Shown one piece after another: positions 1-37,090 of a DNA stretch of 37,090 nucleotides. The stretch's first letter is position 1; each line of letters opens with the position of its first letter. Under the pieces are notes generated by a model. It was not told the origin of the DNA. It ran no database searches and saw only the letters and a list, made by a program, of their open reading frames with translations. The translations under genes were made by a program, and so were the position numbers. Origin of the DNA: a virus; the IMG/VR virus record IMGVR_UViG_3300048554_000369, positions 1-37,090 of that record; one strand, 5' to 3'.

Positions 1-3000
1 GATTTTAACTTAACATTAGATGCAGGAGTTGGTACTAACGACTTAAGGTATAGTGCAGTAAGACTAGAACGAGAAGATGACGGTTTTAGAGTTTATGGTT
101 TTGACCCAGAACAACGATACTTCACTACTGTATTACCAATTAAAGATGGTACAAGTGGAACATTTCAAAGAACTGTAGAAACAGATACTGACACTCTTAT
201 ATTATACAAACAACATGAAACAGATGTTATTAATATTCCTTACGGTCACAAGTTTGAGACAAAACAAGAATTGTACGAATTCTTTATAGGTGTGCAAGCA
301 TTACAAGAACGCAATGGTTTAGTTTTTGATAAATTAAATTCAAGAGGAACTGTTGGTAATTGGGAACAGGTAGCATTAGATGCAATGACCTGGATTGGTG
401 AAAATTGGGGAACAGATACTTACTGGTTAGGTGGACCAATTGACTCTAAAGGATTTTTATACGAACACCAACTAGGACATTTAGACAAGTTAGACAATGA
501 TTTAACTAGACGAGGAAAGATTATATTTTCAGACGGAAAATTAGCACAACCAAATGACTTATTAATATCTAGAAATTATAACGAAAAACAAGACCTTGTA
601 GAAATTACTTCAAAAAAGCAAGTTACATTTATTGACTTCTCTTTAAGAAGTTATGATCATATATTCTTCTTTAATAACTCTACTAGATTTGGTGATGTAA
701 TCAATAATAGCCAATTACAGTATAGATTACAAAATCTAAAAATGGTTGCTAGAAGAACAAGAGGTTGGGACGGAAAGCCATTTGCACAAGGAGTGATTGT
801 AACAAATACAGGATTACTACCTGGATTAGAAAGTTTAGCAACAGATATTGTTAAGTCAAGAGATTCAGAGAAGAGCCAGTTTAACACATTCTTAAGTGAC
901 GTTAGTAAGGGAGATATTATACCTTCTAAAAAATCAATTATAGAAGAAATCATTTCAGATGAATCGGTTGAGTTTGCTTACAAACAGGGATTAAATTCAG
1001 CATCAGGAACTAATCTAGCAATTGACGCTTTGTTTAGGAATTCAGCTATTGACATTCCAGGAACATTACAGGATTTAGAAATTAACGAACAATGGTTATT
1101 TACTGATGGAGAATTTGGAAAGTTAGGTAATAGACGTGTTTGGGAAATAGAAGTCAGAGCAGAAGACATGACAAGTACCAGACAGATTATACGTTTTAAA
1201 GAAGGCGAAGATGATGTTGACTTTAGAAGCGATAACATTATTGATATACTAAAGAATGATAGTAGATGGGTATCAAGATCAAAAGATATTAATTTTAAAA
1301 CCATAGCTCGATCAGATATAACACCAGACTATGTCAAGAAAAATAATTGGTTACCAAGTGCAGGAGTTGGCAACTTAGTTGAAACCAATGTACAGAAAAG
1401 AAGTGTCAATGAGCTGTTTGGATCTAACATTGGATTATTTGAAGATGATAAATTTGAACGTTTAGACGAATTAAGATCTTTTAGTAAGTTTGGAATATAC
1501 AAAGAAGGTGATAGAGTTTGGAATAATGGCTTACTATATCAAGCAATAGAAAATGTAACTGGTGGACAAAATACTGCATTTGATTCAGCACAATGGACTG
1601 TTGTTACTGAAGATGCTATTTCACTTCCTCCTACAGTATGGTTAAGTGACTTTAACTTCAAAGATTTTACAACAACAGAAACAGGTGAAACTGAAGTTAG
1701 TTGGAATATTTTACAAGGTACTGTTCCAGCATTAATAAATGAAATTTGTCCTAATGGTGATCCTGCATTAGAAGAAAGTAAAGTTACATTTGCCAATGCA
1801 CATGGATTAGCAGTTGATGACATGTTATTGATATTAGGAACTAACGAAGAAACAATTAGAACTTTTCATGTAGTTACAAAAGTTATTGATGCTTATAATA
1901 TTTTAATTCCTACTAGAGTTTCAACAAAAACAGAAAACCTAGTATCTATAACAATGATGAATACCAAGGGCAAAACTACAGCAGATTTACCAACAAACCT
2001 AACAAATATTGCTGTAGGAACTAAGTTTTATCTTGAGCCAGATAGTACTGCTCAAGGAGAATATACAGTATATGAATTTAACGGAACTGCTTGGATCATT
2101 AACGAAGAAGCAACAACGTTACAAGGCAACATGGTAGACTCAACTGCAATTGACAGTATTACATTATTAGATGGTGATACAGGAAATAAAATTGCTAACA
2201 TTGAATTGTTTGATCCTTATAAAGGATTTACTATTGACGATGTAGTACAATATTTAAACTACAGGCAAGGAGCAGATCCGGCAGTTTACAACATAGATGA
2301 ATTTGGAAACGAAGAACTTGATGCAACAACATATTGGGAAAACACACAGATTGGAAAACTATGGTGGGATACCAGTAAACTACGTTATGCAGAATACGAG
2401 CAAAGAAATAATGTAGAGTATAGAGCAAACTACTGGGGAGAGCAATTTGCAGATAGTGAAGTAGAAATTTACGAATGGTATTCATCAGATGAAGAACCAG
2501 CAGTAGACACACATCCTGATGCAAGAATAGATTACTCTGATGGTGACGGTATAATTAGATATACTGAAAATCAAGAATATAATAACAACGGGGCATTAGT
2601 AACAAAATATTATTATTGGAGTAAAAATCCTTCAGATATTCCTACAGAAGCAAAAAGAATTTACTCTGCTCTTGCAATACAATCTGCATTAAACAGTCCA
2701 GATATTGCAGGAATAACTTGGGCAAGTCCAATTGCAACTAACGCATTAGTACTTTCAAATGCTAATGGATTCTTAGCAAGTAGAAAAAGTGTAATACTTA
2801 GAATAGTCGAAAGAACAGACGGACTACAACAACATGTTAATAGTTTATTAGTAAGCGAAGGAAAGTCAGGAAGTGTTATTCCTGAATACTTATTTCGTAG
2901 ACTTAAAACAAGTATATCTGGTAGAGATCAATATAGAAGAACACATGCTTTAAAAGAATGGATACCCAATACACTTTATAACGAAGGAGATGTTGTTATA

Positions 3001-4374
3001 AACTATAATCTTTCGCAAGTAGTTACAACAAGTACCTATAATGATAATGATGTTCCTGTGATAAAATTCTTAAACGATACTAGAGAAAAAGTAGAAGGAG
3101 TACTTAGACCAATTTATCAAATTGACGAAGGAACTGGAAACTTAGTTGACTCGTTAGGAAACATATTTGCATTATCAACTGATACTAGATTAGAAACTAA
3201 GAAAAAGTTACATAGGCCAATGCTTATAACAAACAAAACAGGTTATACATCAACTAGTGACTTTGTAGCAGATGCACTAAGTGATTGGAATATGGTAGTA
3301 AGTGGAGCAACCGCAGTACAAGAAGCAGGCGGATTAAACGGAGAGTACTTAGCAGTTATTCCAGCAAGAAGACGAGTGCCTGATACTAAACTTCATCCAC
3401 TTCGTAGGTACGGAAATCAGTATGTTCCGTTACCACAAACATGGTATAAAGATATAAAAGAGGCAAGACGTAATTTTGTTTATTCAGCAAACAAATATCT
3501 ATTACAGGCAAATGTTGTTTCAAAAGCAACATATGATGCACATCTATTAACATACCAGCCATTGTTTGGACCTTATGTAAAAGATTTAACACCTTATTGG
3601 GAGTTTGTTGATTACCTTGATACTGGATATGTTGTTGGAAGCGAACAGGCTTTTGTAGATAACTTATCAGAGATAACAACATTGTCGTCTGATATTACTA
3701 TTTTTGGATTACTAGACTCAAATGGAGAGCTAGAAAGATCATTTAATAAAAACGGATTAGACATTGAATTAGTTTTTCAACGTGGTGGAACAATACAATT
3801 CCTAGATACAGTATGGGATGGCTCATTAGGTGATGCATGGGATACCGCAAGGTGGGATAAATTTCCATGGGACGAAGATGGTAGCGAAGTATTAGAAAGT
3901 TTATTAACTGCATTAAGAGAAGATTTATTAGTCACAAACGACATTGGATTCTTTAACTTATTTTTCTTTGATATGGTAAAAGAATCACTTAATCAAATTC
4001 CAAATTCAAGTTGGGCAATTAAATCTACTTACTTAGATATTTCTAAAACATCATCAGATGATTTAAGAGGCGTTTCTTTATTTTACGATAAATTAGCAGA
4101 GCAAGTTGCAACTTATATACAAGAAGTAAAACCTTATCATACTAAAGTAGCAAACTTTAATAATAAATTATCAAGCAACGATACAATAAACGTTGGTATT
4201 ACTGAATCATTGATAATGACTATTGAAACAGAAGAATTTACAGTTAGCATAGATGACGCAGTACTTACTGATGAAGATGGAAATACGATTAGTTTCCTTA
4301 ATCCAGATGTTTCAACATCAACACTAGTAGAGGTTGATCCAAATGGAGCATCTGAGGTAGTTCCTACGATATAA
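1..4374 (+). CDS. Giant virion structural protein, 5' end outside window
   Basis: The reading frame is open from base 1 to the stop at 4372-4374, so at least 1457 residues are present and the true start lies upstream. The apparent start at 271 is a TTG inside the frame with no ribosome site, so I do not use it. The protein is acidic, rich in Asn, Asp, Thr and aromatic residues, and has no recognisable enzymatic motif. Near nt 1498-1550 and again near 2950-3020 there are segments of the form Y-x-E-G-D-x-V-x-(N/Y)-N, which resemble the short beta-hairpin modules of carbohydrate-binding or fibre proteins. Size, composition and position directly before fibre-type genes fit the very large baseplate or tail proteins of T4-like marine phages. 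Structural role is inferred; confidence in the ORF itself is very high. Confidence 0.8.
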   Translation, partial: DFNLTLDAGVGTNDLRYSAVRLEREDDGFRVYGFDPEQRYFTTVLPIKDGTSGTFQRTVETDTDTLILYKQHETDVINIPYGHKFETKQELYEFFIGVQALQERNGLVFDKLNSRGTVGNWEQVALDAMTWIGENWGTDTYWLGGPIDSKGFLYEHQLGHLDKLDNDLTRRGKIIFSDGKLAQPNDLLISRNYNEKQDLVEITSKKQVTFIDFSLRSYDHIFFFNNSTRFGDVINNSQLQYRLQNLKMVARRTRGWDGKPFAQGVIVTNTGLLPGLESLATDIVKSRDSEKSQFNTFLSDVSKGDIIPSKKSIIEEIISDESVEFAYKQGLNSASGTNLAIDALFRNSAIDIPGTLQDLEINEQWLFTDGEFGKLGNRRVWEIEVRAEDMTSTRQIIRFKEGEDDVDFRSDNIIDILKNDSRWVSRSKDINFKTIARSDITPDYVKKNNWLPSAGVGNLVETNVQKRSVNELFGSNIGLFEDDKFERLDELRSFSKFGIYKEGDRVWNNGLLYQAIENVTGGQNTAFDSAQWTVVTEDAISLPPTVWLSDFNFKDFTTTETGETEVSWNILQGTVPALINEICPNGDPALEESKVTFANAHGLAVDDMLLILGTNEETIRTFHVVTKVIDAYNILIPTRVSTKTENLVSITMMNTKGKTTADLPTNLTNIAVGTKFYLEPDSTAQGEYTVYEFNGTAWIINEEATTLQGNMVDSTAIDSITLLDGDTGNKIANIELFDPYKGFTIDDVVQYLNYRQGADPAVYNIDEFGNEELDATTYWENTQIGKLWWDTSKLRYAEYEQRNNVEYRANYWGEQFADSEVEIYEWYSSDEEPAVDTHPDARIDYSDGDGIIRYTENQEYNNNGALVTKYYYWSKNPSDIPTEAKRIYSALAIQSALNSPDIAGITWASPIATNALVLSNANGFLASRKSVILRIVERTDGLQQHVNSLLVSEGKSGSVIPEYLFRRLKTSISGRDQYRRTHALKEWIPNTLYNEGDVVINYNLSQVVTTSTYNDNDVPVIKFLNDTREKVEGVLRPIYQIDEGTGNLVDSLGNIFALSTDTRLETKKKLHRPMLITNKTGYTSTSDFVADALSDWNMVVSGATAVQEAGGLNGEYLAVIPARRRVPDTKLHPLRRYGNQYVPLPQTWYKDIKEARRNFVYSANKYLLQANVVSKATYDAHLLTYQPLFGPYVKDLTPYWEFVDYLDTGYVVGSEQAFVDNLSEITTLSSDITIFGLLDSNGELERSFNKNGLDIELVFQRGGTIQFLDTVWDGSLGDAWDTARWDKFPWDEDGSEVLESLLTALREDLLVTNDIGFFNLFFFDMVKESLNQIPNSSWAIKSTYLDISKTSSDDLRGVSLFYDKLAEQVATYIQEVKPYHTKVANFNNKLSSNDTINVGITESLIMTIETEEFTVSIDDAVLTDEDGNTISFLNPDVSTSTLVEVDPNGASEVVPTI

Positions 4375-4405
4375 CGGGTTATAACAAACAGGCTAAATAT
4401 TACTA

Positions 4406-5029
4406 ATGACACATATTCAAGATATAAATGCAAGCATCGAAGGTTTCGTAAAAATTGTCGATCTAGACACAAAACAAATACTTCGCGAAGGAAAGAACTC
4501 AGTTCATAAAGAAAACATGAGTCAAACCTTAGCTGAAGTAATGAGTAGTGGTAACAGTATTGTTAGCGAAATACATTTTGGTGACGGAGCAAGTACTATT
4601 AATTCAGGAGTAATTACATATAAGCCAGCTAATATTCTTGGTGAGAATGCAGGGCTGTATCATCCTTTATATTATAGATTAGTAGATGCTTTAGATTTTG
4701 GTAACATTTTACCAAATGATAATAAAGTAGAAACAGATCATATTAGAGGATCGCAGTTTACTGATTTAGTTGTTACAACTACACTTGATTATGCAGACCC
4801 AGATATTAACTCACAAACTGGTGGGTATATAACTAATCTAACTGACGCAACATATGATTCAGGATTAGCAAGTAATGGAGAGATAATTTTTGATGAAATT
4901 GGCTTGAAAAGCAAAGGAATTACAGGCTTAGATAGCGGAAGATTATTAACGCATTATAGGTTTCATCCGGTTACGAAAACCGCAGAACAAAGAATACAAA
5001 TTATTTACACACTTAGAATAAGAGCTTAA
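4406..5029 (+). CDS. Putative virion/tail protein
   Basis: A 207-residue protein following the giant structural gene after a 31-base gap. The start ATG lacks a clear Shine-Dalgarno sequence and sits just after a CTAAATAT motif. The sequence alternates short beta-type stretches with Gly/Asn/Ser turns, has no Cys and no membrane segment, and ends in a strand pattern (QIIYTLRIRA) typical of phage beta-structured tail parts. The N-terminal segment (about residues 5-50) reads like a fibre attachment domain. I do not recognise a named family. A structural role is inferred from its place between the giant tail protein and fibre-type genes. Confidence 0.65.
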   Translation: MTHIQDINASIEGFVKIVDLDTKQILREGKNSVHKENMSQTLAEVMSSGNSIVSEIHFGDGASTINSGVITYKPANILGENAGLYHPLYYRLVDALDFGNILPNDNKVETDHIRGSQFTDLVVTTTLDYADPDINSQTGGYITNLTDATYDSGLASNGEIIFDEIGLKSKGITGLDSGRLLTHYRFHPVTKTAEQRIQIIYTLRIRA

Positions 5030-5061
5030 TTGTACTAAATAATAGGTAAAGGATATAAACT

Positions 5062-6174
5062 ATGGCATATGAAGTAAACAAAACAGATGGCACAATTCTC
5101 CTAAATATCCAAGAAGGTGAAATCGATACAACGTATGGATTAAATCTTTTAGGAAAAAACTATTTAGGATATGGAGAATTAATTGCTGAAAACTTTGTCA
5201 AACTATTAGAAAATTTCAATAGTAACGACGAACCAGCCAACCCTATCGTTGGTCAAATTTGGTATAGAAATACCGATGTAGTTGGAGAACCAAAACAAAT
5301 AAACATTTACCAAGGCGGTGGAGTTTGGAAGCCAGTAGGGCACTTGTTTGTTGGTACTCAACCCTCTTTAGTTAAACGAGCTAAAGGAGATATGTGGTTT
5401 GATACAGCAAACCAAGGTGTGTTTATGTGGGACGGAACTGCGTTTATTCAGTTAAACAATGTTTTTGGAGTTCCAGGATTAGAAACAGGCGTTGTTATAA
5501 ATGAAACAATTAAAGATACAAATTATGTTGATGCAACACCTAACTTAAACATACATCCTGCAATTAAACTTAAAGTCAACGGAATACTTGTTGCTATTTT
5601 AAGTAGTGATGCAGATTATGTACCACATGCAAGTGAAAATTTACAATCATTTTGCGGAGCAGACGCAGGTGGCGTAGATGCCAATTTAGGATCTGGAGAT
5701 TATAACCAAACTGGTATAATTGGAAAAGGATTAAATTTAAATTCAAGTAGTGATTTTAAAATTCGTGGTGTAGCAGTTGAAGCAGAATTTGCTGACGTTG
5801 CAGAAATTTATGTAGGTGATGCAACATACGAGCCAGGCACATTGGTTGCACTAGGCGGTGTTAACGAAGTAACTAGCACTATGTTTGACGGAGATCCAAG
5901 TATCTTTGGTGTGGTATCAACTAGACCAGCTTACTTGTTAAACGCAAGAAAGAAAAGAGAGAAACATGCAATGCCAATTGCAGTAGCAGGACGTATTCCT
6001 ACTAAAGTCTCAGGACCAATTGGAAAAGGAGATAGATTAGTAGCAAGTGAAACACCAGGAGTTGCAAGAAAAGCAACAGAAAACGATCCTCTTTTTAGTA
6101 TCATTGGCCGTAGTTTACAAGATTATGATGGCGAAGGTATTGGATTAATTGAGGCAACAGTAGGAGTCAGATAA
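5062..6174 (+). CDS. Putative tail fibre protein with endosialidase/peptidase G2-like C-terminal region
   Basis: A 370-residue protein with a good ribosome site (AAAGGA, 10 bases upstream). The N-terminal part (about 1-75) has the pattern MAYEVNKTDG...GLNLLGKNY...NFVKLLENF, followed by NPIVGQIWYR and GDMWFDT, which I associate with virion structural proteins of marine T4-like phages. The C-terminal third (about 245-370) contains ADVAEIYVGDATYEPGTLV, GVVSTRPAYL and AVAGRIPTKVSGPIGKGDR. That series is typical of the region near chaperone or peptidase G2-type tails of phage fibres. No Ser-Lys catalytic dyad could be assigned with certainty. It stops at 6174, whose last base is the first base of the next ATG (TAATG). 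Confidence 0.7.
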   Translation: MAYEVNKTDGTILLNIQEGEIDTTYGLNLLGKNYLGYGELIAENFVKLLENFNSNDEPANPIVGQIWYRNTDVVGEPKQINIYQGGGVWKPVGHLFVGTQPSLVKRAKGDMWFDTANQGVFMWDGTAFIQLNNVFGVPGLETGVVINETIKDTNYVDATPNLNIHPAIKLKVNGILVAILSSDADYVPHASENLQSFCGADAGGVDANLGSGDYNQTGIIGKGLNLNSSSDFKIRGVAVEAEFADVAEIYVGDATYEPGTLVALGGVNEVTSTMFDGDPSIFGVVSTRPAYLLNARKKREKHAMPIAVAGRIPTKVSGPIGKGDRLVASETPGVARKATENDPLFSIIGRSLQDYDGEGIGLIEATVGVR

Positions 6175-7163
6175 TGTCTGGGCACCCAAATAGCCGTGGC
6201 GATAAAATTACGAAAGATTATTTTAATAATCTTTCAGATCAAGTAAATGAACTATTTGCAGATACACATGCAAATGAAGGTCCATCAGAAACAGATGACG
6301 CCGCAGTTCAAGATGATATTCGTTGGGGTTGGGGTGGAACAGAAGTACCGACTGTAGCAAGAGGAGATAAGGTTACATCTTCTTATGCTAACGAACTTGT
6401 TAATAGAATTAATATTAGCACATACAGGACAGATGCTTCAGATGACGAGCTAGTTGTAACTTCTAGAGGCGGAAAAATTACAGCAGATTTTTTTAATACT
6501 GCTCATGATTTACTAGAATTAGCAAGAATTAAACGCAATGACGTGGATCCAAATCTTACACAATTATCAACATTAAACACTTACAGTTCCTCTACAAGTT
6601 GGACTAATCAATTTGAAATACAATTAGATTATTTGTTTGGCACTGATCCAGAATACTATGAGAGTGCTAGACACTTCTTTAATGCCGGAGGAGACTTACG
6701 ATTAGAATTAGCATATGCTAATGGAACTGGTACAGGATATACTGCTTGGAGAGATCTATTTATAGCTATGGGAACCATTAAACTTAATGTCGAAACAACA
6801 CAAAGTCTAAATAGTGTTGGAGTTACACAAGACCTTGGATTTAGTGAACTGAATACAACAGAAAAATTACTTTATACTAGTCCAGCAGGTGGCGGTGGTG
6901 GCTATGGTGGCTATGGCGGCTATGGTGGCTATGGTGGTTATGCTAATATACGAGTTAAGGTATATGGAAGAGTGTACGGAGATAGTAATAAGTATCTAAA
7001 TTTAAGAATTGTATTAGATGGAACTTCTACATCAATAACCACAAGCGGAGATCTTTCAATAACAGCAAGTATGGTTCATCCAAGTAGTGTTACAGAAGAA
7101 AATGTAACATTAGATATTCCACAACCTGTAGTATCAAATCCATCTCCGTGGACACAAACTTAA
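6174..7163 (+). CDS. Putative fibre/adhesin protein with Gly-Tyr repeat
   Basis: A 329-residue protein translationally coupled to the previous gene (TAATG). Three degenerate copies of an N-terminal module of the form RG(D/G)K(I/V)Txx(Y/F)xN are visible at about residues 8-26, 63-79 and 98-115. Residues about 238-257 form a Gly-rich stretch built of GGY repeats, encoded by a 9-base tandem repeat. The C-terminal part is beta-rich with many Ser/Thr/Val residues. Polyglycine stretches occur in the receptor-binding adhesins of T2-type phages, so this may be the tip of a fibre. That link is an inference from composition, not from a recognised family. It is the last structural-type gene before a 61-base gap. 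Confidence 0.65.
   Translation: MSGHPNSRGDKITKDYFNNLSDQVNELFADTHANEGPSETDDAAVQDDIRWGWGGTEVPTVARGDKVTSSYANELVNRINISTYRTDASDDELVVTSRGGKITADFFNTAHDLLELARIKRNDVDPNLTQLSTLNTYSSSTSWTNQFEIQLDYLFGTDPEYYESARHFFNAGGDLRLELAYANGTGTGYTAWRDLFIAMGTIKLNVETTQSLNSVGVTQDLGFSELNTTEKLLYTSPAGGGGGYGGYGGYGGYGGYANIRVKVYGRVYGDSNKYLNLRIVLDGTSTSITTSGDLSITASMVHPSSVTEENVTLDIPQPVVSNPSPWTQT
6897..6941 (+). repeat. 9-base tandem repeat coding Gly-Gly-Tyr
   Basis: Five consecutive copies of GGYGGYTAT (consensus GGTGGCTAT) in frame inside the putative adhesin gene. Copy 3 has C for T at position 3 and copy 5 has T for C at position 6. Such repeats can change copy number by slippage without breaking the frame. Confidence 0.9.
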
Positions 7164-7185
7164 CGGTTTACCTGCCTTACAATCC

Positions 7186-7196
7186 CTAAATAAATA
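7186..7196 (+). promoter_or_regulatory. Possible late-type promoter motif CTAAATAAATA
   Basis: An AT-rich motif close to the TATAAATA late promoter of T4-like phages, in the 61-base gap between the fibre genes and the island operon and about 29 bases before the ATG at 7225. A related CTAAATA occurs at 5035-5041 before the gene at 5062. No -35 box is expected for this promoter class. Tentative. Confidence 0.4.
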
Positions 7197-7224
7197 AGTG
7201 CATATATAACTCTAGGATATTAAT

Positions 7225-7578
7225 ATGGACGATAGACTACAAAAGGCACTTGCGTTTGCAAATTATAGATTAACGTTGCAAACACAAAGAAAAAACATTG
7301 ATGCTCGGGTTGAATCAATGTTATTACTAAACTATAATAATCATATTTTTAAAGTAACACAAGAACTAATTGGTTATGTATCTGCACAAGTAACTGTAAA
7401 TCCAAAACAAGTATTATACATAGAGGATTCTATAGGCAATACTAGTGCAGTTGAAAAAAGCAAAGACTTTTTAAAAAGTCTTTTACAAACATATAATAAA
7501 GCATTAGAGTTAAAATATAAAGAACAACAAAAGTTAAAAAAAGCTAGGGCTACAAAAACAGTTGTAGGAGCAAAATGA
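7225..7578 (+). CDS. Hypothetical protein, first gene of the island operon
   Basis: A 117-residue basic, mostly helical protein with AGGA upstream of the ATG. The C-terminal 40 residues are Lys-rich (KYKEQQKLKKARATK) and probably form a helix that may bind nucleic acid or another protein. There is no signal peptide or membrane segment. Its stop overlaps the next start (ATGA at 7575-7578), so the two are probably translated together. Family not recognised. Confidence 0.6.
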   Translation: MDDRLQKALAFANYRLTLQTQRKNIDARVESMLLLNYNNHIFKVTQELIGYVSAQVTVNPKQVLYIEDSIGNTSAVEKSKDFLKSLLQTYNKALELKYKEQQKLKKARATKTVVGAK

Positions 7579-8453
7579 CAAAAGGCTTTATGATGTTTGC
7601 TTATAACAATGAGCAAATAGACTATATGAGATTAGCGACTGTTGCAAGTTCGGCTTTAAAAAAATATATGCCAGAGATACCTGTTGTCCTTGTAACCAAT
7701 GAAAGAAGTCTCAAAGATTTTAATAAGAAAAAATCTCAAAGTAACCTAGTAAAAACACTCTGGGACGAAGTCATAATGACTGATCCTGAATACGAAACTA
7801 ATATTAGAATACACAACGACGGTGCTTACAAAAGTTTTAATGCACAATTTACCAACACAAACAAACACGACATATATAATTTAACTCCATTTGATGAGAC
7901 TATACTAATTGATACTGATTATCTAGTTGGTAGTAATAACTTAGAAAAATTATTTGGAGGACAAAGTAGTGTTGCAATGCATCGAGACGCAATGAATTTA
8001 CGTTGCGAAGAACCCTATACTACTGAAAGATGGTTACACTATGCAGGAATACGCATGTGGTGGTCAACTGTAGTTTACTGGAGAAAATCAGAAGAGGCAG
8101 AACACTTTTTTAATGTTTGGGCTCATGTAAAGGACCATTGGGAATATTATAGGTTCTTATATAAATTTCCTGGTAGTTTATATCGTACTGATTATGCCGC
8201 TTCTGTAGCTTGTCATTTATGTGACGGAATGCAAGACGGAGGATTTATTGGACGCATACCTTTACATATGCGTTATCAAGATCAACGTGATGATATTGTA
8301 GAAGTTAAAGATGCAAATGATTGGATTATGTTAAGTAATATGCCAGACGAATATAAAAATATTGCAGTAAGAATTACAGGAGAAGATGTACATATGATGA
8401 ACAAGTTAAGTATACTTCGTAACTATAGAAGTATTATGAGGTGTATGGCATGA
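7575..8453 (+). CDS. Putative GT-A-fold glycosyltransferase-like protein
   Basis: A 292-residue protein. The N-terminus (MTKGFMMFAYNNEQIDYMRL) and the following hydrophobic strand VVLVTNE resemble the nucleotide-sugar-binding start of GT-A proteins. The motif ILIDTDYLV at about residues 111-119 has the D-x-D of metal-dependent GT-A enzymes. Further on, a Trp/Tyr-rich middle (WWSTVVYWRK) and an Asp at YRTDYAAS could form the acceptor side. It starts with GGAG a few bases upstream and ATGA-overlaps the gene before it. It is not obviously paralogous with the three proteins encoded from 10097, but carries the same type of D-x-D. The sugar and acceptor cannot be told. Confidence 0.6.
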   Translation: MTKGFMMFAYNNEQIDYMRLATVASSALKKYMPEIPVVLVTNERSLKDFNKKKSQSNLVKTLWDEVIMTDPEYETNIRIHNDGAYKSFNAQFTNTNKHDIYNLTPFDETILIDTDYLVGSNNLEKLFGGQSSVAMHRDAMNLRCEEPYTTERWLHYAGIRMWWSTVVYWRKSEEAEHFFNVWAHVKDHWEYYRFLYKFPGSLYRTDYAASVACHLCDGMQDGGFIGRIPLHMRYQDQRDDIVEVKDANDWIMLSNMPDEYKNIAVRITGEDVHMMNKLSILRNYRSIMRCMA

Positions 8454-9151
8454 GGTGTTATGTATTTGGAAAAGACATAGATCTTTATAATGTAACTAAA
8501 GAAGATGTACTTACAATTAATAATGATGTTGAAACAATTTATATAGAGTTATTAGAAGATAATCCAAAAAAACAATTATTAGAACTGTCTAGAATTCCAC
8601 TAGAAGATGGAGATATGTTATGCCAGGCTGGACTTGCTCCTAGGCCACTATCATTTAAACTATTAGAAATTGCTAAAGAAAATAAAGAAAATATTGTTCC
8701 AGGAAAACTTGTAGATCATAGGTTACTTGAAATCCCAAACAAGAAACTTTTAAAAAGAAAAGTACAAGAAGAAAATAATCAAACAAGTATTCCTTATATT
8801 ATGTTAATAGGGGATTCAATGAGTGCAGTTGAATCTTTAATGTTAATAGCAAACTTTAAAGAAGAACAGTTGTGGACAAATTACCTACCAGAAAAGTCAG
8901 ACCTCCAGCATTGGTTAAGTGCAATGGTTTCTTTACTTCCTTCTTGGACTTCTCTTGATACTTTTCCTTTAGTTGATTTAAGTATTAGAGATTTAGAAAC
9001 TGATCCAGTGATGTACGCAACAAACACATGGCATGATTGGATTTCATATTATCCGTCAAATGGAAATTTTAAACTAGAAAATCATGTACAATTATTTCCA
9101 GTATGGCTAGATAATTCTAAAAAAACATTAGAGTATGTGTATAATGGCTGA
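8450..9151 (+). CDS. Hypothetical protein in glycosyltransferase cluster
   Basis: A 233-residue protein. I choose the ATG at 8450 because it forms an ATGA overlap with the preceding stop and has GAGGTG upstream; an in-frame ATG lies nine bases earlier. The N-terminal half is acidic and helical. The C-terminal half holds a hydrophobic strand (YIMLIGDSMSAVESLML), then a Trp-rich stretch. No catalytic motif or known family is evident. Its place between two sugar-transferase-like genes suggests a related function, but this is only context. Confidence 0.55.
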   Translation: MRCYVFGKDIDLYNVTKEDVLTINNDVETIYIELLEDNPKKQLLELSRIPLEDGDMLCQAGLAPRPLSFKLLEIAKENKENIVPGKLVDHRLLEIPNKKLLKRKVQEENNQTSIPYIMLIGDSMSAVESLMLIANFKEEQLWTNYLPEKSDLQHWLSAMVSLLPSWTSLDTFPLVDLSIRDLETDPVMYATNTWHDWISYYPSNGNFKLENHVQLFPVWLDNSKKTLEYVYNG

Positions 9152-10100
9152 TATTAAATTTGCAGTTAGAAAAAGAAAACGAGCTAAACAAGAATTTTGG
9201 TCAGTTGAGTATAATGATAAAGGTAGTATTACTAAAATATCTCCAGGAACACAAGACAATAATCCTAGTGCCTTAAGTGTATCTTATTCTAAAATTCAAA
9301 ATATACTGTCTGGAACAGAAAGTCAAAATAATTATATTGTTACAATAAATGAAAAAATTGGAGCATTAGATCTAGTAGACAAACGATCTATATCTGAATA
9401 TACAGTTAGCAGTTATAGTGAATGGCATAGTACTTCATTATACGAAGAAAGTAAAGACCCAGAATTAAAATTTGTATTATTTCCTAAGAAAGGTATTGTA
9501 CGATTAGAACCTAATAGGATCTGGACAACTCGTGCAGTAGAAAATAAAGAAACGGCTCCACTTAAAATCTATATAACAGATAGCACAGATCCTCATATAT
9601 TATTAGGAAACATTAATGTTAAGTTACAACCTTTGCTAGAGAAAGGATATGTAGAATTTTCTTTATGGGATATAATTAATCCATTAGTTATTGATGATAT
9701 AATACACAAGGACAAGAACATACGTTTAAACTTTTCAAAGGTATCTAAAGGAGTAACATTTGTAAGAGCAGAAAAATACTATACATTTAACGGAACATCA
9801 GAGATGCAGACAATAATCTCGCATCCAGGACCTGGAACACATATTACACTATATGTAAAAGATAATGTGCTATGGGCACAAAGTCATTATACGCCGGGTA
9901 GTCCTATTGATGATATATCAGGAAATATAAAAGGTGCTCTCGTTAAAGGTGATGACCCAGATAATTTTGTTAACTGGGTAGAACTTCCAGCATTAATGCT
10001 AAGGCAAAATGCTCCTTTTGAAATTGCTGATTGGCAAGACAACTCAGCTGTAAACCTATTATATAAAGCAAACAATCTAGATATTGGAGTAGAAACATGA
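9144..10100 (+). CDS. Hypothetical protein, possibly virion-associated
   Basis: A 318-residue protein. The ATG at 9144 overlaps the preceding stop by eight bases; an alternative ATG nine bases upstream would give only three extra residues. The N-terminus is strongly basic (RKRKRAKQ). The rest has the alternating beta/turn pattern of phage structural or fibre-decorating proteins, with no Cys cluster and no enzyme motif. Its stop overlaps the next ATG (ATGA). Function unknown. Confidence 0.5.
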   Translation: MADIKFAVRKRKRAKQEFWSVEYNDKGSITKISPGTQDNNPSALSVSYSKIQNILSGTESQNNYIVTINEKIGALDLVDKRSISEYTVSSYSEWHSTSLYEESKDPELKFVLFPKKGIVRLEPNRIWTTRAVENKETAPLKIYITDSTDPHILLGNINVKLQPLLEKGYVEFSLWDIINPLVIDDIIHKDKNIRLNFSKVSKGVTFVRAEKYYTFNGTSEMQTIISHPGPGTHITLYVKDNVLWAQSHYTPGSPIDDISGNIKGALVKGDDPDNFVNWVELPALMLRQNAPFEIADWQDNSAVNLLYKANNLDIGVET

Positions 10101-11071
10101 GTGTGCCTATAAGCGAATATGATGTTGTGTTTATCAGTTACGATGAACCAAATGCAGACGAGAATTGGGCTCATTTACAATCAATTTGTCCTTGGGCTAA
10201 AAGAAGTCACGGAGTATTTGGATCTGATGCTTGCCATAAAGCCGCCGCTAAACTATCTGAAACAGAACGCTTCATTGGTATTGATGCAGATAATAAAGTA
10301 AGAGAAGATTTCTTTGAACTTGAACTAGATATAGAAAAGTTTCACGAAGCTGACGTATTAAGTTGGTCCGGTAAAAATGTAATCAATGGATTAGTATATG
10401 GCAATGGTGGAATTAAGTTGTGGCCTGTAAAAGTAGTAGAACAGATGAGAACACATGAAGAAGTAGACAGCGGAGCAGGTGCTGTTGACTTTTGCTGGGA
10501 TATACATTATCATCAGTTAAACAATATCTATAGTGATGTTTATAATAATAGAACTCCTTACCAAGCATATAGAGCAGGGTTTAGAGAAGGTGTTAAGTTA
10601 GCATTACATAACGGTGAGCCTATGGATTGGCGACAAGTAGCAGAGAAAAATAATTATAAAAATCATAGAAGACTTTTAATATGGATGAGTGTTGGCTCTG
10701 ATGTAGAGAATGGTATGTGGGCAATATATGGTGCTCGTTTAGGTTGCTATATGACAAATCTAAAAAGAAATGAATTTGATTTTACACTAGTACGAGACTT
10801 TGAATGGCATAATAAATATTGGCATGAAGAAGTTGCTCCAAAGTTTTACGGAACAGATGAGCATTGTGTAATAAGCGACTTCTCTTGGAATACAAAAAAA
10901 TTATACAATGAAGTAGAAAAGCTAGGAAGAATATTAAAGCAAGATATGGGTTTAGAAATATCTACACTAAATGAAGAAGCAAGTAAGTTTTATAAAGCCA
11001 GTTACTTTAATCCTATCAGACTAGCACCATTAGTTAGAGAAGCTGATGTTGATCAGTTAATAGTAGGTTGA
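10097..11071 (+). CDS. Putative glycosyltransferase-like protein, paralogue 1
   Basis: A 324-residue protein, ATGA-overlapping the previous gene. It begins with a hydrophobic strand plus SYDEPNADENW, and carries a D-x-D (GIDADN, about residues 55-60), NGLVYGNGGIKLW (about 97-109), DFCWD (about 131-135) and TPYQAYRAGFREGVKL (about 155-170). The arrangement of a D-A-D after a hydrophobic strand followed by a G-N-G-G loop fits a GT-A-type nucleotide-sugar transferase. The donor and acceptor are unknown. The same blocks recur in the gene at 11929, and in weaker form at 11076, showing local duplication. The sequence shows the paralogy; the transferase function is inferred. Confidence 0.6.
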   Translation: MSVPISEYDVVFISYDEPNADENWAHLQSICPWAKRSHGVFGSDACHKAAAKLSETERFIGIDADNKVREDFFELELDIEKFHEADVLSWSGKNVINGLVYGNGGIKLWPVKVVEQMRTHEEVDSGAGAVDFCWDIHYHQLNNIYSDVYNNRTPYQAYRAGFREGVKLALHNGEPMDWRQVAEKNNYKNHRRLLIWMSVGSDVENGMWAIYGARLGCYMTNLKRNEFDFTLVRDFEWHNKYWHEEVAPKFYGTDEHCVISDFSWNTKKLYNEVEKLGRILKQDMGLEISTLNEEASKFYKASYFNPIRLAPLVREADVDQLIVG

Positions 11072-11075
11072 TTAG

Positions 11076-11942
11076 ATGTTAGATGTATTTTTTATTTCCC
11101 AAGGCGAATGGAACGCAGAAGAAAACTACCAGAGACTAACAAAATTTGTTCCAAACATCAAAGAAGTAAGAGATGTTAAAGGAATCTATGAAGTACATAA
11201 AACTTGTGCAGAACAGTCAGCAACAGACAACTTCTATGTAGTTGATGCTGATGCTTGGATTGTAGATGACTTTGATTTTAATTTTGTTCCAGATCCAAAC
11301 GAACTACATTGGGATCATCCAGAAGACGAGTGTGTAATTGTATGGAATAGTGTTAATCCAGTCAATGGATTAGAATATGGATATGGCGGAGTTAAGTTGT
11401 TTCCTAAAAAGCCATTTTTAGAAGGTCGCAGTTGGGAAATTGATTTGTCTACAACAATAGGAGCATCTACTATTGCTAAGTCTAAAGTTAGTTGTGAAAC
11501 AAGATTTAACGCAACACCAGATAGTGCGTTTATAGGCGCATTTAGAGAGTGTGCAAAACTAGCATCATTAGGTTCAGTTTTTGGTGCAATTAAAAGAAGA
11601 GAACAACAAAGAGAAAAAGAATTTGTTAGGTTGGAAGAACATATACAAAAACAAGATTGGGATAGCAAATCTAAGTCATCATACAGAGGCGGCAAAAGAA
11701 GTATTATAATTGAAAAGTATAGAGAAAGTTTGCTAACACATAATTACTTTGATGAAGTGTTCGAAGCATCTGTGAGATATCATGTATGGTCAACAGTATC
11801 AGAAGGATTAAATGCAGAGTGGGTTATTAAAGGAGCAAAAGCTGGAGTTAAGCATGGTTTAAAATATGCTAATAGTGAGAAAATGAATCTAATTAATAAC
11901 TGGGAATGGTTAGAAAAGGAATTTGACAATGTCAATGTTTAA
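11076..11942 (+). CDS. Putative glycosyltransferase-like protein, diverged paralogue 2
   Basis: A 288-residue protein beginning four bases after the previous stop. It keeps the family blocks: DVFFISQGEWNAEENYQRL at the start, VVDADAW (about residues 47-53), NGLEYGYGGVKLF (about 93-105) and GAFRECAKL (about 154-162). It differs from its two neighbours by an altered YGYGG loop, loss of the DFCWD block and a charged Lys/Arg/Gln-rich insertion around residues 168-205. The retained D-x-D suggests it is still active, possibly with a changed acceptor. It overlaps the next gene by 14 bases. Confidence 0.6.
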   Translation: MLDVFFISQGEWNAEENYQRLTKFVPNIKEVRDVKGIYEVHKTCAEQSATDNFYVVDADAWIVDDFDFNFVPDPNELHWDHPEDECVIVWNSVNPVNGLEYGYGGVKLFPKKPFLEGRSWEIDLSTTIGASTIAKSKVSCETRFNATPDSAFIGAFRECAKLASLGSVFGAIKRREQQREKEFVRLEEHIQKQDWDSKSKSSYRGGKRSIIIEKYRESLLTHNYFDEVFEASVRYHVWSTVSEGLNAEWVIKGAKAGVKHGLKYANSEKMNLINNWEWLEKEFDNVNV

Positions 11943-12918
11943 ACTATCAAAAGACGATAAAGCAAAGATACTTGCAGGAAATGTAAAGCATACTGCTAGA
12001 ACTACCAGAGATATTCCTATTGTATTTCTAAGTTTTGATGAGCCAAATGCTGACGCTAACTGGAAAACATTACAACTAACAACACCACATCAAGAAGTAC
12101 AACGTGTACATGGTGTTAAAGGATTTGATGCTTGTCATAAAGCCGCGGCTCAGGTTTTTCCTAATGCTGGATATGTAATCACAGTTGATGCGGATAGTAT
12201 AGTAGATCCTGCTTTCTTTGAATTACGTCTTCCTAAAGGTATAGGATTTATGTCTTACACTTGGGGCGGTAGACAGTTTACAAATGGATTAATGTATGGT
12301 AATGGCGGATTAAAACTATGGAATACAGAACATCTAATGTCAATGAAAAGTCACGAAGCATCAAATACTGAACGAGATGAAGTTGATTTTTGTTGGGACG
12401 AATCACAGTACAAGGAACTACCCGGTTGTTATTCAACTGTTTATACAAATGCATCTCCTTATCAGGCTTTTCGTGTAGGCTTTAGAGAAGGAGTTAAACT
12501 TTCAACCGAAGCTGGAAAAGTAATTAATAAAGACAATATTAAAGAAATAATGCATGCCGCAAACTATCAACGATTGCTAACATGGCTAACAGTTGGTGCT
12601 GATGTTAAAAATGGTATATGGAGTATTATAGGTGCTCGTACTGCTATTAGACAGTTATATTTTAATAATTTTGACTACACATTGATCAGGGATTACGAAT
12701 GGTTTAATGAATACTTCAAGAGTTTTGAAACAATAACAGAAAGAGGCATGAAGGAACTCCAAGATGCAGTAAATGAGGTTTACGGATTTAACTTGCCAAT
12801 ATTAGACGAAAGTGCTAGTTTACTCTTTAAACAGTTACAGTTACATCCTGAAAAACCTTTAACATATGATGATGTACATTGGAGAACTAACTTAAAGTTG
12901 TTTGGATGGTGGCAGTAA
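11929..12918 (+). CDS. Putative glycosyltransferase-like protein, paralogue 3
   Basis: A 329-residue protein. The ATG at 11929 is preferred because AAGGA lies about eight bases upstream; a TTG six bases earlier is less likely. It has a 20-residue N-terminal extension, then the family blocks SFDEPNADANW, TVDADS, NGLMYGNGGLKLW, DFCWD and SPYQAFRVGFREGVKL. It is clearly closest to paralogue 1. The stop TAA shares its last base with the next ATG (TAATG). The D-x-D and G-N-G-G elements suggest GT-A-type sugar transfer, by inference. Three copies in a row point to duplication and divergence rather than redundancy. Confidence 0.6.
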   Translation: MSMFKLSKDDKAKILAGNVKHTARTTRDIPIVFLSFDEPNADANWKTLQLTTPHQEVQRVHGVKGFDACHKAAAQVFPNAGYVITVDADSIVDPAFFELRLPKGIGFMSYTWGGRQFTNGLMYGNGGLKLWNTEHLMSMKSHEASNTERDEVDFCWDESQYKELPGCYSTVYTNASPYQAFRVGFREGVKLSTEAGKVINKDNIKEIMHAANYQRLLTWLTVGADVKNGIWSIIGARTAIRQLYFNNFDYTLIRDYEWFNEYFKSFETITERGMKELQDAVNEVYGFNLPILDESASLLFKQLQLHPEKPLTYDDVHWRTNLKLFGWWQ

Positions 12919-14183
12919 TGGTAAGACTACAAGAAGCAAAACAAAAGAATAATACTAGACTAGTACCAGGAAGTAAAGAAGATACTATTAGAAAAAATAG
13001 AATAGCTTTTTTGTATTTTATGGAGGAGTTTATTGGGTTTCGTAGTAGCTTACATTGGCTTAGAAGAAACTTAGAAACAGGATCAGACGATGACTTAGAA
13101 CATTTGTTTTATAATGTTGGAATCGAAAACTTCTTAAACTTTCAGGATTTAGTAGCATGTGTAGAACCTGCTAAAGAAAAAACAAGATGGAATCAGTTAA
13201 GACTAGCACTAGCACTTGGAATGTATCATAGAGAAGATAATAATATCAAGTTTACATCTGCACCCAATGAAGTAATTAATACAATTTGGAAAGGTTGCCA
13301 AGTAGTAGAAGATATTGCTCAACCTGTATGGGCTACAGCAGGTTGGATAAAAGAAAACGGAACTGATGCATTAGAAAACATAGCCTGGGGTGCTAATAAA
13401 CTAGCAGAAGCAAAACAAGGAAACATCTATGAGGTATGTTACTTTGCAAGACTGTTAGTAGGAAGAACAACTATGTTAGAAAATTTAGTTGACGATAATA
13501 TTGAAGTACTTGCAAATAATGCAAGTATAAATTATTTTCCTGAATTACAATCAGAACTCAAACGTATGTCTAAAGCAATAGCATATAGTCCAAAGTTAAA
13601 CTGGCACGATGCATTAAGTAGAAATCAAATTAAAAGTAAAGTTTGGTTACTAGACAAATTAAAAGAAGTAAACTGGATTACAGAAGATACTACTACAATT
13701 ATAGTTGGAGGTTGGCTTGGAATATTGCCTTTCTTAGCAAACTGTCGTAAACAAGAGTTTGGAAAAGTTGTTAATGTAGATATTGACAAGACTGTTAACG
13801 ATCCATCTTGTATATTAAATGTACCAGCACCAGACATAACAGATGTTGATGGTAACGAGATGTCAATGGCAGGAGTATCAACTGAACGTTACCGAGTATC
13901 AAATGAAGATATTAGATCCATGGACTTTACCAAAATGGAAAATTTTGTTATAGTTGATACAATAACAGAACACTTTCATGACCACGGAGGTTGGGTCGAG
14001 TCTCTTCCTAAAGGAACTAGAGTTGTATTACAAGGTAACAATATGTTTGATGTTCCAGATCATGTTAATTGCTTTTCTCATTTAGACGAGTTTGTTGAAG
14101 AATGTGGAGTATCGAAGATACATTATCAAGGTGAATTAAACTTAGAAAAATGCAATAGGTTTATGGTTATAGGAGAGGTATAA
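12918..14183 (+). CDS. Putative class I SAM-dependent methyltransferase-like protein
   Basis: A 421-residue protein; the ATG at 12918 is coupled to the previous stop as TAATG. The first 240 residues are helical and Trp/Glu-rich, without a recognised fold. About residues 258-275 hold TTIIVGGWLGILPF, a strand followed by a Gly-rich loop as in motif I of class I methyltransferases. At about 283-291 VVNVDID supplies the acidic residue expected at the end of strand 2. FVIVDTITEHF near residue 345 matches the motif IV strand. The methyl acceptor is unknown. Position right after three putative sugar transferases allows methylation of a glycan, but this is inference. Confidence 0.6.
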   Translation: MVRLQEAKQKNNTRLVPGSKEDTIRKNRIAFLYFMEEFIGFRSSLHWLRRNLETGSDDDLEHLFYNVGIENFLNFQDLVACVEPAKEKTRWNQLRLALALGMYHREDNNIKFTSAPNEVINTIWKGCQVVEDIAQPVWATAGWIKENGTDALENIAWGANKLAEAKQGNIYEVCYFARLLVGRTTMLENLVDDNIEVLANNASINYFPELQSELKRMSKAIAYSPKLNWHDALSRNQIKSKVWLLDKLKEVNWITEDTTTIIVGGWLGILPFLANCRKQEFGKVVNVDIDKTVNDPSCILNVPAPDITDVDGNEMSMAGVSTERYRVSNEDIRSMDFTKMENFVIVDTITEHFHDHGGWVESLPKGTRVVLQGNNMFDVPDHVNCFSHLDEFVEECGVSKIHYQGELNLEKCNRFMVIGEV

Positions 14184-14710
14184 TGAGTAAGAAGTACCGT
14201 ATGCGACATAACGACAAGCCTTATGTTATCAACGATGTAGAACAGTTGCATGAGGAATGTAAAAAATTAGCATGGGATAACGAACTAGGAGACTTTAGAT
14301 CTCAAACAGCATTACAATCAGGCGGCATAGGAGATCATGCTGAAGGTACAGGAACATATTTAGGCGACAACGAGCATCAATGGGATAAATTACGTCCAGA
14401 CTTAATTGGAACATATTGGGAAAAGTTCTTTGACGAATTTCCATGGAAAGTATATCGCACAAGAATAATGATTATGGAGCCTCGTAGCTGTTATAGTATG
14501 CATAGAGATCCTCATCAAAGATTACATATAGCAACATATACAAACAAACAAGCTCGGTTTTTATTTGTTGATCCTCCTGAATTAGTAGAGATACCTGCCA
14601 ATGGTGGAGTGTTCAAAGTCGACACAAGAGAGTTACATACTGCAATAAATTGTGGAAACGAAAAACGTTGGCACCTACTGATGAGCTTGGACAGCAACGA
14701 CATCGATTGA
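14183..14710 (+). CDS. 2-oxoglutarate/Fe(II) oxygenase-like protein (Asp/Asn hydroxylase type)
   Basis: A 175-residue protein starting at a TAATG overlap with a GGAG site upstream. The iron-binding facial triad can be read as H107-x-D109 (MHRDPHQRLHIATYTN) and H152 (RELHTAIN), with R162 (KRWHLLMS) placed to bind the 2-oxoglutarate carboxylate. The order and spacing match the cupin fold of aspartyl/asparaginyl beta-hydroxylase-like proteins. It is short and has no membrane anchor, so it is probably cytoplasmic. The substrate is not evident; a glycan, protein or small molecule made by the neighbouring enzymes is possible. Confidence 0.7.
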   Translation: MSKKYRMRHNDKPYVINDVEQLHEECKKLAWDNELGDFRSQTALQSGGIGDHAEGTGTYLGDNEHQWDKLRPDLIGTYWEKFFDEFPWKVYRTRIMIMEPRSCYSMHRDPHQRLHIATYTNKQARFLFVDPPELVEIPANGGVFKVDTRELHTAINCGNEKRWHLLMSLDSNDID

Positions 14711-14725
14711 TAGATACATACTAGT

Positions 14726-15373
14726 ATGCAAAGTTTAGAAATAAAAACCACAAATGCAGAGAGTTTTAAAAAACATGAATCTGCATACAATACATTCCTA
14801 CAAAGAATGACTAAAGACTACGAAAAATCACATGTAATACCTAATATGGATAATTCTGAACCTTCAGGACTATTATACCTTATTAAAGAAGAAAGAAATG
14901 AGCATAGACGTTGGACAAGAGATACAGGACAAATTGATTTATTATATGATTTAGAAAAAGGTTCAATAGTAGGCGTTAGTGCAGTAGAACATTCTAACTT
15001 ACATCCTGATTATGCTAGTGGCGGAAATCGTTTATGGATGGATAAAGAATACAGAGAAAATCATAATATAACAAAACACTTACTAACAGCAAACTTAAAC
15101 TGGGCAATGACAAATAATAAAAATGGAATGATACTAACTTTTAATGAATATAACAAATTAATATGGGAAGTTATTTCTCAAGCACATACGACAGGCAAAA
15201 CCCCTTCTAGTGTTAGTGGTATATGGAGTAACTGGTGGACTGATTGTGTTCCTATTGAGAATCCAATAACAGTTCATTCAACTACACAATGGGCAGTTAT
15301 TAAACCTTGTACTCGCTTTTCAATGGATCAACTTAAACATGATGTGAAAAGGATACAAAATGACTACAGTTAA
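14726..15373 (+). CDS. Possible GNAT-like acyltransferase
   Basis: A 215-residue protein. The middle region (about residues 60-135) runs as a charged strand-turn-strand, then NRLWMDKEYRENHNITKHLL followed by a helix and LTFNEYNKLIW. The pattern of arginine, basic turn, helix and an Asn before a late helix recalls GNAT N-acetyltransferases, but the pyrophosphate-binding Q/RxxGxG/A loop is not clearly present. The family call is therefore weak. Its stop overlaps the following small gene by 14 bases. Confidence 0.4.
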   Translation: MQSLEIKTTNAESFKKHESAYNTFLQRMTKDYEKSHVIPNMDNSEPSGLLYLIKEERNEHRRWTRDTGQIDLLYDLEKGSIVGVSAVEHSNLHPDYASGGNRLWMDKEYRENHNITKHLLTANLNWAMTNNKNGMILTFNEYNKLIWEVISQAHTTGKTPSSVSGIWSNWWTDCVPIENPITVHSTTQWAVIKPCTRFSMDQLKHDVKRIQNDYS

Positions 15374-15521
15374 AAATGGATATACATATGTTTCCTCAGA
15401 ACTTATTGATGAATTATATACTAGAATCAAAGCACTAGAGTATAGAGTAGCACAACATGACGCAGACATTAACGGACTAGACTGGGTAGTAAACGGAGAA
15501 AACTTTGAGGACGATAAATGA
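15360..15521 (+). CDS. Small coiled-coil protein (53 residues)
   Basis: A short gene overlapping the previous stop by 14 bases, with AAAGGA six bases before the ATG. It ends in an ATGA overlap with the next gene. Residues about 11-36 (SELIDELYTRIKALEYRVAQ and onward) have heptad spacing of Leu/Ile/Val, typical of a short coiled coil, and the C-terminus is acidic. The close fit to its neighbours supports real translation. It resembles small phage proteins of unknown function with a trimeric or dimeric coil. Confidence 0.7.
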   Translation: MTTVKNGYTYVSSELIDELYTRIKALEYRVAQHDADINGLDWVVNGENFEDDK

Positions 15522-15727
15522 GTACAGGCATAATATTAGGTTTAGGTTTAGCATCGATTGTTATGGTTTTTTATATAATGCTTAACTTTAATATGTGGAT
15601 AAAAACGGAGAATAATAATATGAAAAAGGTAATTAAATTTTTTCATGACCCTAACATGGTTGCTATTATTCCAGTAACACTTTTGTATGCCTATGGAGCA
15701 TATGTTTTTGTATTGGAATTTATTTAA
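15518..15727 (+). CDS. Small two-helix membrane protein
   Basis: A 69-residue protein, ATGA-overlapping the preceding gene. Two hydrophobic segments (about 4-26 and 47-67) are joined by a basic, Asn-rich loop (KTENNNMKKVIKFFHD). Both ends would therefore lie on the outer face of the inner membrane by the positive-inside rule. No known family. It is the only predicted integral membrane protein of the + strand operon apart from the desaturase, and could anchor one of the neighbouring enzymes at the membrane. Confidence 0.65.
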   Translation: MSTGIILGLGLASIVMVFYIMLNFNMWIKTENNNMKKVIKFFHDPNMVAIIPVTLLYAYGAYVFVLEFI

Positions 15728-16675
15728 ATGAACACGTTAAACAATCATTTAAGATATTGGTATAACGAGGATAAAGAATCTGTATGGAGAACTAGCGAAA
15801 CAGATATTACTAGTATGTCTATTGGTGGTTGTACTAGACCAACTTTTAGTGCAAAGATTGAATGGCGTCGCATTGCCCAAATGATAATTGATCAGTATCC
15901 AGACTTAACACTTTTTATGAGTGGCGGTCTAGATAGCGAAATTGCATTTCGTAGTTTTAAGGCGGCTGGTGTTAAACCGAGACTGGCAACCATTAAATTT
16001 AAAGATGAATCTAACATGTATGATATTGGACCAATGATGGAAATGATGAAATCTGAATTTAATGAGAAAGTTGAGATTATAGAGTTTGATCCAGAAGAGT
16101 TTTGTTTAAGTGGAGAGTATTTAGACATTGCAGAGAAATATCAATCTTATACTTTTTATCAACAAATACTAATGAAGGTTGTTGAGGATTTTAAAGAGCC
16201 TATGATGTCTGTTGATGAAGTAGAATTAGAAAAGAAGCCAACTGTAGATTACAATACAGGTGAGACAACGTGGGGTTGGGTTTTCTTAAAAAAGGAAGAT
16301 CAAGACGGTGTGTGGAGACGATTCCAAGATAAGACAGGACAAATAGCATTAAATAATTTCTACACATATACACCTGAAGCAATGCTTGCTTTTTTAAATA
16401 TACCAACAGCAAGTTTATTAATAAACGATAACTTTGAATACAAATACGGATGGACTAGTAGTAAAATGAGAATTTACTCTGAGGCAGGATTTAAATTTAG
16501 AATGAGACCAAAGTATCATGGTATGGAAAACTATATGCACTTATGGGACTATGTAGAAGAAAATAGACATCCTTCATTAGACAGTTATACTCCTGTAGAG
16601 TATACTATACCAACAGACCTATTAAAGCATAATTTAGAGCAAGGGATTGAAACAGTATGTCAGCATATAAACTAA
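15728..16675 (+). CDS. PP-loop ATPase, asparagine-synthase-like
   Basis: A 315-residue protein that starts directly after the preceding stop. The PP-loop signature SGGLDSE lies at about residues 65-71 in FMSGGLDSEIAFRSF, which binds the ATP pyrophosphate in N-type ATP pyrophosphatases. The following alternation of strands and helices fits the HUP-like fold. There is no N-terminal glutaminase domain and no clear copy of the asparagine-synthase G-E-(G/C)-A-D block. The enzyme would adenylate a carboxyl or carbonyl group and pass it to a nucleophile. It lacks the metal-binding cysteines of QueC, so I do not call it preQ0 synthase. Substrate unknown. Confidence 0.65.
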   Translation: MNTLNNHLRYWYNEDKESVWRTSETDITSMSIGGCTRPTFSAKIEWRRIAQMIIDQYPDLTLFMSGGLDSEIAFRSFKAAGVKPRLATIKFKDESNMYDIGPMMEMMKSEFNEKVEIIEFDPEEFCLSGEYLDIAEKYQSYTFYQQILMKVVEDFKEPMMSVDEVELEKKPTVDYNTGETTWGWVFLKKEDQDGVWRRFQDKTGQIALNNFYTYTPEAMLAFLNIPTASLLINDNFEYKYGWTSSKMRIYSEAGFKFRMRPKYHGMENYMHLWDYVEENRHPSLDSYTPVEYTIPTDLLKHNLEQGIETVCQHIN

Positions 16676-17310
16676 AACAATTTAACCATACTAATCTACA
16701 ACAAGTTTTAGAACTTGCTGATAGTATCTACGATGGAGTGGATCCTAGTAAGTATCCAGATTTTAGAGTAGGATTTGATATTGATCAGGTTAAAGAAAGA
16801 GAAAAGTTTTTTAGAATGTTTATGTTAGATCCTGACAAGTTTAAAAACTTTAGTCAGCGAGCCTGTTGGGGAGTATATAAAAATGATAAACTAATTTCAG
16901 CTGTAGGAGTAAGACGTTTACCTCATTCTCCTAGTTGGTGCTTTGCTTGGATTTTGTCGCCTTCAATGGGAATTAAATTTGTACCAATGTTTAGAGAAAT
17001 AGTTACAGAGCTTTGTAATATACACGAAGCTATTGGATTAAATGAATTCTTTTTAACTTATCCGGAAGATAGAGAAGATCCGTATAGTCGTATTATGTTA
17101 TTCTTACGGGAAAAGTATTATACCTTTGTTGAGATGACAATTCCAGCAAAAACATTAACACACTATAGTTTAGTTAATGAACTGCTAGGAAGAACACTAC
17201 ATCCTCATAATATGAACTTTAGAAGATATATACTACGAAGAACTGATACAGAAGCACCCTCAGAAGGTGGCAAAGCAATCAGAAATAATAGGAGAATAAA
17301 TGGCAATTAG
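16657..17310 (+). CDS. Possible GNAT-like acyltransferase
   Basis: A 217-residue protein overlapping the previous gene by 19 bases. The start (MSAYKLKQFNHTNLQQVLEL) has the strand-helix shape common to GNAT proteins, and CWGVYKNDKLISAVGVRRL (about residues 71-89) matches the central beta-hairpin in which a substrate-facing strand carries G-V-x-V-R. A clear acetyl-CoA pyrophosphate loop is missing. Function is thus uncertain. It precedes the desaturase gene, with which it overlaps by 11 bases. Confidence 0.45.
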   Translation: MSAYKLKQFNHTNLQQVLELADSIYDGVDPSKYPDFRVGFDIDQVKEREKFFRMFMLDPDKFKNFSQRACWGVYKNDKLISAVGVRRLPHSPSWCFAWILSPSMGIKFVPMFREIVTELCNIHEAIGLNEFFLTYPEDREDPYSRIMLFLREKYYTFVEMTIPAKTLTHYSLVNELLGRTLHPHNMNFRRYILRRTDTEAPSEGGKAIRNNRRINGN

Positions 17311-18211
17311 TACTTGGATACAAGGGCAGGTAGGCCTATACAAAAAAACAAAACAAATACCTTTTATAGTAGCAATTTGGTTACCATATCATTTACTTGC
17401 TGTAACACTAATACCTTATTTAATTTACACTGGTTGGGAATGGTGGTACTTAGTTGCAATGTTATGTGGATGGATTACATTAGATGGTATTGGAAATAAT
17501 TTAACACTACATCGACTATTAAGTCATAAATCCTGGAAGCCACGTGAATGGATGAAACCATTCTTATACTGGTTAGCAGTTATGGTAGGAGAAGGAAGTC
17601 CTCTATGGTGGGCATCATTACATCGAGGACATCATCATAAAGTTAGTGATCAGCCAGGTAAGGACATTCACACTCCTGTAGAAAACGGCTGGTGGCATAG
17701 TTATATGGGTTGGCAGTTTGATATTAAACAGGATAGTGTAAGTTTTCGTTATGCCGTTGACCTATTAAGAGATAAAAAGATTGTGTGGTTGCATAATCAT
17801 TATAATAAAATTATATACGGAACATTACTAGTTAGTTTGTTATTATTTGGATGGCAATTTACATTTTGGTTTTGGATTATGGGAGCATTATCTAGTTTAC
17901 ACATGGACGGAATGGTTAATACATTTGGACATGTTCCTGCCGCAGGCTACCAAAACTTTAATAACAAAGACTGTAGTACAAACTGTTGGCCAATAGGATA
18001 TTTTCATTTTGGAAGTGGTTGGCATAATAACCATCATAGAGAAGCAAGTAGCTTTGATTTTGGAGCAAGTGTAAGTGGTAGATGGCACGAGTTTGATCCT
18101 TGCTTAATTATAATGTTACCGTTTGCTCCACTTTCGGAAATAAAAAGGTTGTGGGGAAACAGAAAACATGCTATAATAGAAAGAAACTCAGAAGCAAAGG
18201 AAACAGTATGA
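17300..18211 (+). CDS. Fatty acid (acyl) desaturase, delta-9 type
   Basis: A 303-residue integral membrane protein with AGGAG before the ATG. All three histidine boxes of the acyl-lipid/acyl-CoA delta-9 desaturase family are visible: H71-RLLS-H76, H108-RG-H111-H112 and H242-NN-H245-H246, holding the di-iron centre. Hydrophobic segments near 22-60, 85-100 and 172-202 fit the usual four membrane helices. It would introduce a double bond into host or phage-directed acyl chains, using electrons from a ferredoxin or similar donor; a ferredoxin is encoded at the far end of the window. ATGA overlap with thyX. Family assignment is strong; substrate is not. Confidence 0.9.
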   Translation: MAISTWIQGQVGLYKKTKQIPFIVAIWLPYHLLAVTLIPYLIYTGWEWWYLVAMLCGWITLDGIGNNLTLHRLLSHKSWKPREWMKPFLYWLAVMVGEGSPLWWASLHRGHHHKVSDQPGKDIHTPVENGWWHSYMGWQFDIKQDSVSFRYAVDLLRDKKIVWLHNHYNKIIYGTLLVSLLLFGWQFTFWFWIMGALSSLHMDGMVNTFGHVPAAGYQNFNNKDCSTNCWPIGYFHFGSGWHNNHHREASSFDFGASVSGRWHEFDPCLIIMLPFAPLSEIKRLWGNRKHAIIERNSEAKETV

Positions 18212-19077
18212 CATTATGTTCGGAGATAGATTTTGATAAAGACCCGAATTACAAACAAGTATTAGATAAAGGATTTATTGGCCTAGTTGATTATATGGGC
18301 ACAGATAACTCTATTGTACAAGCCGCTCGTGTTAGTTACGGTGATGGTACTAAAAAAGCTAGTAGTGATAGAGCATTAATACGTTATCTAATGCGACATG
18401 AACACACTACGCCATTCGAGATGTGCGAAGTAAAGTTTCACATTAAACTGCCTATTTTTGTAATGAGGCAATTAGTTAGACATAGGACGGCATCATTAAA
18501 TGAATATTCAGCCCGCTACTCGGTACTTACAGACGAAGTCTATGTACCCAACTCAGAGAACATCAAGCCACAAAGTACAACCAATAAGCAAGGTAGAGAA
18601 GGAGAGCTTGACGAAGAAACAAAAAGACGAATCAGTGACGATATTAACGAGTCATGGGATCGTGATTACTCCCTCTACACAGAACATTCCGATAACCTTA
18701 ACTTGGCTAGAGAGACTGCGAGGCAAGTTCTTCCAGTAGGCGGATATACAGAATGTTACTGGAAATCCAATCTTAAAAACTTTTTACATTATGCTAGACT
18801 ACGAATGGATAGCCATGCACAATGGGAAATACAAGAATATGCTAGAGCAATGTATGATATGGTAAAAGAAAAGTTTCCTGTAGCATGTGAAGCCTTTGAG
18901 GATTACCAAGAGCAATCAGTAAAGCTGAGTAAACAAGAACTTGTGTTTGTTAAATCTCTCATGTTCAGAGAAATTGATATTAATAGGATAGACGAGATAG
19001 GCGAAAACTTTGGTATCAGTAAACGAGAAATGCAAGAGATTGTAGAAAAATTTGGGTTGAATGATATACAAAATTAA
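18208..19077 (+). CDS. thyX: Flavin-dependent thymidylate synthase ThyX
   Basis: A 289-residue protein. I use the ATG at 18208, which forms an ATGA overlap with the desaturase gene; the frame is open further upstream, but only as a shadow of that gene. The ThyX signature RHRTASLNEYSARYS sits at residues 91-105, and Q88-L-V-R-H-R precedes it. The protein makes dTMP from dUMP with methylenetetrahydrofolate and FAD, active as a homotetramer. Length is within the range of phage and bacterial ThyX. It supplies thymidine for an AT-rich phage genome. Its presence inside the island operon rather than with replication genes is unusual. Confidence 0.95.
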   Translation: MTLCSEIDFDKDPNYKQVLDKGFIGLVDYMGTDNSIVQAARVSYGDGTKKASSDRALIRYLMRHEHTTPFEMCEVKFHIKLPIFVMRQLVRHRTASLNEYSARYSVLTDEVYVPNSENIKPQSTTNKQGREGELDEETKRRISDDINESWDRDYSLYTEHSDNLNLARETARQVLPVGGYTECYWKSNLKNFLHYARLRMDSHAQWEIQEYARAMYDMVKEKFPVACEAFEDYQEQSVKLSKQELVFVKSLMFREIDINRIDEIGENFGISKREMQEIVEKFGLNDIQN

Positions 19078-19867
19078 TGGAAAGCCTTACGTTAACTTAG
19101 ACAATCACATTGATATTGAAGGGCTTAATAAATTAAAAATAAAACTATGTAAGGCTTTTGCTGATTCATGGTTAGGATTAAAAGTAGGTTGTCAAGTACT
19201 TCCTGCAGTAGCTGGTGCTGGATTGAATTGGCCAGAAGAGAATCCAGGAGAGGAACTATCTACTGCATTAAAACGTATTGCTGGAGATAATACTGCACCA
19301 GGACACGAACAAGTGCATGAATACCTAGCAACAGGTAAGCCTAGTTATGCATTAACGTTTGTAAAGTTAGTAACTGAAGCACAAGGCATTGGTTATAACA
19401 TGTTTATAAAGCAACCTACTACAAAAGATTATGCAGATAAGCACTTAGCAAAGAACAATAAAGAAGGACCCTTTTATGATAACTTTAAGTTTTTTATGGA
19501 TTGGGTAGACGAACAAAATATCTTTAGTGAAATTGGTAGAACTTTAATATTCTATAATGACCAGGATCAGCAATGTATAACACATAGAGATCATAATCCT
19601 TTAAATAGGGTTACAGACCCAGATGAGTTTATTTGGATTAATATGTTTATGGATAGGAAAGCATTTTTTGTAGAAGATAAGGATAGTGATACAAGACATT
19701 ATATTAAGAGTCAAGTAGCATGGTTTGATACTGCTAACTATCACGGAAGTGATACAAGTCCTTATTCTGCTTTCAGTATTAGAGTAGATGGAGTCTTTAC
19801 AGACCAGTTTAAGAAAAAGATTAACTACAAACTAAAAAGTAAAAAATCAATATTTGGAAACACTTAG
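19061..19867 (+). CDS. 2-oxoglutarate/Fe(II) oxygenase-like protein
   Basis: A 268-residue protein starting 17 bases inside the end of thyX. The iron-binding triad reads H175-x-D177 (ITHRDHN) and H228 (TANYHGSD), followed by R241 (FSIRVDG) at the position that usually binds the 2-oxoglutarate carboxylate. The N-terminal 160 residues are mixed helix and loop, with no recognised domain. Predicted cytoplasmic. Last gene of the + strand operon. Its final 21 bases overlap the 3' end of the convergent minus-strand gene, so no terminator can sit between them. Substrate unknown. Confidence 0.7.
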   Translation: MIYKINGKPYVNLDNHIDIEGLNKLKIKLCKAFADSWLGLKVGCQVLPAVAGAGLNWPEENPGEELSTALKRIAGDNTAPGHEQVHEYLATGKPSYALTFVKLVTEAQGIGYNMFIKQPTTKDYADKHLAKNNKEGPFYDNFKFFMDWVDEQNIFSEIGRTLIFYNDQDQQCITHRDHNPLNRVTDPDEFIWINMFMDRKAFFVEDKDSDTRHYIKSQVAWFDTANYHGSDTSPYSAFSIRVDGVFTDQFKKKINYKLKSKKSIFGNT

Positions 19868-20905
19868 TTTTCCGTCTTCTTCATATAGATAACCCCAAGA
19901 ATTATTATAACGTGTAATAGTTGGTAAACTAGGCCACTTTGTTTTGTGTATAAGATAAGTTGAATCCTCAACTACTTCATTGATAAGTTTCTTTGCCGGA
20001 AGTTTATAACTTGCCCAAGTATCTCCAAGTTTTGGTTCTTCTGTATATAATGCCCACAGTTGGAAATCTTCTGTATCAAAGAAGTTAATAATATGTTCGC
20101 ACATATACTCTGCTTGTTGTTTATTTGGAGAATGCATACCCATACGATACTTAACAGCCTGCCATTTCATGCTATAGTTAATCCACCATAAAAATTCATG
20201 ATTAGTAGCAATATCAATAGGACTTGCATTTACTAAGTCATATAACATTTGTTCACGTTGATCTCTTGTTTCTGGGTCAGACTTATTTAATAACCAGTCT
20301 AACGAACCAGATTCCCAATCTTTATGTAAGCAATCAAACTTCCCTGTTGCATCCATATAGCTTTTAACAGTTAGACTTCCAAATAAATTATCTGCACATT
20401 CTCCAGTAACTACACTATAACTTGGGTTAGTAATAATGTCATAAAAGTTATTACTAGAAATTAAACAATGTCCAAACTTATCTAATATAACATTATTAAA
20501 AAACTTAGGATTTTCAATTTGACTATCTTCATTGAATGCTAAGAGTATATGATCTTTAATATCCTCCCAATATGGACTAGATATCAATAAGCAAACAATT
20601 AATGTACTATCAATGCCACCTGAGTACATAATAACTAACTTTTCTTTACTTTCGTCGTTTTGAAAAGATTTAATAATGTTAGTCATTCTGCTAACAGAAC
20701 AACTTTCAAAACTTTCTGGAGTTCTTTTTTCTGGTATTGGACTATTGTTAAAAACATCTACTCCTAAGTCAAGTGTACCAGTCCTGTCACTTAAACTAAT
20801 CCAAGGATTAAACATACCTAAAAAGTCTCGTTGTATATTGCTAATATTAGCTCCTTTACCAGAGTTAAGTATTCTATGCGGAATATAGTATAATAAATTT
20901 TTCAT
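19847..20905 (-). CDS. Asparagine-synthase-like (AsnB C-terminal domain) protein without glutaminase domain
   Basis: A 352-residue protein. The PP-loop SGGIDST is at residues 95-101 (IMYSGGIDSTLIV), and VVTGECADNLFGS (about 166-178) is the counterpart of the S-G-E-G-A-D-E-L-F-G block of asparagine synthetases. The N-terminal glutamine amidotransferase domain with its Cys2 is missing; the protein instead begins with about 70 unrelated residues. It should therefore activate a carboxylate as the acyl-AMP and use free ammonia or an amine as acceptor. Stand-alone or reshaped AsnB domains form amides or lactams in some natural-product pathways. Coupled to the upstream gene by TAATG. Family call firm, reaction open. 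Confidence 0.8.
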   Translation of the reverse strand: MKNLLYYIPHRILNSGKGANISNIQRDFLGMFNPWISLSDRTGTLDLGVDVFNNSPIPEKRTPESFESCSVSRMTNIIKSFQNDESKEKLVIMYSGGIDSTLIVCLLISSPYWEDIKDHILLAFNEDSQIENPKFFNNVILDKFGHCLISSNNFYDIITNPSYSVVTGECADNLFGSLTVKSYMDATGKFDCLHKDWESGSLDWLLNKSDPETRDQREQMLYDLVNASPIDIATNHEFLWWINYSMKWQAVKYRMGMHSPNKQQAEYMCEHIINFFDTEDFQLWALYTEEPKLGDTWASYKLPAKKLINEVVEDSTYLIHKTKWPSLPTITRYNNSWGYLYEEDGKLSVSKY

Positions 20906-21534
20906 TACATTAACATGCTCACAAATGATTCTTCGGCTAACGTTGCTCGAATATCCTGAACATCCTCTTTAGTTTTTATAGTATTAATTGCCATTTGTGT
21001 TTTAATTCGAATTCTTTCTAATTTCATTATTTGGAATTTTAGATTATCTGCTTTTGCTATAACTAGATTAGCAATAGTTTCTAAAGGAAGTTTTCTAAAT
21101 TGTGCCTCATCTTGTATAAAACCTATATCAGATGTATCTCCTTTAATAACACGTCTTGCTTGTTCTTCTTTTATTAGATATGCCGTTTCTTGCCAAGGAA
21201 CAAGACTTTGGAAACGTTTATATCCATGCTCTAATCTTTGATGAAGCTCTTTTGTTAACATTACTCTAGCAAGAAGTTTTTTGCTCAGTATTTCAGTATC
21301 ATTGTCTCGATCTTCTTCGTCAACAAATTTAGTAGTTCTAGCATCAATATATTGTAATTTATAATTAAGTTTATTAGAACGAAGTAATGCAAGTTCTTCT
21401 CCAGTTACACCATACACTCTACATATGGCACGAAATTCTCCAGAGCAAGCCTGTTCTAATGTATTTAAATCTGAACACCAAGCCAGTATACTGTTTTCAG
21501 CAGTAGTGGCTAAAGCAACCCAATGTTGTTCCAT
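20905..21534 (-). CDS. Hypothetical helical protein
   Basis: A 209-residue protein with GGAG eight bases before the ATG. Mostly helical, with a long charged helical region (about 80-195) rich in Lys, Arg, Glu and Leu and no membrane or signal segment. Its stop overlaps the start of the AsnB-like gene (TAATG), so the two are probably co-translated and may act together. I do not recognise the family. Confidence 0.55.
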   Translation of the reverse strand: MEQHWVALATTAENSILAWCSDLNTLEQACSGEFRAICRVYGVTGEELALLRSNKLNYKLQYIDARTTKFVDEEDRDNDTEILSKKLLARVMLTKELHQRLEHGYKRFQSLVPWQETAYLIKEEQARRVIKGDTSDIGFIQDEAQFRKLPLETIANLVIAKADNLKFQIMKLERIRIKTQMAINTIKTKEDVQDIRATLAEESFVSMLM

Positions 21535-21571
21535 GAATGTACTCCGTTGTTACTTTACTTAAGATAATAAT

Positions 21572-22555
21572 TTAATCTTGTCTAACCAATTTTGCACCTG
21601 GGATAATATCTCCATCACATAACATATCCCATGGATGTTTTTTCTCGTAGAATTCGTTTTGTGTCCAAGTTTGGGTTTCTTCATTGAAGTCAAACCACGG
21701 AGCAACACCTAACATAATATGTGTACGGAAAAAAGGCTCTTCTGGTTTCTCTGAACAATAAGCACGATGAGGAATACCTGTGTCCCAACTATATGCATAC
21801 GGTGCTTCTAAGTGAATTAGTTTTCCTACGTTTGTTTGTTGCTCTAGTACAAACTCTTTAGATGTTTTAATAGCAATATTAATTCTTAAATTGTTAAACA
21901 TCATTTCGTCTGTGTGCCACGCAACACCTGGTCTTTGTGTTGCACGTTCTGCTCCCTTTTGACCCATTGCTTGTGTAGAACCATGAGAAGAAATTATACG
22001 AAGACTAGATCTAACCATACTTCTTTTTAAACTATCTAAGAATGTTCCTAAGTATCCATGCTTACTACCTTCTGTACGAAAAGCCATGCTATAAGTATCA
22101 TAATGTGTATCTTTTCTTACTGCAATTTTTCTAGCCTCTGATTGATCCATTCTACTATAAGGACTAACACGACCATCTCCAGACTTTGCACCAAACTCCT
22201 GCTTAATATGCTTAAAGTGATTTCCTTGCACTTGTTCATGTGGGTCTGTTTCAATTCCGTCAATATGCAAAGGATTATATGTTAAGCCCATTCCTAAATA
22301 ACCAGTATCACTTTTTAATGATCCATCTGGTCTTTTACCTCTTAGTCTATACCCAAACATACCTACATTATCTAAAGCCTCTAAAGTATCTTTGATTAAT
22401 AAGTCTGTATCTGTTTCTGTTAATTCTAGTTTAATTAAACTAGGATAAGGTTCTCGAGGTTGTAACGTGCTTTTCATAAAAGGGGCTCTTCTATGCAAAG
22501 AGTTAGCGACAGGTATTTCTTCTGCCGCATCTGATAATTTTAAAGATATAGTCAT
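21572..22555 (-). CDS. 2-oxoglutarate/Fe(II) oxygenase-like protein (327 residues)
   Basis: Starts at an ATG with AAGGAG seven bases upstream. The likely iron-binding triad is H214-x-D216 (VAWHTDEMMF) and H263 (DTGIPHRAYC), with R277 (FFRTHIMLGVAPWFD) as 2-oxoglutarate ligand. The region before it (about 85-165) is polar and His-rich and may form a substrate lid. This is the longest of the five oxygenase-like proteins in the window and does not look like a recent copy of the others. PHRAYC-type motifs with the following R-T-H strand also occur in 2OG enzymes acting on small molecules. Substrate unknown. Confidence 0.7.
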   Translation of the reverse strand: MTISLKLSDAAEEIPVANSLHRRAPFMKSTLQPREPYPSLIKLELTETDTDLLIKDTLEALDNVGMFGYRLRGKRPDGSLKSDTGYLGMGLTYNPLHIDGIETDPHEQVQGNHFKHIKQEFGAKSGDGRVSPYSRMDQSEARKIAVRKDTHYDTYSMAFRTEGSKHGYLGTFLDSLKRSMVRSSLRIISSHGSTQAMGQKGAERATQRPGVAWHTDEMMFNNLRINIAIKTSKEFVLEQQTNVGKLIHLEAPYAYSWDTGIPHRAYCSEKPEEPFFRTHIMLGVAPWFDFNEETQTWTQNEFYEKKHPWDMLCDGDIIPGAKLVRQD

Positions 22556-22576
22556 GATAACTCCTTCTATACTATA

Positions 22577-23158
22577 TTATAACCATTTTAAATCTGGCGT
22601 AAATCGAATGGAAAGCATTACTCTAGGTTTTTCCTTGCATAAGTTAATTGCTTGATGTGGAACATCAATCCTAACTAAGTGAGGATCCTTAATAGTTACA
22701 GACGCAATTAGTTTTGGCTCTCCGTCCCATTCAAGTTTTAAATATTTGTTAGAGTTTGTTTTTCTTCCCATTACAGTTGCATCTGCTATTTTTTGAACCT
22801 CTAATCTGTACGGAGCTTCTCCGTACCAATCCATACTACCAATACCAGTATTACGAATTGGAATATTTAATGCATAATTTGATGCACCTGATCTGTCTGC
22901 TCTAAAACCATCAATATGTAGGCCTTGTGCCTTATCTTTACCTAACACAAAAATTAACCCAGACTTCAAACTTAAACCATTCCAAACTGGATGCGGATTT
23001 GCCTTTATAAATTCATCTATTATTTCATAAAAGTTATATTCGGGTGATTGAATTGTTACTGTTTTATTAATTTTATGTACATACAAAGCCTTATTAATTC
23101 TAAACACTAAGTCCTCAATATTAGGAATATCGTCAATTTTTTGAAAAAGTTTTTCCAT
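22577..23158 (-). CDS. 2-oxoglutarate/Fe(II) oxygenase-like protein (193 residues)
   Basis: I take the ATG at 23158; a TTG ten codons upstream is possible, and neither has a good ribosome site. The triad can be read as H81-x-D83 (GLHIDGFRADRSG) and H168 (DVPHQAINL), with R179 (KPRVMLSIRF) after it. The strand NYALNIPIRN between the two halves fits the double-stranded beta-helix. Short like the one at 14183. It lies 21 bases from the next gene in the same direction and opposite the fatty acid hydroxylase gene at 23210, with 51 bases between the two starts. Confidence 0.65.
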   Translation of the reverse strand: MEKLFQKIDDIPNIEDLVFRINKALYVHKINKTVTIQSPEYNFYEIIDEFIKANPHPVWNGLSLKSGLIFVLGKDKAQGLHIDGFRADRSGASNYALNIPIRNTGIGSMDWYGEAPYRLEVQKIADATVMGRKTNSNKYLKLEWDGEPKLIASVTIKDPHLVRIDVPHQAINLCKEKPRVMLSIRFTPDLKWL

Positions 23159-23209
23159 ACTACTACTTATCGGATTAACTAAAATCAATTAACCAAATAA
23201 ATAGCAGTA

Positions 23210-23671
23210 ATGATACACATGATACTCACATTTTTGTTATGGACCTTATTACTTTATATTATACATAGGGTCATTCATGTTCACGGACGTAGATGGTTTC
23301 CTGTGTCTTTTAAAGCTCATAACGATCATCACAAATATATTAACACCACTGGCGGAACACAATGGCATTGGAATAATTGTTTTCTGTTTAACGATACCTG
23401 GTTATCAACTTTAGATCTTTGGATTACAGAAGTTGTTCCTACTTTAATCTTTAGTTATATAACCGGAGAATGGTGGGTTAGTATTGCATACTATTTTTGG
23501 GCCGCTTTCTTACAAGAAGTAATTGAACACAATCCTAAATTTAGTTGGTATCCAGCAATTACATCTGGAAAATGGCATTTAGTACATCATGCAGAGCCTT
23601 ATAGAAACTATGGATTATTTGTTCCTATTTGGGATTTATTATTTGGTAGTTACAGGGCATACTCTAAATAG
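23210..23671 (+). CDS. Fatty acid hydroxylase (sterol desaturase) superfamily protein
   Basis: A 153-residue membrane protein, the only + strand gene after 19867. The histidine boxes of this di-iron family are visible: H19-RVI-H23, H37-ND-H40-H41 and H123-LV-H126-H127, plus EH at 106-107. Hydrophobic stretches at about 3-18 and 75-103 would be membrane helices. Members such as beta-carotene hydroxylases and lipid hydroxylases insert a hydroxyl group into lipids or carotenoids. A possible late-type motif (CAAATAAATA) lies seven bases before the ATG. Its last eight bases overlap the convergent gene. Family sure, substrate unknown. Confidence 0.85.
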   Translation: MIHMILTFLLWTLLLYIIHRVIHVHGRRWFPVSFKAHNDHHKYINTTGGTQWHWNNCFLFNDTWLSTLDLWITEVVPTLIFSYITGEWWVSIAYYFWAAFLQEVIEHNPKFSWYPAITSGKWHLVHHAEPYRNYGLFVPIWDLLFGSYRAYSK

Positions 23672-24296
23672 ATGTTTTATCTATCCAAGCATTAAACAAA
23701 TAATTAGTAACTTCGGGTCTATTTCTATTAGCAACTAAGGATGGGTAGATAGTAATCCAATGTCTATTAACTATTTCTTTACTTGTGATATATGCCATAT
23801 CAATTGGGTGTAGTTTAAATTTAACTGATTTATCTGGATAAATGTAAGTTTGTATTGTTCCGTATAATCTTCTTTTTTCTATCTCTTCAATAGCCAAAGC
23901 CTTATAACCATGTTTATCATTGTTGATATCGGCATTACGTTGCATAACCCATCCGCCATCTTTTCTTAACCATTGACTAGTTACAGCATATACTCGTTGA
24001 TGACATATCATATCGATTAAGATAACATCATCTGGAACTTCGTTATCTTGATATTCATCCAAGTCAAATTGTTTAAACTTGTGCATCTTTTGTAAAGCAA
24101 CACCTGGCTTATCCCATGCTATTGTATCAAACGAACCTTGAAAGCCAAAGTCAAGTAATGGTAGTTCACCAACTTCAGCAGGCTCATATTGGGGAACAAA
24201 CTCATCTGTTAGCTTTACGCCAATAGTAAGTGATCTTTCAAATACTTGAAAGAATCTAGTTGCAATTTCACTTGGATTAATAAAAACAAAATCCAT
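23664..24296 (-). CDS. Hypothetical phage protein
   Basis: A 210-residue soluble protein with GGAG before the ATG, three bases downstream of the gene at 24300. Mixed alpha/beta composition, with PEVTNYLFNAW at the C-terminus and no Cys motif. Family unknown. It overlaps the end of the convergent fatty acid hydroxylase gene by eight bases. Confidence 0.55.
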   Translation of the reverse strand: MDFVFINPSEIATRFFQVFERSLTIGVKLTDEFVPQYEPAEVGELPLLDFGFQGSFDTIAWDKPGVALQKMHKFKQFDLDEYQDNEVPDDVILIDMICHQRVYAVTSQWLRKDGGWVMQRNADINNDKHGYKALAIEEIEKRRLYGTIQTYIYPDKSVKFKLHPIDMAYITSKEIVNRHWITIYPSLVANRNRPEVTNYLFNAWIDKTSI

Positions 24297-24299
24297 ATA

Positions 24300-24602
24300 T
24301 TACTTCTCCGAGAAGTGTGTAGCTAATAAAGCTCCTACAAATCTAGTTACTTTAGTTTTAACTAATTCCGAATTCATCATAACTTCAAAGTCAACGATAC
24401 GATCTAAACATTCTTGTAACTGTTTAATTTCTAAGATATCACTACTATCTTTGATTCCACTTAATTCGTTTTGCCTGAAGACAATTTGAGATCCATCATC
24501 TAGAAAAACACGAATATAATCTATATACTCAACAGGTACATTATCTACCTGTATCTCTCGTAACATTTCTTCAAAGCTACGATCTTTCTTACGAATACTC
24601 AT
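24300..24602 (-). CDS. Hypothetical protein (100 residues)
   Basis: A small, charged, helix-rich protein (about 50-80 forms an amphipathic helix). It lacks a good ribosome site and is preceded by 29 untranslated bases. Three bases separate it from the next gene downstream, so they are probably one transcript. No known family. Confidence 0.55.
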   Translation of the reverse strand: MSIRKKDRSFEEMLREIQVDNVPVEYIDYIRVFLDDGSQIVFRQNELSGIKDSSDILEIKQLQECLDRIVDFEVMMNSELVKTKVTRFVGALLATHFSEK

Positions 24603-24631
24603 CTATATTCTTCTTTATTGATCTAATTTAA

Positions 24632-25288
24632 TTAGGCCTCTACTGAAGCCTTCTTTGGCCTTCCTCGTTTCTTTGGTGTTGCACTAGCTTCTGCAACCTC
24701 GTTTACAATATCAACTGTAGACAAAGATGGTGTACTAGTTGATGGAATTAACTCTTCTGCTTCTGCTCTTAAACGTTTGGCTTCTGCCTCAAAAGTTGTT
24801 GCTTGACTTCTAAGTTTAGCGGCAATAGCACTATCGTCTAATACTCCTGGAGATCCCCCAGAGCTTGCATCATTTGCAATATCGCCTGAACGTGTAGCTA
24901 CTCCTGGTTGTCCTGGAATACCTGGTTTTGGACGATTAATTAATTTTAGTTCTTTGTTTAAATCTTCTAAGTTAATTTTATTACCTGGTGATGGTATCAT
25001 AACAATATGCTTAGTAGGAACTTTAATTAACCATCCTTTAGCATGAATTGTTGATAACATGTCTGTGCCATCATTAAACTTTTGTCTATGTAAAAAGTCG
25101 CCAATATCATTAGCATCTTGTCCTTGTACACTTTCAACTGCTTTCATAAGATCTTGATGATGTAGTTCTGGCAGGTCAGCAGTTCTAACTACCAGTGCAT
25201 GTTCTGAGTCGTTTGGAACTTCACGGAAAACAACTACTACTGGAGCACCTTTTCCGTCTTGCCCAACGTGCTTAATAAATCTAGCCAT
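24632..25288 (-). CDS. Hypothetical protein with C-terminal AT-hook
   Basis: A 218-residue protein with AGGAG seven bases before the ATG. The N-terminal 115 residues form a compact alpha/beta region (MARFIKHVGQDGKGAPVVVV). A Pro/Gly-rich linker (RPKPGIPGQPG, about 123-133) follows, then an Ala/Glu coiled segment (about 160-175). The end carries KKRGRPKK (206-213), an AT-hook that binds the minor groove of AT-rich DNA. It may act on the phage genome, either in packaging or in expression. Nine bases separate it from the acidic gene upstream, pointing to a pair. Confidence 0.65.
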   Translation of the reverse strand: MARFIKHVGQDGKGAPVVVVFREVPNDSEHALVVRTADLPELHHQDLMKAVESVQGQDANDIGDFLHRQKFNDGTDMLSTIHAKGWLIKVPTKHIVMIPSPGNKINLEDLNKELKLINRPKPGIPGQPGVATRSGDIANDASSGGSPGVLDDSAIAAKLRSQATTFEAEAKRLRAEAEELIPSTSTPSLSTVDIVNEVAEASATPKKRGRPKKASVEA

Positions 25289-25297
25289 ATTATACTC

Positions 25298-25606
25298 CTA
25301 GCTTCCTGTATTGTCTTCGGTAACTTCAGCAACAGGCTCAGCATTAACAGGTTCAACATTTACGTCACCTTCTTGTGCTTTTTCTACTGCTTCAGCAACT
25401 TTTGGTTCTGTTGCTTTAATAAAAGCAGTTACTCTTTCCCATACTTCTCCAATTACCTTAAATTCGTTTGGACGATAAGCGCCTCTATTAGCACCAATCT
25501 CAATCGCACCACATACTACTTTTAGATCTTCTAAGTTAAGACCAGTTTTAGGTACTGCAGGTGCTTCATCTGTTGAAGCGGGTGCTTGATTTGTTTCTTC
25601 AGCCAT
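25298..25606 (-). CDS. Small acidic protein, partner of the AT-hook gene
   Basis: A 102-residue protein. The ATG at 25606 is chosen over one 15 bases upstream because GGAG lies nine bases before it. Both ends are low-complexity and acidic (Glu, Ala, Pro, Val), around a central helix-rich section (about 22-72). Acidic proteins in such a pair may be chaperones or scaffolds for a basic partner. Function not known. Confidence 0.6.
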   Translation of the reverse strand: MAEETNQAPASTDEAPAVPKTGLNLEDLKVVCGAIEIGANRGAYRPNEFKVIGEVWERVTAFIKATEPKVAEAVEKAQEGDVNVEPVNAEPVAEVTEDNTGS

Positions 25607-25629
25607 TTTAATATTCTCCATAAAATTAA

Positions 25630-25660
25630 ATCAGTGAACAAGTTCTATTTGCTCACTGAT
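25630..25660 (-). terminator. Hairpin between the PiT-like gene and the acidic gene
   Basis: An inverted repeat ATCAGTGA / TCACTGAT (25630-25637 and 25653-25660) with a further CAA/TTG pairing inside. On the minus strand it is followed by TTTAATTTT. It lies between the stop at 25696 and the start at 25606, which fits a factor-independent terminator of moderate strength. Confidence 0.55.
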
Positions 25661-25667
25661 ACTTATA
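25660..25667 (-). promoter_or_regulatory. Possible late-type promoter motif TATAAGTA
   Basis: One base from the T4-type late consensus TATAAATA, on the minus strand 54 bases upstream of the ATG at 25606. It overlaps the edge of the hairpin. Weak evidence. Confidence 0.25.
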
Positions 25668-25695
25668 GCCATTTTGAATAGGGTGTGTAACCGTA

Positions 25696-26661
25696 TTAGA
25701 AGCCGTTTGGTACTAATATGTAATGTATTGTTAATACAATACCTAAACTTGCACCTAATCCAACTAACATTTTTAAGAAATCTCTACCTATAAGAGGAAA
25801 TACATTTTTTAGTTTATATTCGCCATTACTAAGTGTACCTATTGCTAATTCACGACCACATAGTATACCAACAAATACCCATGTAGTTGACATTGGAATA
25901 TTGTTTAGTTCTTTAAAGAAAAGTAAACATATAAAGTATGCCGTATTAATAATAGTTGCACTTCTTACATATCTAGTATGTGCTTTTTCTAATACAATTT
26001 CTTGTATCTTGCCGCCGCCTTCACGGAACATAAATGCAAGTCCGCCTACAAATATAATACTAACACCTAACATCATATCCCAAGGAACTTGTCTTGGTAA
26101 GAATACTGCTATGTTGGCAATATCATGTGCTAGCCAAGTCCACCATAAAAATCCAGCACTTACCCATTGTGCTATACGCCAATACTTTTTACGTTCCTCT
26201 TTAACAGGATTGTTCTTTTCATCTATCCATCTAGCTATAAAAAACCAAAGCATATATGCAAATACTGCCGCAACGGCATAACCCATTATACTTTTTACAA
26301 GCATTTTTTCTAATACAAATGTACTTGCAAAAGCACTTAAAACTAAAAAAGACGTACTAACGGGTACGCCTATCCTTGTTAATAGTAATAGCACTAATGG
26401 TGCCATTGCATGATACCATTTAACTTCTTGAAAAGGTATCTTATCTAACCGGCCGTAACTTATGTCGCCACCGTTCATATACCATCCGTACCACAATGCC
26501 CATAATAAAACCGCCGAAGCGGCGGCCCACATTGTTGTCCATTTAAATCGATCGTTATTACTAGCAATCCATGTACCTAGTGTTTGTATACTATCGTTTG
26601 CTATAACACTATAGCCTGCAAATAGAAAGCCCAATGCCATCCATAACGTTAATTGATCCAT
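25696..26661 (-). CDS. PiT-family-like inorganic phosphate (or related anion) permease
   Basis: A 321-residue membrane protein with AAGGAGG before the ATG and about nine hydrophobic segments. Two related halves are visible. The first carries A21-N-D23...LGTW and P100-V-S-T103. The second carries H179-D-I-A-N183 and P256-M-S-T-T260. The (N)D-x-A-N and P-x-S-T-T signatures, each occurring twice in inverted halves, are those of the PiT transporters, which import phosphate with Na+ or H+. It is shorter than the usual 400-500 residues, lacking a large central loop. A viral copy would raise phosphate supply during infection. Sulphate or another anion cannot be excluded. Confidence 0.7.
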   Translation of the reverse strand: MDQLTLWMALGFLFAGYSVIANDSIQTLGTWIASNNDRFKWTTMWAAASAVLLWALWYGWYMNGGDISYGRLDKIPFQEVKWYHAMAPLVLLLLTRIGVPVSTSFLVLSAFASTFVLEKMLVKSIMGYAVAAVFAYMLWFFIARWIDEKNNPVKEERKKYWRIAQWVSAGFLWWTWLAHDIANIAVFLPRQVPWDMMLGVSIIFVGGLAFMFREGGGKIQEIVLEKAHTRYVRSATIINTAYFICLLFFKELNNIPMSTTWVFVGILCGRELAIGTLSNGEYKLKNVFPLIGRDFLKMLVGLGASLGIVLTIHYILVPNGF

Positions 26662-26673
26662 TCATTTTCCTCC

Positions 26674-27873
26674 TTACCTTTTAGGCATATAGTTTGCCGT
26701 AATACCAAAAGGTGCTTTAATAGTTTCGTTACCATGTACTACAAACAATGTATCACAATAATTTTCGTCTCCCCATGATCCCCAAGGGTAACCATCAGTA
26801 AGTACTACTAGTTGATGCGGTGTAACGTCATTATATTTAAGCCACTCCCAGATACAGTCAAAGTCCGTTCCGCCACCACCTTGTATTGCATACTCGGACA
26901 TATCACGTCCATCATCTTGTGTAAAATTATCTTCGTTGTACACACTGGTATCAAACGTAATAACTTTAACATTATAAGCATCGAACTGATCCAATGACCC
27001 TTGTACAATACCTAAGAAGTCTGATAGTGTGCTATCCCAAATACTACCTGAGGCATCGAGTGCAATAACAACATCTAACTGCTCCCCTGGAAGATTACCC
27101 GGAAGTACTGCACCAGTATGCCAACCTTTTCTGTTAGGTCGCATCCAAGTGTAATCAGACTTTAACGAACTGCTAAACTGAATTTGAAAAAGCTCACGAA
27201 GATCTAATACTGGCTCAGTAATCTGTTTAACAAGACGTTTAACTTCACCAGGTACATTACTAGCACCTGCTTTATTAACTGCATCAATTACTGCTTCTTT
27301 CCACTCGTTTCTTAGAGCTTTTTTTTCTTCTGAAGAAAGTTTTTTAAACTTAGGCTTTCCGTCACTACTGTTACCACCTTGTCCTTGTTGCTCATCGCCC
27401 TCACCATCTAGGTCTAAATGATCGTCAAGTGTCTGTTGCACTTCGGCATTATTATCAAACAGTTTATCATATACTTCATCAGCAGTATGATTTTCATACT
27501 GACGATCAACTAGTATAGGAACAGTAGTAATTGTTTTACCTACATTTTCTCGAACAAGCATATTATTGATAATATAGTCACCAGCCATATTCCATAGCCC
27601 TGGATCTCTATTACCACGCCTTGTCATATGTTCGTAAATAATATGTCCAACTTCGTGTGCAAACCCAAATACACATTCTTGATCATCTAGTTTTAATACA
27701 AACTCTGAGTTATAATAAAACTTACGACCATCAGTAGCAATAGTTTGACACCAAGGTGCTTCTTCTAGTACTAGTCTAGCACTCAAAGGACCCCAGAAAG
27801 GATACTTTAGAAGCATAGTAATTCTTGCTTTGATTAATTTTTCTTTTGCTTTTTCTGCGATATCTTGGGTCAT
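26674..27873 (-). CDS. VWA-like putative metallopeptidase (DUF2201 type)
   Basis: A 399-residue protein. The ATG at 27873 is preferred over an upstream in-frame start because GGAG precedes it by eight bases and the promoter at 27903-27931 would not transcribe the longer form. The N-terminal half has H73-E-V-G-H77 (FAHEVGHIIYEH), a zinc peptidase-type site. The middle (about 150-185) is an acidic and Gln/Gly-rich linker. The C-terminal half is a von Willebrand A-like domain with a MIDAS motif D273-A-S-G-S277 and later a T-D-G-Y. Such proteins are paired with MoxR AAA+ ATPases, and one is encoded at 29141. Peptidase or metal-insertion chaperone role; the target is unknown. Confidence 0.8.
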   Translation of the reverse strand: MTQDIAEKAKEKLIKARITMLLKYPFWGPLSARLVLEEAPWCQTIATDGRKFYYNSEFVLKLDDQECVFGFAHEVGHIIYEHMTRRGNRDPGLWNMAGDYIINNMLVRENVGKTITTVPILVDRQYENHTADEVYDKLFDNNAEVQQTLDDHLDLDGEGDEQQGQGGNSSDGKPKFKKLSSEEKKALRNEWKEAVIDAVNKAGASNVPGEVKRLVKQITEPVLDLRELFQIQFSSSLKSDYTWMRPNRKGWHTGAVLPGNLPGEQLDVVIALDASGSIWDSTLSDFLGIVQGSLDQFDAYNVKVITFDTSVYNEDNFTQDDGRDMSEYAIQGGGGTDFDCIWEWLKYNDVTPHQLVVLTDGYPWGSWGDENYCDTLFVVHGNETIKAPFGITANYMPKR

Positions 27874-27902
27874 GTGTGGCTCCATTTCCTTATTGTTCTT
27901 AT

Positions 27903-27931
27903 AATATAGCATATGCTGGCCCTAAGGTCAA
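27903..27931 (-). promoter_or_regulatory. Sigma70-type promoter of the VWA gene
   Basis: On the minus strand TTGACC (27926-27931), 17 bases, then TATATT (27903-27908). The start of transcription would be near 27896, about 23 bases before the ATG at 27873. The -35 box is inside CAGGTTGACCTTA. Confidence 0.75.
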
Positions 27932-27939
27932 CCTGTTTT

Positions 27940-28548
27940 TTACTTTATGTTGTTAAAATTGTATGGAATATTAATTACTCCAACTTGCTTTAAGTTGTTA
28001 TTTACTACAAGCATCTGTCCATTGTCTGCCTTAAAGCCTGAAAACACAGATTTCATTACTTTGAAATGTGTAAAAACAAACAAGTTTCCTTTACCGTTCC
28101 AGGATTTAATTATATCTCTCATCTGTTTTACTTTTTGATCTTTCTTCCAATTCTTTGCCTGGAACAGGTTATTCTTCTCAAACTCTATTCCTGCAATTTC
28201 AGCAGTTTCCCAACATCTACAAATAGGACTTGCATATGCTTTTTCAATTCCAATGTTGTTTTCTCTTATAAAATTACCAAGATCTTCTGCCTGCTTTTTG
28301 CCTTCTGAAAGTAAATTTCTTTGTTGTTCGCATGGCTTTTTACCATCGTAACCTTTAGTCATATTACCTTCTACTTTAGGTGCATAAGTGTGTCTTACAA
28401 ATACTATCATACCACCTTTTTTCAAAGAGTTTATTGCTTGTTCTTTATTAACTTCTTTTTGAAAAAATTTAGGCTTTGCTTCTGCAATAGTTATTGTTAG
28501 TAAAACTGTGAATATTATTACTAACATTATTGATAATTTCTTAAACAT
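27940..28548 (-). CDS. Exported histidine phosphatase family protein
   Basis: A 202-residue protein with a signal peptide (MFKKL, hydrophobic 6-20, cleavage likely after AEA at 24), so it should act in the periplasm. After it, V51-R52-H53 (FVRHTYAP) is the RHG-type box whose His forms the phosphohistidine, R111 follows in SPICRCWETA, and H161 (VFTHFKV) is the second catalytic His. The last G of RHG is replaced by T. The family removes phosphate from small molecules or proteins. With the PiT-like permease nearby, phosphate scavenging is a fair idea, but this is inference. GGAG lies six bases before the ATG. Confidence 0.75.
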   Translation of the reverse strand: MFKKLSIMLVIIFTVLLTITIAEAKPKFFQKEVNKEQAINSLKKGGMIVFVRHTYAPKVEGNMTKGYDGKKPCEQQRNLLSEGKKQAEDLGNFIRENNIGIEKAYASPICRCWETAEIAGIEFEKNNLFQAKNWKKDQKVKQMRDIIKSWNGKGNLFVFTHFKVMKSVFSGFKADNGQMLVVNNNLKQVGVINIPYNFNNIK

Positions 28549-28586
28549 GTGGCTCTCCGTGTTATTATTTTTATTATTATGTATAC

Positions 28587-28615
28587 ACTATACGACAAAC
28601 AGGACCAAAGGTCAA
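28587..28615 (-). promoter_or_regulatory. Sigma70-type promoter of the phosphatase gene
   Basis: TTGACC (28610-28615), 17 bases, TATAGT (28587-28592) on the minus strand, about 40 bases before the ATG at 28548. The -35 box overlaps the stop codon of the purS-like gene (28612). Confidence 0.75.
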
Positions 28616-28833
28616 CCTTTTATTATAAGGTAGTCTTCCATTGTTGGACTTATTAATGATTTGGCTATTGTTTCAACTTCGTCTGGTTTACATTCTAGGG
28701 TATACTTCAAGCCTATCCGCACATCAACCTCTACATCAAATCCTAGAGATTTTAATTCTTTATTTTTATCTTCACTAGACTTAAGGTGTACACCTTCTTT
28801 TAGGCTAGTAATTATAACGTATGACTGTTTCAT
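28612..28833 (-). CDS. purS: PurS-like subunit of phosphoribosylformylglycinamidine synthase
   Basis: A 73-residue protein. The order YVIITSLKEGVHLKSSEDKN, KSLGF-(D)-VEVDVRIG-(L)-K-Y-T-L-E and (S)-P-T-M-E-D-Y matches the PurS fold: a strand, the LKEGV turn, a helix, the V-x-D-V-R-x-G-K strand pair and the terminal P-x-x-E-D-Y. PurS joins PurL and PurQ in bacteria such as Bacillus and alphaproteobacteria to make FGAM in purine synthesis. The host would supply PurL and PurQ. No ribosome site is visible; it starts two bases after the preceding stop (TAAATG). Marine phages often carry purine genes, which supports the assignment. Confidence 0.75.
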   Translation of the reverse strand: MKQSYVIITSLKEGVHLKSSEDKNKELKSLGFDVEVDVRIGLKYTLECKPDEVETIAKSLISPTMEDYLIIKG

Positions 28834-29148
28834 TTAACACCAATCCGGTTGTGTCTGTATTTGATCTGGTTTAGATAGATCCCATAGCATAGCATCCTCA
28901 TCTTTCCTAAACCAAATTTCATGTTTAGTATAATCATAATCTAATTGTTTTAAATTATTATCTTTGCACCATTTCTTTAACCGCCATCTGGGTATCAGCT
29001 CAGTAGAGCGGCAGGACCAGCCAGTTCGTTGTTTGCGGAGCCACTCGCTAACTTCCGAAGATTGAGGAGGCTGGTCCTGCCATATTGTTCGAGCATCTGG
29101 GCCATATAACTTATCGCTTATAGCCCAGTCTCGAATTCTTTTAGTCAT
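28834..29148 (-). CDS. Hypothetical Trp/Arg-rich protein with GC-rich gene segment
   Basis: A 104-residue protein, ATGA-overlapping the moxR stop. It has nine or so Trp residues and a middle section (about 22-60, SSEVSEWLRKQRTGWSCRST) that is basic and may bind nucleic acid. The DNA coding for this section is about 57% GC over 120 bases, far above its neighbours, and includes a perfect 13-base inverted repeat (29010-29022 with 29069-29081). That suggests foreign origin or RNA structure under selection. No known family. Confidence 0.6.
   Translation of the reverse strand: MTKRIRDWAISDKLYGPDARTIWQDQPPQSSEVSEWLRKQRTGWSCRSTELIPRWRLKKWCKDNNLKQLDYDYTKHEIWFRKDEDAMLWDLSKPDQIQTQPDWC
29010..29081. repeat. 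Perfect 13-base inverted repeat inside a gene
   Basis: GGCAGGACCAGCC at 29010-29022 and its exact reverse complement at 29069-29081, with 46 bases between. The arms are 77% GC in an AT-rich genome. The repeat does not disturb the reading frame of the gene at 28834. Confidence 0.9.
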
Positions 29149-30250
29149 CTGTTAGCAAGTTTGCATAACGTTTAAAGAATTCCGGGAAGTTTGTCATTTT
29201 CTTACGATCAAAAATCACCTTATAATTTTTAAGAACAGTATGAGCACCCATGATAACCATTTCGGGTTCAAAGTTTTCCATACAAAAGCCTAACCAATTA
29301 TCAGCGGCCTTATTAAAGTCCTCATTTTTGCCAGAACGTTTAGCATCTTGATACTTTGTTCTAAGTTCGTAACACAATGAAACAACCAATGCATATGTAG
29401 CCGATACTTCTTTAGAATCAAACTTGGTAACCTTACCACTAAGTACATCTGCTGGATCTGGAAGATCTGCGGCATGCTTACGGTGAGACATAAATTTAAT
29501 TGCAATGCCTTCGCTTACAAGACCTGATACCATATCAGTATTAGCACTTTCTGACATATCGTCGTCAATCATATCTGATACAAAAGCCCAGGTACGAGGA
29601 GTAGCAAAAGCTCTGTCGTGCATTGTAGGATCAAAGTTAAAAAGATCACCTTTAAACTGTTTCAAGTAACCAACAACCTGAGGATGAATAGCATTATCAA
29701 TTGCCCACATCTCCCAGTCATCAAAGTCAACTCTCAACTCAATATGCAAGAATCTATTTGCTAATGGACTAGGCATCCTATAAGTAACACCTTTATCACC
29801 AAGTCTATTACCTGCGGCAATAATTACAACATTATCTGGCAAGTGATAAGATCCAACTTTACGATTAAGCACCAATTGATAAGCCGCGGCTTGTACTGCT
29901 GGAGGAGCACTATTAAGCTCGTCTAAGAAAAGAAAAATAATTTCATATTCTTTAGCAGTTTCCGCATTAGGCAATTCTGCTGGAGGTGCCCATTTCATAG
30001 TATTATCGTTAGCGGAGTAATATGGAACACCTTTAATATCTGTAGGGTCCATAAGTGCCATTCTCATATCAATAACAAGACTGTTATCAAATTCATTTGC
30101 AACTTGATCAACCATATCCGATTTACCAGAACCTGGAGGTCCCCAAATAAACACAGGACGTTTCTTGTTAACTGCTTTACGGATAATTGGCTTACACTCG
30201 CTAATTTTTAGAGTGTTTGGCTCATTTACTTTAGTTTCTGCTTGTCCCAT
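29141..30250 (-). CDS. MoxR-family AAA+ ATPase
   Basis: A 369-residue protein with GGAG nine bases upstream. Walker A G37-P-P-G-S-G-K-S44 (FIWGPPGSGKSDMV) and Walker B at about 105-112 (IIFLFLDELN) are intact, and an AAGNRLGD sensor-1-like Asn follows near 146-153. N-R-F-L-H-I-E-L near 168-175 is the arginine-finger region. MoxR ATPases couple ATP hydrolysis to assembly or metal loading of a partner with a VWA domain, which here is encoded at 26674. The two are separated by three genes and are each preceded by their own promoter and the same GGAGCCACA leader, so they are likely expressed together but not as one operon. Confidence 0.9.
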   Translation of the reverse strand: MGQAETKVNEPNTLKISECKPIIRKAVNKKRPVFIWGPPGSGKSDMVDQVANEFDNSLVIDMRMALMDPTDIKGVPYYSANDNTMKWAPPAELPNAETAKEYEIIFLFLDELNSAPPAVQAAAYQLVLNRKVGSYHLPDNVVIIAAGNRLGDKGVTYRMPSPLANRFLHIELRVDFDDWEMWAIDNAIHPQVVGYLKQFKGDLFNFDPTMHDRAFATPRTWAFVSDMIDDDMSESANTDMVSGLVSEGIAIKFMSHRKHAADLPDPADVLSGKVTKFDSKEVSATYALVVSLCYELRTKYQDAKRSGKNEDFNKAADNWLGFCMENFEPEMVIMGAHTVLKNYKVIFDRKKMTNFPEFFKRYANLLTDD

Positions 30251-30290
30251 TATGTGGCTCCTTATATGGGTTAATTTTAATTATGTTACT

Positions 30291-30319
30291 ACTATACACA
30301 CCTTATGCAGAAAGGTCAA
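30291..30319 (-). promoter_or_regulatory. Sigma70-type promoter of the moxR gene
   Basis: TTGACC (30314-30319), 17 bases, TATAGT (30291-30296) on the minus strand, about 41 bases before the ATG at 30250. The -35 box lies in the 3' end of the preceding gene. Confidence 0.75.
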
Positions 30320-30611
30320 CCTCTTTTTGCATATTTTCTGAAATATTTTCAATTACAACTACAGGGGTAACCATATCAACAAATGAACTAGCAAGAATTT
30401 CTTCTTTGTTCATTGCATAAGGAAGTTCAATAAACTTAACGTCAGTAAAACCATTACGGACCAAAGTTCGTGTACGCCTCTTGTCATTTGAGAAACGAAG
30501 TTTACCTCGACCCTTTTTACTGGTAGCAAAACCAACAAATTTAAATGTTTCACCTTTGGCAACTTCTTCAATTGCCGCTTCGAGAACTTCATTAGTAACG
30601 ATATCTGACAC
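30303..30611 (-). CDS. Hypothetical basic protein with GTG start
   Basis: A 102-residue protein. A GTG at 30611 with AAGGAG six bases before it is the best start; an in-frame TTG 27 bases upstream has no ribosome site. The middle (about 33-52, SKKGRGKLRFSNDKRRTRTL) is strongly basic and may bind nucleic acid. The C-terminal part has the strand pattern VVVIENI. Function unknown. It has its own promoter at 30669-30697. Confidence 0.6.
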   Translation of the reverse strand: MSDIVTNEVLEAAIEEVAKGETFKFVGFATSKKGRGKLRFSNDKRRTRTLVRNGFTDVKFIELPYAMNKEEILASSFVDMVTPVVVIENISENMQKEVDLSA

Positions 30612-30668
30612 TTTAATCTCCTTTAATTTAATAACCAATTACGCCATTCGCAACTGCATTATGTATAT

Positions 30669-30697
30669 AATATAACACACAGGTCCTAAAAGGTCAA
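30669..30697 (-). promoter_or_regulatory. Sigma70-type promoter of the gene at 30303
   Basis: TTGACC (30692-30697), 17 bases, TATATT (30669-30674) on the minus strand. The -35 box is in AAAGGTTGACCTTTT, whose AGGT and ACCT arms form an inverted pair. Confidence 0.8.
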
Positions 30698-30758
30698 CCT
30701 TTTTCTGGTTCTTTTTTTATTTTTTTTATTCTTCAATGATTACAATAACTTAGTCACG

Positions 30759-30791
30759 AAAAAACCCGTATACATTGTAGTATACGGGTTT
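30759..30791 (-). terminator. Rho-independent terminator
   Basis: Perfect 12-base stem AAACCCGTATAC / GTATACGGGTTT (30762-30773 and 30780-30791) with a six-base loop. On the minus strand it ends in a run of six T. It ends transcription of the acidic-protein gene at 30852, upstream of the promoter at 30669. Confidence 0.85.
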
Positions 30792-30818
30792 AATAACTCG
30801 CCAAAACTTAGGAGATAT

Positions 30819-30848
30819 AAAAAAAGCCCCTTTATAAAAGCGGACTTG
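30819..30848 (-). terminator. Second, imperfect terminator hairpin
   Basis: Directly after the stop at 30852 the minus strand reads CCGCTTT...AAAGGGG followed by C and seven T. The stem has one G-G mismatch. It forms a tandem pair with the perfect hairpin 30 bases further on. Confidence 0.45.
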
Positions 30849-30851
30849 TTA

Positions 30852-31379
30852 CTACTCTTTTCCTTCTGTACCTGGAGTGCTACCTTGAGTTTCCTCAGGC
30901 ATCATTGTTGCTTCAACTGCTGGTGCGTCAATGTTTGCATCCATTGGACCATCCATTCCTTCTTGCATTGGAGGCATGTCATCACCGGAGATACTATCGT
31001 ACTCCATACCGTAATCCATTTCCCATGTGTACTCATTAGACCAATCTGGCTCATCTGAATACATCCATTCTTCAGCATCGCAATCATAACAATAGTCTGT
31101 AGCGGCATTTCCGAACATATCATGCTCGTCCCACTCCCATTGTGATGGTTCCATCCAAACTTGCATTGGGGCGTCCCAATAAGCATCTTCACCAAAACCG
31201 TCTGGCTTGGCGTGTGTTGGTGTGTCTGGGTGCATATAATCACCCTCACATGGTCCGTGGAAGTTCATTTCGTACTCTTCGATTTCATGTGGTATTTCTG
31301 ACAACTTCATTGTTAGCTCATTTAACTTGTTGCTAATATCCCAAATCATGTCATATATTTCTATTCTTGGGTCAATCAT
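30852..31379 (-). CDS. Very acidic, Met- and Trp-rich protein
   Basis: A 175-residue protein with AGGAG before the ATG. I count 46 Asp and Glu against five Lys and Arg. It has a short helical N-terminus (about 1-37), then an extended Asp/Glu/Met/Trp/Tyr-rich region, a Cys pair in YCYDCDAEEW (about 96-105), and a Pro/Ala/Glu-rich tail. No enzyme motif. Extreme acidity is found in proteins that mimic DNA, in metal-binding proteins and in virion scaffolds; no choice can be made from sequence. Its strong terminator pair implies abundant transcription. Confidence 0.65.
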   Translation of the reverse strand: MIDPRIEIYDMIWDISNKLNELTMKLSEIPHEIEEYEMNFHGPCEGDYMHPDTPTHAKPDGFGEDAYWDAPMQVWMEPSQWEWDEHDMFGNAATDYCYDCDAEEWMYSDEPDWSNEYTWEMDYGMEYDSISGDDMPPMQEGMDGPMDANIDAPAVEATMMPEETQGSTPGTEGKE

Positions 31380-31401
31380 TTTAATCTCCTAAAAATATTT
31401 A

Positions 31402-31422
31402 GTTACGGCTCTATACCGTAAC
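31402..31422. repeat. Inverted repeat GTTACGG/CCGTAAC before the acidic gene
   Basis: A perfect seven-base stem (31402-31408 and 31416-31422) around a seven-base loop, in the 85-base gap between two minus-strand genes. It is followed on the minus strand by CTAAATATTTTT and AGGAG. It may terminate the gene at 31465 or act in the leader of the acidic gene. Confidence 0.5.
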
Positions 31423-31464
31423 ACCTATATTTACTGTATACGGGAGAAGTTACCGAAGTTAGGA

Positions 31465-31896
31465 CTAGAATTTTGCTAGGTCACGAACTGATTTAAGTAC
31501 CTTAGAAAGCATAGTAAAACTATTACTAGCCTTTTCTAATAGTTCGTTGTTTGGTCTAGTAGACAAAGAAGACTGCATAAAAGCAATTTGACCCATTTGA
31601 CTATAGTATGTCATACTAGGCCATTTACGTTTTTTAATATCCCATGCATCTATAAACAAACATTCTTCACCAATAGCTCGGAGAATTGGTTGTCTGGATC
31701 TACCTCTAGGAATAGAACGTGCTTCTAGTATTTTAATAGCAACAGATTCGCTACCTATGTCATTACGTTCGATTGTTCTTGCGATTGTGAAAACTAGGAA
31801 ATGTTCAATTTCTGGATCTAGGTATATAGGAGTAACCGAAGTTGCTTCTGTAACCAATTCCCAACCGGCCTTAATATAGGGGTTCCAGTCTTTCAT
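31465..31896 (-). CDS. Hypothetical protein (143 residues)
   Basis: A soluble protein, basic in the middle (SIPRGRSRQPILRAI, about 61-75) and helical at the C-terminus. The gene is preceded by a TAAATAAATA stretch only six bases before the ATG and by no clear ribosome site, so the leader may be very short. Family unknown. Neighbouring genes are also small and uncharacterised. Confidence 0.55.
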   Translation of the reverse strand: MKDWNPYIKAGWELVTEATSVTPIYLDPEIEHFLVFTIARTIERNDIGSESVAIKILEARSIPRGRSRQPILRAIGEECLFIDAWDIKKRKWPSMTYYSQMGQIAFMQSSLSTRPNNELLEKASNSFTMLSKVLKSVRDLAKF

Positions 31897-31908
31897 GTAT
31901 GTATTTAT

Positions 31909-32289
31909 TTAAAATTTACCTTGGCCTAACGTGCTTAAACTATTAAGCCATAGCATAATATCGTTGTTTACGAGCCGTACTTCTATGTTATCCGCCTCTC
32001 CAAATAGTCTCAAATACCCTGCACCTATATAGTAAGGCCAATCGCAATGATTTTGCAATCCTATTAAGTGTCCAGCATTTAAACGAAATCCAGTTGGTAA
32101 TTGATGAGAGTAATGAGTCCAATCTTTCCGCATAAGACTCCAACCAAAGCTAGTAAGTCTTAGACCTTTCTCCTTACCTTCAGTATAGTTTTTAAACATA
32201 CTATAAGGAGTAACTTCTGTGGTTTCCCACATACCTTGTCTCGGATTTTTGTCTATGTAATATTTAACTAGTTTATTTGCTAGATCCAT
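31909..32289 (-). CDS. Hypothetical protein (126 residues)
   Basis: I use the ATG at 32289, inside the 3' end of the previous gene (17-base overlap); TTG codons nine bases upstream are less likely. The middle part is rich in Trp, Tyr, His and Gly (DWTHYSHQLPTGFRLNAGH, about 56-74). An alpha/beta protein with no known motif. Confidence 0.55.
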   Translation of the reverse strand: MDLANKLVKYYIDKNPRQGMWETTEVTPYSMFKNYTEGKEKGLRLTSFGWSLMRKDWTHYSHQLPTGFRLNAGHLIGLQNHCDWPYYIGAGYLRLFGEADNIEVRLVNNDIMLWLNSLSTLGQGKF

Positions 32290-32575
32290 GCTCAACAATC
32301 TTTCTGCCGTTTTTTAATTCAACAACAGAAAAATCGTTTGTTCTAAATAATTTGTTTAATCGATCTGACAAGTTAAATGCATGTCCTGGATTAGAAAAGG
32401 ATACTTTCTTATATTTAGGTCCAGGATAAGATACAAGCGAGTTTAAAGTACGAAGATTAATAGGCTTGTCTTTGTGAAAGACAGCATATATTGCATCGGC
32501 ACTAAGTACCTCTTCTGACTTATATGTTGTTTGATCTGTATGTGTTAATATTACTGTAGGTTTAGGTCTGCTCAT
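32273..32575 (-). CDS. Hypothetical protein (100 residues)
   Basis: A small basic protein with GAAGGA upstream of the ATG. It overlaps the gene at 31909 and is therefore probably co-translated with it. A GATAAATA motif lies 20 bases before the ATG. Family not recognised. Confidence 0.55.
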   Translation of the reverse strand: MSRPKPTVILTHTDQTTYKSEEVLSADAIYAVFHKDKPINLRTLNSLVSYPGPKYKKVSFSNPGHAFNLSDRLNKLFRTNDFSVVELKNGRKIVEHGSSK

Positions 32576-32594
32576 AAATTTATTCCTTCAACTG

Positions 32595-32602
32595 TATTTA
32601 TC
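32595..32602 (-). promoter_or_regulatory. Possible late-type promoter motif GATAAATA
   Basis: Minus-strand GATAAATA between the exonuclease stop and the ATG at 32575, seven of eight bases matching the T4-type late consensus. Spacing to the ATG is about the same as for CTAAATA at 5035. Confidence 0.35.
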
Positions 32603-32631
32603 ATCAAAATACCGTTAAGTATACTTTTAAC

Positions 32632-33615
32632 CTACCCATATACGGAACTTAACCATTCAGAATGATGTTGTGCTTGATCTACAGCCTTTTGCATATCGTG
32701 TTTACCACAGAACTTCATAAAATGTATACCAACACCTTGTTTCTTAGGCACTTGTACTGCTTCTCCAATAGTAGAATCTAGTTCTTTAATAATATCTTCA
32801 GGTTGTGCATGTAGATCTATAATGCTAACATTACGTTCATAATCATCTCTAACTAAATGTTCTACGCCTTCGTGATCAGTCCAACGTTGTAGCATTAGAT
32901 TATTCCACATAAACCCTTTGTTATCTCTGTCTGCAAATGCCTCTTGTAGACCTACTTTATTCTTAGTACCTTTAGTACGAACACCAGGATATGCACTAAA
33001 AATATTATCAGACACATCGCCTCTCATACATTTTTCAAATAACATAAAGTCTGGATTAGGAGCCGCTTTTAATTCTTTTGTTTTCTTGTCCTTAACTGGT
33101 TTGCCTTTATCATCAAAGTAGCCATCAATAGTAGTCTTAATACCAGTTATACCATTGTACAAATCAACATTAGAAGCAATCAATTGTTCAAAGTCTTTGT
33201 CACTAGATACAATTACATGTCTATCGTTAGGGTGTAAATCAATCCAACGTGCAATTAAATCATCTGCTTCAACACCAGGATTCTGTAGTACTGTTACATT
33301 AGTACGTTTAGTTAGGTACTCTTTAAATACGTCAAAACTTTCCCAAAAGATCTTTTCTTCTTCTTGCTCTTTAACTGTAAGTTTTGCACGAGCATCTGAT
33401 CTTTGTGCCTTATAAGGAGGATATACATTCTTACGCCAACTACGTCCTTCAAAGCAACATACAACATGAGTAGCTTTTTGCTCACGCCATTGCTTTAAGA
33501 TACTAGCAAATATAATGTGATAACTCATTGCAACACGTTCTTCTGATGTACCATGGCGTATTACATGCCTAGCACGGAAAAACAAGTTAGCGGCGTCAAC
33601 TAATAGAAATGACAT
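32632..33615 (-). CDS. 5'-3' exonuclease / RNase H of the FEN (T4 Rnh) type
   Basis: A 327-residue protein with AGGAG before the ATG. D7 in FLLVDAAN, the WRKNVYPPYKAQR block (60-72), E116-A-D-D119, SSDKDF (137-142) and a G-D-V-S-D-N motif near 208-213 form the acidic metal site and the helix-hairpin of the flap nuclease family. T4 Rnh, the close model, removes RNA primers and flaps during lagging-strand synthesis. The role in phage replication is well supported. Its own sigma70-type promoter lies at 33646-33674. Confidence 0.9.
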   Translation of the reverse strand: MSFLLVDAANLFFRARHVIRHGTSEERVAMSYHIIFASILKQWREQKATHVVCCFEGRSWRKNVYPPYKAQRSDARAKLTVKEQEEEKIFWESFDVFKEYLTKRTNVTVLQNPGVEADDLIARWIDLHPNDRHVIVSSDKDFEQLIASNVDLYNGITGIKTTIDGYFDDKGKPVKDKKTKELKAAPNPDFMLFEKCMRGDVSDNIFSAYPGVRTKGTKNKVGLQEAFADRDNKGFMWNNLMLQRWTDHEGVEHLVRDDYERNVSIIDLHAQPEDIIKELDSTIGEAVQVPKKQGVGIHFMKFCGKHDMQKAVDQAQHHSEWLSSVYG

Positions 33616-33645
33616 AAACTTCTCCTAAAGTTTTATTGTTTTTAT

Positions 33646-33674
33646 AATATAGCACACTATTTTTTATTTGTCAA
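33646..33674 (-). promoter_or_regulatory. Sigma70-type promoter of the exonuclease gene
   Basis: TTGACA (33669-33674), 17 bases, TATATT (33646-33651) on the minus strand. The -35 box lies inside the last codons of the small gene at 33657. About 31 bases to the ATG at 33615. Confidence 0.8.
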
Positions 33675-33782
33675 CCAAAAATATGGAATTACTTTACCTT
33701 CATGATCTAAACAACTATTCATTGCTTTTAACCAAAGTTTATCATATGCAGACAATTCATGTGTTTTCTTTTTCTTGGACAT
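33657..33782 (-). CDS. Small basic protein (41 residues)
   Basis: Starts at an ATG sharing its first base with the stop of the gene at 33782 (TAATG), so it is probably translated by re-initiation. It begins MSKKKKTHELSAYDKLW and is Lys-rich. It contains the -35 box of the exonuclease promoter in its 3' end. Coding status is supported by the coupling, but the family is unknown. Confidence 0.55.
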   Translation of the reverse strand: MSKKKKTHELSAYDKLWLKAMNSCLDHEGKVIPYFWLTNKK

Positions 33783-34048
33783 TAAATTGGATGCTTCTTT
33801 GACGGGGTAGTAGGTCCGCCTACTGCATTTTGATCTATGTATTCTTTAAGATTATCTTGATCAAAACAATAGACTTTAGCAGGGCCACCAAGATAGTCTA
33901 ATGCTAACTGCTTTACTTTTTTATGATTTACCATTGCTTCTTGCTGGCATTGTTCTAAACTATTAAATGTAGGACTTGTCAATATATAATGTTCTGCCGA
34001 ACCATCTGGATACAGATTTATTGCAACTAATACTAATAACCACTTCAT
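33782..34048 (-). CDS. Hypothetical exported or membrane-anchored small protein
   Basis: An 88-residue protein with a short hydrophobic N-terminus (MKWLLVLVAINLY), which may be a signal peptide or anchor. Two Cys (about 34 and 61) could form a disulphide in the periplasm. Overlaps the preceding gene by four bases (ATGA) and is coupled to the next. No known family. Confidence 0.55.
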   Translation of the reverse strand: MKWLLVLVAINLYPDGSAEHYILTSPTFNSLEQCQQEAMVNHKKVKQLALDYLGGPAKVYCFDQDNLKEYIDQNAVGGPTTPSKKHPI

Positions 34049-34386
34049 TCTTGGTTTAACGTTTTCTCGTTAGTTCGGACTCTATTACCATCAGCAATAG
34101 CACTTTGTTGTGCTTGTCCATCTAAACTAACGTTTGTACATAAATCTGTAAACCATTGATCAACTACTGCTTCAGGTGTAGGCCCATAGTAATTTGCTTT
34201 AATTAAATGCTTAACAAATGCAGGATTCCATTCTAATTCAAAGTATCCTTCTTTTGGATTATCCTTATTAACATCACAAGTAATAACATTAACCCAAGGT
34301 TCTTTGCTATTTTGCATTTTCTCAGCCATTGTTGGATCATGCTTTACTTCTTTACTGAGTTTCTTTTTAAGCCAATCAAGCATCAT
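34045..34386 (-). CDS. Hypothetical phage protein (113 residues)
   Basis: A soluble protein with GAGGAA three to four bases before the ATG and an 11-base overlap with the gene upstream. The core (about 27-90) has EPWVNVITCDVNKDNPKEG and a Trp/Tyr-rich helical stretch, which reads like conserved hypothetical proteins of T4-like marine phages. Function not known. Confidence 0.6.
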   Translation of the reverse strand: MMLDWLKKKLSKEVKHDPTMAEKMQNSKEPWVNVITCDVNKDNPKEGYFELEWNPAFVKHLIKANYYGPTPEAVVDQWFTDLCTNVSLDGQAQQSAIADGNRVRTNEKTLNQE

Positions 34387-34567
34387 TTTGTTCCTCTCGT
34401 ATTACAATTTGTGCTATAATGTCGTTTCGTTCTTCATCAGAGTAATTTCTCCAATTTATACGTTCTTCATCAGTACGATAACAGCCAATACAATATTGAC
34501 CTTCTGGACCGTACCCTGCTACACATATACCTTCACATGGATTAGTTTCAATAAAATGTCTCGACAT
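34376..34567 (-). CDS. DUF1289-family small Cys protein
   Basis: A 63-residue protein. The ATG at 34567 is preferred because AGGAG lies seven bases upstream; an in-frame upstream start runs into a hairpin. N9-P-C-E-G-I-C (about 9-15), then Y-C-I-G-C-Y-R-T (about 25-32) and W-x-x-Y-S-x-x-E-R match the DUF1289 pattern P-C-x-x-x-C...C-x-G-C-x-R-T...W. The four Cys could bind a metal or iron-sulphur cluster. Function of the family is unknown. Overlaps the next gene. Confidence 0.8.
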   Translation of the reverse strand: MSRHFIETNPCEGICVAGYGPEGQYCIGCYRTDEERINWRNYSDEERNDIIAQIVIREEQNDA

Positions 34568-34591
34568 TAACACTCCTAAGTAAGAAACGCC

Positions 34592-34608
34592 AAACCCCAA
34601 AGGGGTTT
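34592..34608 (-). terminator. Short hairpin, probable weak terminator
   Basis: Perfect seven-base stem AAACCCC / GGGGTTT (34592-34598, 34602-34608) with a three-base loop, just after the stop at 34621. The T run on the minus strand is only three bases, so it may slow rather than stop transcription. Confidence 0.5.
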
Positions 34609-34620
34609 AGCTATTCCTAA

Positions 34621-34812
34621 TTAATGGACGGATGCTCCGTCCTCATATAAATTTATGCCCATTACACGGAGTAAGTTTTCCATTTCTTGTGGCACGTCTG
34701 ATTCTTGTTTGCCTTGCGGAATAAAAATTCCTTTTACACGACCGTCCTCTCCAAATATAAGAGCCCAGTCATTGTCTTCCATTAGTTCGTCTAGTTTACC
34801 TTTAACTTGCAT
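34621..34812 (-). CDS. Hypothetical protein (63 residues)
   Basis: The ATG at 34812 is used because AAGGAG lies eight bases upstream; an in-frame start at 34854 would overlap the lipoprotein gene. Acidic, with the strand DWALIFGEDGRVKGIFIPQG (about 14-33) and a helical end. Function unknown. Confidence 0.6.
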   Translation of the reverse strand: MQVKGKLDELMEDNDWALIFGEDGRVKGIFIPQGKQESDVPQEMENLLRVMGINLYEDGASVH

Positions 34813-34841
34813 TTCTTTATCTCCTTGAATTATCAGAAAAT

Positions 34842-35117
34842 TTAGTGTTTGCAAGGTTCTCCAGTTTCGACTGGACCAACAGTTCCGTCATTGCCGACTT
34901 GTTTAAAGTAAAAGTTGTCACCAATAGCCAAATCCTGAAGTGGGTCAGGGCTAATAGCATATGCTCCTGACGGACTAGGATTCTTTACAACCTTTTGACA
35001 TCCAACCCAAACATATTCTGCTTTGCCGTTTTTATTGGCCGCTATGTGACCAGGTGAACATGCACCTAGTACTGCTAATGTAGAAAAAAGCACTGGAATA
35101 ACCTTAATTGTATTCAT
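34842..35117 (-). CDS. Small lipoprotein
   Basis: A 91-residue protein starting at 35117 with AAAGGA nine bases upstream; the longer in-frame reading has no ribosome site. The N-terminus MNTIKVIPVLFSTLAVLGAC is a type II signal peptide with the lipobox L-G-A-C20. The mature part has two more Cys (about 39 and 89) and Gly/Asp-rich loops. Phage lipoproteins may block superinfection, as Llp of phage T5 does, or act in lysis as Rz1 does. No choice can be made here. Confidence 0.75.
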   Translation of the reverse strand: MNTIKVIPVLFSTLAVLGACSPGHIAANKNGKAEYVWVGCQKVVKNPSPSGAYAISPDPLQDLAIGDNFYFKQVGNDGTVGPVETGEPCKH

Positions 35118-35171
35118 AGTTAGAAATCCTTTTCTATTTTGTGTAAAACTGCCTTCTGTAAGCAACGTTAT

Positions 35172-36059
35172 TTATGTTCCTATAGCATTTCCAAACAAAT
35201 AAACATGCACTCTTGCCGCCACATTATATCCTCGTTTGAATGCTCTTTCTGCAATAGCACCTGCCGTTGCAGTTTGTTCTTCTTCTCTTGCACCAACAGG
35301 CATAACCCAAACTGGCCATTTTACTCCTGCTTTTCTAAATTGTGCAATTACACTTTCCATTTCTTGCCAATGTTCCTCCTTATCACCTACTACAAACTTT
35401 AATTGACCTGCTTTAGATAAATTATAATACTCTGCTACATTGTCTGGCTTAATAGCCTTCTCAGGCTTCTCACCTGCTACTGTCCATAGTTTTGGACTGA
35501 CACTAAAAAATATTTCAGTATCAATTGACTCTACCCAATTCTTAAAATCGTCACTTAGTTTCTGTGTACCATTAGTTTCAAATGTCATACTACCTGGTAA
35601 GTTACTTTGTCTATGCAGTTCATTGTATATTCCAATAACTGCACGTTGTCCAGTAATCATAAGTGGTTCACCACCTGTAATACATAAATGTTGTCTATAT
35701 TGAGAAACTGGATGTAGGAATCGTCCTTCTGGATTACTATCTGTTCTAATAATATCAATAATTTTATTTGCTAATACATCAGGCTCTTCATGTCCCATTA
35801 GGCTTTTAAACTTCTTTGCCCAAGTGTAACTACTGTCGCAACCTTTGTCCCATACAGGTAAGTCTTCAACTCTGTCTACACTAGATACATCAAAGTCCTC
35901 AAAAGGCAACTCATATGTGCTAGGGTTTGTAGGATCTATCTGACCAAATCCATTGCATTGTAAGTTACATAAAAAGAAACGTATCCAAGCAGTAGGAACA
36001 CCAGTATAATGTCCTTCACCTTGTATACTGTGAAATATCTCACTATAATAGTATTTCAT
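35172..36059 (-). CDS. queE: QueE-like radical SAM 7-carboxy-7-deazaguanine synthase with unusual cluster loop
   Basis: A 295-residue protein with GAGGAG before the ATG. YSEIFHSIQGEGHYTGVPTA (5-24) is the QueE N-terminal signature, and HLCITGGEPLM (about 124-134) is the radical SAM G-G-E-P motif. The usual C-x3-C-x2-C-D-T is changed: C31 and C35 are present, but the next Cys is C74 in GCDSSYTW, the apparent equivalent of the normal third Cys, after about 38 inserted residues. QueE converts CPH4 to CDG in 7-deazaguanine synthesis, used for queuosine in tRNA or for modified phage DNA. No queC or queD is seen here. Longer than the typical 210-240 residues. Confidence 0.85.
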   Translation of the reverse strand: MKYYYSEIFHSIQGEGHYTGVPTAWIRFFLCNLQCNGFGQIDPTNPSTYELPFEDFDVSSVDRVEDLPVWDKGCDSSYTWAKKFKSLMGHEEPDVLANKIIDIIRTDSNPEGRFLHPVSQYRQHLCITGGEPLMITGQRAVIGIYNELHRQSNLPGSMTFETNGTQKLSDDFKNWVESIDTEIFFSVSPKLWTVAGEKPEKAIKPDNVAEYYNLSKAGQLKFVVGDKEEHWQEMESVIAQFRKAGVKWPVWVMPVGAREEEQTATAGAIAERAFKRGYNVAARVHVYLFGNAIGT

Positions 36060-36080
36060 ATGCTCTCCTCATTATAACGT

Positions 36081-36109
36081 ATTATACTAGATTTAAACTG
36101 TAAAGTCAA
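36081..36109 (-). promoter_or_regulatory. Sigma70-type promoter of queE
   Basis: TTGACT (36104-36109), 17 bases, perfect TATAAT (36081-36086) on the minus strand, about 22 bases before the ATG at 36059. The -35 box sits at the stop of the preceding gene, near 36111. Confidence 0.8.
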
Positions 36110-36110
36110 C

Positions 36111-36869
36111 CTAAATCTTAACTACAAAGTCTGGGTACTTTGCAATACTTTTATCAAGTAAGGTTTCTAATTTTGTTAAGTCTACCCAACCTTTGATTAC
36201 TGCCAATACTTTACGGTTTGATCCATCAAAATCTGCACCATGCAAGTAATCTTCATTATTCCATGCAAATGTATTGGTACCTTCTGGTAGTACAACATAA
36301 TGCTTTTGATCTGCTGGTACTTCGGTATTAGGTTTATGCTCTTTAGCAGAAGTAAGCCAGAATGTAGGTTTTGGATTATCATCTTGTAACATAATACGAA
36401 TTTCTGTAGGAAAGAACATTTTACCATCTAAACTGTCTGGCATGTTACCATCATAGTGTGCTGGTATTTGTTTATGTGCAGACCAAAGCCTAATACTTCT
36501 TATTCTAACAAATGGCAGTTCGTCAAACATTCTTTGTACCATAATAGGACTTATTTTTCTAGCCTCTTCGGTAATTTTAGTACCCCAAGATCCATGTTCG
36601 TACAGTTCCATGTCCTCATGTAGTGCTAACCCATGCCATTGTGTATGTGATAGTTCTGGGCTAGTTAAATTACTAGATCCTCTATCAATATGATTTCTCC
36701 AAACAACATGATTCTCATTTGTCCATAGATCCCAAAAAGCAGTTTCGTTATCAAACACAAATGGTTCTAAGTCAAGAGGCAAAGAAACAACACCTTTGTA
36801 TTTTTCAATAAGGTGAGGACATTTACTTAAATCTATTAAATCTCTTAACTCGTTATAGTTAATAGCCAA
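36111..36869 (-). CDS. 2-oxoglutarate/Fe(II) oxygenase-like protein with TTG start
   Basis: A 252-residue protein. The only reasonable start is the TTG at 36869; GGAG lies six bases upstream, and the next in-frame ATG is at residue 87. The triad reads H138-x-D140 (IPAHYDGN) and H210 (EDYLHGADF), with R219 (SNRKVLAVI) as 2-oxoglutarate ligand, in the arrangement of aspartyl/asparaginyl hydroxylase-like cupins. It directly follows the ferredoxin stop. Substrate unknown. Confidence 0.7.
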   Translation of the reverse strand: MAINYNELRDLIDLSKCPHLIEKYKGVVSLPLDLEPFVFDNETAFWDLWTNENHVVWRNHIDRGSSNLTSPELSHTQWHGLALHEDMELYEHGSWGTKITEEARKISPIMVQRMFDELPFVRIRSIRLWSAHKQIPAHYDGNMPDSLDGKMFFPTEIRIMLQDDNPKPTFWLTSAKEHKPNTEVPADQKHYVVLPEGTNTFAWNNEDYLHGADFDGSNRKVLAVIKGWVDLTKLETLLDKSIAKYPDFVVKI

Positions 36870-37090
36870 TCATTTCTCCATTAAACTCTTTTTATCTTTT
36901 GTGTCTTTAAATTCTTCTGCCTCAGGCAAAGGATCTTTTTGATCTGTAATGTTAGGCCATTGCTCTGACATCTCATGGTTAATCTTAATCCAATCTTTGT
37001 CAGGATAATCCTTCATTTGATAATCGTCAATAATTGCATCAACCGGACATTCCGGAATACACACTCCGCAATCAATACATTCATCAGGGT
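36870..37090 (-). CDS. fdxA: 7Fe ferredoxin (FdxA type), N-terminal part outside window
   Basis: The minus-strand frame runs off the end of the window, so only the last 73 residues are seen. It reads P-D-E-C-I-D-C-G-V-C-I-P-E-C-P-V-D-A-I, the C-x2-C-x2-C-x3-C-P site of a 4Fe-4S cluster. WIKINHEMSEQWPNIT and DPLPEAEEF follow, as in the C-terminal region of FdxA ferredoxins of proteobacteria. The 3Fe-4S part lies beyond the window. It would supply electrons, possibly to the desaturase or the radical SAM enzyme, but this is inference. An internal GTG that could look like a start lies in the cluster motif and is not used. Confidence 0.9.
   Translation of the reverse strand, partial: PDECIDCGVCIPECPVDAIIDDYQMKDYPDKDWIKINHEMSEQWPNITDQKDPLPEAEEFKDTKDKKSLMEK

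Follow-up and report, generated by a model that had tools for sequence, protein, structure and literature searches.

Two adjacent, separately conserved enzyme modules behind the tail-fibre genes of a large uncultivated phage, one resembling a viral scheme for making an acyl-amide or lipid

Gene content of the island

The window, i.e. the whole analysed stretch of 37,090 nucleotides (positions 1 to 37,090 of the IMG/VR record IMGVR_UViG_3300048554_000369), stems from a large uncultivated phage. Within it an island of sugar-transfer, methyl-transfer, amide-forming, oxygenase and fatty-acid-modifying enzymes adjoins the tail-fibre genes. The 16 genes g5-g20 (7225-19867) lie on one strand, and 14 of their 15 junctions overlap or measure at most 15 bp, the remaining one being 144 bp, so that the dense packing claimed in a first-pass annotation of this DNA is borne out. 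Downstream of g20, g21-g24 and g26 are on the minus strand and g25 on the plus strand. Since phage genes are usually packed, overlap alone was left out as evidence. The island consists of two adjacent modules that are conserved separately: module A (g6-g12) carries glycosyltransferases (GTs) and a methyltransferase behind the tail-fibre genes, while module B comprises g14, g16, g17 and g18, with g20-g22, g24, g25 and probably g13. The individual genes are as follows:

g1-g4, 271..7163, plus strand: virion structural/tail-fibre region directly upstream of module A
g5, 7225..7578, plus strand: small protein that co-occurs with g1-g4 and g6
g6, 7575..8453, plus strand: putatively GT-A-like, from a DTD motif; module A
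g7, 8441..9151, plus strand: place occupied by family c23 in distant relatives
g8, 9135..10100, plus strand: between g6 and g9
g9, 10097..11071, plus strand: GT2-like glycosyltransferase; module A
g10, 11076..11942, plus strand: GT2-like paralogue
g11, 11923..12918, plus strand: GT2-like paralogue; start probably ATG 11929
g12, 12906..14183, plus strand: predicted class I SAM methyltransferase domain preceded by a helical N-terminal domain
g13, 14183..14710, plus strand: 2OG/Fe(II) oxygenase-like, Asp/Arg hydroxylase type
g14, 14726..15373, plus strand: putative GNAT-like acyltransferase
g15, 15518..15727, plus strand: short protein with two hydrophobic segments
g16, 15728..16675, plus strand: PP-loop synthetase-like; core of module B
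g17, 16657..17310, plus strand: core of module B
g18, 17300..18211, plus strand: membrane fatty acid desaturase; core of module B
g19, within the island span: ThyX (Pfam 4.4e-55), absent from the gene list of the first-pass annotation
g20, 19061..19867, plus strand: 2OG oxygenase-like
g21, 19847..20905, minus strand: probable AsnB-type synthetase without glutaminase domain, 352 aa
g22, 20905..21534, minus strand: usual upstream partner of g21
g23, 21572..22555, minus strand: 2OG-like, lineage-restricted
g24, 22577..23188, minus strand: 2OG oxygenase-like
g25, 23210..23671, plus strand: fatty acid hydroxylase

When the window's proteins were scanned directly against Pfam and PHROG, most had no match, and families were therefore built from relatives. 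In the structural region g1 matches a PHROG virion structural family (9e-94) and shares 24-27% identity with proteins from jumbo phages, among them Salicola SCTP-2 and PA5oct; g3 has several PHROG matches, tail fibre included, and g4 has none.

Enzyme families of the two modules

The four GT-A-like proteins of the first-pass annotation reduce to three, with g6 left unconfirmed. The proteins g9, g10 and g11 form one paralogous family (hhalign 99.3-100%) with an invariant DxD motif (D63 and D65, n=27 sequences), and Pfam Glycos_transf_2 is matched by 7 of the 27 family members (best E 1.6e-4), the window's g9 itself giving no match; together, the motif and the family matches suggest GT2/GT-A enzymes. 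The g6 protein, 48% identical in the farthest relative aligned, has its DTD motif, no Pfam or PDB match and no mutual profile match with g9-g11. A weak likeness links g6 to c23 (87% by hhalign), a family that reaches only 27% with g7. Profile searches of the PDB with g6, the g9 family, g12, g17 and g22 gave no usable match. The methyltransferase assignment of g12 is upheld by its predicted fold (AF2 pLDDT 87), as residues 228-424 align with class I SAM methyltransferases (VIA Z 14.6, rmsd 3.1, 174 aligned) and Foldseek returns 83 matches at E<=0.001.

All four proteins annotated as 2OG/Fe(II)-oxygenase-like retain HxD and a distal His, with weak Pfam support: g13 matches at E 0.007, under the cut-off, and g20, g23 and g24 do not match. 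Conservation of the putative iron triad HxD...H points to oxygenase-like proteins in g13 (H107, D109, H152 and H164 in at least 53 of 54 sequences), g20 (H175, D177 and H228 in 19/19) and g24 (H91, D93 and H178 in 31/31). The fourth, g23, was found in two related loci, and its H214-x-D216 is present in 3/3 sequences only.

The desaturase and the hydroxylase were annotated correctly, both exceeding their Pfam cut-offs: g18 matches the fatty acid desaturase family at 1.3e-15 (58.3 bits against a cut-off of 29.7) and has three His boxes at 71, 108 and 242, and g25 matches at 1.2e-12 (48.8 bits against 31). Of the two enzymes described as PP-loop/AsnB-like, g21 resembles AsnB synthetases and g16 is placed only weakly. 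The motifs of g21, SGGIDST (PP-loop) and GECADNLFGS, and its predicted synthetase-domain fold (AF2 pLDDT 93) argue for an AsnB-type enzyme. S95, G96, G97, D99, S100, G168 and D172 are invariant (n=34 sequences) and E169 is kept in at least 90%. In the VIA listing, which leaves room for folds outside it, the twelve top rows are all AsnB-type (Z 10.0-12.5) and the first row of another kind follows at 6.7; among the nearest folds are TsnB9 (Z 12.5, rmsd 5.0, 264 aligned) and the beta-lactam and carbapenam synthetases, with ASNS at Z 11.7 (rmsd 3.5, 201 aligned). Foldseek gave human asparagine synthetase as best match (E 2e-3) and none below 1e-3. Thus, by its model, g21 would have the synthetase-domain fold and the PP-loop in common with TsnB9, beta-lactam synthetase, carbapenam synthetase and AsnB. 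Unlike AsnB-type synthetases, g21 lacks the N-terminal Ntn glutaminase domain, such that residue 1 of the model aligns at residue 116-137 of full-length chains, and it is usually paired with g22 or the remote family c8, one of which lies upstream at 76 of 84 g21 places (c8 scores 93% against the wide g22 cluster, but below 30% against the g22 alignment alone). For g16, the motif SGGLDSE (SGGxDSE is invariant in 10 diverse sequences) and weak NAD-synthetase matches from E 0.0046 in the PDB profile search suggest only a weak tie to PP-loop enzymes.

As for the possible GNAT proteins, the wider family speaks for g14, since Pfam Acetyltransf_1 is matched by 9 of the 21 sequences in the wide alignment (best 3.9e-5), compared with 0/17 in the window's own lineage; its PDB profile search gave just one match, an acyltransferase at E 0.4. 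The proposal did not hold for g17, which belongs with family c9 (97% by hhalign): profiles of 13 and 25 sequences had no PDB match, and the members from the window and from L211, a locus of distant relatives, had no Pfam GNAT match. By eye g17 is GNAT-like, which is unconfirmed.

No acyl carrier protein (ACP) was detected in the window at E<=1, nor in its near-identical twin, whose record spans 244 kb. The short g15, seen only in the twin contig, stands between g14 and g16, where many relatives encode an ACP. Pfam PP-binding is matched in 5 of 33 distinct records, inside module B in just two (G012 and G023); the matches of G016 and G018 are far from module B, that of G018 being without DSL. 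The DSL motif is carried by 38/38 ACP matches, and two ACPs run in Pfam matched PP-binding at 3.7e-15 and 1.4e-6. The L211 locus has, on one strand, a g14-like gene, an ACP, g16, a g17-like gene, a desaturase, 2OG-type genes, a SPASM radical SAM gene, a GNAT, c8 and g21, and locus L182 additionally has a 4HBT thioesterase and TauD.

Conservation and separation of the modules

Among close relatives the island is a conserved, selected set of genes. The tested genes of g9-g18 keep one order in 59/59 related loci, all eight are present in 30/30 loci with room, and dN/dS is 0.02-0.41 in 40 of 41 comparisons across g5-g26 (g15, and g26 against L005, being left out); the remaining value, 4.7 for g19 against L003, may be an artefact of the alignment or of the start position and was disregarded. 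Chance gene packing was rejected on the basis of conserved order and low dN/dS, and the scattered, random combinations against which the first-pass annotation had measured its proposal were not found.

In distant relatives the modules part. At 65 distant GT loci, with flanks of up to 10 kb and some ending at contig ends, g6 is present in 63, c23 in 59 and g5 in 58, g6 stands together with g3 or g5 in 59, and SPASM-type radical-SAM genes are present in 47, whereas g16 and g18 each occur in one and g21 in none. Conversely, of the 66 distant g16 loci that have room to either side (up to 8 kb of flank), only 3 contain g6 or g9. The GT and methyltransferase genes therefore keep company with the tail-fibre genes; those for the PP-loop, acyl and desaturase functions move as their own cassette, and the one pathway that had been proposed for the whole set is not borne out.

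The core of module B was sampled in the best 80 of 211 viral g16 loci, ranked by their similarity to L211 (27% g16 identity with the window). In this sample the order g16-(g17-like)-desaturase prevails: a g17-like/c9 gene is next to g16 in 68/70, a desaturase lies within 2.5 kb in 65/66 and an ACP is immediately upstream in 21/76. Removal of g16 sequences at least 80% alike leaves 44/45, 42/43 and 14/49, respectively. The distant GT loci, used as control, have an ACP in one of 65 (Fisher 9e-6), and g18 is present in 12 of 29 distant g21 loci compared with 1/65 there (Fisher 1e-6). Of the 66 distant g16 loci with room, 10 contain g21, which is therefore placed outside the minimal core. The layout of module B can be written as (GNAT)-(ACP)-PP-loop-g17-desaturase, plus 2OG oxygenases and the AsnB-like/g22 pair, and has the appearance of a scheme, widespread among viruses, for making an acyl-amide or a lipid.

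Proposed functions and alternatives

We tentatively favour, at a little short of even confidence, that module B is a virus-borne cassette acting on carrier-bound acyl chains and that module A modifies fibres. The carrier would be the ACP that some relatives encode themselves, with host ACP serving the window's lineage, and the chain would be modified by the desaturase g18 and also by the hydroxylase g25. The PP-loop proteins g16 and g21 would adenylate a carboxylate and couple it to an amine, forming an amide. An acyl group would be transferred to an amine by the GNAT-like g14, perhaps with g17, and the 2OG oxygenases would hydroxylate the product, which may be an unsaturated, hydroxylated acyl-amide or aminolipid acting inside the infected cell or at its surface. 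Module A would add sugars and methyl groups to virion fibres, a target suggested by gene position only. Of the three uses offered by the first-pass annotation, we thus infer a small molecule or lipid for module B and fibre decoration for module A. Several findings count against the module B reading, among them the missing ACP of the window and its twin, the weak family evidence for g14, g16 and g17, the modest Foldseek score of g21, its place outside the minimal core, and the desaturase loci without g16 described below. In addition, the loci share ancestry, so that clustering of g16 at 60% and 50% identity leaves few independent groups (12 and 5), with an upstream ACP in 1/11 and 0/4. Nor did the island's genes, scanned without targeting these functions by name, reveal an activating ligase, a ketosynthase or an exporter.

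The same genes could instead all serve virion decoration, the oxygenases, acyl/amide enzymes, GTs and methyltransferase modifying fibre proteins with g22 as chaperone or substrate. The company that g6 keeps with g3 or g5 and the SPASM genes of the distant GT loci agree with this, and Asp/Arg hydroxylases elsewhere act on proteins, but module B mostly lacks nearby GTs and the ACP, membrane desaturase and thioesterase of relatives have no obvious role in protein modification, so that we regard it as unlikely. A single pathway of all enzymes, leading for example to a glycosylated, methylated lipid or small molecule, would account for the fixed order of both modules throughout the 30 own-lineage loci with room, and a sugar could be attached to the module B product. 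Because A and B separate in distant relatives, it was rejected as the main reading and is improbable. Hardly better placed is the view that g18 and g25 are ordinary auxiliary lipid genes tuning host membrane fluidity, with unrelated neighbours. Arctic brine viruses encode fatty acid desaturases, for which this role has been proposed, and cyanophage lipid desaturases are cited in the same source (PMC7300359). Distant desaturases occur in three phage records, and 15 of 61 loci in a desaturase-led scan are without g16, so that membrane lipids could be the only substrates of g18. The published viral desaturases belong to the same enzyme superfamily as g18 and are treated in PMC7300359 as auxiliary genes for membrane fluidity; g18 differs in that its neighbours form a fixed cassette, which includes a PP-loop enzyme and in part of the relatives also an ACP. 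These fixed neighbours, g16 and g17, and the ACP enrichment over the control argue against an ordinary auxiliary role. Modification of host or phage tRNA or of nucleotides by the PP-loop, GNAT and radical-SAM enzymes is very improbable: tRNA is a frequent target of PP-loop proteins and there are weak QueC-like PHROG matches (E 0.0077 for g21, 1.7e-5 for the L063 relative), but the best folds of g21 are AsnB-type, PP-loop proteins of other kinds scoring Z 6.7 or less, and an ACP or membrane desaturase has no obvious place in such a scheme.

Returning to the two-module reading, module A recalls phage LPS/sugar gene clusters, such as that of cyanophage P-SSM2, in which several GTs occur together. 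The island resembles these in having several GTs in one phage, and differs in that no Pfam match to a sugar-nucleotide enzyme was obtained among its 21 scanned ORFs (g5-g25, with g26 outside the scan) and in that the GTs stand beside tail-fibre genes; a Pfam Epimerase match is present somewhere in 9 of 14 related records. For module B, the carrier-dependent GNAT pathways of SbzI/SbzC (SB-203208) and of the N-acyl amino acid synthase FeeM have a GNAT that draws an acyl group from a carrier protein (PMC6331615). The likeness would lie, by analogy, in such a GNAT step; these pathways differ from module B in being bacterial and in using adenylate-forming enzymes.

A literature search, with subscription literature mostly outside its scope, found no paper on this gene set. 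Two profile scans of bacterial and archaeal genomes (g16 and g21) found no relative, an absence that is no proof since the scans were based on seed patterns. A tblastn search of 50,697 phage records with ten protein queries (g12, g9, g16, g25 and g18, g6 twice, a GT from a distant relative, and two distant members of the g21 family in place of the window's g21) returned only three distant desaturases. It is possible, if on balance doubtful, that large uncultivated phages share a natural-product system found only in viruses, in which a dedicated core of ACP, PP-loop synthetase, GNAT and desaturase, complemented by interchangeable tailoring genes of the oxygenase and radical-SAM kinds, makes a new acyl-amide family during infection, without cellular counterpart. 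Phage auxiliary genes are usually pictured as isolated acquisitions from a host genome. The cassette described here comprises several acyl/amide enzymes and preserves the order of its core in viral groups that share only about 27-30% identity in g16, the core enzymes queried have no isolate match besides the distant desaturases, and purifying selection acts in the window's lineage. If a compound is made, these phages would run their own secondary metabolism while infecting, and the core of about five genes is small enough for direct expression and testing.

Gene order in close and distant relatives

The first-pass annotation had treated the region as one biosynthetic island of 17 kb, joining sugar, methyl, acyl, amide and oxygenase chemistry, and had proposed synteny among relatives as a check. 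Within the window's lineage this synteny holds: a scan with g16 yielded 59 viral loci (42–100% identity; L001 and L004 are excluded from the count, and three of the 59 contigs are represented by L002, L003 and L005 in place of L006, L008 and L007), and those present of g9, g10, g12, g13, g14, g16, g17 and g18 retain the same order and strand in 59/59, with all eight found in 30/30 loci having room. The presence of g11, g20 and g23 varies among loci. For g5–g26, dN/dS was 0.02–0.41 in 40 of 41 comparisons with L003 and L005, the exception being g19 versus L003 (4.7), which was set aside.

Distant relatives show a different arrangement. Of 80 glycosyltransferase (GT) loci kept, 65 fall below 60% identity and form the distant set, with flanks of up to 10 kb, some of them cut. 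Here g6 is present in 63 loci, g5 in 58, and g6 together with g3 or g5 in 59, while g16 and g18 each occur once and g21 in none. This separation argues against a single pathway for the whole set, which had been proposed from gene packing. Instead, the island is two modules, separated in distant relatives: module A (g6–g12, GTs and methyltransferase) and module B (g14, g16–g18, g20–g22, g24, g25 and probably g13). The GTs are thus tied to the tail-fibre genes, since g6 with g3 or g5 usually accompanies them, g16 and g18 are nearly absent, and g21 is absent.

SPASM-type radical-SAM ORFs are found in 47 of the 65 distant GT loci (154 ORFs, 150 with CxxxCxxC), and at least 12 of the 65 have five or more. 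In L088 (7286–17282) eight such ORFs lie in tandem directly behind tail-fibre and GT genes, the last being cut by the locus end. A Pfam Epimerase match occurs in 9 of 14 related virus records (G004, G005, G007, G010–G012, G015, G016 and G018), and is short and weak in G011 and G012.

The core of module B and the carrier protein of some relatives

A profile of distant g16 proteins recovered 211 viral relatives, of which the best 80 were analysed. Identity to the L211 protein, which shares 27% with the window's g16, is 51–100% for 76 of them and 30–38% for the other four. Among these best 80 of 211, g16 is followed directly by g17 or its counterpart family c9 in 68/70 loci that have room for it. 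A desaturase is no more than 2.5 kb from g16 in 65/66, an ACP is directly upstream of g16 in 21/76, and g14 is upstream in 40/76. After removal of g16 proteins at least 80% alike, these counts become 44/45, 42/43, 14/49 and 25/49, respectively, and with a 60% cut 11/11, 10/10, 1/11 and 6/11. Since the core persists at the 60% cut and the ACP is retained only once, the g16–g17–desaturase core is deep, and the adjacent ACP is a feature of one part. In the 66 loci of the same best 80 with room on both sides, 2OG-type genes are present in 56, radical-SAM genes in 36, g21 in 10 and a GT (g6 or g9) in three. As a control, the 65 GT loci of the distant set contain ACP, g18 and g16 once each; for ACP the difference from the g16 loci (Fisher 9e-6) shows linkage, not independent origins, as the loci are related by descent. 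A desaturase-led scan (g16 in 46/61 loci, ACP in 14/61) backs the g16-led result in part, desaturases of lower similarity being frequently without g16.

In L211 a single strand carries a g14-like gene, an ACP (Pfam 1.4e-6), g16, a g17-like gene and a desaturase, then a gene that looks 2OG-like by eye, one of Asp/Arg-hydroxylase type (1.4e-6) and a radical SAM/SPASM gene, and finally a second 2OG-like gene (by eye), a GNAT (3.7e-6), c8 (a remote g22 counterpart) and g21. L182 holds, in one region with module B, an ACP (3.7e-15), a 4HBT thioesterase (2.5e-9), TauD (9.7e-19) and a fatty acid hydroxylase (3.3e-17), and in G010 an ACP is close to another desaturase-like gene and an oxygenase (by eye). 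DSL is present in 38/38 ACP matches. Evidence on the other side is that the Pfam PP-binding search matched only five of 33 distinct records, two inside module B, and gave no match in the window or its 244 kb twin. The g14–g16 gap, where many relatives have the ACP, is occupied in the window by g15 (15518–15727; 69 residues, two hydrophobic segments). Beside module B, L211:11016–13598 has a weak aminotransferase match (E 0.079) and, by eye only, a sulfotransferase-looking gene and a third SGxDSE PP-loop-like gene.

The g21 loci kept represent 78 of 190 relatives. Immediately upstream of g21 lies g22 or c8 at 76/84 places (40/41, 7/8 and 29/35 in three identity bands). The wide g22 cluster matches c8 at 93%, whereas the g22 alignment alone gives no match. 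It may be that g22 serves the AsnB-like g21 as its own partner, carrier or substrate. Among close relatives the C-terminal SFLSMLM of g22 (20905–21534) is conserved.

Identities of the encoded proteins

The proposed gene content stands in part, because the identities of g6 and g17 are unproven. In module B, the AsnB-like assignment of g21 is supported by its predicted fold (34 sequences, pLDDT 93): the twelve best rows of the VIA structure comparison are all AsnB-type synthetases (Z 10.0–12.5), the next dropping to 6.7, although Foldseek alone gave no match with E below 1e-3. The protein is without a glutaminase domain. In g16, a putative PP-loop enzyme, SGGxDSE is invariant, and the family matches (NAD-synthetase, ThiI) are weak. 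The desaturase g18 and fatty acid hydroxylase g25 pass Pfam cut-offs, as anticipated. Of four suggested 2OG-like proteins, HxD...H is kept in the families of g13 (at least 53/54 sequences), g20 (19/19) and g24 (31/31), while in g23 the motif is checkable in three sequences only. Of the possible GNATs, g14 matches in 9/21 members of a wide alignment, but in 0/17 of the window's own lineage, and g17 gave no family match. g19 (18100–19077) is ThyX, its start probably being ATG 18208; non-synonymous exceeds synonymous change against L003, and the comparison with L005 is normal.

In module A, three of four supposed GT-A-like proteins, g9, g10 and g11, form a single paralogous GT-like family with invariant D63 and D65. 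Seven of 27 family members score against Pfam Glycos_transf_2, the lowest E being 1.6e-4, and g9 of the window is not one of them. Relatives occur in at least 598 viral stretches. The fourth, g6, is strongly conserved, its DTD motif being the sole point in favour of a GT. The methyltransferase call was upheld for g12, whose predicted fold joins a helical domain to a methyltransferase domain of class I (Z 14.6 in VIA, rmsd 3.1, 174 aligned).

Proposed working and source phage

In its logic module B resembles carrier-protein GNAT pathways such as FeeM and SbzI, in which a GNAT transfers a carrier-bound acyl group to an amine (PMC6331615). The module B GNAT would do likewise, AsnB-type enzymes would close amides, and the desaturase, hydroxylase and 2OG enzymes would tailor the chain, so that the product may be an acyl-amide or aminolipid. 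The simplest reading of module A is that its targets are the products of the adjacent fibre genes, as their position suggests, and that it modifies these proteins. Virus-encoded desaturases have already been published (PMC7300359), and no description of the cassette was found in open-access literature; the enzyme types are known, and no record was found of their fixed combination in viruses. Two pattern scans, one for g16 and one for g21, found no relative in bacterial and archaeal genomes, which covered 84,980 species.

Among 50,697 phage records, megablast found no DNA like the window, and tblastn of the phage records gave no match for g12, g9, g16, g6, the L062 relative of g6, g25, one distant GT or two distant g21; the desaturase matched three phage records (24–27% identity). 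The window, a 37,090-base virus record, is probably a piece of a large tailed phage, since a structural protein of 1,367 residues at its left end (PHROG match 9e-94) is ~24–27% identical, over part of its length, to jumbo-phage proteins (Salicola SCTP-2, PA5oct, 121Q and others), and the 244 kb record matches the region at 100% as far as g20, the point at which its contig stops. Outside both modules, g48 (36111–36869) has an HYD...H pattern, resembling a further 2OG oxygenase.
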